Assembly: GCA_001972305.1 (NCBI GenBank)
Contig: BDDD01000724.1
Coordinates: forward strand, 62,001-126,000
Source: Cephalotus follicularis
Lineage: Eukaryota; Streptophyta; Magnoliopsida; Oxalidales; Cephalotaceae
Direction of reading: 5' to 3'
DNA length: 64,000 nucleotides
A program made the translations under genes and the position numbers. Numbering within the stretch: position 1 is the stretch's first letter; every line of letters begins with the position of its first letter. Of the stretch, positions 1 through 64,000 are shown one piece after another. The notes below the pieces were generated by a model, which worked only from the letters and a program-made list of their open reading frames with translations, searched no databases and had not been told where the DNA came from.

Positions 1-689
1 ATACTGATGCATACATTGCATACTGTTACACTGTTGCATACATCGCATATAGTATACCTACACGACTATATGTCGTTGACCCATTTAATTGTAATGGAAT
101 AGGTCAGGACCAGATCATGGATTCCAGTGAGATAGATCAGGATGGATGGCATTTGAGATAGATCTTGAATAGCATCGGTTTGTGTTCATGGAATTTCTTA
201 TATGAGATTGTATAAAAGGGCCTCGTGTATATAAATTGTATTCTACGGATTCTCATAAGTCTTCATAATGTATAAGAGACAATCTAGAGATGATATGACA
301 GACATGTTTTCTTTCAGCTATCGAGTTGCCGACATGTGGTAGTGCTTAATATATCTGTGTTGATGTATTGGATATGGATGGGTTCATTATTTAAGGTATT
401 GGAATATGTGTATTTTTGGATTTCCTCCTTCGAGAGTGTGGTTTGCTGAGGGTTGAGCCAAGCATATAAATTGTGTTTTCTTTTACAGAGGGTATAGTCC
501 GATAAACGGATACTACATGCCCGATTTTCGTAAAATTACAAGAGTTTGTTTTTATATGAATTGTTATTCCGCTGAGGTAATATGGTTGGTTAAAGTTTTA
601 AATTTATAGCACTTTTTGGAGAATGATTATTATGATATGAATGGATTGAAGGGAAGGTATATCACGTATCGAGTCGTGGTTGTTTCCTC
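1..689 (+). repeat. G1 5' LTR, main part
   Basis: No coding potential is seen here. The stretch is called LTR because the sequence that resumes after the Copia A insertion (25149) runs within 18 bases to a ...gtgaca end followed by a primer-binding-site-like motif. The first 60 bases hold loose tgcatac repeats. The LTR start is not in the window, so its full length is unknown. Confidence 0.6.
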
Positions 690-3151
690 TGTTATATAGG
701 GGTGTCCCTGTATGCCACGAGAGGTGGTTGTACGTATATGTATAGACACTCTTTGTATAAACATTCTTCATTCCATTATTGTTTTCTGTGCATTTTTTTT
801 TATTAGTGGCATGTTTTGTTATAGGTATTATCCCAAACCATAATACTGGATCAATTAATCACCATCTTAATTGAATACACATATACGCCCTGTCAAAAAA
901 GGGTTGGATCTCATGCCTAGGGAGGCTATGAGAATGAGATCCTACTCCCTTCTGACAAAATGTTCCAAGTCATAGGATCACTCTCTTGGGGCAATTGATG
1001 AACCGTAAAGACTTGCCGTGTTATGCTTGCTCCCGATGTTATGGAGGATGGATCATCTCATTACCATTTGGGTTTACCCTAAAGCTGATGCGGGGTGCAT
1101 ACGTAGAGGCATGACACTTAATGGATCGACCCTAGGATGCCTATTTGGAATGCTCGTACCTTTGTTATTAGGATTCCTATAGTCTCAGTAGTTTATAGTT
1201 GAAGGAGACTAGTAGATCATACGTGATTTACGTTGTATCCTTAGACCTGAGCGACTGGCATGCATTATGTAGTAACTGCAAGGCTTTGGTTTCTACCTTC
1301 CCCAGCACTAGCCACGTGCTGGCAAAAGGGAAGTCTCTGGGCCTTGTGGGAGTTGCATTGAGATGTATGGGCGAGTGCGCGATATGGGATCATCACACCC
1401 GTACTGAGGGGTGACTAGCTCTTTAGCATTTATGTCCATTGAGACTTAAATCCTGGCCAGGTGTAGGCAAACTAGAATAAGAGGTTCCTGGGATGTCTGC
1501 TGATAGTCTCAGTGCGTTCATAAATATTATAGCTATCGCGGTATTACCTGGGATGACATTAATCCAAACCCTAGTCCGCGATCGAAGCCAAGGATGACGA
1601 GGGTTACGTGACACATACACCAATGACTGTGAGGAGAGTACAAGTTATCTGGCTAATGTATGATAGATGTTGTACTGTTGTCCACGGATCCGGGGGTTAT
1701 TGGAAATCACACCGGGGCCATCAAGATAGTCGAAAGGCTATTGGGGTGGTTGTACCAAAACCATGGGATGTTATGGGAAATATATCATTGTACCGGAATC
1801 CAACCTGGCTTTCGTTTCTCGACTGATTTTTGGAATCAGTTGATATGTGAAGAGACACATATCATTTAGTGAGGGGGTGGCATCTAAAGAGATGTTACTT
1901 GGCCTAGGAATATTTATTTTTCTTGACTTTATCATTTCTAATGATGTAAGTTCAAGCTACACTATAAATAGTATGTTTCGGGCTAATGGGTAATTTTGTC
2001 ATTTATGAATTATTGCATAATTCATGGAGAGAGAGACCATTTGGGCCTAACCATAGCCTAGGGTGGCATGTTGATGGGACAGCCCAAACTGGTGCCAAAA
2101 TAATAGTTAATATGTGACTAGTTAGTTACATGTTAATTGGATGATAACTAGTTAGTTTGTTGACTAGTCATTTGTGTCAAATTCTCATTAACACATAGTT
2201 AATTTAACTTGGTCATAAATCATCCAAGTGGCCAGTCATTAAGAGGATGAAAGAGAGTACTATGTAATGCTATCTTCCTATTTCTTGAAAGGAAAGTGAG
2301 CATGAGATATTTATATGTTACTTGGGGCGCAAGGCATAAAAAGGCTTTTTAAGATAAGTAACTTTGTCTTATTCTCTTGACTTTAACTTCTTCTTTTTGG
2401 CCGTCTCTCTCTTTTCTTTCTCTTCTCCATTTTCCCCATCGTAAAGCTTCTAATTAGTGGAGATTTAGACCTCCATAGCTCAAAGAGAAAGAAGCAAAAT
2501 TGCTCACCTCTTCACCCTCCATAAATCATATTAGGTGGAGATTGTTAAATAATATCTTCCTAGTGTGATGTAGTTTTAGGAACTTCCAGGCAACCACTTT
2601 GCCTTCATTAAAGCTTCAAGTTACCACTAAGGAAGCATATTTTGTGAAAGAAGAAATCTTGGAAACCATATTGAAGGACACACCAAATTTGGAGTGAAGA
2701 GTTAAAGAATTTTGGTATGTAATTCTTACTTCTCTTTTATTCTATTTCCATAGTGGTGTGTGAGTTGGTTGCAATGGCTTTGCCAAGCCATTGCCCTGGT
2801 CTTCCAAGTTTTGTATATTTGTTTTAAGTGCAGGTTAAATTTGTTTTAAAATCATTAGGGTATGGTTTTAAGGTTTGGATACTATGGTAAATCAATTAGG
2901 GTTTATATGCACCTTGATTGATTTTAGGAATTTGACAATTCCTTAGAAACCCCAAATCCGAATCATGCACACTTAGAAACCGGCCAAGGCTTCATTTAAA
3001 TGCCCAATTAGAGATCCCAGGATGAAATTGGGGCATTTACAGGCATTGATTATGGGTGGTTCCTTCACCGGAACATAAATTTTAAAAATTGAGCAACCGT
3101 AACCCTAATGTCCTGAATGTTTTCCTTTCGCTGCTTTCCCAATTTCCAACA
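690..3151 (+). repeat. Copia A 5' LTR
   Basis: It runs from tgttatatagg to ttccaaca and is directly followed by the primer-binding site. The matching 3' LTR is split around H1 (9360-10002 and 23322-25143). A CT-rich stretch (2390-2440) precedes the 3' third, as is common near plant LTR transcript starts. It has no GTCGAC cluster, unlike the other Copia LTRs here. Confidence 0.93.
1231..1345 (+). promoter_or_regulatory. Block conserved between Copia A and Copia C LTRs (copy 1)
   Basis: The block around cttagacctgagcg...ggcatgc and ccccagcactagccacgtgctgg recurs at 9893-9990, 36586-36690 and 46908-47010. The second part forms a hairpin, ccagcac-tagccac-gtgctgg (about 1305-1325). LTRs of separate Copia families usually diverge fast, so a shared block may mark a promoter or RNA-processing signal. 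Its function is unknown. Confidence 0.6.
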
Positions 3152-3153
3152 AG

Positions 3154-3165
3154 TGGTATCAGAGA
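3154..3165 (+). promoter_or_regulatory. Copia A primer-binding site
   Basis: The motif tggtatcagag, two bases after the LTR end, is complementary to the 3' end of initiator tRNA-Met, the usual primer of plant Copia elements. Confidence 0.9.
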
Positions 3166-3832
3166 TACTAATTGGCATTAATGGAAGCTTAATTTGATGT
3201 TTAGTGGATTGGTTTGATTTGTGTTTAGCCTAGCCGAAATTTTCATGCCCAAACCCTAAATGGTGAAGTTGACAAATTGAGATGAAATGGAATGTTATGT
3301 TATGTTCTAATTCATTTTTTCTCAATGGATAGAACTTTGGCAAATGCCTATTTACATGGATTGTTTGATTATCCGAAGGTTAATACGTTGGATGTTGATG
3401 ATCAAAGGGAAATTCCAACATCCCTACGTATGATTTAGCATCTCAAACGGACCTCCGGATGTTCTTTCTAATAGTGCAATTTTTATTCAAGAGGAATAAT
3501 AAATATTAGTTTATTCTAATATAAAATTGCATAGTTTTCTCTTAATTAAATCCATGTGTGGGATTAATCCATGAGTACAGTGTTGAAATACATATAGGGT
3601 GGCTAGATATTAATTTATTTAGTGGGAGTGAAATTCCCTTTAGGCTGGTAGATAAATCGACAACCCATTAAATATTAAATTCTTATGTGTATATTTATTA
3701 AATATATTGAGTTATATTTTTGAATTTCTTATGCATGATGGTAGGCTTAGGACTAGACCTAAATGTTATGGTTTCTTTTATGTATGTTATTTAAATTCTT
3801 TATTACGATGGAATTCATTAGGTTTGTAATAA

Positions 3833-3848
3833 GGCGCCTGCGTGCGCC
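3833..3848 (+). other. Conserved leader hairpin, Copia A
   Basis: The five-pair stem GGCGC/GCGCC closes the six-base loop CTGCGT. The same hairpin in B1 and B2 has GGTGC/GCACC, a compensatory change of the third pair. Flanks (gtaataa before, atttattttt after) are also conserved. This suggests an RNA element, possibly for dimerisation or packaging. Confidence 0.65.
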
Positions 3849-4357
3849 AATATTTATTTTTCTTATCCATTAAATTCTTAGAGTAGAATTTTCTCTTCTC
3901 CCTTTAAATGTATTCTTATTTTTAATGCACATTTAATGTAATTTTGAAATGGGAGTACAAATGAAGATTGAAGAGGGGGTCAAGATGAACGCAAAACCAT
4001 CTGAAGGCCATGTATGCATGGTACAATATTGTAATAAAGTAAATGTTTAAATCATATCACCTAGGAGACACGATGGTCACGTTTAGCTCACGAGATCACC
4101 ATAATAGATAAGTCCCAAGTCAGGCCATTTTCTAGGTTGCATAAGATGGATGAAATTTTATTTTTTCCAAACACATCTATACATTCTAAGCCGTCCAAAT
4201 GGGATTGGAAGATAATTAAATTTATCTAATCACGGTTTTGGTAAAACCTAAAATGTGAGACCCAAATTCCGCCAACTTGTGAAATAATAAGTCCATAAGC
4301 GGTGGGGTACAGTCGGTGTCCTATCGTTGGCCTTCCACAATCATCTTTGAATGGTAT

Positions 4358-4699
4358 GGATATATTGAGGATAGCACAGCCCACCGCTGATGTCCTCCAT
4401 ATAACCATTTCTATTCAATTTCAGTGTGAGGTGCACTGGAAGTAAATGACCATGTTTTAGTACACTAACAAGCTCCCTTGTGGGTATGAAAACGGGTTCA
4501 GTTCTTTGAGGTTTGTGGGTCTGACTTATACCGGAATCTTATGGTTATTGTCATGCCCACCGCTGAAACCATAAGGGTCGGCAGGCCGAATCTTGTATCG
4601 GATCCTACATGAAGGGCAAGAGGTCCTAAATGTAAATTGACACTTGTGTCTACCTAACTAGCTATTGTGGTTTGTCATGCCCACCGCTGAGGTCACGAT
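4358..4699 (+). other. Series of three leader hairpins, Copia A
   Basis: Three hairpins share a loop containing catgcccaccgctga or its close variant agcccaccgctga, but have unrelated stems. Hairpin 1: 4358-4372 with 4392-4406 (13 of 15 positions pair, one of them G-U). Hairpin 2: CTTATGGTT (4538-4546) with AACCATAAG (4567-4575), perfect. Hairpin 3: ATTGTGG (4664-4670) with TCACGAT (4693-4699), pairing with two G-U. The same arrangement occurs in B1, B2 and C. Different stem sequences that remain complementary argue for a folded RNA. Confidence 0.65.
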
Positions 4700-4883
4700 A
4701 ATTGAGAGATAGATTCCGATCCCCACTAGGAAGTAAGAGGTTTCTGGAATTCCACATGGAGGTGTGGGATAGATTAGAAGAGTGGGAGGAACCACATTTC
4801 TAAAGACCGAGAATTATGGTAATAACTAATAATTGAACGATTTGCTGATTTCTTTCTCATGTTTCCTCTATGTAGGTTGCTAG

Positions 4884-4903
4884 ATATATATATATATATA
4901 TAT
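4884..4903 (+). repeat. (AT)n microsatellite
   Basis: Ten AT units directly after the leader and at the expected start of gag. This is a simple repeat with no further signal. Confidence 0.9.
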
Positions 4904-5048
4904 TCGGCAATAATGTCTGTAAGCACCGCAATAGCATGAATACTTGAGACTAATAAACTAGAGGGTCCAAACTTTTTGGATTGGTAGTGCACGAGCATGA
5001 AGCTAGCTCATGTGATGACTCATACAACCCTGGTTTTGGGAGCTAACC

Positions 5049-5471
5049 TGTTCACTTAAAAAGAATGTTTTAAAATTTATAGCCGCAAGTGCACGGATCA
5101 TGCAGTAACGGGTCGAACGCAGGGAAACGTAAACTAGTTGTAATTTATCCAACCTAGGCGAAGTATTGCATTTTTCCAGAAAAGACATCGACTTCTTCTT
5201 GAAAGACGTCGACTTTATTGTAAACCCAGAAAAGACATCGACTTCCATTTGAAAGGAGTCGACTTCTTTGTCCTGTTTTCTGCAGAATTTGACATTTCTT
5301 CAACCTTTACTCTTTAAACTCCAATTTTGCACACTTTGGGGTAATATTCTTGCACTTTGGTCTTTAAACACTTGTACCTGAAAATCATTAAAACACAACC
5401 AAAGTAGTCTATTCCAAGCATAAAAATATTACAAATAATGCATTAAAAATAACACATTTTTATGCTAAACA
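5049..5471 (-). repeat. Athila-type solo LTR in Copia A gag
   Basis: It runs from tgttcac to gctaaaca on the + strand, the same two ends as the LTRs of Athila 1 and 2, so it lies in minus orientation. The 5-bp TSD taacc is perfect (5044-5048 and 5472-5476). At 423 bp it is shorter than its relatives (898 and 1588 bp). It holds a GTCGAC cluster at 5182-5270. Confidence 0.88.
5182..5270. repeat. GTCGAC palindrome cluster (Athila solo LTR)
   Basis: Four units of gacatcgac / gacgtcgac / gagtcgac type at a spacing of about 22-28 bases, twice preceded by ccagaaaa. Flanks match the cluster in Athila 1 (14189-14310). Confidence 0.8.
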
Positions 5472-6329
5472 TAACCCAACCGAAGAGCATAAGGCCAAAG
5501 TGGCCAAATGGTTAAACGAGGATCAGTAGGCTCGATGTTTAGCGATTGCGGGTATGGTCCCGGAATTGCAACGACAACATGAAAAGCTTGATACTCTCGG
5601 CGCCATACTTCTGAGAATGCAGGAGTTATATGGTGCTAGATCTAGAACCCAGCGGTTCAACTTATCCAATCAACTCTTCTGGTTGAAAATGACTGAGGGG
5701 AATCAGTCCATGCTCATGGACTGAAGATGATTGATCTCATTGAGTAGTTGGCTCAATTGGAGCTAATCATGGATGAGGGTTATTACATTGACCTTATACT
5801 TGCATCCCTCCCTCAGACATTCTCCCAATTCATCACAAACTTCCACATGAACAAGGTGGAGTGTACTCTATCTGAACTTGTGGAAATGCTACATAGGGCT
5901 GAAGCCGACATTGACCATGGTAAGTCCAAGTCACATGTGATGATGCTTCCATCTTCTTCTACCCGGATAACCCCCAAAAACGGCAGATCTGCTACATCTA
6001 AGTCCAAGGGTAAAGGCAAGGGGCTGATGAAGAAGAAAGGGAAGAAACCACTGAGAGAAGTGGCCAAGGATGAGATCCAAAATAGGATCCGACAGCTTTC
6101 TGATGAGAAGGCCTGCTATTACTATGGTAAGCAAGGTCACTGGAGATGAAAGTGTCCTGAACTTCGAAAGTTCAATACAGGAGGTACCTCTGGATCAGGT
6201 ACCTTTATGATTGAATCATTTCTAACTTGTAATGATAGTTCAACTTGGGTAGTTGACTCTGGTTGTGGGACTAACATTTGCAACTCTTTGTAGGGCCTAA
6301 GAGAAGCTAGACAGCTCGGTGCAACTGAA

Positions 6330-7330
6330 GCATTGTACTTACGCCTAGGTGATGGGTCGCAAATTCACACAAGCTATGTCGGCATTTTTGAGTTATGTTT
6401 TCTTAATGGGCATGTATTAAAACTCGATCCTTGTCGTTTTGTAAAGAACCTTGTAAGGAATGTTGTTTCACTTTCCTATTTGTATAAGATTGGTTGGATG
6501 ATGACCTTTTCTACATATGGTTGTACTCTTGTGCATAACAACGTTCTTAGATGTGAAGGGCACATAGATAACGGGATATATGTTTTAAATACAAATGAAC
6601 AAATGGCATTAACAATACAAAATGGGACTAATAAAAGACAAAGAGAGATTAATGACATAAACTCTTCTTATATGTGGCATTGTAGATTAGGTTATCCTAG
6701 CGAGGCTAGATTGACAAGGTTGGTTAGGGATGGACTTTTGGACATCCAGGACGTGGAGTCCTTTCCAACCTGTGAGCCATTTTTGATTTGCAAGATGACC
6801 AAATCTCCCTTATCCGGGGTAGGAGAAAGGGCAATGGACATATTGGGACTTGTCCAAACCGACGTTTGCGGTCCAATGTCGGTCAATGCATATGGAGGTT
6901 TTCCCTACTTCATCACTTTTACTGATGATTTATCACGATTTGGGTACGTGTTTCTGATGAGACAAAAGTCTGAATCTTTTGAGAGATTGAAAGAATTCAT
7001 AAAAGAAGTAGAGAAACAGACAGGGAAGCCCATCAAAATACTTTGGAGTGACCGAGGGGGCGAGTACCTATCTGATGAATTCCTAGGTTATCTGAGGGAT
7101 AAAGGAATTCTCTCTCTGTGTACACCTCCGGGAACACCACATAATGGTGTATCCGAACGGAGGAATTGGACCTTGATGAATATGGTCCGATCCATGATGT
7201 CTTTTGATGATCTTCCAATCTCATTGCGGGGTTACGGACTGTAGTCGACAACGCACATCCTAAATCGGATTCCTTCAAAATATGTCCCTTCCACACCTTT
7301 TCAGGTATATAAAGGGAGGAAACCCAGCCT
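6330..7330 (+). mobile_element. Copia A integrase region
   Basis: The pre-integrase zinc-binding part is seen as WHCRLGYPSEARLTRL (about 6676-6723). The core shows DVCGPMSVNAYGG (about 6862-6900), TFTDDLSRFGYVF (6918-6956) and DRGGEY (about 7051-7068), placing two acidic catalytic positions; the PPGTPHNGVSERR block follows (about 7126-7164). The match style is Angela-like. The enzyme would have inserted element cDNA into host DNA; this copy is broken. Confidence 0.88.
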
Positions 7331-7699
7331 AAACCATTTGAGGGTTTTGGGCTGTCCAGCTTATGTGAGAAGGCAAGAGCCTTCTAAGTTGTAGGCATGA
7401 TCTGGTCGCTGCCGGTTTGTAGCGTATCCTAAAGAGTCAAGAGGACACTATTTATACCATCCTAGCGAACGAAAGATTTTTGTTTCGCGAAATGCTACAT
7501 TCCTAGAGAAGGAATACTTACTTGCAGGGACTGGTGGGAGCATGGTGGAACTAAGAGAGTTACCACCTGGTTAAAACCCACAGGATGATGAGGAATTGGA
7601 GGTAAAGTCCTCTAGAGACACAGTTGGAGAAGGATCACAACTTGAGATGGCATCTCAGTTACGCGCTCCTCGAGTAAGGAGATACGGCAGAGTCTCGGC

Positions 7700-9290
7700 A
7701 GCACCCGAGAGATATGGTTTTCTAGTGGATGGCACTGAAGAACCCAACGACATCAATGATGTCGAGCCTGTCAGCTACAAGGAAATAGTGAAGAGCACTG
7801 ATTCCAGGGCATGGTTAGAGGCCATGAAATCCAAGATGGACTCCATGTACGCCAACCAAGTATGGAACTTGGTAGATGCACCCGAAGGGGTAAACCCTAT
7901 TGGTTGCAGATGGATCTTTAAGAGGAAGATCGACGTTGATGGTAAGATAGAGACTTATAAGGTGCGATTGGTCATAAAAAGGTATAGGCAACGACATGGG
8001 ATTGACTATACCGAAACTTTCTCACCAGTCGCTATGCTTAATTCCATCTGAATACTGCTTGCGATTGCCGCTCATTATGATTATGAGATATGGCAAATGA
8101 ATGTCAAGACAGCTTTCTTGAATTTCTATCTTGAAGAGAACATTTATATGTCCCAACCTGAGGGGTTTACATCTGAGGAGCATCCGCACAGAGTGTGCAA
8201 GCTCCAAAGGTCCATCTACAGCCTTAAGCAAGCATCCCATAGCTGGAACATCAGTTTTGATGCGGCCATTAAAACATTTTGCTCCATCAAAAAATGTTGA
8301 TGAGCCTTGTGTCTACCAGAAACAGGGTGAACCAGGAATCACTTTCTTGGTGCTTTATGTGGATGACATACTACTCATAGGGAATGATGTAGGTATGTTG
8401 CAGTCCACTAAAGTATGGTTATCCAAGAACTTCTCCATGAAGGATTCAGGAGAAGCATCCTATATTTTGGGTTTAAAGATCCGTAGAGACAAATCTAATA
8501 GGTTGCTCAGGCTCTCCCAAAGCCAGTACATCAGAAGAGTACTGAAACGATATGGCCTTGAGAATTCCAAACGTGGCCTATTGCCGATTGGCCAATGAAT
8601 TCACCTCTCCAAGAGGATTTCTCCAGAGATGTCGGAGGAGAGGGCTCACATGAGTAGGCAGCCATATGCTTCGACTTTAGGCTCTATCATGTATGCCATG
8701 CTTTGTATTAGGCCTGATGTCGCATATGCCTTGGGAATGGCTAGTCGATTTCAGTCCGATCCCGGTGAGAAGCATTGGGATATTGTCAAATGGATTTAAA
8801 AGTATCTAAGGATGACTCAAGATTCCTTCTTGACATATGGAGTTGATAGTGAATTGAGACTTGAGGGTTATATAGACTCTGCTTTCAACACTCATCCAGA
8901 TGATCACAAATCCTTTTCAGGATTCGTATTCGTACTGAACGGAGGTACTGTGAGTTGGCGGATTTCAAAGCAGGAGACTACTGCGGACTCCACCACAGAG
9001 GTAGAATATGTTGCAGCTTGGATGCCGCAAAGGAAGCTGTTTGGATGCGAAAGTTCATTGTTGAACTCGATGTGGTTCCACCAATCGCACGTCCAGTTGT
9101 GGTGTACTGTGACAACAATGGGGCCATTGCACAGGTTAAGGAACCAAGGTCTCACCGCCGCTCCAAGCATATACATCGACAGTATCAATTGATCAGAGAG
9201 ATCATCGACAGAGGAGACGTCACCCTAGAGAGAGTTGCCTCGGAGGTAAATTTAGCAGACCCAATGACCAAGGCCGTGAGTAGCACAGTA
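7700..9290 (+). mobile_element. Copia A reverse transcriptase and RNase H region
   Basis: RT is marked by NPIGCRWIFKRKIDVDG (about 7891-7941), the KTAFLNFYLEE block (about 8105-8137), and the catalytic YVDDILLIG (about 8358-8384). RNase H follows, with GYIDSAFNTHPDD (about 8866-8904) and the C-terminal SKHIHRQY...VNLADPMTK block (about 9167-9275). Order and motifs are those of Copia. It is broken several times and not functional as read. Confidence 0.88.
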
Positions 9291-9348
9291 CTAGAGCGGC
9301 ATCGGAGCGCTATAAGTTTAGGCTATAGGTCATCGTGGCTTGAGGGCC

Positions 9349-9359
9349 AAGTAGGGGAT
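9349..9359 (+). promoter_or_regulatory. Copia A polypurine tract
   Basis: The purine run aagtaggggat sits directly before the 3' LTR start. It would prime plus-strand DNA synthesis. Copia C has the close variant aagtgggagat. Confidence 0.85.
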
Positions 9360-10002
9360 TGTTATATAGGGGTGTCCCTGCATGCCACGAGAGGTGGTTG
9401 TACGCATATGTATAGCCACTCTTAATATAAACATTCTTAATTCCATAATTGTTTTATGTGCATTCTTTATTATAAGTGGCATGTTTTGTTATATGTATTA
9501 TCCCAAACCATAATACTGGATCAATTAGTCACCATCTTAATTGAATACACATATAACGCCCTGTCAAAAAAGGGTTGGATCTCATGCCTAGGGAGGCTAT
9601 GAGAATGAGATCCTTAGTCCTTTCTGACAAAATGTTCCAAGTCATAGATTCACTCTCTTGGGGCAATTGATGAACCATAAAGATTGTTGTGTTGTGCTTG
9701 CTCCTGATGTTGGGGAGGATGGATCATCTCATTGCCATTTGGGTTTACCCTAAAGCTGATGCGGGGTGCATGCACGAAGGCTTGACACTGAACAGACCCA
9801 CCATAGGATGCCTATTTGGAATGCTCGTACCTATAGTCTCGGTAGTGTATAGTCAATGGAGACTAGTAGATCATACGTGATTTACGTTGCATCATTAGAC
9901 CTGAGCGGCTGACATGCATTGTGTAGTAACTGCATGGGTTTGGTTTCCGCCTACCCCAGCACTAGCCACGTGCTGGCAAAAGGGTTGTCTCTGGGCCTTG
10001 TG
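9360..10002 (+). repeat. Copia A 3' LTR, left part
   Basis: This begins tgttatatagg like the 5' LTR and follows it to cttgtg, where the solo LTR H1 is inserted. The last five bases (ttgtg) are the H1 TSD. It includes copy 2 of the Copia A/C conserved block (9893-9990). Confidence 0.93.
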
Positions 10003-10938
10003 TGTAATACCCTGGTAATTCGTATATGTGTTTATGAACTTTTATCTGTTTGTGTTGGGATTTTTAAATTGTTTTGTTATAATGTCCGTTTGCCCCATTT
10101 TAGGCCTATGTGTTTTGGGCTGATGATACCAGCCTGAACTTTAGATACGTGGGTATGTGTATGTTTTGGTTGGGCTTATGTTTATATCCCTCTTGATAAT
10201 TATAACTTTTTTTTAAAAAAAAACATATTAAAAACAATTTTATTTCTTTTAAAATTCTATTTCCCTTTTCCTTTATTTAAAATTTCCTTTATATCCTTTT
10301 TCTCCCTCTTTTCTCTCCCTCTCCCGTAACACTCTCTCTTTCTCTTTTATCTCGCACGGTTTCAATCTTATTTCCATTCCTATCTCCTGAAAATCCTCTC
10401 TTCTACCTTATCAATCAGATTTGGTCTCCCATTTTCCGTTTAAAGAGTGACATTGCCATTGTTATATGTTATCTCTCTCCTATCGGCAAAGCGTGTTGCT
10501 AGTTATGCATAACAATGATAGTTTTTGAATCCGTATGTTTCTCTCTCTTGTTTTCCTTTCGTACAGCCATTGTATACCTCTGTTTTGGTGTCTCTGCGAC
10601 TGTGTTTTTGTATCCATCAGGTTGGTTTCCTTTGTGTTTATGCCAAGGTATTTAATCTTGGGTTGTATGTTATCAGATTCTTACATATAGGCTGCTAGAG
10701 TTTTTACTGGTTTTGGTTCCTGTATTTATATATCCTATCATTGTGTTCCCGAGTCAGTTAGAAAGCCTGTTATCATCATGAAAGGGTTGTGTAATCTGGT
10801 TTTTATGCATATGGTTGGTAACTTGATAGAAAATGGGAGTTAGAGATGTATGCATGTGTCCTGGAAATTTTGTATTTTCCTTTGAGTTAACCACTGGTCT
10901 AACAAGATATGTAAATTATGTGTTTTTGTGTTGTTAAA

Positions 10939-11421
10939 TGTTCACGTAAAAAGAATGTTTTAATATTTATAGCCGCAAGTGCAGGGATCATGCAGTAACG
11001 GGTCGAACGCAGGGAAACGTAAACTAGTTGTAATTTATTCAACCTAGGCGAAGTATACCAAATTTGAAATAAACTATCAAAAACTACTCGTAATTATGCA
11101 AAAATAATAAAATAATTGAAAACAGGAAAGAAATAAATAAAATAAAATAACGGACTAAAATAAAACAATAGAAAATAACACGTGCAAATTAAAACTAATT
11201 AAAGCAATAAATAAAACTAAAGAAAATATATAATGGAAAATTGGTTTTAGGGTATAGAAACTCACCATAGATTGTATTGAACAATTCCATGAAGTTGAAC
11301 GATCATACCTTGGTAAACAACGGCAGCTAGGTCTATACGGAGTGCGGCATTGCTGACAAGACGTATGAGTAGTCATGCTAGGTCTATACGAAGTGTGGAT
11401 TTTAATCAGACAAGACGTATG
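10939..11421 (-). repeat. Athila 1 3' LTR part
   Basis: It begins tgttcacgtaaaaag (+ strand view) like the other Athila LTRs and runs through two units of the 54-bp tandem repeat into the assembly gap. Confidence 0.85.
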
Positions 11422-11446
11422 NNNNNNNNNNNNNNNNNNNNNNNNN
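11422..11446. other. Assembly gap (25 N)
   Basis: Twenty-five unknown bases fall directly in a 54-bp tandem array of the Athila LTR. True gap length is not known, so the structure of this LTR-internal junction is uncertain. Confidence 0.99.
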
Positions 11447-11799
11447 ATGCATGAACACAAAAAATATAAGAAACAATGCAATAAAATAAAGAACAAATGG
11501 GGAGGGTTTACCAGATATGATCATGGAGGCTCAAAATAACGAGGCTCATGAAAATCCATGGCCTCCTCAATCAATGCAACTTTAAAATCCAAAAATGTTA
11601 GTGGTCGCTTCCTTTTCTCTTTGAACGCGTCTCCAATACCTGTCTTAGCAAACTTACAAACACCACGTGAAGGCATAGGTTTAACAATATAAGCATCATC
11701 CCAAAAGGATTGCCACCAATAAAATTCATGATCATGAGAACAAAAATAATCACAGCCAACCAACCAATCACACACATTGTCCATACGAATGCACACCCT

Positions 11800-13115
11800 C
11801 CATCATAATTGATCTTGAGTAAAGAAGAAGTTATTTTTGAGGATGGTGTGAGGGTGGGATGGCGTGCTAAGTTTGTGAGTGAAATGGGACAGATCATCCC
11901 ATGAAACTTTTAAAATCGAATCAACGTCCCCATCATCCAACCAACTTAGAATTTCCTTTTGTGTGACCTCCAATTCCTCAAATTCACTCAAGCATTCCAT
12001 GAAGTTGTTATCAAAATCTTCGTCAAAATACGTTTGGTCAGGCATGGAAATTTTGTGAGTGTAATGGGATGGATGATCCCATTCACTATCCGATATTGGC
12101 TCATTGAGCTTTCTTTCTAACCATGCCAACGCTTCCTCATTTTGTAGCCATATCAATCTAGCCTTTTGCTTAGCTTCCTCTACCTCGAATTCCCTCTTGA
12201 AATTGCGATCAAAGTCGATATTAAAATACGAATCAATGGTATCAGGAATCGAGCGAATCACGTAGACATCATCAAAGTCAGATTGATGCTTTCCCAAACG
12301 AAAAATGTTAAAGTCCATTGACGAATTTCCAAAACTCAACTTCATGAGACCATTTTGGCAATTGATCAATGCATTACTTGTGACCAAGAATGGTCTACCA
12401 AGGATACCTGGGATTTGGTCTTTTATGTTTACAACAGGCTGGGTATCTAATACGACAAAATCGTCAGGAAATAAAAACTCACCAACCTTTATCAAAACAT
12501 CTTCAATTTTTCCTCTTGGTACTTTTACCGACCTGTCGGCTAATTGTAATTTCGTGGTGGTCGGGAGCAACTCTCCTAAACCTAGTTGCTCAAAAACTTT
12601 CGAAGGTAACAAATTCACACTTGCTCCTAAATCGAGCAAGGCATGATCGATTTTGGTGTTACCAATTACACAAGAGATTGTCGGGCAGCCAGGATCTTTG
12701 TATTTTCGCATCGTGGGTTGCGAAAACATTGCACTAATGTTGGCGGCCAAGAAAGCCTTTTTCGGGGTCTGAAGGATCCTCTTTTTCATGCATAAGTCTT
12801 TAAGGACTTTTGCGTAAGAGGGCACCTGCTCGATAGCTTCAAGCAATGGGATATTGATTTGAACTTGTTTAAATGTATTGATGATCTTTTCCATTGCTGG
12901 GGCTTTCTTGCTTTGCAATCTCTTAGGAAAAGGAACTGGGGGATCAAATGAACGCTTAGGTATTTCCATTACTTAACAGGATACTGGATGGTTGCGCTGT
13001 CCTAGCGGGGTAGAATTTATCGCGAAGAGTTTGAAGGGGGCGTGCGTCCGCCATTGGTCTTGGTTGATGAATTCTTTCTAAGCGATTATTTGGACCATGC
13101 ACCCAATCGGTCATA
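11800..13115 (-). mobile_element. Athila 1 gag and protease-like region
   Basis: The reading on the minus strand holds the Athila protease signature DLGASVNLLPSKVFEQLGLG (about 12585-12644) and the ...GILGRPFL block (about 12385-12408). Upstream lies a basic gag C-terminal part. The gag N-terminal start, with a primer-proximal PNHRLERI-like block, lies near 13030-13100 and matches Athila 2. The 388-residue open stretch is the longest in this copy. RT and integrase are absent. The element is incomplete. Confidence 0.8.
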
Positions 13116-13584
13116 AACTAACACTAGGAATCCTAAACTAATGGTAGAAATTAACCTAGCAAAATTAGGGTTTGTTTAAAGCTTATGCAAAGATTATGAG
13201 AATTTGTTTGTAAAGCTTATGCAATTCCCTAATTTAAACTAAGCTAACGGAAACACAAAGGTCAAGGCAAGAAACCTAATTTATCTAAGGTTAGAAAATT
13301 ATTAAGGATTATGCAATGAGATTAAAATGTTGTTAAAAATTATCCTGAACCTATTTAAACTAAATTAGAATTGTTAGAAAAACACAAAAACAGAAAATAA
13401 AAGTAAAAATAAAAATAATAAAAACTAAAAATTAACGTAGAGCACACACTAATAAACTAATTATTCTAAATAACACCAATGAAAGCAGAAAAAATCACAG
13501 TAATTTAAACCAATTTTTTTTTTTTGAATTAAATCTAAACTAAATACTACAAATCAGTTAAATAAATTTAAACTAATTTAAACC

Positions 13585-13605
13585 GTCTCCCCGGCAACGG
13601 CACCA
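13585..13605 (-). promoter_or_regulatory. Athila 1 primer-binding site
   Basis: On the minus strand this reads tggtgccgttgccggggag, the tggcgccgttgccgggga-type site typical of Athila/Tat elements. It lies a few bases inside the 5' LTR end at 13612. Confidence 0.85.
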
Positions 13606-13998
13606 ACAACTTGTTCATGTAAAAAGAATGTTTTAACATTTATAGCCGCAAGTGCACGGATCATGCAGTAACGGGTCGAACGCAGGGAAACGTAAACTAG
13701 TTGTAATTTATTCAACCTAGGCGAAGTATACCAAATTTGAAATAAACTATCAAAAACTACTCGTAATTATACAAAAATAATAAAATAATTGAAAACAGGA
13801 AAGCAATAAATAAAATAAAATAACGGACTAAAATAAAATAATAGAAAATAACACGTGCAAATTAAAACTAATTAAAGCAATAAATAAAACTAAAGAAAAT
13901 ATATAATGAAAAATTTGTTTTAGGGTATAGAAACTCACCATAGATTGTACTGAACAATTCCATGAAGTTGAACGATCATACCTTGGTAAACAACGGCA

Positions 13999-14153
13999 GC
14001 TAGGTCTATACGGAGTGCAACATTGCTGACAAGACGTATGAGTAGTCATGCTAGGTCTATACGAAGTGTGGATTTTAATCAGACAAGACGTATGAGTAGT
14101 CATGGTAGGTCTATACGAAGTGTGTTCGTAGCGACAAATCGTATGAGTAGACT
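13999..14153 (-). repeat. 54-bp tandem repeat in Athila LTR
   Basis: Almost three copies of a unit beginning gctaggtctatacg and ending gtatgagtagtcat. Because 54 is a multiple of three, a spurious open frame with HTSYRPS repeats results. The same array occurs at 19057-19210. Confidence 0.85.
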
Positions 14154-14188
14154 CCGTTGAATTAAGCTCCATTTATTCACCAACTCTA

Positions 14189-14310
14189 AAAGACGTCGAC
14201 GCGATTGTGTAAACCCAGAAAAGACATCGATGTACATGAAAGACATCGACGCATTTGATGAAAGCAAGAAAAGACATCGACTTCTTCTTAAAGGCATCGA
14301 CGCTTTTGCC
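14189..14310. repeat. GTCGAC palindrome cluster (Athila 1 LTR)
   Basis: Five units of gacgtcgacg, gacatcgatg, gacatcgacg, gacatcgac and gcatcgacg type, with cccagaaaag before the second. It is followed by tttgccctgttttctgc, as after the cluster of the 5049-5471 solo LTR. Confidence 0.8.
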
Positions 14311-14616
14311 CTGTTTTCTGCATAATTTGGCATTTCTTCAATCTTGACACTTTTAACTCCAATTTTGCACACTTTTGGGTAGTATTCTTGCACTTTGGTG
14401 ATTAAACACTTGTACCTGAAAATCATTAAAACACAACCAAAGTAGTCTATTCCAAGCATAAAAATATCACAAATAAAACATTAAAAATAACACAGTTTTA
14501 TGCTAAACATTAAACATCATAAAATGTCATATATAAACGTGTATAAGCCTCCGATATGGTGTTAGTCAAGTTTGGACAGTTTTTGCATTGAAATTTCTAA
14601 GTTTCTGCTGTTATGT

Positions 14617-14845
14617 CGTCCGGAATAGTCGGCTGTTCTTATTGACAGTCTGCTGTCTAGCCTTGTGTAGTCGGTTGTCTGTATGAATCAGTCCACTGCC
14701 TTGCTTTGCACAGTCGCCTGGGCCTCTGTCACAGTCGACTACCTGCAGTCTGTTTTGAGTATTCGACTGGTCCTGTTGATTAGTCGACTGCCAAGCTTCC
14801 ACAGTCGGCTGGAGCTCTGTAACAGTCGGCTGTTTTGCCCAGAAA
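14617..14845. repeat. GTCGAC palindrome cluster (H1)
   Basis: About nine units of cagtcgactg type, many decayed to gtcggctg, spaced 20-35 bases, ending in ttttgcccagaaaatt. Matches the H2 cluster in position within the LTR. Confidence 0.78.
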
Positions 14846-15413
14846 ATTCTTATTTTCATTTGTTTTGATCCGTTTTTTGTTCGAATCAATCTGGGTCTGT
14901 TCTAAACACTGTAATGAATCTGTTTTATGTTTCTAATGATTCTCAGACCCTTATATGAATGGTTTTGTGTCTTTAGAGTGTTGTGCTTCAAATGAGAGTT
15001 TGAATTAACAATCTTTTCGTAAGTACTTTTGTGAACGCATAAGGTACAGATTTCTAGGGCTCTTTGGCCATCTAGTTTTATCGAACGAAAATCTGTTTTG
15101 CTTTTATGATATGTTTTTCGTTTTATGAACTTGGTTATGAAATTGATATGTTCTGGAAAATAAAGTCGGTTTTGACATTAAACAAATTTAACGTTCCTGA
15201 CTTTATATGTATGTTACGATATGTTATGAAATGATCATCTCTTTATGGTGGAAAATAAATGAGTTGATGTTCAAATTATGAAATGTATGTTATGATATCG
15301 TTTGGCAACGATTTTTTTTGAATATGTCTTGATGAAGCATATTTTATGTGTTTAAATTGACTTTGATATATCAAAGTTTTGGAAATGATAAAAATATTGA
15401 GTATTTGTACCCA

Positions 15414-15433
15414 CCTATGGGGCGTACCATAGG
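15414..15433 (+). other. Conserved Tekay LTR hairpin (H1)
   Basis: Perfect stem CCTATGG/CCATAGG with loop ggcgta. It also occurs in H2 (29087-29106) and, with a compensatory A-T closing pair, in G2 (53069-53086). It is followed by a conserved ggcacgggga...gtgtgat block. Confidence 0.65.
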
Positions 15434-16475
15434 CTTTTCGTAGGCCTGGCACGGGGACATGACACTTCCGTAGCGGTGTGATTAGTCTACGACGTCTCTC
15501 TATGTAACGACCCAATCCCGAAACCTGAGCCATTACAAGAAACTAGGATGACTTTAACCATAACCCATGGCACAAACTGGTCATAAAAACTTCCTTCTCT
15601 CATCTACTCCTTCATATCTTTATTTTTTTTCCAAGCACAGCACAAGAGCATAGGACTGGACGTCCACCTGCCCCTCGGCTACCCACTGCAGCGGACTGGC
15701 GCCACGCGCCAAGGTCTTGCCTATCCTCTTCCTCCGCGGCAGAGGACCAGACCTACAACAACTTGGACATAGCATTCATGCATTCACACATACATGATAA
15801 AGGAAAGAGTAGAATGAGACAGTCATTTTCATAGTGGTTCGGCACATAAAATGCCTACGTCCACTTCCTCAATCATCTATGACGTTCCACTAGTATGAAG
15901 TTCATTACATGCAGGGTTACATAGCTTAGAAAACACTGAGAATGAAAGGATAGCCACGCAGGCCATACATAGCATAGAAGCCGCACCAGACTTCATTCAT
16001 TCAAGGGAGCTATGCCAAACCAGGAGCCACTACTCAACAAAACCCGAGGAGAGCACCCCAAGGATGTATTATAAAAAGGAGCAGAGGACTTCAACGAGCG
16101 GAGGGCCCCAATTAACTGTTTCATTAAATCATTAACACTGTCTTCCAAAACACCAATACGCACCGTATCACTTAGACCCGAGGAGAGCACCCACGTGTTC
16201 TATGCGTGATCACTTAACATTGTCTTGGTCTAAGGTCAGAGGAAACAGTTCCTCCACAGACCTTCTCCTCTGCCCTTCTGCAAGGAGCGCTTCTTACCAT
16301 GATCAATGTCTGAAACCCCTAGGCATCCACAGACCGTTTTCCCTCTAGACCCTTGATCACCACCTATGCAATATGCCAGACGAGCACCTCCTGCAACATG
16401 TCAGACGACGACCTTTGCAACATATCAGACCACAATGCCAGACCACAAGTATTGCAAGGTACTGGGCTACATGTC

Positions 16476-16908
16476 TGTTCACGTAAAAAGAATGTTTTAA
16501 AATTTATAGCCGCAAGTGCACGGATCATGCAGTAACGGGTCGAATGCAGGGAAACGTAAACTAGTTGTAATTTATCCAACCTAAGCGAAGTATACCAATT
16601 TTGAGATAAACTATCAAAAAATACTCCTAATTATGCAAAAATAATAAAACAATTGAAAACAGGCAGGAAATAAATTAAATAAAATAACGGATTAAAATAA
16701 AATAATAGAAAATAACACGTGCAAATTTAAACTAATTAAAGCAATAAATAAAACTAACGAAAATATATAATAGAAAATTGGTTTTAGGGTATAGAAACTC
16801 ACCATAGATTGTATTGAACAATTCCATTTAATTGAACGATCATACCTTGATAACCAACGGTAGCTAGGTCTATACGGAGTGCGGCATTGCTGACAAGATG
16901 TATGAGTA
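16476..16908 (-). repeat. Athila 2 3' LTR part
   Basis: It matches the first 430 bases of the 18670-20257 LTR (+ view) almost exactly and includes one unit of the 54-bp repeat. Confidence 0.86.
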
Positions 16909-16909
16909 G

Positions 16910-18018
16910 GAAGGTTGTCCCGAAAAGTGTGGAGGTGGGGCACCAACGCTAGAAGGCTGCCCCGAAAAGCTAGATTGTCCTCGCATGTTTTGTCCTTGAC
17001 TCCATGAGAAGTTTGGGTGATTTCGCCAACCCGGATTGTAAGTGTGAGTATGCGGGTTGTATTGATTCATAGCAGACAGATTCTCAGGAGTATATTGATT
17101 TTCAATGTAGCTTTGGCATTCTTCAAGAACATGATTTCGGGACTGACACCAAGAACACATTGGGGTGCTTTGATCAATTTGATTTACTTGTGTTGAACCC
17201 CTAAGTAATGACTCTATTCTCTTGAGGCGGCTATCTAACTAAGCCTCAAGCGCAACTGCTCCTTCTATAACGTACCATTTACTTGGTAATGCTCTCTCGG
17301 AACCTTGAGCTGACTCTCACTCTCTAGTTCGCTCACCCAAATCTAAGAGGAAATTTCATGCATCATTTTCATCCGTGTACGAGGTGAAACCATCGGGACA
17401 CATAGATTCGACCAATTGCTTGGTCTAGTAGTCTATCCCTTCGTAGATGATTTGGCATAAATGCCACGTGTTCAAACCATGATGGGGACACTCTAAGAGG
17501 AGATCCTTAAAACGTTCCATACACCTAGAAAACGATTCATTTGGTTTTTGACGAAACTGGAGAATGTCATTCCTAAGGTTATTCGTTTTATGAAGCGGAA
17601 AGAATTTCTTTAGGAACGAGACAGTGAACTGATCCCAAGTGGAGATGGAATTAGTTGAGAGACTGTAGAGCCACTTCTTAGCTCCGTCTTTAAGAGCAAA
17701 ATTTATGAATCGCAACTTAATATCATCGTCAGATAGTTGCTGAAGTTTAATGAGGGCACATACCTCCTCGAATTCTCGAAGGAAGAGATATGCGTCCTCA
17801 TTGGGTACACCATGAAAGTGCGAGAGCATACTAATGAATTGTGATTTTAACTCAAAGTTGTTCCCGTTAAGTGCAGGCAACAGGATATTGGATGGTTGCG
17901 CTGTCCTAGCGGGGTAAAATTTTTCGCGAAGAGTTTGAATTGGTCGTGCGTCCGCCATTGGTCTAGGTTGATGAATTCTTTCTAAGCGATGATTTGGACC
18001 ATGAACCCAATCGGTCAT
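16910..18018 (-). mobile_element. Athila 2 gag region
   Basis: Read on the minus strand, this starts with MTDWVHGPNHRLERIHQPRP and continues through a retrotransposon gag core including DEDAYLF-like and LRFINFALKDGAKKWLYSL blocks (about 17680-17736) and the RQKPNESFSRCMERFKDLL block (about 17500-17558). A CX2C...-type nucleic-acid-binding part MCSWCQSRNHVLEEC lies near 17110-17160, followed by an Asn/Pro/Gly/Ser-rich tail. Gag would form the particle. The copy is incomplete, with a few breaks. Confidence 0.85.
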
Positions 18019-18239
18019 AAATTAAAACTAAGTCAAAGAACCTAAGCTAAAGCAAGAAACCTAATCGTTATCTAAGATTAGAAATTTGTTAAAACTTATG
18101 CAAAGATGAAGTTAAAAAGTTTGTTAAAATTTATGCTGACCCTAATTATCTAAGAAAACTTGTTAAAGATTATGCAAATGAGGTTAGGGTTTGTTTAAAA
18201 GTTATGCTGAATCCTATTTAAACTACGTTAAAATTGTTA

Positions 18240-18430
18240 CAAAAAACAAAAACAAAACAAAATAAATAAACAAATATAAAAAATAAAAACAAAAACAAAA
18301 ACAAAAACAAAAACAAAAACAAAAATAATAATAAATAAAAATAAAAATAAAAATAAAATAGTTATATATTAACGTAGAAATGAAAAATTAAAATAAAATA
18401 AAATAAAATAATAATAAATAATCAAAAAGT
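18240..18430 (+). repeat. A-rich simple repeats (AAAAAC)n and (AAAAT)n
   Basis: Runs of aaaaac and aaaat units in the Athila 2 leader. Low-complexity sequence; Athila 1 has a shorter version (13381-13430). Confidence 0.9.
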
Positions 18431-18642
18431 AATCAAAAGAATAAAAATAAAAAATAAAACACAAACGGAACACACACGGGGAAGTAATTACTAACGTAGA
18501 GCACACACTAAAGCAGAAATAAACTAATTATATTAACTAACAGAAATTAAAGCAGAAAACACAAAGTAAAACAAACCAGTTTTTTTTTTAATCTAAACTA
18601 AATACTACGAATCAGTTAAATAAATTTAAACTAATTTAAAAC

Positions 18643-18663
18643 GTTTCCCCGGCAACGGCGCCA
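18643..18663 (-). promoter_or_regulatory. Athila 2 primer-binding site
   Basis: On the minus strand this reads tggcgccgttgccggggaa, the Athila/Tat-type site, just inside the 5' LTR end. Confidence 0.9.
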
Positions 18664-18669
18664 AAAACT

Positions 18670-20257
18670 TGTTCACGTTAAAAGAATGTTTTAAAATTTA
18701 TAGCGGCAGGTACACGGTTCATGCAGTAACGGGTCGAACGCGGGGAAACGTAAACTAGTTGTAATTTATCCAACCTAAGCGAAGTATACCAATTTTGAGA
18801 TAAACTATCAAAAACTACTCCTAATTATGCAAAAATAATAAAACAATTGAAAACAGGCAGGAAATAAATTAAATAAAATAACGGATTAAAATAAAATAAT
18901 AGAAAATAACACGTGCAAATTTAAACTAATTAAAGCAATAAATAAAACTAACGAAAATATATAATAGAAAATTGGTTTTAGGGTATAGAAACTCACCATA
19001 GATTGTATTGAACAATTCCATTTAATTGAACGATCATACCTTGATAACCAACGGTAGCTAGGTCTATACGGAGTGCGGCATTGCTGACAAGATGTATGAG
19101 TAGTCATGCTAGGTCTATACGAAGTGTGGATTTTAATCAGACAAGACGTATGAGTAGTTATGCTAGGTCTATACGAAGTGTGTTCGTTGCGACCAATCGT
19201 ATGAGTAGACTCCGTTGAATGAAGCACCATTTATTCGCCAACTTTCAGCTTCACCGACAAGATGTTTATGGATTTTAATCAGACAGACAAAGTGTGTGCA
19301 AAGGCAGAAAAATTGAAGAACAAATCAAATATTCAAGGATTTTTATTGATGGAATTGAAACAATAACAATCTAGGCTTTGTTCTTCCCCAAAACCTTAAA
19401 GAGTTTAGCTACTAAACATTGAATAAAAATTGAACAGAAGAAGAAGAAAAACGGGTAAAGAAACTATGGCTGCTACTGTGTTTGTGTCTCCCTACTGCCT
19501 CCCTCTTTTGTGGTTTGCACTATGCCATGTATATATACACAGCCGACCTAAAAATTAAGCAATGCAATGCAATCTGGCAATTTATTTTTTTCCTTTCTTT
19601 GTTTGGCGCATGTGTTGATATAAAGACTTGTATTAATGCATTGGCGTGTATGCATGCGGTTGATTGCTGAATGGACACAATGCATGGGCTGGCGGCATGT
19701 TGCTGATTGGCTCATGGATTGCTGAATTGCGGCTTGAAGATGTGGGCTGGGCGTACATGGATGATGCGTTCATGAGATGCTGGCTGCTGAAGACTTTGGC
19801 GAAATTGGGTTGCATGCATGGAGGCTTAGCGTCGTTGGTTGCATGGAGCACTGCAATGCATGGGTTTGGCGCGAGGATGTGATGACACGTGGAGGCTGCA
19901 GAATTTGATTTGTTCCCATATTTGTTTTCTTGCAATATCTCTTCATCGGAACTTCAAAATGAGTCGGCCCAAGAACTAAAAGCACTCCAAATAATTTTAT
20001 GAACAAAATGAGCCCAATATTCAATATCTTCCGAGCCTTAAATTTTAACTTCTCTCACTTCAGTGGGTGCACTCTTTAACCGATTTTTGACATCAAACCA
20101 CTTTAACTCGAAAAGTAGCGTTTTAGCTTCATTTTCTCTCATTCCGTAATAATAAGCATAATACCTGAAAATGAAATAAGCACCACCACAGTAGTCTATT
20201 CCAAGCATAAAAATATAATAAATAAATCATTAAAATCACACATTTTTATGCTAAACA
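18670..20257 (-). repeat. Athila 2 5' LTR (long variant)
   Basis: A 1588-bp LTR with the family ends. Its terminal parts match Athila 1, but the middle (about 19240-20160) is unrelated: it is rich in tgcatg-type words and has no GTCGAC cluster. So the LTR middle differs between subfamilies that share their ends. Confidence 0.86.
19057..19210 (-). repeat. 54-bp tandem repeat in Athila 2 LTR
   Basis: Three near copies of the unit described at 13999-14153, the first a few bases shorter. Confidence 0.85.
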
Positions 20258-20277
20258 ATGCCAGACCACCATCACTA

Positions 20278-20406
20278 CAAGGTACCGGACAACAAGCCAG
20301 ACCACAATGTATGCAAGGTGCCGGACAACAAGCCAGACCACAACCTCTACAAGGTGCCAGACATCAAGCTAGACCACAACCTCTTCAAGGTGCCAGACAA
20401 CAAGCA
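20278..20406. repeat. 36-bp minisatellite in K1
   Basis: Three full 36-bp units and a part of a fourth, each beginning caaggtgcc and containing aagccagaccacaa. A related unit lies left of Athila 2 (about 16432-16475), so Athila 2 landed inside this array. Confidence 0.88.
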
Positions 20407-20717
20407 CCGCCTGCCCAGGAGCTCGACACTTCAAGGGTACGGACCCCTTCGACGTAGTTTGGCATGTCTACCTTCAGGCATCATCCACAACAGCAAGATG
20501 TAGAATCCCACAACAATTCCACTACCTGCCCGTAGAGAAGCCATGCACTCCTGTCCACTACAGAGTACCAGACCATCCACGGAACAATAGCCCACCACGG
20601 ATATCAAACTATCCACAGATGCCAACACACTCCCAGCACCAGACCAAGTAGCCCGAGGAGATTCATGCCCGAGAAGGCATCTTCAACAAAACACTAGAGA
20701 AGCCACTTCGCTCAGTC

Positions 20718-20864
20718 AACGCCCAAGGAGACCACCACACAAGCGAGGCCTGAGGAGACCATCACACAAGCAATGCCCGAGAAGACCACCACACAAGCAA
20801 TGCCCGAGAAGACCATCACACAAGCAATGCCGGAGAAGACCATCACACAAGCAATTCCCGAGCA
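20718..20864. repeat. 27-bp minisatellite in K1
   Basis: About five and a half units of the type gcaatgcccgagaagaccatcacacaa. Spurious open frames with repeated peptides result. No function is suggested. Confidence 0.88.
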
Positions 20865-22962
20865 TAAGGAAATGACAACGTTTAACATATGCTAAGCCTG
20901 GGATCAACATAAGGGCCCAGGGACAAACGTAGAGTATGGGGAAACTACCTGATGTCCCTCCAACACTCAACTTACACTAAGGAGATGAAATCTCACCCAG
21001 GCACAGTACCCAAGGGATCCACCATGGCTCACCCGACAAAACATCTTCAGGGACCGAGCTGGTCTGAGGTAGGGAGGATGGGTAAAACTAAGGAAAACTT
21101 CTTACTCTCACACTTCCATAGCTGGAACCACCTCATCAAGAACAAATAACAACTCCGTTGAAGATCCATCAACGTGGTCATGGGCTACAGAACTGTACTC
21201 ATCCCTCATATACGGATATAGATACCCACTTCCAGAGCACCGCATGAACATCGATAGAAGTGCTACGTGAGCACTCCTTCCTCAACAATCACACGTTTGG
21301 CGCACCTCACTACATGAACATCAATCGAGGGGCTACGCAAGACCACCCCCGTCGACAATCACCAGCTCAGCACTACACCATATGAACAACGATCGAGGTG
21401 CTACCTCGTCGGCAATCACGTAGCGTTAGTTTTGTCCAAGGGGCCCGTGACTCACCGCTCAGCCACTACCTAGGAGACACTTCAACTGGTAAATGCTCAA
21501 GAAGATGCTTGACATGCACTGCTCACCAAGGGACGCCCGACGTGGACTACTCTGCAAGGAAAGCTTACCATGAACTGCTCGGCAGGGGATGTATGTCAAA
21601 CTGACTCCTCTGCCTGGACGCACATCGTACTAACTCCCTGGCAAGAACACACATCTTACATGACTATAACAGCTGTATTCGTCACATAAGAGGTGAGGAA
21701 TCTCGTCTACCCAGAATCTAAATGCTAAAACAAAAACTCACAAAACACCTCAACACAAAATGGTTAAGTTAGTATAACCATAAACGAAACCACAGTAAAA
21801 CGTCACCTACCTGGGGCTCTCAATACCAGCTCCTACAACACTTACCAGTTCCTTGGAACTCCGAATCCACCTCACTGGATTCTTCATATACCCAGAACTT
21901 GAACAACCACCTAGAGGTTCGGATCTACCAGCGGATCCACATTTCGCCATCTCAGATATCAACCACACCAGGGATACCAACTCACTGCTCAGTGTACTAA
22001 GGAACTCCCAATCCACCATACCACACTCGGGTAAGGACATCAAAGACCAGTGAGAATCAACTTCAACCACGTTTGGCTACAGAAGAAATGGAGAAGAGGA
22101 GAAACAAGACTTGTAGAGGAGATGCTTAGTCACGCCAGCAGTAAGGATCCAACGAAGATGAAGCTTGAACCTCACAGGGAGTACTCACAACTCACCCAGA
22201 CAGAGTTCACTCGGTGTCTTCCCTTTTCTTCCTTCTTCTTCTTCCTACCTACTTCTTACTGACTTCTTTTTTTTCCTTCCTTCTGCGCAAGGCGCCAGAT
22301 ATATCACTTCACACACTCTCTCGGACACACGTCCTTTCACATTGGAAATGGTTAGCGTCTCTTGTAAGCTTCACTTATGGGCTTAGTCAAAATAAATGAC
22401 TCTTCCCAATAAACGCCACTTTGGGCCTTAATATTGCACTAGAGAGGACTCCCAAATGGCTCAAGGAAAATAATAAAACCCAAACCAGGCCTTAACAAGC
22501 AGATGACAAAGAGGATCCTCTACAAAACCGTACCTGGGTATTACACTCTATGTTAGGAATAAATCCCATGAGGTGGATTTATGGATCCGCTGTGTATGAT
22601 AGTGGCGTATGAATCGATTCTAGTATATGGCATATGAGATAAGATATGCAATGTGTGATATGATATAATATGTTATGAGAATTGACTTGTGTAGTGCCGC
22701 ACACTTCAATTCTAATGGGCATGCGGAATTAGCGCCTCCCTTGCCACATATGTTTATGAAATGTGATATGTTATGTGGCTTAGTATGATATTATGAAAAT
22801 TGTGATTTTGAAATGTTTCGTGTATGTTTCGAAAGTTATGAAACTTGGGTTTATGAAGTTTAGAAGTGAACGTTTAAATGATTTACTGCTTAAGATTTCT
22901 GTTACGAGTTTTATTGAAATCTTACTGCTTTTAAATTATTGTTACTGTTTTATATTCTTTAT

Positions 22963-23010
22963 CCGTACTGAGGTTTGCTCAGTCATGTTTTTGTTTTCCA
23001 TGCGGCAGGT
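22963..23010 (+). promoter_or_regulatory. Tekay LTR hairpin plus acceptor-like module (H1)
   Basis: ctgag-gtttg-ctcag hairpin (22968-22982), then a T-rich stretch and gcggcag (AG at 23007-23008). The order is the same in H2 (29733-29779) and G2 (52581-52626, minus). It resembles a plant 3' splice site within or near the transcribed leader; that is inference. Confidence 0.55.
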
Positions 23011-23321
23011 TATCAGAAGCAGGGAGGGAAAGGGTGAATGAGAGATGACCACCATTATGTCAAGGATCCATTGGAGTGTGATCCTAATATGTTTCTGTTA
23101 GGAGTGGTTCTGAACAGTATGGTTTATGTTTTTGAATTTGAATTTTGGAACACGTTTAGGTTTCCGAATATGTTAAGTTTTATGTTTTAAGTTTTCAGAT
23201 ATGTATTGACCGCCACGTTTTTAGCTAATAAAGTTATGCCTTCATTTTGTTTAGTTACGTTTTGTTAAGTTATGATCTGTAGTATGACCTATGACGACTC
23301 CCACCGTCCGGGGGTGTTACA

Positions 23322-25143
23322 TTGTGGGAGCTGCATTGAGATGTATGGGTGAGTGCGCGATACAGGAACGTCACACCAGTACTGAGGGGTGACTAGCTTT
23401 ATAGCATTTATTTCCGTTGAGACTTAAATCCTGGCCAGGTGTAGGCAGACTGGAATAAGAGGTTTCTGTGATGTCTCCCGATAGTCTCAGTGCATTCATA
23501 AATATTATATCTATCGTGGTATTACCTGAGGTGACATTAATCCAAACCCAAGTTCGCGATCAGTGCCAAGGACGACGAAGGTTACATGACAATACACCGA
23601 TGACAGTGAAGAGAGTACAGGTTATCTGGCTAACGTATGATAGACATTGTACTATTGTCCACGGATCTGGGGGTGATTGAAAATCACACCCGGGACATAA
23701 AGATAGTCGAAAGGCTATTGGGGTGTTTGTACCAGAACCATGGGATTTTCTGGGAAATATATCATTGTACCAGAATCCAACCTGGCTTTCGGGTCCCACC
23801 TGATTTTTGGAATCAGTTGATATGTGAAGAGACACATATCATTTAGTGAGAGGATGGAATCTAGATAGATGTTACTTGGCCTAGGAATATTTTGTTTGCT
23901 TGACTTTATCATTTCTAATGATATAAGTTCAAGCTACACCAAAAATAGTATGTTCTGGGCTAAGGGGTAATTTTGTCATTTATGAATTATTGCATAATTC
24001 ATGGAGAGAGAGACCATTTGAGCCTAACCATATCCTAGGGTGGCTGGTTGACGGGCCGACCCAAAATGGTGCCAAAATAATAGTTAATATGTGACAAGTT
24101 AGATATATGTTAATTGGATGATAACTAGTTAGTTTGTTGACTAGTCATTTGTCTGGAAATCTAATTAACACATGGTTAATTTAACTTGGTCATAAATCAT
24201 CGAAGAGGCCGGCCATTAAGAGGATGAAAGAGAGTATAATGTAATTATAGCTTCCTATTGCTTGAAAGGAAAGTGAGCATGAGATATTTATATGTCACTT
24301 GGGGAGCAAGGCCTAAAAAGGCTTTTTAAGATAAGTAACTTTGTCTTATTCTCTTGACTTTAACTTCTTCTTCTTTTTGGCCGTCTCTCTCTTTTCTTTC
24401 TCTTCTCCATTTTCCCCTTCTTCAAGCTTCTAATTAATGAAGATTTATAGCTCCATAGCTCAAATAGAAAGAAGCAAAATTGCTCACCTCTTCACCCTCC
24501 ATAAATCATATTACGTGGAGATTGTTAAATAATCTCTTCCTAGTGTGAAGTAGTTTTAGGAACTTCAAGGAAGCCACTTTTCCTTCTTTAAAGCTTCAAG
24601 TTACCACTAAGGAAGTAGATTTTGTGAAAGAAGAAAGCTTGGAAACCATCTTGAAGGACACAACAAATCTGGAGTGAAGGAGTTAAAGAATTTTGGTATG
24701 TAATTCTTACTTCTCCTCTATTCTATTTGCATAGTGGTGTGTGAGTTGGTTATAATGGCTTTGCCAAGCCATTGCCCTAATTTTTAGGTTTTATATATGT
24801 GTTCTAATTGCATGTTAAATGTTTTTTTAAAACCATTAGGGTATGGTTTTAAGGTTTGGATACTATGGTAAATCAATTAGGGTTTATATGCACCTTGATT
24901 GATTTTAGGAATGTGACAATTCCTTAGGGTTAGAGTACCCTACCCAAATCCGAATCATGCATGCTTGGAAACCTACAAAGGCTTCATTTAAATGTCCAAT
25001 TAGAGATCCTAGGATGAAATTGGGGCATTTACGGGCATTGATTATGGGTGGTTCCTTCACCGGAACATAATTTTTAAAAATTGAGCACCCGTAACCCTAA
25101 TGTCTTGAATGTTTTTCTTCTGTTGCTTTCCAAATTTCCAACA
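23322..25143 (+). repeat. Copia A 3' LTR, right part
   Basis: It resumes the LTR after H1 with the repeated ttgtg and matches the 5' LTR (from about 1347) to its end ttccaaca. It is followed by the tcctc TSD. Confidence 0.93.
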
Positions 25144-25476
25144 TCCTCACGGTTCGAGGCGTGACAGTTTCGTATTAGAGACTAAACTATGCTGGATACG
25201 CCAGTATAGGGTCATTGAATGTTGGAAATAAAAGTGATTGATTTTATAAAGTGCTATTTGGAGTTATTTGGAATTACAGAGATAATCCGTGTTATATTGA
25301 GTTCCTCATAATTATGGTCATGAAAAGTTGATAGTTGACTTTTGTCTCTTATACACGGTAGATATGGAAGGTAAAAGGAAGGGACCTACCAAGGGTAGGC
25401 AAATTGACCTATTCTCATGGTTTTATGGTTCGGGTTGATGGTACAGTGATTACAGAATCGTATAGTTAGATGATGG
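25144..25476 (+). mobile_element. G1 LTR end, primer-binding site remnant, leader and gag start
   Basis: After the second copy of the tcctc TSD (25144-25148) the G1 LTR ends at 25166 (gtgaca). It is followed by a degenerate initiator-tRNA-Met primer-binding site at about 25168-25181 (compare tggtatcagagc). A leader of about 190 bases follows, then a short gag-like start near 25363 rich in Lys, Gly and Arg. The piece stops where Copia B1 begins. Confidence 0.55.
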
Positions 25477-26998
25477 TGTTAGATATAGTGACCCGACAAG
25501 CCATTAGTTGGGTTGTCATATTATATCTTGTATGGAACAATCTTATTTCTTATATATATGATGCGTGCTAAAATTTGTTATGGCTATATCACTTGTATTT
25601 TATCACATAATTGAAGTAGCTTATTAATTACCTACTTATACTAGTGATGCCCTGACATAAGGTTGGATGCCTGACATGGAGGCTGTGAGGCTGGTTACCT
25701 TACTCCTTATGTCAAATTTGTTCCAAGTCATAGGTTCACTTTGTGGGAAAATCTGGGGTTATTGAGGTGTGGGAAAATTAATTAGATTAATTTTTCCATC
25801 TGGATAATATTAGATATTATTCTGAGAGCAATTAAATGGTCGAGGACTATTTAGAATAGCTAAACCGGACCCCAGCGGTATTTCGGTAATTTATGAACAC
25901 CTCTCTAATAACCAAGATTTTAAAGGGTCCCTGCCTTATAATGACTAGATCTTTAATATGTTGGACATATTAAGTCTTGGTGTCAAATATCGGTTGTGTG
26001 GATTTTACATTTTGTGGAAACACATGTGTTTAATCTTACTTAACCAATATTTGAAAGTTATATGAAATCACTAAGAAAGTTAAACCTTTCGGGCATGACT
26101 GGCCAGAAAGCGTCGACGTCTTTTAGAAAGACGTCGATGCGTTTCTTTGATAAAAGACGTTGATGTATTTTAGAAAACATCGATGTGCTTTAGTGCCACG
26201 TAGCAAAGGAGTCGACGTCTTTTTGAAAGGAGTCGACGTCTTTGAGCAGAACGTGCAGCCTTTGCACATCCGCAACTCGTGGGCATTACTTCTCTCACAT
26301 CCTTAGCCGGTTTCTCTTGATTCTACATGTTTTAGAAACATGGGAATCATGGCTTCGAACTCCCAGGGAGTGAAGGCCATGATCCTAAGTCAATGGGAGA
26401 TTAGGAGAGAGAATGAGTGGCTGGTTTTATAAGCTTTTCTGCAGAATAGAGTTATGGGGGTGTGTGGAATTTTGGAGTTTTTGCTGGGCAATCAGACTTC
26501 GATTCTCTCTGCAGACTGTGAGTGATTTCTAACTTGATATACACCAAGCAAGGCTTATCTAGGGTGGATTGATTACTGATTTCATTGGTCATAATCAATA
26601 CTCCCTTTTCTAAGCTAAGTGAGAGAGTGAGTGTGTTCTAGCTCTTGGATTTCGCTGGTTGGTTTTCTTGGTGTTCCTGAAACTTGGAGAAGATCAAAGG
26701 GATTCTACTCAAGCTTGTACCGGCAAAGAACGAAGGAGCCAACACCCACTGGTATAAATTCTTGGTCCTTCTGGCTTATGCCATGTTTACGTGTCACCAT
26801 TGTTTGCAATGGTGACACCAATTCAATTCTGTTGATGTTGTGGTGATCCATGGGTTCTGTGGATATGCCTTTATGGACTTGTCATGTTATATAGCGTGTC
26901 CTTCCGCTGCATGATTAATGGTTTAAAAAAAAAATTATTCTATACTCTTACACCCTATGTCCATTTTGGCACCGGAGTCGGTATATCCGATTCCATCA
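25477..26998 (+). repeat. Copia B1 5' LTR
   Basis: From tgttagata to ccatca. The part from 25751 on matches the 3' LTR (32702-33956); the last 600 bases also match the B2 LTR (54799-55430). It contains a GTCGAC cluster. The leader follows directly; a clear primer-binding site is not seen here, unlike in B2. Confidence 0.75.
26108..26252. repeat. GTCGAC palindrome cluster (B1 5' LTR)
   Basis: Six to seven units such as gcgtcgacgtc, gacgtcgatg, acatcgatgtg and gagtcgacgtcttt, preceded by tggccagaaa. The gacgtcgacgtc type contains two overlapping gacgtc motifs. Confidence 0.82.
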
Positions 26999-28297
26999 GT
27001 TTGATCAATTAACAATCCTTGAATTAAATTGAGTAATTGGTTATTATTTATGGCAAGTGTTTTATTTGTGGTTTTATTATAATGGATATAATATAAATCT
27101 TATGCACAACGGATGGCCCGAAAAAGGACATAGACCTAGTTTAATGTTTTCTTTGTGTGGATGGATTTTAATATATTTATTATCTTTTGTAATATCCCGT
27201 TCGTTCACGTGCATATTTTCGGATTTTAAAATTTAATTATTTGGTTTCGTTGGCATGATGTGTTCTTTGGGCTATATAGTTTTAACTTAGGGCTTTTTGT
27301 ATTTATATGAATGTTGGAAAAGCAAAAATTTAGTGTTTTGTATTTTAAAATCAATTTTTAAAATATTAATATGGTTGGTGAATATTAATTTGGGATTTTA
27401 TGTTTTAGGCTTAAAGACGTTAATTTTGGGCTTTATAATACCAATTATGTTGCCTTTTGGATAATTGATAAAATGTAATTATAAATAAGTAATAATTGTT
27501 GTTGGTATTATTTTTATTAAGTGATCAAAATTGGTTTTTAATACAAAAGGATTTTAAAAAGGGAATAAATATTGTATTATGGCAATTTTAAGTGATTCTT
27601 TCTATTTCTCTCCCTCTTGCACGTTTCTTCCCTCCCTCTCCCGTACTCTTGCTCTCTCCCTCACAAAAACAGATTTTTTCCCTTAATTCTCCCCCTCAAT
27701 CCCGAATTGTATGCCTCTTCCCCTATTCCTATCAGATTTTGGATTCTCCTTTCCCTATCTAGCCAAATATTGCCTCATATTTTCTGTTTATATGCACAAT
27801 TGCTTCTTGTTTATGCTTCCACGAGTTGTTGTGCCTGTGAACCGAAGCTGCAAGTTTGAAGATTGTTGTGTTCTTCTGGTTCATCATAACAGGTTCGTTT
27901 CTTTGTTGTTAAGGAATAATTTGGGTGTTGGTTGCATGTTCATGGAGGCTACTAGTGAGCTTTGTGTTAATTCCTGCTATGCATGACTTGTTAATGTTTT
28001 GAGATTATTAGTAAGTCCTGGGAAGTCTAGTAATGGTACTAAACTGGTTTTTGGATTTAACAGTAAAGGTTTGACAGAAATTAATCACATAATTATGCAA
28101 ATAAAAATTGGAACTTGCTTCTCCCTATGAGTGTGATCACCAAATTGCATGAACCTTTTGATTCTGGATGTTTAAATGCCACGGTTAAGTCACATAGGAC
28201 CTATATAAGTGTTTAAAATCATCTGGTTTTGTGATAAAGGAGTTTTAACAGAAAATTGGAATTGAATTGCTGTGTTTTTGCTGTTCTGTCACCCAGA

Positions 28298-28466
28298 GCA
28301 GTCGACTGCCTCGTGAGACAACCGACTGTTTTGCCTTCGGCAGTCGACTGGACCCCTGTTCCAGTCGACTGGATTCATCCAAGATTGAGTAGTCGGCTGC
28401 CTATGTTGTGTAGTCGACTGCCACCTTTGAGTAGTCGACTGGATCTTGATGCAGTCGACTGGAATT
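28298..28466. repeat. GTCGAC palindrome cluster (H2)
   Basis: Six exact cagtcgactg/tagtcgactg-type palindromes and two decayed ones, spaced about 18-30 bases. The cluster ends in ttgcccagaaattttctgg. Confidence 0.87.
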
Positions 28467-29086
28467 GCCCAGAAATTTTCTGGTTTTCAAGTTTTGACAT
28501 CCATTTGGTTTTGTAATGAATTGGAGCATGTTTTGAGCATTGTTAAATTACTGTTTGATGTTTGAAAGTGATTTCGAACCCTTGTATGAATGGTATTGTT
28601 CTTTCAGATTGTTGTGCTTCAAGGGACTTTTAAATTGTTGATCAATTCGTAAAGTTATTTTTGTGATCGCTTAAGGTACGGATAATTCCTTCTTTGATAC
28701 CCTCCTACTGGTTTGTTAAAGAATAAAATTCAGTTTTGTTTTACGAATATAATTCCATTTTATGAAACTTTGTTATGCTTCATAATTCGATATGTTTTGA
28801 AATAAAGTCGGTAGGATATTTTTGTGAAAATAAATATTTCCTGACTTTGTGATTTGGCTTTGAACGTTTATGAAATGTTATGAAACCTCGGATATTTTAT
28901 AAAATATGTTTTACTACTAAAGTTTAATATCACTTGTTTTTATAAACTAAGTATGACTTTCACATTCGAAAGTATACGGCTTTTTGATTTGATAAGGAAC
29001 ATGACTTCTACTATCGAAGTGTGTTAAACAAACATGACTTTCACCTTAGGAAGTATGTTAACTTGGATATACAGAGATATTTCCCA

Positions 29087-29106
29087 CCTATGGGGTGTAC
29101 CATAGG
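29087..29106 (+). other. Conserved Tekay LTR hairpin (H2)
   Basis: Stem CCTATGG/CCATAGG with loop ggtgta; see H1 (15414-15433) and G2 (53069-53086). Confidence 0.65.
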
Positions 29107-29732
29107 AACGTCGTGGGCCTGGCACGGGGACGTGACACTTCCGTAGCGGTGTGATTAGACTACAGCGTCTCTCTATGTTTTGAATAAGTCCCATGAGGTG
29201 GACTTATGGATCCGCTATCTGATAGAGGCGTATGGATCGATCCTAGGATATGTTTTGGATTCAGATTTTGGGGATTGATTGTGTAATGTCGTACACGTCT
29301 TTCCGTCGGAGCATGTGGGCCTTGCAAACCCCTTGCACTTATGTATATGTAGTTTGGATCTCTATTATGAGATTTCAGAATCGGATAAGTCTCTGTTATA
29401 TGTTTTGGATCTCTTTTATGAGATATCGGATTCGGATATGTTTTGTTTTGAAAACCCCTTTTTGACATGAACAATGTTAAAGAAATTTTGAGTATCGTTT
29501 TGAATATCGTTTTGGAATTTTCGATTTGTATTGAAACTTGGATTATGCTTTGAAAATCAGAATTTTGTTTTCGGATATCGTTTTTGAAAATTGTTAACGT
29601 TTTGAAGTTCGGATATTGGTTTTGAATTGATAGAACTGTTTATGATTATTTTATACATGTGTCATATGATATTTCATAGTTCAGGTATTTTCTATCTTTT
29701 AAATTATCATTTTGTGTTTTATGATTCTATAT

Positions 29733-29779
29733 CCGTACTGAGGTTTGCTCAGCCGCGTTTTTGTTTCCATGCGGCAGGT
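29733..29779 (+). promoter_or_regulatory. Tekay LTR hairpin plus acceptor-like module (H2)
   Basis: Two adjacent hairpins, ctgag/ctcag (29738-29752) and gccgc/gcggc (29752-29775), the second enclosing a T-rich tract, followed by AG (29776-29777). It lies about 370 bases before the LTR end. Confidence 0.58.
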
Positions 29780-30164
29780 ATTCTGGGACAGCATCCGGGC
29801 AATGTGTGATGAGCGAGATGTCACTTATGATAATGATCCCTTAGGAGATGGACTTGGTTTTGTTTAGTTATTTTTATGGTCATGTTAGACCCTTATTTGA
29901 ACTATGTTATGCCTTTCAGTTTATGACTTTGGATTACGGTTTATGTTTAAGTTTTTGGATTATGAATAAAGTTTCAGACTATGTCTTAGATTATAAATGT
30001 AATGTTTAGACCATCACGCAATTTGAATAAAAGATGATTTAATATTTTGATAAAAAGATTAAAATTGAGCCACGTTATAAGATAGGTTATGAATAGTCTC
30101 GGATTAGGACCCGTGACGACTCCCTTCGAATCGGGAGTGTTACATCTTTAAAGGTCTGTAATAA

Positions 30165-30180
30165 GGTGCCTGCGAGCACC
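30165..30180 (+). other. Conserved leader hairpin, Copia B1
   Basis: GGTGC/GCACC stem with loop CTGCGA. The third pair is T-A where Copia A and C have C-G. Confidence 0.65.
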
Positions 30181-30661
30181 ATTTATTTTTCCTTACTTTC
30201 AGTATTTCTCCTTGTATTTTTAAATATGTAATTTTCTTTTCGAAAATGTATTGTTCGTTTTGTAAAAGAAGACCTTGCAAGGAGAGATGGAGGAAAGGAG
30301 AAATGAAGTACAAGACTTTTGAAGGCCATGTATGCATGGTTATTGTTGTGATAAATAGATTTAAATCTTTACACCTAGGAAGACCTAGTAGTGACTTTGG
30401 ACTCAAGTCATTACTAATAATGTCCTTACCAAAATCCATTGACATATTTTAGAAATGTGTCCAAGGTGCATAAGATACTCGTCTTGCATGCTAAGCCGTA
30501 ATTAATTGGAATTGGCTAATACAACCAATGAATTAATTAATGGCATGGTTAATTAATATTTGAGACCGCAAATTCCCTCACTATAATAATAAGTCTTAAC
30601 GCAGGAACCCATGGAGTGATTCCCCGTGGCCTTCCACAATTTTCGTTGAGTAGTGTTCCTG

Positions 30662-30842
30662 GGTTGTTGGTTTGTCATGCCCTAGCTGAGGCTGATGACT
30701 TGGGGATATTATGTCAACGTCGGTGTTGGGCACCGCAAAGGGTGGCTATGATTTAACACTTGGACACGCCTACGTGTGGGTGTTAAAACTAGTCCCATTG
30801 GATATATTATAGTTTGCCATGCCCTAGCTGAGGCTATAATAT
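30662..30842 (+). other. Leader hairpins, Copia B1
   Basis: Hairpin 1 pairs ggttgttggt (30662-30671) with gctgatgact (30691-30700) using several G-U pairs. Hairpin 2 pairs ATATTATAG (30804-30812) perfectly with CTATAATAT (30834-30842). Both enclose the conserved catgccctagctgagg loop. Confidence 0.65.
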
Positions 30843-31025
30843 GATTGCGATGGATTCCAATCCCCACTAGGAAGTTGGACTTCTCGAATTCCATATGGGG
30901 GTATGGGATACGATTAGAATAGTGGGAGGGACCACAAGCACTAAAGACCAAGTGTTATGGTTGTCATATATTAAAACTGGAATAGATGCTGACTCAACTT
31001 ATATTTCCTTATCTAGGTTGCTAGT

Positions 31026-32570
31026 ATGGCTTTACAATCTGCTATGTCCCACATTCTAGAGACAAACAAACTTGAGGGGACCAACTTCAACGATTGGCAC
31101 CGTAACCTCATATTCATCCTAACGGCCAATAAATTGGCATATGTGATGAAATGGGGGCCTCCATCGCTAGGTGATGATCCTACGCCTGATGAGTGCTTTC
31201 GTCTGGCCATGTGGCTGGAGGACGATGAGCATGATCGGTGTATCGCCATATTGGGGATGACACCGGAGCTGCAACGCAAGTATGAGAAGATTGAGACCTT
31301 ATCCGCTATACTTCAAGATCTCGAGGAGATGTATGGGGCCGGGTCTAGGACTCAGAGGCTTAATCTCTCAGGCAAACTCTTCAAGACGCAGATGCCAGAG
31401 GGAGCTTCGGTCCATGATCATGGACTGGAGATGATAAACATGATTGAGTAGCTTACTCAATTAGGGTTTGTCATGGATCATGATCTGCAGATAGATCTTA
31501 TTCTTACATCCCTCCCTGGATCGTTCTCACAGTTTGTGGAGTGTTTTCACTTGATTGAAATAGAAGTAACTCTTTCTGAGTTAGTTTCAATGTTAAGAAT
31601 GGCAGAGGCCAATCTTGACTCTACGAAGTCAAAGATCCCAGCCCAGGAGGGCAAGCTTGGAGCTAGTAGGAGCGATGCCAAGAATCGAATGAAATAGTTG
31701 GTAGCTGAAGGTGCTTGTTTCCAGTGCGGTAAGACCGGACACTGGAAAAAGGATTGACGAGTTACTAGTGCTGGAGTCTCTTCTGATGTTTTGCATGGTG
31801 CAAGTACATCAGGTATGTTCATGATTGAACTAAATCTAGCTTTGAATAGTAGTTCTTCATGGGTATTGGATACTGGATGTGGAGCTAACCTTTGCAATTC
31901 GTTGCAGGGACTAAGGGAGCTGGAGACTTGGACTTACGACTTGGGGATGGATCTAGGATCATGGCTCAAGCTGTTGGTGTTTATGATATTAGTTTGTGTA
32001 ATAATTTTACTTTGACATTGGATCCTTGTTATTTTGTTATGAATATTGTTCAGAACATTGTAAGTGTTTCTCACTTATGTAGTATGGGCTTGGAGCTTAG
32101 TTTCCAAGACATTGGATGCCTTATATATTCAAACAATGTTTATGTTGGTAATGGTATTATCGACAATGGATTATATGTCTTAAATACTTCACAAACAAAT
32201 ATCTTGTCCATTGAGCAAACTAATAATAAGAAAAGACAAAGAGAAACTGAGTTAAATAAAACCTATACCTGGCATTGTAGACTTGGTCATCTTAGTGATG
32301 CAAGACTATCACGGTTGGTTAAGGATGATCTCCTTGATATCAAGGACTTAGAGTCCTATCCAACTTGTGAATCCTGTTTATTGGGAAAGATGACCAAATC
32401 ACCCTTCTATGGTCAAGGAGAAAGGGCTATGGACTTACTGGGCTTAGTCCATACTGACGTATGTGGTCCTATGTCAGTCAGTGCGCGAGGTGGTTATATC
32501 TACTTCATAACCTTTACCGATGATTTATCAAGGTATGGTTATGTGTATCTGATGAAACACAAGTCAGAAT
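31026..32570 (+). mobile_element. Copia B1 gag, protease and integrase start
   Basis: Gag opens with MALQSAMSHILETNKLEG, nearly the same as B2. A CCHC-type knuckle CFQCGKTGHWKKD lies at about 31719-31757, the protease block VLDTGCGANLCNSLQG at about 31864-31911. The pre-integrase part WHCRLGHLSDARLSRL is near 32271-32318, with CESCLLGKMTKSPF after it, and the core start DVCGPMSVSARGG is near 32456-32494. The element is incomplete, with a few breaks. Confidence 0.85.
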
Positions 32571-32701
32571 CAAAGGTCCTAGTAAGGATCATATATTTTA
32601 GCCATTCAGGTACTATCTAGGGTTGACCTATATCCTTATCCTAGAACTCAATCGGGGCGAAGTATGACATGGGATTATAGTACACGCGAACCGACGACTT
32701 A
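32571..32701. other. Unassigned stretch between B1 integrase and 3' LTR
   Basis: No similarity to the rest of the window is clear. It may be an LTR-internal sequence that is not preserved in the 5' LTR. Confidence 0.4.
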
Positions 32702-33956
32702 GAAAATCTAGAGTTAATGAGGTGTGTAATAAATTATGGGAAAATTAATTAGATTAATTTTTCCATCTGGATAATATTAGATATTATTCTGAGAGCATTT
32801 AAATTGGTCGAGAACCATTTAGAATGGCTAAACCGGACCCAGGGGGTATTTCGGTAATTTATGAACACCTCTCGTTTTAACCAAGATTTTAAAGGGTCCC
32901 TGCCTTATAATGATTAGATCTTTAATATGTTGGACATATTAAGTCTTTGTGTCAGATATCGGTTGTGTGGATTTTGCATTTTGTGGAAACACGTATGCTT
33001 GATCTTACTTAACCAATATTCGAAGGGTACATGAGATCACTAAAAGAGTTAGACTCTTTATGCTTCACTGGCCAGAAGGCGTCGATGCCTTTTAGAAAGA
33101 CGTCGATGATTATCTCTGATAAAGACGTCGATGTCTTTTAGAAAGCATCGATGTGCTTTAGTGCCACATTGCATAGGCGTCGACGTCTTTTGGAAGGCGT
33201 CGACGTCTTTGAGCAGAACGTGCAACCTGTGCACGAGCTCAGTTCGTGGGCACTACTTCTCTCACATCCTTAGCCGGTTTCTCTTGATTTTACACGTTTT
33301 AGAAACGTGGTAATCATAGCTTCGAACTCCCAGGGAGGGAAGTCCATGATCCTAAGTGAATAGGAGATTGGGAGAGAGAAAGGGAGGCTAGTAATAGGCA
33401 TTTTTCTGCAGAAAGTAAGAAGAGAGAAAAAGGTTGAGTTTTTGCTGGGCAATAGAGAACGTGGATTTCTCTGCAGATTGTGAGTGTTCCTTCATCTGAT
33501 ATACACTAAGCAAAGGCTTATCTAGGGTGGATTGATCATTTACTTTATTGGTCAATATCAATTTACTTTTTCTAAGCTAAGTGAGAGAAAGAGAGAGTTC
33601 AAGGACTTGAACATTGCTGGTAGGATTGTTTGTTGTTCCTGAGGATTGGAGAACAACAAAGGGAATCTACTCAAGCTTGTAGCGGCAAACAAAGAAGGAG
33701 CCTTCACCCACTGGTATAATTCTTGGTCCTTCTTCTTTATGCCATGCTTGTGTGTCACCATTGTTGGTAATGGTGACACCGATTCAATTCTGTTGACGTT
33801 GTGGTGATCCATGTGGTCTGTGGATGTGCCATAATGGATTGGTTTTGTTATATAGGGTGTTATTCCGCTGCCATGATTGTATGTTTAAATTTTTATTCTA
33901 CACCCTTACACCCTTTATCCATTTTGGCACCGGACTCGGTATATTCGATTCCATCA
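32702..33956 (+). repeat. Copia B1 3' LTR part
   Basis: It matches the 5' LTR from gaaaatct...gaggtgtg to ccatca with about 8 % differences. It contains a GTCGAC cluster at 33078-33215. Confidence 0.82.
33078..33215. repeat. GTCGAC palindrome cluster (B1 3' LTR)
   Basis: Same units as in the 5' LTR (26108-26252), several turned to gtcgatg or catcgatg forms, preceded by ggccagaag. Confidence 0.82.
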
Positions 33957-35984
33957 GACGCTGATATGAGACAGTATGGGTAATTAGTTAACCTTTCTAT
34001 GGTTATGGAACGAATTGTTATGGAATGAATTGATATGGGATGGATTGGTTAGCAGCACATTATGCTCACGTGAATTGTTACGGGATGGTTGTGACCTTCA
34101 ATATGCTAGGACAATCTCAGATTCAGTTTACTGGGACCTTAGATCAGCAGCCAGTTTTGATTATATCAGCCCTTCATGGTGATAGGCTATTGAGACAGGG
34201 TTGGAGTTGTTTCCTGACGCATGTAACGGATAGCGGGAATTGGATACCGAGATTAGAGGATGTTCCAGTTGTTGTGAATACCCAGATGCATTTCTGAATG
34301 AGTTGACATCCTTAACTCTAGCGAGGGATTCAAAGTTTATGATTGACTTGCTTCTAGGGATGGCACCGATATCAAGAGCTCTTATCGTATGGCCCCTCCT
34401 GAGTTTAAGGAATTGAAATTGCAATTACAATAGTGGCTCGATAGAGGTTTTATCAGGCCGAGTGTTTCCCCGTGGGGAGCGCCTGTTCTTGTTGTGAAGT
34501 AAAATGATGGATCCCTCCGAATGTGCATTGGTTATCGGCAACTCAACGGAGTACTGATAAGAACAAGCACTCATTGCCGCACAATGATGAATTGATAATC
34601 AATTGAAAGGTGTTTCAGTGTTCTTTAAGTTGGAACATCATCAGCTAAGGGTTAGAGCTAAAAATATTCCAAGGATAGCTTAGAGGTTCGTAGCAAAGGA
34701 GAAGAGAGTATGGCTCTCAACAGAGGCACCAGAGGAGGATGGTAGCTCAGCATGGTCACTCTATACTTGCCAGTAGCGGTAGTTAGATTTCCTTGACCCG
34801 TGCGTGTATTGCCAATGCACAAATCATGCATCTGATGACTGTTGATGGAAGGCTGGCCAGTGTATGGATTGTGGAGCTTCGGATCATATGGTTAGAAAGT
34901 GTCCTCATGAACGGCATGGTTCCAAGAGTCAGCATGGACAAGGTATGCAACTGTCTGAACGAGATTTTTATCAAGACCAGAGTATCGGCTATCAGCTAAG
35001 CCGTGATTTTGGACCGCTGTATCAGGACCACCCTGGTACTAGTTCACCTTCTCATGCGAGAAGCGATCGAGGTAAACGACCTATGGGATCGATGCCTCTA
35101 GAAGAGTAGAGTTGTGCTATGGGCCAAAGGGCTACAGAAGGATCTATTTCAGTATTTGGAGGTATTGTTCTTATCTCTTTATAGATAGTACGGACTCTTA
35201 TGGATTAAGGTTCACTATATGTATTCATTGCCTTGTAATTCATATGTCGTGCTGATGTGAAACCCCAAACCTTTATGGAATATTATGTAAGTTAACACCC
35301 CCAATAGGAGATTCTGTTCATCCTGAATGGGTGTGTGAATCATGTGCTATAGAGCTATCCGACCCTATATGATGGCAAACCTCTTAGTGTTGCCGATGGA
35401 TGAGTTGGAAGTGATTTTAGAGATGGATCCATGTAGATATGTGTTGTTGGCGGCAGCCTCCAAGTCACGATATGGACTTTATGAGTGGATCGTAATGTCG
35501 TTGGGGTGACCAATACCCTACTGCATTCATGAACCTTACAAATAGGGTATGTAATCCATATCTTGACCAAATTATCGTGATCTCCTTCGATGATGTGTTA
35601 GTGCATTCCAAGTCTACAGAATGATATAGGGAGAGGTTGTGCTGAGCATGGCAGGTCTTGCGAGATCCTCAGCGGTATGCCAAGTTCAGCAAATATGAAT
35701 TTTGGTTATCAGAGGCAGTTTTCCTCGGTCACATTGTCTCCAAGGCCGGTTCATCTGTGGACTTAACAAGGATAGAAGCAATGAAGGATTGGAAACGGCC
35801 AACCAACTTGACTGAGATCCGTAGTTTCTTAGGATTAGTGCATTATTACTGTCTCCTTGTCGAAGGATTCTCACGAATTGCTACGCTTTGAACCGATCGA
35901 CACAGAAAGGGTAGTGGTTGTATAGGATGATAGTTATGAAGGAAATTGGTCGAATTGTGTTTTAAGGTTGTATAGGGAAGTGAG
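33957..35984 (+). mobile_element. G1 gag, protease and reverse transcriptase remains
   Basis: Several Ty3 domains can be seen in short stretches. There is a protease-end segment with MDWLAAHYAHVNC (about 34038-34078), the start of RT with the YRMAP and RPSVSPWGAP signatures (34380-34490), a gag CCHC knuckle CMDCGASDHMVRKCP (about 34859-34905), a second protease-like part (35150-35430), and RT with the catalytic block FDDVLVHSKS (about 35587-35618). The order is not the canonical gag-PR-RT order, so the locus was rearranged or mixes two related copies. It is heavily decayed, with many breaks. Confidence 0.7.
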
Positions 35985-36585
35985 TGTTGGAGTTACATCT
36001 CCCTACAAGCCATGAGGTGGCTAATTGGGTGTACATATTTGATACATTCCTTAATTGGAATAATCCATGCATGCCTATGGTTGGCTGCATGTATGTACTT
36101 TACACTCTGATCCTACATTTTGAGATCCAATTATGTTCAATTGTGCATATATATTCACAATGGTAAACCTGCTATATGTAATATCCCAAACCATCAAAAG
36201 CGGATCAATTCGATCGCCATGTCAACTGAATACACATATAGCGCCTATCACCGAGGGGTTGGATCTCATGCCTAGAGAGGTAATGAGAATGAGGTCCTTA
36301 GTCCCTCATATAGAAATTCCAAGTCATATATTTGCTTTCTGGGCAATTGATGAACTGCAAAGACTTGCCGTATTATGCTTGCTCCCTCGTATGGAGGACA
36401 ACTTCTCTCATTGCCGTTTGGATGGCACTAAAGCAGATACGGGGTGCGTTCTAGAGAGCATGACACTGAACCGACCCACCATAGGTGACCTATCTAGATG
36501 AACATTACCCTTGTCGATAGGATCCCTATTGTTTTCGATAGTGTATAGTCTATGGTGACCATTAGGTCTTAGACTACGTTGTATC

Positions 36586-36690
36586 CTTAGACCTGAGCGG
36601 CTGGCATGCGTTGTGTAGTGACTGCATGACTTTGATTTCCACCTTCCCCAGCACTAGCCAGGTGCTAGCAAAAGGGTTGTCGTTGGGTCA
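36586..36690 (+). promoter_or_regulatory. Block conserved between Copia A and Copia C LTRs (copy 3)
   Basis: Contains ccttagacctgagcggctggcatgc and ccccagcactagccaggtgct. The hairpin partner is slightly changed here. Copy 4 is at 46908-47010. Confidence 0.6.
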
Positions 36691-37350
36691 TATGGAAGCT
36701 GCATTAAGACGTGTGGGCGCAGTTCGCAATATGGAATCATCACACCCATAATGATGGATGAATGGCTCCATATGATCTTGACCATTATTCACTGAAAGAC
36801 CTTGCCAGGCTTAGGCGGACTGGATCCAGGGTGATTCCAGGGAGGTCCGCCAAAGTCACAATGTGTTCATAGATTTATATGGTCGCAGAATATCTTGGTG
36901 GACATTTATCCACACCCTTGTCCGTGGTCGGAGTCACTAGTGATGAGAGTTACATGACACATATGCCGAAGACGGGCTTAAAGGTCTGGCTTTCTTGTTA
37001 TGGACTGATAGACGTGTAATACACGGATCTGGGGGTGATGAGAGTTCACACCGAGGCCATCTTGTGGATAGTCGGGAGGACTATTAGGATGGTCATGCCA
37101 GATTTCGGGATGTTCTGAGAAACTTATCAGCATACCAGATAATTACTAGGCTTTTAGGGTCCTGACTTGCATTGAACATGTTGACACGTGTGAGAGACAC
37201 ATGTCATTTAATGAAATGACAACATTGAGAGGATGTTGCTTTGTGGTGAGTATTTCATATGCTGGATTTAGGTCCATGCATTGCCACGACGAAATCTCCA
37301 TGCAAAGGGTTGAAATTGAATATAGAAGAGAAATGTCTCATCCTAATCTT

Positions 37351-37846
37351 GGGCGTCGATGCCATAGAGAGTATGCGTCGACACCATGGATTCCAGGGAC
37401 TTTAGGCATTGACACCATGGAGAGCATGCGTCGATGCCATGACAAAGCCCCTGGACATCAAAACCATGACGAGCATGTGTTGACGCCAAGACAAGTAGAG
37501 ATAGTAAGTCTCATCCGTCCTTACGCGTCGACGCCATCAGTAGGCGTTGACGCTATGATAGGTCGATACATCGCATCGATGCCATGGAGAGCATTATGTT
37601 GACGTTATGGAAACCAGGGACTTTACGCATTGACGTCATAGGTCAAATGGCGTTGACACATAGACTGGAAGAGTCGACGCCATCGGTTAGGCATTGATGC
37701 CTATAGGAGAGTATATAAAGCATGAGAGAAGCTTCTTTGACACACAACTCTTTTCTCTCTCTCTCTCTCTCTCTCTTCCTGGTCACCTTCTCTCTTCGAC
37801 CTGCAGATTGTACGCGTCGACGCCATCGGATAGGCGTTGACGCCAA
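37351..37846. repeat. GTCGAC palindrome cluster (Copia C 5' LTR)
   Basis: About fifteen units of ggcgtcgacgcc type (also cgttgacgcc, cattgacacc, cgtcgatgcc) followed by at(g/c), over 500 bases. Many units look like CpG-decayed versions of one palindrome. Confidence 0.82.
37753..37777 (+). repeat. (CT)n microsatellite in Copia C 5' LTR
   Basis: Pure CT run inside the LTR; the 3' LTR has a longer, interrupted version (48085-48133). Confidence 0.9.
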
Positions 37847-38664
37847 TATCGCCCGGTGCGATTTTCTTCCATTTTCAACCATCCTTTCACCCCTCAAAGC
37901 TCAATATAGGTGGAGATGATTTGTACCTTGCATCTCAGCTTTATCTATAGAGTTTATTGTGTAGGATTAACACTCAAACCTCCATCACCATCTTCCTTGT
38001 GCATGGATCAAGGAGGAGCTTGGAGCTTTAATGGAGTTTTACAATTAAAGTGATGAGGGAGCTCTTGAAGGAAGGAGCCATCACTTGAGGTAACCAATTT
38101 CTTGTCTCCCTCTTTCTGGATTCGGATTGGGGTTAGGTTTTTCCAGCCATAGCCAAACCCAAGATGAATGTGGTTTCGTCTTGTGTGTGGAAATTGCTTG
38201 TTGTGGGTTTAGCTTGCAATTTTGGGTTCTGGCTCGGGTATGCCTACCCTGGCCGACCCTCGTTGTTTTGTGGAGGAACCATTGCGATTCCTTAGGGTTA
38301 GGGATTGCTCCTTGTTCAGGTTTTTGGGTCAATTTCCTAGGGATTGTTTGTGTTCCTTTAATGCAATTGTTTGTGATCGATGTGAGAGTTTATGGCAACT
38401 CTTACTCCAAACACGTTTCTCCCTTATGCTTGGATCGGTTTACTGGTTTGGCTACATGCTCCATTAGGGTTCCTGGGATTTTTGGGACAATTGTGGACAT
38501 TGTTCTAGGTTATATGGGTAGCCCATTTCTTGGGGAGCAATCATTTGATTGAAAACTAAAATTGATCACCCTTCACTCCCAATGCCCATAATTGAGTTTT
38601 TGTTTCCCTTCCGCCGCTCCTTTTGAGCCTCACTGCCCCCCGGGGTCGGGGGGTTCCCAACAAG

Positions 38665-38671
38665 TGGTATC
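38665..38671 (+). promoter_or_regulatory. Copia C primer-binding site, split by S1
   Basis: tggtatc is present here; after S1 the TSD repeats gtatc (41289-41293) and agagcg follows. The solo LTR therefore sits exactly within the Met-tRNA primer-binding site. Confidence 0.88.
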
Positions 38672-39002
38672 TGTCACACCACGTTATTTCTCACATTGAA
38701 AACATATATATATGGTAAAAGTTAACAATCAACCATTAATCAATCATCGATATTTTAATCAAAAGGGGAAGCATTCCATAGTCAGATTATAATAAATATC
38801 CGCACGCAGCCCATACTACGTGCTTACAAGTACAACATACGTTATAAATTACATGTTTGAATGTAATATAACAAACGGAGTATGATCGTTATTACAATAT
38901 AACTTGACATAGTAAATAACAACCTTAAAAGATAGAAGCTCTCCAATAAAGCTTCAGCAGCACTTGCCCAAATGCCTTCAATTAATCTTAAATTGTAGGG
39001 GG

Positions 39003-39027
39003 TTAGCCTTTGTCCTCACTCGGCTAA
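39003..39027 (-). promoter_or_regulatory. G3-family conserved LTR hairpin block (S1)
   Basis: ttagcc ... ggctaa six-pair stem around gagtgaggacaaa (minus view), the same as in G3 (60293-60317). Confidence 0.6.
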
Positions 39028-40002
39028 GTAGGAATAAAGCATGAGAAAGAATATATAAATGTAACATGTATGACAGTTTATTTTGAAATAACATATTAAT
39101 TAAAGTATTCCAATATATAAGATCAATCATGCCAAGTGGCCATAGACAATACAATTCAAGAATATCTCACAAGGGTAAAATAAATCAATACAATGGTTGG
39201 GTGTCACAAGTCGCTAACTCCTAGCACCAACTGCGCACCACCTAACTATCACCCTACACTCCGAAGATGATAGATCAGGTAACAATTCTGCCAGCATTTA
39301 GCGGGCAGGTAACAATCAAAATCTGCATTGCAGATAAGTTTGGTGGAAGCTCTAGCCAACTCCTGGCACATATGACCACCCCGTAGCCAGTGATGTCTCC
39401 TATCACTCGACTAACGGCAATAAGCATAGACAAAAAATTCAATCAATTCAATAACAATATTACATATATCTATAATGTGCAATATGGTAGTAGTGTTCTT
39501 TTAGAAACATTTAACAATTCAGTGACCTTACTTCTCTTTTGCAGGAAATGGTAACAATGCAATAGTGGTTCTCTTTTGGAGAACAAAACAATAGTGGTAC
39601 CTCTCATGGGAGGGAACAGTAAATTATTGACAGTAAGTCTCATTTTGAAAACCATAGTTAAAATCCATATTTGTGCTTATAGCACTTAGTTTGTTCAATC
39701 CTTTATATTAAGTGAAACAATAGTGTTTATGAACACTTAATAGATATACAATACCTATAACAGCAGCATTATGCAGCAGCATAACAATAGGAAAAATAGC
39801 AATTCAAGGATTCAAACGAGAATCATTAACATACCCATAGTCATTCTTACACATTTCACAAAAGGAATGCATAAGTTGTTTAATTCCTGAAATGTAGCTA
39901 CACATGGCCAGGATTGAATATTAGAATCATCCCATGTGGAGGCTAGGGTGATTACATACCATTTAAGCCTAAACAGTATCTAATATCAGCAGATTATCTC
40001 TT

Positions 40003-40120
40003 AACAGCCGACTGTTCATAAGAATAGCCGGCTGTTTACATTGAGCAGTCGACTGTTTGTCCTTAACAGTCGGCTGTTTACATTTAGCAGTCGACTGTTA
40101 GGCTCAACAGTCTACTCTTT
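40003..40120. repeat. GTCGAC palindrome cluster a (S1)
   Basis: Six units of cagtcgactgttt / cagccgactgttt / cagtcggctgttt type about 18-20 bases apart, followed by tacccagaaaaa. Confidence 0.85.
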
Positions 40121-41035
40121 TACCCAGAAAAATGACAGGCAGTAGTTTAACAAAAACAAAGTATGCATGTTCACATTCTAGTTCAAACAAATTAGTAGCA
40201 TGCAATCATATAGCAATTATCCATACATGATATACATACTATATCTTCAAGAACATGTCGATACCCCTACCTCAATCGCTATCCCAGAACCAAATTGGAT
40301 TGATTATTCTCTTTGTGTTCGAACTTCAACTCAACACTAACAATCCAGAAATTTAATCTATAGAGGCATGTTGGCAGTAGGCATATAGAATAAAAATCAG
40401 TAACTAAATATGGTTGACTAACTACCATACCATCACTGAATTAAACCAGCAACTTACTAGAGAGATCCTAAGCCTCAAACTCACTTTGAGTTCCAAAACT
40501 CTTTATACCAACTCAACTCCAATTCCAGCAATTAAATCTATACATGCATGTTAACCAGTAGATATAATATCAATTTAGTGTTCTTATACTATTGTTGAGC
40601 CATGGTAACATTTAAACCAATGACTTACCAGGGAGAATCAAGCTCCAACCTCCACTTTGAACTCTCTAACTCCAACATGCAAGTTCAGAAATTACTCCAC
40701 CATAAATCCTCTCTTCTCAGTGTTTCTAGCATTCAACTCAAGCTCTCAACAACTGATATAGAAGGTTTAAAGGCTTAGGAATTCGTCAGATTCCATTAAC
40801 TCCAATCCCCAGCATTTTCCTTTCTCTCTCTCCCATCACAATTCCTTACTCCTTTCAATTTCTGTTTTGCAGGTTTGCAGGTCTGCAGATGAAATAGAGC
40901 ACATGCAAGACACCACTCTTGCATGTTACACAGCTGGTGGCGTGCCTTAGCTCGACATGACACGTTTTAGAACACATGTCATCAACTGCCACTGCCCTGT
41001 TTCACACGCCATGCACAGGCACCTGTCTGAGCTTA

Positions 41036-41131
41036 GACCAGTCGACTGTTACCCTGCGACAGTTGACGGTCCTTCCACGAACCAACCAGTCGACTATTAC
41101 CCTATGACAGTCGGCTGTTAGGTGTTGATTC
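41036..41131. repeat. GTCGAC palindrome cluster b (S1)
   Basis: Four units (cagtcgactgtt, cagttgacgg, cagtcgactatt, cagtcggctgtt), two of them followed by accctgcgac or accctatgac, near the end of the solo LTR. Confidence 0.8.
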
Positions 41132-42161
41132 TGATTCCTTAAGTTTATTTAAGGACTCCTCGATTTCATTTAATCTAAACCAATCAACGTACACATTATT
41201 CATAGTAATTGCACACTAAACCTCAATATAATGTATATTTTATTCAACATTGTACAATATACATTAATCAAAAATTACGGGTATTACAGTATCAGAGCGA
41301 CCCAATGAGCTGTAATCAAACCTTTTTTTGATATCTAGTGGCTTGTAGATTAACTTTGTGCCTTGACTGTTTTATTACAATTACATCCCTAGAGTGCAAT
41401 TGGCAATTTTGGTTCGATTGGAATGTTGCTCATTGTAGTTATTTTTGTCAATTGTATGAACTAGTGTAAATGACTAATTAATGGCTAGTTCGATGAGCTG
41501 AAGATTAGTATATAGGGTATTTGAGATGCATGGGAGCATTCAATAATCCATTGTACAATTTAGGATCTCGAACAGACCTTAAGAAGTCTTTAAACGAGGG
41601 TTTATAAAGTGAATGTAATTTTTCTTGAAAAACTGGTTGTGTGCATTTCTTTCTGTTAAGACTTTCTATACTGCTTAGTATAGTATGTCTGACAGAAAAC
41701 CTAGCTGTTAAGAGGACAGGCACACACCAGGCAGTTTTGAGAGGAAATTTAATTCACTTATACACTAAGTTCATTAATATAATGCAATATATATTTCAAG
41801 AGAAAATATGATATTCAAGAGGAATTTTAATATTAGTTCGCTAATATTTAATTGCATTATTCTTTTATTCACTCAACAATCACATGGAAGAGCCATGAGA
41901 TTAAATGTAGTAGGAGATTACATTAAGGGACACTAGATTTTAATTACTTTGGAGGGAGTTGCATTCTCGATTGTCTAGTAGTAAAATTGACGAGCCATTG
42001 AATATTAGATTGTTTACATGTTTATTCATTAAATATGTTGGTTATATTTTTTGAATTTCTTATGCATGTTGGTAGGCTTTGGGACTAGACCTAACTTTGT
42101 GGATTTTTTCGTGGATGATTTAAATTCTATATTATGCTTTAAATTCATATGTCTGTAATAA

Positions 42162-42178
42162 GGCTGCCTGCGTGCGCC
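42162..42178 (+). other. Conserved leader hairpin, Copia C
   Basis: GGC(T)GC/GCGCC stem with one bulged T and loop CTGCGT, in the conserved gtaataagg context. Confidence 0.6.
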
Positions 42179-42873
42179 ATATTAATTTTCTTGTTCTTAA
42201 TTTTATTCGTGGTAGAATAGAAATCTCTTCTCCCTCTTTTGTATTTCTTTTTCTTTTTATTCTATACAACCAGTGTAAGTTTCTAGAAAAGGTGCAATGG
42301 AGTTGAAGAGAGGATCAAGAAGATTGCAAGACCATTTGAAGACCTAGCATGCGTGGTAGCATTTGTAATAATGTAATTTAAATTAGTACACCTAGGAGAC
42401 CAAGTGATCACTTTGGCTCGTGTGGTCACTAATAGTTTCAATCCCAAGTCAGGCCACTTTTAGGGTACATGAGATGGAAGTTTTCTTTTTACAAATAGTC
42501 CAAACACATCCAAGCATCTAAGCCGTTCCAAAGGGATTGGAAGATAAAAATGAATCTTAAAAATGGCTTGGCTTATAAAACTTGATAAGACCACCTTAAT
42601 TCCTCCAAACTAGAAATAATAAGTCCATAAGCGGTGGGCCATATGGCTACCTTGTCGTTGGGCTTCCATCATCTTTGTTGAATGGTGTGGATATATTGGG
42701 TATGGTACCAGCCATAGATGAGGTCCCCCGTATGACCACTTCTATTCAATTTTAGTACAGGGGTTGTACTAGAAGGAAGTGACCATGTTTTTGATACTCT
42801 GACAGGCCACAGCGTGTGGGTGTCAAAACGGGTTTATTTCTTTGAGGATTGTGGGTTTGACTTATACCGGGAT

Positions 42874-43033
42874 CTTATGGTTACCATCATGCCACAGCAA
42901 AGACCATAGGGGCCAGCAGGTCGAATCTTGCATCGGATCTTACACGAAGGGCAAGAGGTCCTAAATGTAAGTTGGCGCTCAAGTCTACCTATTTTGGTAT
43001 TATGGTTTGCACGGCCACAATCGGGACCATAGT
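42874..43033 (+). other. Leader hairpins, Copia C
   Basis: Hairpin 1 pairs cttatggt (42874-42881) with accatagg (42903-42910). Hairpin 2 pairs attatggt (42999-43006) with accatagt (43026-43033). Each has one G-U pair. The loops are decayed forms of catgcccacagcaaag. Confidence 0.6.
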
Positions 43034-43217
43034 ATGCTGGATATATTCTGATCCCCACTAGGAGGCGAGAGGCTTCCCGAGTTCCACATAGGAGGTGTGG
43101 AATACGATTAGAATAGTGGGATGAGCCATAATTACTAAAGGCCAAGGATTATGATAATAACATTAATTGGAATAATCTGCTAATACTTCTCTCAATTTTC
43201 TCTATATAGGTTGTTAG

Positions 43218-46200
43218 ACATACTCAATCTTACTCAATTGGCAGTTAGCACCACACAAATAAGTTTAATGGTTGAACTTCATTTAATGGCAGCGTTAGGT
43301 ATGCTTGATACTCACGAGTATGAGAGAGGCTCATGTAATGACTGAATATTCCCAACCGTTCATGCAAACATGTCAAAGAGTGACAAGACCAAGGAGGTCA
43401 AATGATTGCATGAATTATGAGCACACATGGACACCGTAAGGGTTATCTTTACACAACTGAGAGAGTTGTTTGGCTCTAAAGGAGGCAGATTTGGTCTGTG
43501 GTAGGACTAAATCAGCCATCCTCATACTTTTATCTTCTTATGGGACAACATCCGAGAGGGATAGATCATGGGATCATGTTCCAAAGGCAATGAGCCTTAC
43601 AAGATAAAAGGGTAAAGCACAAGGAGTGAAAAGGGGTGCCATTGATCAAAGGATCACAAGGAGAATGCTTGCTGTGGGAAGCAAGGCATTAAAAAGTAAA
43701 ACTGTAAATGTTCCTTAAATCCACAGGTAGAGGTACCTCGGTGTAAGATACTTCTACTTTTACTTACTAGCTGACAATGTAAGTTGAGCTTGAGTAATGA
43801 ACTCTGGTTATGACACTAACATTGATATCTCTATGCAAGGAGGTAAGAGAAGCTAGACAGCAAGGAGCTGTTAAAGCTGTGGATATACGCCAAGGTGTTG
43901 AATCAGGGGATTCACATCGTTTGGATAGGTGTAATGAATTGTTTATAATTGCTAATGGATATATACTCGATTGTTGTATATAGAATACTACAAGAAACTT
44001 TGTTTCGTTCTATTTGAGATAAGCAACGAGCTTGAATTTGTGGTAAAAATTCTTTATTCTCACACATAACAATATTCTAGTTAGTGCAAGAGGCACGTGG
44101 AATAAAAGGATCTAAGTTATAACCATGCATTAACAATTCAATAAGGAACAAATAATAAAAGATTATGAGAGATAATAGGACATTCTCTCTAAATGGACAT
44201 CTCCTGGAAAAACCATCTGGGTATGGTATATCCATACGGAGCATATGGACTTTGTGGAAAAGGTCCACTCCAATAAATCTTTTACACATCTTCCTATCTC
44301 CCTCTGGGTTTTTCATTGCACAGGGCAATCCATATCCAAATCCAGATTCCTAAAAATCCGTCCCCTCCGATGTCATGAGGATATCATACGATCAAGGAGA
44401 TCATACATGGAGGAAACCCAACCTAAACCAAGAGGGTTAAAGGTTGTCCAGCTTGTAATAGAAGGCAGAGACTTTCTAAGCTAGAGGCATGAGTGGATCA
44501 TTGCCGGTTTGTGGGATATCTTAAGAAGAGCCTAGGATATCATTTCACCATCCTAGCGAACAAAAGTTTTTTGTTACGCGTATCCCAGCTAACAAATTTT
44601 TTGTGTTGGGTACTGCATATTCTCAAGGAGGGAATACCTGTTTACAAGAAATAGTGGGGTCAAGGTATAACTAAGGAAGTTATTACCAGGTGAAAAACCA
44701 TAGGACGATAAGGAATTAGAGGTTGAATCGTCTTAAGACATAATTTGGGAAGGGATCCCAAATCTGAGAGGGAATCTTAGTAAGGCAATCCTCTAGGGAG
44801 GATAATAGGCAAAGTTTTTGATAGTGCTTGAGAGATAGGATTTCTCGACGATAGCATTGACAAAACTTTTGTCATCGAGGGATGACAAGCCTATCAGCTA
44901 CAAGGACCAGTGAAGAACACTTATTCTAGGGCATGGCATGGAGCCTTGATACCCGAAATGGACACCATATACGTCACCCAAGTGTGTAACTTGGTAAATG
45001 CTCCCAAGGGCAGGAATCCCATTGGTTGCATATATATCTTCAAGGAGAAGATAGGTGTAAATGAAAAGGTTGAAACCTTTAAAGCGCGATTAGCAAAGAA
45101 AAGGTATAGAATGAAATGAGAGGTTGACTATACTTTCTAGCAAATCGCATATGCTTAAGTCCATTTGGATAACACAAGCTATAAAGGTTTATGGTTCATC
45201 TTAAGCTAGCATTCCGTATCTGAAACATCTTTTGGTATAGATGTGCCTTATGTCTACTAGATATAGGATAACCCAAATATCACTGTCTTTGTTAAAGTAC
45301 ATTAACATGGTGCAGTTCATGTAAGTACAATAAACCAAGAATTTCTCTATTAAGGATTTGGGAGAGGCTTTCTACGTTTTAAAGAATGAAGATCTAAAGA
45401 GTAGATCGAGTAGATTGCTTGGGCTTTCCCAAAGCTAGTACATCAGCAGGGAGCTGATATAGTATAGCAAAAAGGATTCCATTAATATGGCCTACTGCCA
45501 ATTAGACATGGAATTCTCCTTTCCGAGAGGATGTCTTTGGAGACATTGAGGAGAGGACACGCATAAACGGGAAACCATAAGCGTGGGCTGTGGATTCTAT
45601 CTTGTATGTCATACCTTGTACTATGCCTGATGTCAGACATGCCCGAGAGAGTGGCTAGTCGATTTTCAGTCCTAATTCCAGTGGATGGCACTGGAAATTG
45701 TCAATAGGGATAATGGCAAATCTGAGATGAGCTTAGGATCCCTAATTGACATATAGAGAATATGGTGAAAATTTAAAACTTAATAGTTATGGGAACTCTA
45801 TAGTTTGAAAGTGATTTGGTTAATCACTAATTCGTTTAAGGATATATTTAATATTCTGGACGAAGGTGTTTTATAAGAGATGCAAGAGTTTAAGGCAAAG
45901 GATGCTTACAACTCTATGGTCCAATTTGAGTACATCATGACGTAAAATACCGCATTCGAGTAGCTATTTTGGAAGTGGAAGTTCTATCGTGAATTTCTAG
46001 TGGCTCCAATCCGTTGTCAATCCAGTTGTGGAGACTGTGATGACGATGGAGGGTTTGGCACTAACCCTAGAACCGTGGTCTCATCACCACTCCATATTTT
46101 TAAACAACGATGGTATCACTTGATCATTTAGATCATATGATCATGGAGATCATAATACAGAGAAATGGGATCAAATTGAGAGATTTACGAAGGTAGCAAA

Positions 46201-46290
46201 CTTAGCAGACCCATTGACCAATACCTTTAGATATTATGTACTTGAAAGAGTCTTATGTGTGATATGCTCAGGCTGTATGGTTCAATGGCT
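43218..46290 (+). mobile_element. Copia C coding remains
   Basis: Strongly decayed. The best stretch is the RT start, with MDTIYVTQVCNLVNAPKG and NPIGCIYIFKEKIGVNEKVE (about 44958-45075), matching Copia A at 7840-7950. RT and RNase H traces continue to about 46290, where LADPLTN lies near 46201-46221. Gag and protease are only hinted at in 43250-43900. Many breaks. Confidence 0.7.
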
Positions 46291-46298
46291 ATAGGGGC

Positions 46299-46309
46299 AA
46301 GTGGGAGAT
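46299..46309 (+). promoter_or_regulatory. Copia C polypurine tract
   Basis: aagtgggagat directly before the 3' LTR start. Confidence 0.85.
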
Positions 46310-49024
46310 TGTTGAAGTTAGGTGTCCCTACAAGCCATGAGGTGGCTAATTGGGTGTACATATTTGATACATTCCTTAATTGGAATAATCCATGAATACC
46401 TATGGTTGGCTGCATGTATGTACTTTACACTCTGATCCTACATTCTGAGTTCCAATTATGTTCGATTGTGCATATATATTCACAATGGCAAACCTGCTAT
46501 ATGTAATATCCCAAAGGGTCAAATGCGGATCAGTTCTATCGCCATGTCAACTGAGTACACACATAGCGCCCTGTCGCCGAGGGGTTGGATCTCATGCCTA
46601 GAGAGTTAATGAGAATGAGGTCCTTAGTCCCTTCAAACAGAAGTTCCAAGTCATTGGTTCACTTTCTGGGCAATTGAGGAACCGTAAAGACTTGTCATAT
46701 TATGCATGCTCCCTTGTATGGAGGACGACTTCTCTCATTGCTGTTTGGATGGAACTAAAGCAGATACGGGGTCCGTACTAGAGAGAATGACACCGAATCG
46801 ACCCACCACAGGTGACCTATCTGGATGGACATTACCCTTATCGATAGGATCCCTATTATTTTTGGTAGTGTATAGTCTATGGTGAATAGTAGGTCTTAGC
46901 CTATGTTGTATCCTTAGACCTGAGCGGCTGGCATGCATTGTGTAGTGACTGCATGACTTTGATTTCCGCCTTCCCCAGCACTAGCCAGGTGCTGGCAAAA
47001 CGGTTGTCTTTGGGTCATGTGGAAACTGCATTGAGACGTGTGGGCGCAGTTCGTAATATGGAATCATCACACCCATAATGATGGATGAATGGCTCTATAT
47101 GATCTTGACCATTGTTGATTGAAAGACTTGGCCAGGCTTAGGCGGACTGGATATAGGGTGATTCCATGGAGGTCCGCCAAAGTCACATTGTGTTCACAGA
47201 TTTATATGGTCACGGAATATCTTTGGTGGACATTTATCCACACCCTTGTCCGTGGTCAGAGTCACTAGTGATAAGTGTTACATGACACATATGTCGAAGA
47301 CGAGCTTAAAGCTCTTGCTTTCTGTTTATGGACTAATAGACATGGTAATACACGGATCTGGGCGTGATGTGAGTTCACACCTAGGCCATCTTGTGAATAG
47401 TCGAGAGGACTATTAGGATGGTCGTACCAGAACTCGGGATGTTCTGAGAAACTTATCAGTATACCAGATATTGACTAGGCTTTTAGAGTCCTGCCTTGCT
47501 TTGAACATGTTGACACGTGTGAGAGACACATGTCATTTTGTGAAAGGACAACATCTAGAGGATGTTGCTTTGGCAATGATTATTTCATATGCTGGATTTA
47601 GGTCCATGCATTACCACGATGAAATCTCCAAGCAAAGGGTTGAAATTGAATATAGAAGAGAAACGTCTCATCCTAGTCTTGGGCGTTGACGCCATAGAGA
47701 GTATGCGTCGACACCATGGATTCTAGGGACTTTAGGCATTGACACCATGGAGAGCATGCGTCGACGCCATGACAAAGCCTCTGGACATCAACACCATGAA
47801 GAGCATGTGTTGACACCAGACAGGTAGAGATAGTAAGTCTCGTTTGTCCTTACGCGTCGACGCCATTGGTAGGCATTGACGTTATGATAGGCGGATACAT
47901 CACATCGACGCTATGGCGAGCATTACACTGACGTTATGGAAACTAGGGACTTTACGCGATGACGTCATGGGTCATATGGCGTTGACGCATAGACTGGAAG
48001 AGTCAACGCCATCGGTTAGGCTTTAACGCCTACAGGATAGTATATAAAGCTTGAGAGAAGCTTCTTTGACACACAACTCTATTCACTCACTCACTCTCTC
48101 ACTCTCTCTCTCTCTCACACTCTCTCTCTCTCTTCTTGGTCGTCTTCTCTCTTTGACCTGCTGACGTACACGTCAACGCAATAGGTTAGACGTTGACGAC
48201 AATATCGCCTAGTGTAATTTTCTACCGTTTTCAACCATCCTTTCACCCCTTAAAGCTCAATATAGGTGGAGATGATTTGTACCTTTCATCTCATCTTTAC
48301 CTATATAGTTTATAGTGTAGGATTAACCCTCAAACCTCCATAACCATCTTCCTTATGCGTGGATCATGGAGGAGCTTGGAGCTGGGAGCTTTAATGGAGT
48401 TTTGCAATTAAAGTGATGAGGGAGCTCTTGAAGGAAGGAGCCATCACTTGAGGTAACCAATTTCTTGTCTCCCTCTTTGTGGATTTGGATTGGGCTTAGG
48501 GTTTGCCAACCTTAGCCAAACCCAAGATGAATATGGTTTTGTCCTGTGTGTTGAAATTGCTTGTTGCGGGTTTAGCTTGCAATTTCGGGTTGTGGCTCGG
48601 GTATGCCTACCTTGGCCAACCCCCCTTGTTTTTTTGGATGAACCATTGCGATTCCTTAGGGTTAGGGATTGCTCTTGGTTCGGGTTTGTGGGTCAATTGC
48701 CTAGGGATTGTGTGTGTACCCTTAATGCAATTGTTTGTGACCAATGTGAGAGTTTATGGCAACTCTTACTCCAAACCCATTTCTCATTTATGCTTGGATC
48801 GGTTGGTTGGTTTGGCTACATGCTCCATTAGGGGTCCTAGGCTCATTGGGACAATTGCGGACATTAGTCTGGGTTATATGGTAACCCATTACTTGGGGAT
48901 CAATCATTTGATTGAAAATTAAAATTGATCACCCTTCACTCCCAGCGCCCATAATGGAGTTTTTGTTTTGCTTCCGCCGCACCTTTTCAGCCTCACTGCC
49001 TCCCGGGGTCTGGGGTTCCCAACA
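46310..49024 (+). repeat. Copia C 3' LTR
   Basis: From tgttgaagtt to ttcccaaca, 2715 bp, matching the 5' LTR. It includes copy 4 of the A/C conserved block (46908-47010), a GTCGAC cluster and a (CT)n/(CACT)n run (48085-48133). Confidence 0.92.
47681..48205. repeat. GTCGAC palindrome cluster (Copia C 3' LTR)
   Basis: Counterpart of 37351-37846 with about fifteen units. Units differ between the two LTRs mostly by C/T or G/A within CpG. Confidence 0.82.
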
Positions 49025-50268
49025 GTGAGCGTGTATGTCTCAAGGAAAATTGGAACTACAAGAGTAAGTTATGCCACTCTTGACCTAGAATTTGCAGCGT
49101 TAGCCCGTGCGCTACGCAATTGGAGACATTATCTATGGTATGGAGTTTAATGATGTATATACATATCGCAAAAGTTTAAAGCAGTTTTTCTCCTAAATGA
49201 ACTTGTCTATGAAGCAAAGAAGGTGAATAGAATCTTGTTAAAGCTACATTACATGATGAAGATGGATTCAAACCCGAATTCTTGATTCATGATGACAATT
49301 AATGAGATTCCAAGGCAGAGTTTGTATTATTTATAATAAAGAGCGGAGGATGAGCTGTGGTCGCAGTCCTATCACTCCAGTTTCTCAGTACATCTTATGA
49401 TTAGAAAGATGTGCCGAGATATGAAGCTCAATTTGGTGGAATGGCATGTATAAGGAGTAGGCACAGTTGCCTACAGGCTTGCCCTACCACTCAGCCTATG
49501 GGATCGACATCTACCTTATAAGGTTGGGTATATGGAAAAAATCATAGTGGTGTAATGGGCATGCATAATGGATTGGGTGGCAATTGGGATGAACATCTAC
49601 TGTTAGTAGAGTTCTCGTATAATAACAGTTACCATACTAGTACTGGAATGGCACCATTCGAGGCTCTCTATGGTAGGAAGTGTATAACCCCAGTTTGTTG
49701 GTTGAAGTAGGTGAATAGGGTCTTTTGGGACCAAAGCTCATGCAAGAAATGACAGAGAAGGCTGATGAGAACTCATATATTCAAAGATGGTTTCGGAATG
49801 ATATGGACGCTAAATGACAATAGAATGGGTTAGATAGTTACAAGTCGTACGATAATGGATCGAATAGTTATGGATCATACGATAGAGGATCTAATGGTTA
49901 GAGATAATGATTAAGTTTTGTTCTGATCCATTATTCCTTTGAAAAAGGGGAACATTCATTCCTTTTATATAGAGATATGTGATGTGGAAGGAGCCTTGCG
50001 AGGAAGCTTGTTATGTGAAGATTAACAGTAAAGTAATGAATGATAATACTAAAGTGAATTGTAGAAGTATTGTTACGGTGGGCTTAAATAATGTGGTTGG
50101 ATGAAACGATTAAGGAACAAGGACAGTTCCCTAAATGAAGTGTTATGGCAATATTATGGGTTTGAGAAAGCCACATGGGACGTGAGGAAGAAGTGAAGGC
50201 GTTGTACCCTCGCCAGTTTTAACCTACGAAATCTCGGGATGAGATTTCTCTAAGGAGGGAAGGATATA
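49025..50268 (+). mobile_element. G1 RNase H, integrase remains and 3' end
   Basis: G1 resumes after the second gtgag TSD. An RNase H end is visible at about 49040-49145 (LEFAALARALRNWRHYLWYG, matching the HDLELAA...WRHYLYG region of Ty3 elements). Integrase traces include [22 protein letters not shown] (about 49617-49682), typical of Tekay/Del elements. The 3' end carries a perfect hairpin, gaaatctc-gggat-gagatttc (50228-50248), followed by a purine-rich tract (aaggagggaagg, about 50252-50263) that would be the polypurine tract. The next LTR would start about 50267. The region is decayed. Confidence 0.75.
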
Positions 50269-50392
50269 ATGCCCCGTTTTAAATAAAAAAAAGTGAATTC
50301 GGGAGCTTTGCCCCCTATGAAGAAAAGGGATAGGCAAGTGCATAAAGCGCTCGAGCTAAAGAGAGATAAAGGGAGAAGAGAGAAGACTCCAC
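50269..50392. other. Junction between G1 and G2, unassigned
   Basis: This begins with gccccgttttaaat, which fits the first bases of a G1 3' LTR. It then runs into A-rich and GA-rich sequence before G2 coding similarity starts. No TSD or second LTR was found, so I cannot say how the two elements were joined. Confidence 0.4.
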
Positions 50393-52095
50393 TTCCCGTT
50401 GCGGTGGCAAACCCGGTAACTCCTCCAAAAACACATCTGAAAACTCTCTAACAACCGGATAGTCCTCAAAGTGAGGATCATCCTTAGAGATGTCTTCCAC
50501 AACAGCTAGGTAACCCTCAGCACCCTTAGCTACCAACTTCCGAGCCTTCAGAGCAGAAATAAACTTAACTTCTTTTCTCGGCCGTGAACCCTGATAAACA
50601 AAATCAGGCCTATCCACATCCCCAAATAAAATCCTCCGAGTGTGACAGTTAATCGTGGCACGATGGCGATCTAACCAATCCATGCCAGGAATCATGTCGA
50701 AGTCATGCATATCTATTGGGAAAAGATCAGCATCTCGAACGCAATCATCAAAAATGATAGGACAAGCACGAAAACATTCAGATATCACAACAGATGTCCC
50801 CATAGGGGTCGAAAGAACCAAAGCTGGATCCAGAGATGGAGATGCACCCCAAGATGCCGAACAAAAGATCTCACTACTACAGAGCGAGTCGATCCAGTAT
50901 CATAAAAAACATAAGCCATACGACAACAAACAGAGACATAACCCGAAACAGTACCTGGAGTACCCGTTGCCTAATGAGTAGTCAAAGCAAAGAATCGGCC
51001 ACCTACATTGCGTTGTCCCGCGTCTCCGCCATTACCTTTCCTCTCCTTTGCTCGAGGGTCTGTGAAATCCATAAAACGATGGCCCTGCTTTCCGCACACA
51101 AAGCATGCTCCCGAAGCCTTGTAACAAGTCAAGATCGGATGCCTCTTCCCACAAGTCTCACACTGTGCAATCTGAACATTTGGGTTACCCCCACCAGTAG
51201 CTCCTTGATTCTTATTTTTCTTTTGCTGCTTACCATTTCGGCCCTTACCCTGCTGTCCCGAATTTTGGCCCTGAGAGTCTCCCCTATTTCTCTTCCTCTC
51301 TCCTTCCAAACGAGCAGCCTGAAAATCCAACCTTTCCATTTCTATGTTCTTCGCAACGTTTGCAACCTCCGACACATCCGCAAACCTCGAGTTAATCAGC
51401 TTACCCCTAAGCTGATAATGCAACTTCCATTTAAACTTTTCTGCCTATTCTGCTGTCGTCCCCGCTGCAGGTCCTGCAAAGCCTACCAACCTGGTAAACC
51501 GGGCTAAAAACTCCTTAACAGACTCACCTTCCTTCTGTCTCGTCATTAGAAACTCCCTAGCATAAGCCTCTTTATCAGCAGTGGGGAAATACTACTGATA
51601 AACGATCTCACAGAAATCAGACCAAGACAAAGTCTCAACAAAACCTCCACCCTTAGCTGTTTTCAAGGTCTTCCACCATGTATGGGCATCGCCCTCCAGC
51701 TTATACGCAGCCAATTTAACCTTCTGATTATCACCGCATTCCAGCACATCGAAAATCTTCTCCAAATGAGTAATCCAATGCTCAGCCTCCACTGGTGTTG
51801 GCGCCGAAGTAAAGGATCGCGGTCTCTGTTTTTGGAACCTTTCCAGTCATACATGAACGGGAGTATCAGGATGGTCCCCAGCTCCCCTAGCTGCATGAGT
51901 ATCAACGAGTACATTCTCCTCAGCTACTTGCTCACGACGACCATGCTCATGATTTTGCTATTGCTGCATCACTCGGTTCACTTCCTGAGCCACATCTTGT
52001 CTAACCATCTCGTCAATTGCAGTCTCATTTCTTGCTCCATCCTGAGCCACAACTGGTTCAGTCCTCTGAGGGGTGTTCCTTGTTCTTGCCATCTA
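50393..52095 (-). mobile_element. G2 gag and protease region
   Basis: Reading leftward on the minus strand, gag shows the core EAEHWITHLEKIFDVLECG (about 51733-51789) and AAYKLEGDAHTWWKTL (about 51670-51717), typical of Ty3 chromovirus gag, then a basic Gln/Gly-rich linker and a CX2CX4HX4C-like part CFVCGKQGHRFMDF (about 51063-51104). The protease end has FDMIPGMDWLDRHRATINC (about 50652-50708), and the DVFLEELPGLPP linker to RT follows (about 50400-50435). Confidence 0.85.
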
Positions 52096-52248
52096 AGCAA
52101 AAAAACCAGGATAAGATAAGGACAAAAGAATCAGGGTATCAAAACGAAAAGACACATCAAAAGGTCATAACGAAGAAGTCCATACCCAGTGTCTACCCAA
52201 TCTCACAGGTCAAACCTAGTTAGGTCTTCTAAGGAAACAAAACCTATT

Positions 52249-52260
52249 TCTCTGATACCA
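52249..52260 (-). promoter_or_regulatory. G2 primer-binding site
   Basis: tctgatacca on the + strand is tggtatcaga on the minus strand, the Met-tRNA site, next to the LTR end at 52266. Confidence 0.88.
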
Positions 52261-52580
52261 CAATCTGTAACCCCCGATGGTGGGAGCCCTTACAGGTTAA
52301 AATACTAAACCGAAACACAACGGAATATCTAAACAATAGACTGATGCGCAAAACGAATGTGGTGGTCTGAAACATAACTTATAACAAAACCGATGTTTAA
52401 CAAAGTCTAAAAATTTTAACAAATCATAATCTGAACATAACAGGAAACAAAACCAAAATCTGGAACTGTTTTAATGAAAAACCAATCTGATCCTACTGGA
52501 AGAACACAAAAGACCAACTCCTAGATGATCCTCTGACAAGTGGGTAACTCTCATCACATGTTTCCCCCATCCTTTTTAAA

Positions 52581-52626
52581 ACCTGCCGCATAGAAACAAA
52601 AACGCGGCTTAGCAAACCTCAGTATG
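52581..52626 (-). promoter_or_regulatory. Tekay LTR hairpin plus acceptor-like module (G2)
   Basis: Minus-strand order: actgaggtttgctaagccgc, T-rich tract, gcggcaggt. Nearly identical to H2 although the surrounding LTR has diverged. Confidence 0.58.
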
Positions 52627-53068
52627 GATAAGGAATTAAAACAGTAAACGATAAAGAGAATATCTTGAACTTTGGAATACAACAAAGTAACATAGTAAAC
52701 ATTCTTGAAATGTAAAACAGAATATTTAAAAACGAGCAGTTATAAAATCATCATAACTTTACGAATAGCAGAATACCATAATTCAAAACTTTATCTGATT
52801 TCATAATTCTATAACAAAGAATTCTGACATACATACATAAATAGGTGCAAGGGGTTCGCGAGGCCCACATGCTCTGACGAAAAAGTCGTGTACGGCACTA
52901 CACAAACAATCCCAAATACTGAATTTCTGAATTCTGACAATAATTAGAGTATACTCATATGCCTCCAAAGGATCCATATCCTACTCTCAGGATACATATT
53001 TAAAAGAGAGGTCGTAGACCGATCACACCGCCACGGTAGGTCTCATGTCCTCCGTGTCAAAGAACATG

Positions 53069-53086
53069 CCTATGATACCTCATAGG
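53069..53086 (-). other. Conserved Tekay LTR hairpin (G2)
   Basis: CCTATGA/TCATAGG with a four-base loop. The closing pair is A-T where H1 and H2 have G-C, a compensatory difference. Confidence 0.65.
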
Positions 53087-53647
53087 TAGGGTTTTTCTCT
53101 ATATGTTATTATGATAAAACTTTGTTTAATTCTAAAACAATTTTAAAACATACTTATGTAAACTGTCTCCAGACATATCTGAAATTATTTAAAAAGAATC
53201 GTACTTTCATATCAAAATCAAATCAAAATCCGATCGGTATCTGAAATATAACATACTCCCTAAAGTGGAAGCCATGTCCAAACAATAACACATTTTCGAT
53301 AACAGAAAATATGCATATCCATATCTGATGTAATAAAATTTATTTTAATAAGACTATTATCAGAACGAGAATATCTGTATCAAAATATGAGTTTTATTTC
53401 TAATAAAACCAGGAACATAAATCCGTTCAATAAAACGTACAAAATCATCAATTAATGAAAGTTTAATCGAAGCAGTACCAAAGAACGAAGAATCCATACC
53501 TTAGCAGGTCAAAAATCTAAACAATCTAGAATACCGGAAAAAAGCACCCTAGAAGTGTCCTAAACTCCACCACGAATGATATTAAGACCTAAACATTTAA
53601 ACCCAAACATCACATAACATAAAAAGAACGAAACCTCAAAACTGCCA

Positions 53648-53782
53648 TAAAGCGTCGATAGTGTATCCTTAGGCGTCGACGGTTTCATTGAACAAAAGGA
53701 CAAAGCATCGAGTAAAGAGTCGACTGACCAAAGCTCAAGACAGTACAAAGTGGCGACGCTCAAAAGACAAGAATCGACGGTT
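53648..53782. repeat. GTCGAC palindrome cluster a (G2)
   Basis: Units gcgtcgatag, gcgtcgacgg, gcatcgag, gagtcgactg, ggcgacg and aatcgacgg, 15-30 bases apart. Confidence 0.75.
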
Positions 53783-54540
53783 TACGTCGAATACTGAATA
53801 CCAGTTGCAAAAAACGATTTCAAATCTATGGCAAATCTGATTTTTGATAGACACTATGCATAAATGACAACATGAAGGTTCTGTGACATGTTATATCAGT
53901 TCAAAAACTCCAATATATAACTATCTTAGTGCATGATCAAAACTAAAACAAAATTATGGAAGTTTAAAGTAAACATTTTCTGGTTTAAAACAGTTTATAA
54001 GACATATGCTATAACCCACTCTTTCTGTGCACAAACCTTAAAACAATAGTATATACATATGTCAATAACATAATTTCTTTGTTTTTTACGCATCAGTATT
54101 ACAAGTTATGCATAATATCCATGAATGAACATATTAAAGTTATAGCAGAAAACCTTTCTCAACAGGGTCCTAAAACATGATCAACATGAATTCTAGCACA
54201 TCTTTATTGGAAAATAATAGTTGATACATAATCTATGTAGTAAAAGCTACAACTTTTGTTTCGAGAATACCTCCAAAAGACATCAAGATGATGCAGAGAA
54301 ATGCTTGCCAAGTTGCTGTTCGTGTTTGTTAAAAACGTGCAGATGATTTCTCAAAAATGTAGTGATCAGTTTTTAAAACAACAAAACGTGTAAAATTAAT
54401 GTTAAAATAGTGCAACTAATGTGTTTCCTTTCTTGCAGATTCGGTTTCGAACAAAGAAGGAAAATCAGATCAACAAAAATTGCAAAAACCCCTTTTTCCC
54501 TAAACAACCCACCGTCCAAACCGGTATGGAAAGCTGACTA

Positions 54541-54676
54541 AAGCGTCGACTGTTTACCTTAAAGCGTCGACAGTTTAGCACATAAATACAGAATGCGTCA
54601 ATGTCACACGTTTAAGCATCAACGTGTCACGCAGCACCGAAAGCGTCGGCGGTTCTAATAAGAGCGTCGATGCTTT
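54541..54676. repeat. GTCGAC palindrome cluster b (G2)
   Basis: Units gcgtcgactg, gcgtcgacag, gcgtcaatg, gcatcaacg, gcgtcggcgg, gcgtcgatgc, followed by gtgcccagaaaac. Confidence 0.8.
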
Positions 54677-54798
54677 GTGCCCAGAAAACAAAAATAAAAG
54701 AATTTCAAGTTAAGAATCAAAGCGTTCACAAACCATAGCATATATCAAAAGGTATAAACCCAACATAAAACATGTAAGCATAGAAATGGGATATTACA

Positions 54799-55430
54799 AG
54801 TTAGCACCATGATCCGATGTGAATGGGAGAGTTGGACAGTGGGATAGTGGGATGATGAAAGCATATTTCTGCATAATATTTGTTACTTTTAATGAGTGAG
54901 CTTTTTGCTGGGAAAATGTTCGAAGTTCTCTCTGAAAAAGTGTGAGTTCCCTTCTCTGATATACACCAAGCAATTTCTTCTCTAGGGTGGATTGATTTTG
55001 GCTAAGTCTTGTCAATTTCAATTTACTCTCCTTCAGCTTAAAGAGAGTGAGTGAGCATTGTGTGTTTACTTCTTCCTTGTTGGGCTGGAGCATTTTCTGA
55101 ACCAGGGATTTGGAGAACATCAAAGAGGGAGTCTACACAAGCTAGTACTGGCAAAGAACGAAGGAGCCACCAATGGAAGGTATAACATTCATATCCTCCT
55201 CTTTTAGTTGTCATGTTTTTTCCATGCTTGTGTGTCACCATTGCTTGTCTTTGGTGACACCAATTCAATTCATGTGATGACGTGGTGATCATTGTGGCTT
55301 GTGTTTATGCCAAAATGGATTTGTTTTTTGGGTGTCTTTCCGCTGCAATGGTCATGTTTTAAAGTTTTGTTTTGCACCCTTTACACCTAAGTCCGTTTTT
55401 TGCTCCGAAGACGCATTACCTTTTTCATCA
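54799..55430 (+). repeat. Copia B2 5' LTR part
   Basis: Matches the last 600 bases of the B1 LTRs, including the gtgtgtcaccattg...ggtgacacc block, and ends tttttcatca before the primer-binding site. Confidence 0.87.
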
Positions 55431-55431
55431 G

Positions 55432-55443
55432 TGGTATCAGAGC
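55432..55443 (+). promoter_or_regulatory. Copia B2 primer-binding site
   Basis: tggtatcagagc, a perfect match to the usual plant Met-tRNA site. Confidence 0.92.
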
Positions 55444-55747
55444 GTCCCACATCATCCTTAGTTGAATTCTTGCCTATGATGATTAACTGATTGAGAGTTT
55501 ACTTGATGGATGTGTTTTATGGTTAAACTTTATTTTTCAAAGTGCCTTAGTGAAACTTTAAATGAAATTGGATTTCTTTGTAATATTGTCTTGGAGATTA
55601 TGTTATAATGGGTTTTGAACGTTTTTTGGAAACCTACGTAATGTAATTTGAGGCTGTCAAATGTCTAGTTTTGGCAGATATGGTGAAAGGCTTGTGTTCA
55701 AACTTTAGTTTCAACAATTTTCGAACTGCAAAAACTGTCCAGGGGAC

Positions 55748-55900
55748 TTAAGCATCGACGCTTTTGGTAGAAGCATCGACGCTTGTCTTACTGTGTCTTG
55801 TTGCGTCAATGCTTTGACATAGCATCGGCGCTTATTTAAGTTTTTATGTTTTGGCGCCTTGGACGTAAGCGTAGACGCCTTCTGGGAAAGCGTTGAGGCT
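55748..55900. repeat. GTCGAC-like palindrome cluster in the B2 leader
   Basis: Units aagcatcgacgctt, gcgtcaatgc, gcatcggcgc, gcgtagacgc and gcgttgaggc. It is the only cluster found outside an LTR. Preceded by gtccagggg. Confidence 0.75.
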
Positions 55901-56198
55901 TTAGTCGATTTATAAATAAATAAAAAATTTCTGTTTTTACAAAAATTGGATTTTTGCATTATGCCGCTTAGAAAATAATGATCATTACTTGATTTAGTGC
56001 GAGTTTGATCAATTAAAAATCCTCAAATTAAATTTTGTAATTGGTTATTATTTATGGCATTTGTTATTTTATGTTTATTTATATTGGTTATAAATTTTAA
56101 GTCTTATGCACAATGGATGGCCTGAAAGGACAAGACCGATTTTATGATTTTTCTTGTGTGGATGAATTTATTTATTTATTATTAATGGTCTGTAATAA

Positions 56199-56214
56199 GG
56201 TGCCCGCGTGCACC
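56199..56214 (+). other. Conserved leader hairpin, Copia B2
   Basis: GGTGC/GCACC stem with loop CCGCGT, as in B1 with a one-base loop change on each side. Confidence 0.65.
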
Positions 56215-56692
56215 ATTTATTTTTCCTAACTATGTAATTTTAAATGTACTTTTATTTTCAAAATGTAAAGTTCCTTTTGTAAATGAAGATCTTGCAAGGA
56301 GAGATAGAGGAGAGGAGGGATGGAGGAGAGGAGAAATGGAGTACAAGACTTTTTAAGGCCATGTATGTACGGTGTTTGTTGTAATAGATAAATTTAAATC
56401 TTTACACCTAGGAAGACCTAGTAGTGACTTCGGGCTCAAGTCACTACTTATAATGTCCTTGCCAATCCATTGATATATTTTAGAAATATGTCCAAGGTGC
56501 ATAAGATACACGTCATGCATGCTAAGCCGTAAATTAATTGGAATTGGCTAATACAACCAATGAATTAATTAATGGCTCGGTAATTAAAATGTGAGATAGC
56601 AAATTCCCTCAACTTAATAATAAGTCTGAACGTAGGAACCCATGGAGTGCTTCCCCGTGGCCTTCCATAATTTTCGTTGAGTAGTGTTCCTG

Positions 56693-57011
56693 GGTTGTTG
56701 GTTTGTCATGCCCTAGCTGAGGCTGATAACTTTGGGATACTATGTCAACGCCGGTGTTGGGCACCCCAAAGGGTGGCTATCTTTTAGCACTTGGACATGC
56801 CTACGTATGGGTGTTAAAACTAGTGCATTCCAATAAAAATTGCGGGTGTTTGACTTATCAAAATTCTGATGGTTTGTCATGCCCTTGCTGAGGCCATATT
56901 GAATCTAAGGCCGAATAATATGATTTGATCTTCTATTAGATACAAATTGGCAAGATAGCCTACCCATTGGATATATTATGATTTGTCATGCCCTAGCTGA
57001 GGCCATAATAT
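56693..57011 (+). other. Series of leader hairpins, Copia B2
   Basis: Hairpin 1: ggttgttggt (56693-56702) with gctgataact (56722-56731), all ten positions pair when G-U is allowed. Hairpin 2: atgg (56869-56872) with ccat (56894-56897), weak. Hairpin 3: ATATTATG (56973-56980) with CATAATAT (57004-57011), perfect. All enclose tttgtcatgccc(t)..gctgagg. Confidence 0.68.
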
Positions 57012-57195
57012 GATTACAATGGATTCCAATCCCCACTAGGAAGTTGGACTTCTCGAGTTCCATATGGAGGTATAGGATACGTTTAGATTAGTGGGAGGAA
57101 GCATAAACACTAAAGACCAAGTGTTATGGTTGTCATATATTTAAATTGGAATAAATGCTAACTCATGTCTATATTTCCTTATCTAGGTTGCTAGA

Positions 57196-58143
57196 ATGGC
57201 TATATCAAATGCAATGTCCCGTATACTTGAAACAAACAAACTTGAAGGGCCCAACTTCAACGATTGGCATCGAACCCTCAAAATCGTCCTTACGGCGAAT
57301 AAAATGTCCTATGTGATGACTGGGGAGCCTCCTTCACTAGGTGAAGATCCTACGACCGAAGAGAGTGAGCGACTAGCCAACTGGCTAGAGGATGGCGACC
57401 AGGCTAGATGTCTTGCCCTCCTTAGGATGACACCTGAGCTTCAGCATCAAAATGAGAAGATTGAGACCTTATCTGCTATACTACTCCACCTTCAGGACAT
57501 GTATGGAGCTGAGCCTAGGACTAAAAGGTTCAATCTCTCAGGTAAACTCTTCAAGGTGCAGATGCAAGAGGGAGCTTCAGTCCATGAGTATGGATTGAAG
57601 ATGGTAGACATGATTGAGCAGCTGGCTCAATTAGGGTTTGTCATGGACCATGATCTGTATGTGGATCTTATTTTGACATCCCTTCCTAGGTCGTTCTCAC
57701 AGTTCTTAGTGAATTTTCATATGAACAAGATAGAGGAGACTCCATCTGAGCTGATTGCCATGCTGAGGACGGCTGAGGCCGATTTTGACTTTGGGAAGTC
57801 AAAGACCCAGTCCCTGCTTCTTCCATATTCTTCTAGGTCTGCCCAAGGAAAGGGCAGTGCCTTGTCTTCCTCTAAAGGGAAGGGCATGCTCATGCCTGTC
57901 AACACAAAAGGTAAGTATAAGAAGAAGTAGAAGAAGAAGAAGGGTAAGCTTGGAGCTAGTGGAAATGTTGCCAAAGATCGGATGAAGAAGTTAGCTGCTG
58001 AAGGTGCTTGTTTCGAGTGCGTTAAGACCTGGCATTGGAAAAAGGATTATCGTGTTGCTGTTGCTGGAGTCTCTGCTGATAACCCGCATGGTGCGAGTAC
58101 ATCAGTTATGTTCATGATTGAACTTAATCTAGCTTTAAATAGT
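57196..58143 (+). mobile_element. Copia B2 gag region
   Basis: The clearest Copia gag in the window. It starts MAISNAMSRILETNKLEGPN and continues with the DWHRTLKIVLTANKMSYVM block, an ELQHQNEKIETLSAIL helix and a Lys/Ser-rich linker. A knuckle-like CFECVKTWHWKKD part follows (about 58009-58047), then the MFMIELNLALNS start of the protease region. Gag would build the particle around element RNA. It is nearly whole up to the G3 insertion, with one or two breaks. Confidence 0.87.
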
Positions 58144-58314
58144 TGTAACGCCCGGTATATTCCTGAATGTAATATTTCATTTATGATGTAATCATTAAAC
58201 TTGATTTAATGAGAATGTTGAGTTTTTGAACTCAAAGGATGCTTGCAAACCCTAATTATGGTCTTGGAGAAGGAATGTGTGTGACAAAGCTTGAAACGGC
58301 ACTGTTTTGGGACA

Positions 58315-58471
58315 AAGACATCCACGTCGTTGGAAAGACGTCGACGCCTTTGGGAACCAGGGCACACGTGATTGCAAGGGCATGCACGTCGACAATGGTA
58401 GAAGGCATCGACACCTTCTCACCCAAAAGGAGAAATGACATCGACGTCTAAGGAAAGACGTCGACGCCCTT
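58315..58471. repeat. GTCGAC palindrome cluster a (G3)
   Basis: Units cacgtcgttgg, gacgtcgacgcc, cacgtcgacaatg, gcatcgacacc, acatcgacgtc, gacgtcgacgcc over 150 bases. Confidence 0.85.
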
Positions 58472-59229
58472 TTTCAAGAACAGCTGTCGTGCTTTTTTGC
58501 TGGCAGAAGTAACATGCAAGGGGATATTGGGGGCTTTACCAGACGCCTTTTCAAGTGCCTTGTGACGTGTTGAGAATGTAGGTGTGTTGCCAGGAAAGCT
58601 CAGAATATGCCCTCACATGGAACATGCAAAGGAATCCTCACATGCAACCTGCAAGAGAAACAATGGTTAAAGAATACAAAAGAATGATGCAGAAACCTGG
58701 AAAGTGGGAGAGAACACGAGGAGGCCTGTTAAATGCCAGAAGAAGAATGTTGGGGGGGAGCCATCTGCTTAAGAATAACCCTCCCCACTTATCTCTCCCG
58801 TTTTAAAAGACCAGAGGAAAGAAAATAAAGAGAACAGTAGGTGTGAGAGCCACCATTGTTGAGCAAGGAAGCTTGGAGCTTGCACACCCACTGCTAGGAC
58901 GAACCAAGGAGCTTCCAAGCCGTACCTGGGGACTCAAGTGACTTCGTGGAATACTAAAAGAGGTGGACTTTCGGTTTCTAACTTGAGGCCAGAAGTAGGG
59001 GAAAGCCGTACTGTAATTTTGAGTTTGATATTTATGCATGGTTTATGATTTTTGATGTATAAAATGCATGATTCTTGGAATGTTATTGTTACTGGATTGA
59101 TGCCATAATATGCTAGATATGTTTTGAATATCTGCATGTTAGTTCCTTGCCTCGATTACCTGTTATTATGCATGATTATGGGTTGTTAGGGCCACTGTTT
59201 GTTAAGTCGTGGGGTAGAAGACGACTACT

Positions 59230-59567
59230 GTTGAAAAAGACATCGACGCATTTTAAAATAACATCGACGTCTTTTTGGTTTTGCCCTGTTACTGATTGAA
59301 AGGGATCAACGTCTATGGAAAAACATCGACGCCCTAGGCTACCTACCTGGATTTGGATGTGAAAGACATCGACGCCTAAGGTTCCTACCTTAATGCATTG
59401 ACGCCTTCAACAATACACTGTCGTCTTAGGGTTCCAGACCATGAGCGTCGACGCGTAAGATATGGACATCGACGCCTTCTGAAGAAGAACGCGCTGACAC
59501 TGGGACTTGGACATCGATGCCTGACGTGAAAGACATCGACGCCTTTGGGAAAGACGTCGACGTCTTT
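59230..59567. repeat. GTCGAC palindrome cluster b (G3)
   Basis: About thirteen units of acatcgacgcc / acatcgacgtc / gcgtcgacgcg / gacgtcgacgtcttt type, spaced 15-40 bases. tttgccctgtt occurs inside, as beside the Athila clusters. Confidence 0.85.
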
Positions 59568-60292
59568 GTTACTGTTTGGGATTTTCTTCTTCTAACGACA
59601 CGAAACGATCCCGATTCCTGTTAGAGTGCATTTGAGCATATGTATGCATTGCATATGCACTGTTTACTGCCTGATTGTATACTATTTGTGAATTGTTTAT
59701 GGTTTCTAAAGTATTGGTATTTAGAAATGCATATATGAACTCGAAATAGAATATTTTGAGTATGAAAATATGTATTAGTTAAATAACGTATTTTTGATCG
59801 AACTGATAAACAATTTACACTACTGAAACTGTTACTGATATTTTCTACTGAAAATACCTATTTTCAAATGTTGTCAATTTTGGAAACATTTTGGAAAACA
59901 ACTTCCTGTTGTCGATCAAATCGATCATTATTGTTTACTGTACTGTTACTGTTTGAATTCACTGTTTGCTCTGTGAATTGTTATGTGATTGTGTTTGAGC
60001 TACTAGTTGCATGGCGGAGGTTGCCAGCGCCGACTAGTGGTAGGGTTGTACCTAGGGGCCAGGAGCATGGCTAGGTGACTCACTGTACTGTTGCCTCGCT
60101 CGGTTGCCCGAAGTGGGGACCGTAGTGGGAGTGTAGCATGGGGCCAGGAGTTGGCGGTGCTATATACTTTTACTGTACTGGTATACGTATATATATTTTC
60201 ATATATGTATAAACTGGGTCTCCACTGCACTGCATCATTTATGCATTCATATCATGACATGCATTATGTTAATCCCGAATTACTGTTATGAC

Positions 60293-60333
60293 TTAGCCGA
60301 GTGAGGACAAAGGCTAACCCCCTACTTTACAGA
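60293..60333 (+). promoter_or_regulatory. G3 LTR hairpin plus acceptor-like block
   Basis: ttagcc (60293-60298) pairs with ggctaa (60312-60317), followed by ccccctactttacag. The layout hairpin, pyrimidine tract, CAG is like that of the H family though the sequence is different. Confidence 0.55.
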
Positions 60334-60716
60334 TTGATGCAGCGGACTGTTGGATCAGCACGGACGAAGATCAAGTAGTTATATTCTTGATTTTGTTTAT
60401 CTTCCTGTTTTGCATTAAACCCATATGGATTATGATTTTTCGGATGTACCATTGTTATGGTTCTGTTTCTGAAGGAATTTTATATTGTACTGTAATTTCA
60501 CGCTCCGTTTTATGGGCGATTATTTATGATGACTGGTATTTGTGTAGCGTGCGGTATGGGACGCACGTTACGAGTTGCAACTTATGAACTCGTTATGCTT
60601 CCGCAACTGTTATTCTTGGAAAAGTTTAGATCTTATGGTTTTACATGAGCTGTATTTTATGTTAATTGCCTTTACCGCTTTTATATGGCGTTTTTATAAA
60701 CGGGGTGTGACAACAG

Positions 60717-60728
60717 TGGTATCAGAGC
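60717..60728 (+). promoter_or_regulatory. G3 primer-binding site
   Basis: tggtatcagagc, four bases after the LTR end. Confidence 0.93.
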
Positions 60729-60823
60729 ATATTCCACATATGCTTAGCTAGGATAAGTTCCTTGGCAATTAATGAATTGTTTTCCTAAAGTCGTGACTGA
60801 CCGTCAATCTTCTTATAGGAAAA

Positions 60824-61970
60824 ATGGACCGAAGAAGAACACGTGCTAGGGCTAGAGCCGTTGGAGCTAATGCCCCGGAAGAAGCTAATGTTCCGCAGGG
60901 GATGGATATGACCCAAGATGATAGAGATCCAATGACCCGGATCGCAGAATATTTCCAACAGAAAATGGCCTTTAACAGGGCTAATGCGGAGGAAATGCGC
61001 CAGTACCATGTGCAGGCCCGACCGAAGCATAGGGCTCCCGACCACTGCCCGGGAGAGGATGGTTTTGGGAGAGATATTGAGAAATTCATGAGGCTGAATC
61101 CACCCAGCTTCAAGGGGGAACTGGATGCTACGATTGCTAAGAGATGGCTACAGGACCTAGAGAAGATCTTTCAGGTGATGAATTGTACTGATGATCAAAA
61201 GTTGAGATTTGCTGTGTACCGCCTATGGGGTGAGGGCACTCATTGGTGGGAAATGGTTAGAGTGAAGTGGGAATCACAAGGACTGGATAACACTTGGGAC
61301 CGATTCCAGACAGAGTTCCTAGAGACTTATGTCCCATACATTGAGCAAGAGCGACGAGAGACAGAGCTCTTGGAGTTACGGCAAGGGGAGATGACTATTG
61401 CTGAATATCAAGTAAAGTTCACGGAGTTAGCCAGACATTCACCGTATCTGGTGGCTGACAAAGCAAAGAAGATACGGAGGTTCTTGAGAGGATTACGACC
61501 GGATCTTCGGTCGAGGATTAGAGCCATGGAGCTAAGGACTTATGTTGAGGTTGCTCAGAAAGCTAGACTGCTGGAGACGATATCTAGTGAGGATCGGGCC
61601 GAGAGAGCTCGTGCGAAGGAGAGTAAGCAGAGTCCTGCACAGTCCCGACCGACATCGTCGAAGTGGCGAGATGGTGGTTCTCCGACGAAGTCGTCAAAGA
61701 ACAAATCTCAGCAGACGGCTTCTCAGGGTACTCCCAGCCAGGGGAGTAATGCTAAATCTGGAGTATGCTTTTACTGTGGTCGTATCGGCCATCAACAAAA
61801 GGATTGCTGGAGGTTTAATGGCTGGTGCTTGAGGTGTAGAGCACCTGGTCATTCAGTGAAGGACTGTCCAAAGAGTCTTGCTACAACGCCTATTGGACCG
61901 GGGAGTAGTAGTGGTGCTGCTGCGGGACCGTCACAGAGGAGGGATACCGGCAAGGGCATCGCAAAAGGTA
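60824..61970 (+). mobile_element. G3 gag with two CCHC knuckles
   Basis: It starts [13 protein letters not shown], with a basic N-terminus. The gag core includes [30 protein letters not shown] and a WW-containing helix [14 protein letters not shown], followed by the [19 protein letters not shown] block. A Ser/Gln/Lys-rich linker leads to two nucleic-acid-binding knuckles, [14 protein letters not shown] (about 61766-61807) and [14 protein letters not shown] (about 61827-61868). Gag would package element RNA. The length of about 380 residues is normal for Tekay/Del. Confidence 0.92.
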
Positions 61971-62029
61971 GAATTTTTGTACTTGCTCAGACTGAGGTTC
62001 CAGAGTCAACTTCTATGGTTGGAGGTACT

Positions 62030-62330
62030 CTGTATATATATGATTATTCTGCTAGAGTACTGATGGATTCAGGTGCATCACATTCATTTATATCTGCACA
62101 TTTTGCATCTTGTTTAGATGTCACCCCTGACTGCTTGTCTTATACACTTGATGTGAGTACACTAACTGGGACTTCTATGTATACTAACTCGGTATATAGG
62201 AGTTGTGAGATGTCTATGGCAGGCATTCCTTTATATGCAGATCTGATTGTACTGCCTATCCGTGACTTCGATGTGATATTGGGGATGGATTGGCTATCAG
62301 CGCACCGTGCTCGTATGGATTGCTACCATA
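62030..62330 (+). mobile_element. G3 protease domain
   Basis: Aspartic protease with active-site motif [13 protein letters not shown] (about 62056-62094) and the late [14 protein letters not shown] block (about 62270-62311). It would cut the Gag-Pol polyprotein. Confidence 0.92.
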
Positions 62331-62559
62331 AGACTGTGGATTTTTGTCTACCCGACGGAACGACTTTTCAGGTAAAGGGAGACAAGGGATTTTCAACACC
62401 GATCATATCTTTTATACGAGCATCGAGATACCTGGAGAAGGGATGCGAGGGATATTTGGCTTATGTTATTGACCGAAGGAGGGAGAAAGGCTTGAGTTTG
62501 GAGGAAATTCCAGTTGTGTGCGAATTTCCAGATGTGTTTCCTGATGACTTGGGATCCTT

Positions 62560-63330
62560 ACCGCCCAAGCGGAGTATGGAGTTCGTTATTGACCTTGTTC
62601 CTGGAACGACTCCTATCTCTAAATCACCCTATCGGATGGCTCCGACTGAGTTGAGAGAGGTGAAGCTGCAGTTACAAGACCTTATTGATAAAGGTTTTGT
62701 ACGACCCAGTGTTTCTCCAGGGGGTGCACCGGTACTGTTCGTCAAGAAGAAGGATGGGTCGATGAGACTCTGTATCGATTACCGAATGTTGAACAAAGAA
62801 ACTATCAAGAATAAATATCCTTTACCCCACATTGAGGATTTATTTGATCAGTTGCAAGGATCGAGGGTGTTTTCTAAGCTCGATTTGAGAACGGGTTACC
62901 ACCAGTTGCGAGTAAGGGAAGGGGACATTGAGAAAACTGCCTTCCGAACACGGTATGGTCACTACGAGTTCTTGGTGATGCCTTTCGGTTTTACCAATGC
63001 ACCGGCAGCTTTTATGTCATTAATGAATGACGTATTCCGACCGTACCTGGGCCAGTTCGTTGTGGTGTTTATAGATGATATACTGGTATACTCGAGGAGT
63101 GAGGAGGAACACGCTCAACATCTGAGGGTGGTATTACAGGTTCTCAGAGAACACTGATTGTACGCCGACTTTGGCAAATGTGAATTCTGGTTGGACCATG
63201 TGATCTTTCTCGGTCACATAGTATCTGGAGAAGGCTTGACGGTGGATCCGTCAAAGACTGAAGTAGTGAGGGACTGGCCGCAACCAAAGAATGTGGCGGA
63301 GGTGCGCAGTTTCCTTGGTTCGGCAGGATA
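62560..63330 (+). mobile_element. G3 reverse transcriptase domain
   Basis: [12 protein letters not shown] (about 62630-62665), [22 protein letters not shown] (about 62694-62760), [12 protein letters not shown] (about 62879-62914), [12 protein letters not shown] (about 62980-63015) and the catalytic [11 protein letters not shown] (about 63068-63100) appear in order, then the thumb with [16 protein letters not shown] (about 63208-63257). Confidence 0.93.
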
Positions 63331-63399
63331 TTACCAGAGGTTTATCCAGAATTTCTCAAGGGTAGCCGAACCCTTGACCATACTGACTCAGAAAAAGAC

Positions 63400-63870
63400 T
63401 CTTTCCGTCTGGGACGAGGACTGCGAGGCTAGCTTTCGTGAGCTGAAGGACCGGTTAGTTTCCGCTCCTATCTTGGCATTACCTGAGGGTAATGAGGGCT
63501 TTGCAGTGTACAGTGACACATCGGGTAAGGGCTTGGGCTGTGTGTTGATGCAGCGAGGCAAAGTGATTGCATATTCCTCGAGGAAGCTTAAACCGTACGA
63601 AGAAAACTACCCGACCCATGACCTTGAGCTTGCAGCTATCATCTTCGCCCTTCAAAAGTGGAGGCACTACCTGTATGGGGCGCAGTTTGAGATCTTCACC
63701 GATTATAAAAGCTTAAGGTATCTGTTTTGTCAAGATACACTGAACATGAGGCAGCGCAGGTGGGTGGAATTCTTCAATGACTATGACTGCAGTGTACAGT
63801 ACCACCAGGGGAAAGCGAATGTGGTCGCTGATGCCTTGAGCCGCAAGGCTATGCTTTCTAGTACTATGGT
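63400..63870 (+). mobile_element. G3 RNase H domain
   Basis: The first part has the [14 protein letters not shown] block (about 63506-63550), then [21 protein letters not shown] (about 63617-63680), [11 protein letters not shown] and [11 protein letters not shown] (about 63818-63850). Integrase should follow outside the window. Confidence 0.9.
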
Positions 63871-64000
63871 GTCACAATGGGAGATGCTGTAAGACTTCCA
63901 GGAATGGTGTCCGTTTAATCAGTCACCAGGGATCATTTTAGCAGACATGCGGGTAGAACCAGTGTTACTGCATCGCATTAAAGAGGCACAACCATATGAT

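Follow-up and report, generated by a model that had tools for sequence, protein, structure and literature searches.

The closest known system is the palindromic repeated motif (RM) in the LTRs of Sireviruses (Ty1/Copia), reported by Bousios et al. (2010, PMC2829016). In the available part of that report, the RM was a repeated palindrome of the upper LTR, starting about 200–400 bp inside, and was called Sirevirus-specific, with a CGG-CCG core and with Tnd-1 as an exception. The 13 RM elements contained at least 8 copies per element, and several copies of the polypurine AGGGGGAG before the 3′ LTR were a hallmark of the group. As far as this text goes, palindrome arrays in LTRs have been a Sirevirus feature. 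The maize Sirevirus palindromes (2016, Genome Res), as cited in the accessible text of PMC10760457 (2023), form LTR clusters with hairpin potential, and maize Ty3 elements were described there as generally without an obvious peak of such structure.

The window analysed here was one 64-kb stretch of Cephalotus follicularis DNA (assembly GCA_001972305.1, contig BDDD01000724.1, positions 62,001–126,000 of the forward strand). It contained 38 exact copies of GTCGAC, compared with 5.05 expected under a first-order model, and GTCGAC had the top observed/expected ratio among the 64 palindromic hexamers in the window. Simulated windows reached at most 10, 12, and 21 copies at orders 1, 2, and 3, respectively (60 runs each). 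Thirty-six of the 38 copies were located inside 15 arrays, totalling 3,303 bp as bounded, and the other two at 7244 and 21351, in agreement with the predicted count of more than thirty, nearly all in clusters. The arrays were carried by Athila, by other Ty3 LTRs (H, S1, T, and G3), and by two Copia families. With loose calling they were composed of 4–16 units: 4–5 in the Athila LTRs, 6 in the Copia B LTRs, 8 in H2, and 15–16 in Copia C. The CpG observed/expected ratio was 1.16 in the pooled arrays and 0.59 outside, with just 0.64–0.83 in the H and S1 arrays; these are plain ratios.

The arrays resembled the RM in several ways: short palindromes, each centred on a CpG, occur in large numbers in the upper LTR and upstream of a TATA-like box, and their outer sequence varies by family; the grape RM, CGGTCGACCG, includes GTCGAC (PMC2829016, available part). 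The units started at LTR positions ~128–317 in T, S1, G3, and Athila and ~366–486 in Copia B, and thus occupied the upper LTR as the RM does in that text, while those of Copia C (~1,370–1,850) and H2 (1,114–1,267) were deeper. Unlike the RM as there described, one core occurred in both Ty3 and Copia families within a single genome, and the CGG-CCG signature was absent, the core being GTCGAC and no arm consensus yielding CGG-CCG. The 20–22-bp dyad spacing found here was a further difference, a statement on RM spacing not being encountered in the available part of the report. The carriers did not have a Sirevirus identity: several are Ty3, and the exact AGGGGGAG octamer, in these decayed copies, was found in the window not at all on the plus strand and once on the minus strand (27689, inside LTR H2). 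The maize Sirevirus palindromes share the clustering in LTRs and the hairpin potential but have a different sequence, CACCGGACNNNGTCCGGTG, according to the accessible text of PMC10760457. Neither GTCGAC arrays nor palindrome dyads of 21 bp were described for LTRs among the literature matches listed, in which subscription papers were mostly uncovered. A scan of viral contigs gave 20 matching stretches, none of which was confirmed by tblastn. The viral contigs L001 and L002 had 5 and 3 GTCGAC in 14.8 and 14.5 kb, respectively, and no comparable array, and a third viral-contig scan for relatives found nothing.

Table. Carriers of GTCGAC arrays in the 64-kb window (positions within the window).
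Feature	Position	Strand	Details
Athila solo LTR	5049..5471	-	target duplication TAACC; 4-unit array 5187-5263
Athila element	10939-14509	-	target duplication TTAAA; 5′ LTR 13612-14509; tRNA-Asp-type primer site 13605
Athila 5′ LTR array, 5 units	14195..14301	-	
Array H1, decayed	14615..14830	+ (strand inferred)	Ty3-type LTR split by Athila insertion
Copia B first LTR (about 25747-26998), 6-unit array	26112..26237	+	
Solo Ty3-type LTR H2	27188..30144	+	target duplication TCTTT; 8-unit array 28301-28459
Copia B second LTR (about 32702-33957), 6-unit array	33081..33204	+	
Copia C 5′ LTR (35985-38662), array	37355..37841	+	element flanked by GTGAG
Solo Ty3-type LTR S1	38672..41288	- (strand inferred)	target duplication GTATC; arrays 41041-41115, 40007-40115
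Copia C 3′ LTR (46310-49024), array	47685..48197	+	
Ty3 LTR T	52266..54798	-	primer site 52260; arrays 54545-54671, 53654-53778
Weak array, no exact GTCGAC	55754..55909	+	leader of Copia B-like element, primer site 55432
Ty3 element G3, 5′ LTR	58144..60712	+	primer site 60717; arrays 58340-58465, 59242-59561

LTR ends were read from terminal motifs, including the outer end of T and both ends of G3, and target duplications were seen only for the Athila, H2, S1, and Copia C insertions and for an element at 10003–23321. The T element carried gag and protease on the minus strand, and G3 had an open frame from 60797. The S1 solo LTR was inserted inside the Copia C primer site. The plus strand of H2 was assigned from a TATA-like box at 28202 and from the match to T, and the array of the Copia C 5′ LTR was located on both sides of a TATA-like box at 37712. 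A Copia LTR related to Copia C was without an array. The clusters of the original prediction were real, but several pairs were two arrays of one LTR, namely 53648 and 54541 in T, 58315 and 59230 in G3, and 40003 and 41036 in S1. The cluster at 55748, in contrast to the LTR arrays, belonged to a leader that follows the primer site; exact GTCGAC is absent from it, and its spacing alone was not significant (p 0.19).

The units were 20–22 bp apart, which corresponds to about two helical turns. Of the 72 positions at a distance of exactly 21 bp from exact units, 24 (33%) matched GTCGAC at no fewer than 5 of 6 bases, compared with 0.34% window-wide, and no matches to the unit were found at 8–18 or 23–26 bp from exact units. 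Gaps of 18–23 bp made up 45 of the 87 adjacent gaps, including 24 of exactly 21 bp, so that the spacers had been wrongly described as irregular. Random placement, with the first and last unit of every array held fixed, gave 12.8 such gaps on average and never more than 24 in 5,000 runs. When LTR pairs were counted once, 36 of 70 gaps were 19–23 bp (null mean 7.7, maximum 18, 4,000 runs with the end units again held fixed), and the spacing was significant separately (p<0.02) in seven of the eight element groups. Near-exact dyads spaced 20–22 bp numbered 38 in the arrays and none in the other 60 kb, with at most five in simulated windows. The longer gaps, those between dyads (25–33 bp), did not show tight phasing with the helix.

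The spacers were alike in Athila (0.63), Copia B (0.93), and S1 array 1 (0.78), and duplication therefore contributed to the arrays. A functionless minisatellite, in which a 21-bp repeat arose and expanded in LTRs, would account for these spacers and for one-sided variants that run in families, the ratio of ATCGAC to GTCGAT being 8:0 in G3, 5:0 in Athila, and 0:4 in Copia B. It is nevertheless a very improbable origin for the arrays, because LTRs that do not align share both core and period, spacers were unlike in H, Copia C, T, and G3 array 2, where their centres had about chance likeness, and the 21-bp gaps alternated with gaps of 25–33 bp in several families.

The palindrome was extended beyond GTCGAC by arms, whose consensus classes, GTCTTT, GCTTTA, TGTT/TGC, or GCCAT, differed by family. 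An 18-bp form, AAAGAC-GTCGAC-GTCTTT, was common to Athila, Copia B, and G3. The two arrays within one LTR had the same arms, whereas related LTRs differed in arm class (T from H2, and G3 from S1) and unrelated LTRs shared one. Arm pairing was 0.48, compared with 0.36 after between-family swaps, and none of 5,000 swaps was as high; in this test, as in the variant counts, the 54541 array was classed as Copia (Bp), although it belongs to LTR T. Single-unit covariation of the arms within families was not shown (p 0.74; p 0.035 in a looser set). The expectation that arms vary by family yet stay palindromic was thus borne out at the family level, with covariation between families and not within them. 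The arms of 53648 and 54541, given earlier as ca/tg, were in fact TAAAGC/GCTTTA.

Template switching or conversion that carried the arrays from family to family, or an old Ty3 LTR heritage, could replace repeated selection as the explanation, but appears unlikely. T and H2 shared the 3′ half of the LTR and G3 and S1 one 50-bp stretch, with arrays at similar positions in each related pair, and the palindrome that Athila, Copia B, and G3 have in common reaches beyond the core, as such a history would predict. However, when the units were masked, the Athila, Copia B, Copia C, and other Ty3 LTRs aligned at control level only (control maximum 34, with provisional LTR borders). The H2–T and T–leader scores were 35 and 34, and T and H2 then proved related; weak matches of T or S1 to other LTRs fell partly on the arrays themselves. 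As a correction to the original claim of at least five unrelated families, the Ty3 families other than Athila were not all independent, T being related to H2 and G3 to S1. Template switching of long tracts was not supported because the masked LTRs aligned at control level only, although transfer of a single 18-bp unit may hold. The distribution of arm classes, different in related LTRs and shared by unrelated ones, also opposes exchange or descent, and drift would not preserve a 20–22-bp spacing after spacer divergence.

Alternatively, hairpins formed by array transcripts could give rise to small RNAs, and the palindromes could mark the elements as targets of methylation, a proposal already made for maize Sireviruses. 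In comparison with dinucleotide shuffles, seven of eight array segments had a better fold (z −2.6 to −9.7; z −0.8 for the eighth), and small RNAs overlap the palindromes of maize Sireviruses according to the accessible text of PMC10760457. When the spacers were shuffled and the units kept, however, none of the 11 arrays folded better than expected (z −1.4 to 1.7), and selection on RNA structure beyond the units was not supported. Hairpins would give no evident reason for a spacing of 20–22 bp, and a site solely harmful to the element should be lost. A silencing target, as originally suggested, is thus improbable as the main explanation; it may still apply, with no added support from the folding test.

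Judged from the sequence, there is a slightly better than even case that the arrays are cis-regulatory modules, enhancer or operator, of the LTR promoters, with sites for a host dimeric DNA-binding factor. The arrays were located upstream and/or shortly downstream of TATA-like boxes, which are plain pattern matches. In T, S1, G3, and H2 they occupied similar LTR positions though most of the LTR sequence no longer aligns. A dimeric protein had been suggested before, and constraint at the DNA level, of a kind that suits such a protein, was supported by the 20–22-bp spacing in seven of eight groups together with the near-chance spacer centres, and further by arms that change together between families and by the similar array positions. 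Each palindrome would bind one dimer, two dimers would bind cooperatively on the same helix face, and repeated dyads would raise occupancy. The protein was taken as the host's because different superfamilies share the site. Since active lineages have retained the sites, the protein would more probably promote transcription of the elements, in a certain tissue or under stress, than impair it. In heat-induced ONSEN, host transcription-factor sites in the LTR drive element transcription; ONSEN is one family with a known factor, whereas several unrelated families and one putative factor are concerned here.

Different arm classes may be directed at different paralogues within a single protein family. 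Only tentatively, a common cis-code can be proposed, in which unrelated Ty1 and Ty3 elements have each come to hold dyads of the same 18-bp palindrome, with a spacing of two helical turns, at set promoter places, read by one small host-protein family whose paralogue is chosen by the arms; related LTRs would change arm class and keep the array place, as if changing address. If such a phased site is common to unrelated superfamilies of one plant, it would point to a single host factor that many retrotransposons need or that catches them, and the waking or silencing of whole transposon sets would become testable. Two cores separated by about 15 bp also make a simple pattern with which any genome can be searched for such arrays.

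The variants of the core also differed by family. GTTGAC/GTCAAC was found 12 times in the arrays. Copia C accounted for 11 of these, and the central CpG was thus mostly retained in the other families. GTCGGC/GCCGAC was found eight times, confined to H, S1, and the 54541 array; it is not a decay product, and CpG decay was insufficient as the origin of every variant. A constant strand bias of the one-sided variants relative to transcription was rejected, the bias being family-specific and inconsistent in sense direction. The core variants fit RYCGAC, the consensus of DREB/CBF, making DREB/CBF a candidate factor by sequence fit. In addition, CCCAGAAA was rejected as a constant companion of the arrays, with six of nine copies at arrays; all six plus-strand copies were located there, and the other-strand copies (23747, 36336, and 46663) were located away from arrays.

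The window, plant DNA dense with nested LTR retrotransposons, contained 38 copies of the palindrome GTCGAC, and 36 of the 38 were located inside 15 arrays, or clusters of exact and near-variant units. This agreed with the original count by eye of over thirty copies, nearly all clustered. Dinucleotide composition gave 5.05 expected copies, and third-order simulations of the window reached a maximum of 21 in 60 runs. The observed/expected ratio of GTCGAC was the highest among the 64 palindromic hexamers in the window. CCTAGG (29 vs 10 expected) and CACGTG (17 vs 6.3 expected) were also in excess across the window. The CpG observed/expected ratio was 1.16 in the arrays and 0.59 outside; CpG richness was not general to the arrays, since those of H and S1 reached just 0.64-0.83.

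The arrays, all from one window of one genome, were placed by primer sites, terminal motifs, and target duplications, and families were named by primer type and Pfam domains. H and S1, which were solo or broken, were labeled Ty3 on the basis of terminal motifs and matches to the Ty3 LTRs T and G3. Copia C was left without a tRNA primer site because the S1 solo LTR was inserted inside it.

LTR elements carrying GTCGAC arrays (window positions)
Feature	Position	Strand	Context
Athila solo LTR	5049-5471	minus	flanked by TAACC
Athila 5' LTR	13612-14509	minus	element 10939-14509, flanked by TTAAA, nested within Ty3-type element 10003-23321; tRNA-Asp-type primer site at 13605
H1 array	in LTR of Ty3-type element 10003-23321		split by Athila element; ends TGTAATACCC and GGGTGTTACA, target duplication TTGTG; splits a Copia LTR
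H2 solo LTR, Ty3-type	27188-30144		target duplication TCTTT
S1 solo LTR, Ty3-type	38672-41288		target duplication GTATC; inside Copia C primer site, 38664-38676 and 41283-41298
T LTR, Ty3	about 52266-54798		adjoins primer site, gag and protease
G3 LTR, Ty3	58144-60712		precedes open gag-protease-RT frame
Copia C element	35985-49024		flanked by GTGAG
Copia B			two LTRs; gag and integrase pieces in between
Copia B-like element			weak array in leader

With the gag frame 57187-57927 as query, 52 matches were obtained, of which 48 had Cephalotus follicularis in the displayed portion of their names, with 60-90% identity over 25-64% of the query. Among the matches listed for the Ty3 frame 60797-63154 (the best 120 of 233), neither a close relative (best identity 48%) nor Cephalotus was found. 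The source plant is probably Cephalotus or one of its relatives. A match to plant snoRNA family R71 (17474-17580, plus strand; 46.7 bits, cut-off 40) overlapped the minus-strand gag frame 17425-18021.

Two palindromes separated by two helical turns form a dyad, which is the building block of the arrays. The spacers had been described as irregular, which the gaps between units contradicted: across all 15 arrays, 45 of 87 adjacent gaps measured 18-23 bp and 24 exactly 21 bp, whereas random placement gave a mean of 12.8 and a maximum of 24 gaps of 18-23 bp (5,000 runs). Counting each LTR pair once left 70 gaps, 36 of them 19-23 bp, against a mean of 7.7 and at most 18 under the null (4,000 runs). 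This spacing was significant in Athila (p 0.0075), H (0.001), T (0.007), S1 (0.0077), G3 (0.0003), Copia B (0.0165), and Copia C (none of 4,000 runs), and not in the leader array alone (p 0.19). Without unit calling, at a distance of 21 bp from exact copies of GTCGAC, 24 of the 72 positions matched the palindrome in at least 5 of 6 bases, compared with 0.34% window-wide; such matches fell to 9.7% at 20 bp and 2.8% each at 19 and 22 bp, and were absent at 8-18 and 23-26 bp. Near-exact pairs 20-22 bp apart numbered 38 in the arrays and 0 in the remaining 60.4 kb, with at most 5 in simulations. GTCGAC ranked 16th in periodicity of 3,062 hexamers with at least 8 copies, and no other palindrome ranked higher. 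Of the 15 hexamers above it, 10 peaked at 21 bp and were shifts or variants of the unit, and the remaining 5 were other words at other offsets. Gaps between dyads were looser, mostly 25-33 bp. Typical orders were 21, 29, 21 in Athila, 21, 26, 20, 32, 21 in Copia B, and 21, 31, 21, 27, 21 in T; loose calling gave 20, 22, 21, 28, 21, 21, 20 in H2.

The arms flanking the core varied with the family. The outward consensus was GTCTTT or TTCTTT in Athila, GTCTTT in Copia B, GTCTTT and GCCTTT in G3, GCTTTA in both T arrays, GCTT in the Copia leader, TGTT in S1 and H1, TGC in H2, and GCCAT in Copia C. Where one LTR held two arrays, their arms agreed with r values of 0.94 (G3), 0.87 (T), and 0.77 (S1), and Athila arms correlated with those of Copia B (0.80-0.96) and G3 (0.74-0.94). 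Arm-to-arm covariation was present across families, with little or none within them. Swapping right arms between families lowered the pairing of the 36 exact units from 0.48 to 0.36 (0 of 5,000 swaps reached the observed value), while within-family swaps caused no drop (p 0.74), and hardly any when 83 units were taken under looser calling (p 0.035). Renewal of the palindrome happens at the family level, not per unit.

Spacer-centre identity within arrays was 0.33 in H (12 spacers), 0.26 in Copia C (5), 0.22 and 0.37 in T (2 and 3), and 0.38 in the second G3 array (7), and was higher in Athila (0.63; 3) and Copia B (0.93; 3); the S1 arrays gave 0.46 and 0.78 (5 and 2). The likeness of spacer centres in Athila, Copia B, and the S1 array with 0.78 indicates that units were duplicated in some arrays. 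The spacing persists even where little or no spacer likeness is left.

When 66 region pairs were aligned with the units masked, only H1-H2 (142) and B1, a region of Copia B, against 54300-55430 (112) were clearly above the control maximum of 34, and H2-T scored 35. Alignment between exact LTR borders showed that T and H2 had their 3' halves in common (pieces at 63-74%) and that G3 and S1 shared a 50-bp stretch at 92%, which included 35 bp without mismatch. This exact block (60291-60325, plus; 38995-39029, minus) was located at about 2,150 and 2,260 of the respective LTRs in matching orientation; elsewhere the two LTRs hardly aligned. First-array units started at LTR positions 128-249 in T, 160-243 in S1, and 197-317 in G3; further units started at 1,021-1,140, 1,194-1,277, and 1,099-1,413, respectively, and at 1,114-1,267 in H2, which was without a first array. 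We read these similar places as an old arrangement that was probably kept while most of the LTR sequence changed. No alignment above control level was obtained among Athila, Copia B, and Copia C or between them and the other Ty3 LTRs; therefore, four backgrounds in the window carry the site. The presumed unrelatedness of the families holds for these four, but not for T/H2 and G3/S1, which were partly alignable. The array is not universal, since a Copia LTR related to Copia C (1344-3151 with 23322-25143) had none.

PMC2829016 describes palindromic repeated motifs in Sirevirus LTRs as Sirevirus-specific and gives CGGTCGACCG for grape. According to PMC10760457, small RNAs in maize coincide with the palindromes of Sirevirus elements, and the Ty3 elements of maize generally show no clear peak of structure of this kind. 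Compared with the Sirevirus motifs, the GTCGAC arrays were similar in LTR place and symmetry but lacked two defining features, the CGG-CCG core and a Sirevirus as carrier element; classification as Sirevirus motifs was therefore rejected. No nearer relative was found among the matches listed in the literature search.

Because the sites are symmetric, a putative dimeric binding protein is suggested, and because their distance is two turns, two dimers may be bound on one face of the helix. The repetition of dyads suggests that binding would be cooperative or additive. Arrays were located upstream and shortly downstream of TATA-like boxes in Copia C and H2, which points to a possible role in transcriptional control. 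Since elements of different superfamilies have the site in common, the protein would be one of the host. We infer that the putative factor activates rather than represses. Hairpin potential was strong in 7 of 8 array segments, but in 11 of 11 arrays the units sufficed to account for it.

CCCAGAAA had six plus-strand copies (5225, 14214, 14838, 28468, 40123, and 54680), each of them in or at an array, and three on the other strand (23747, 36336, and 46663), none of which was in or at one. This sequence, noticed post hoc, is perhaps a companion motif of the arrays.
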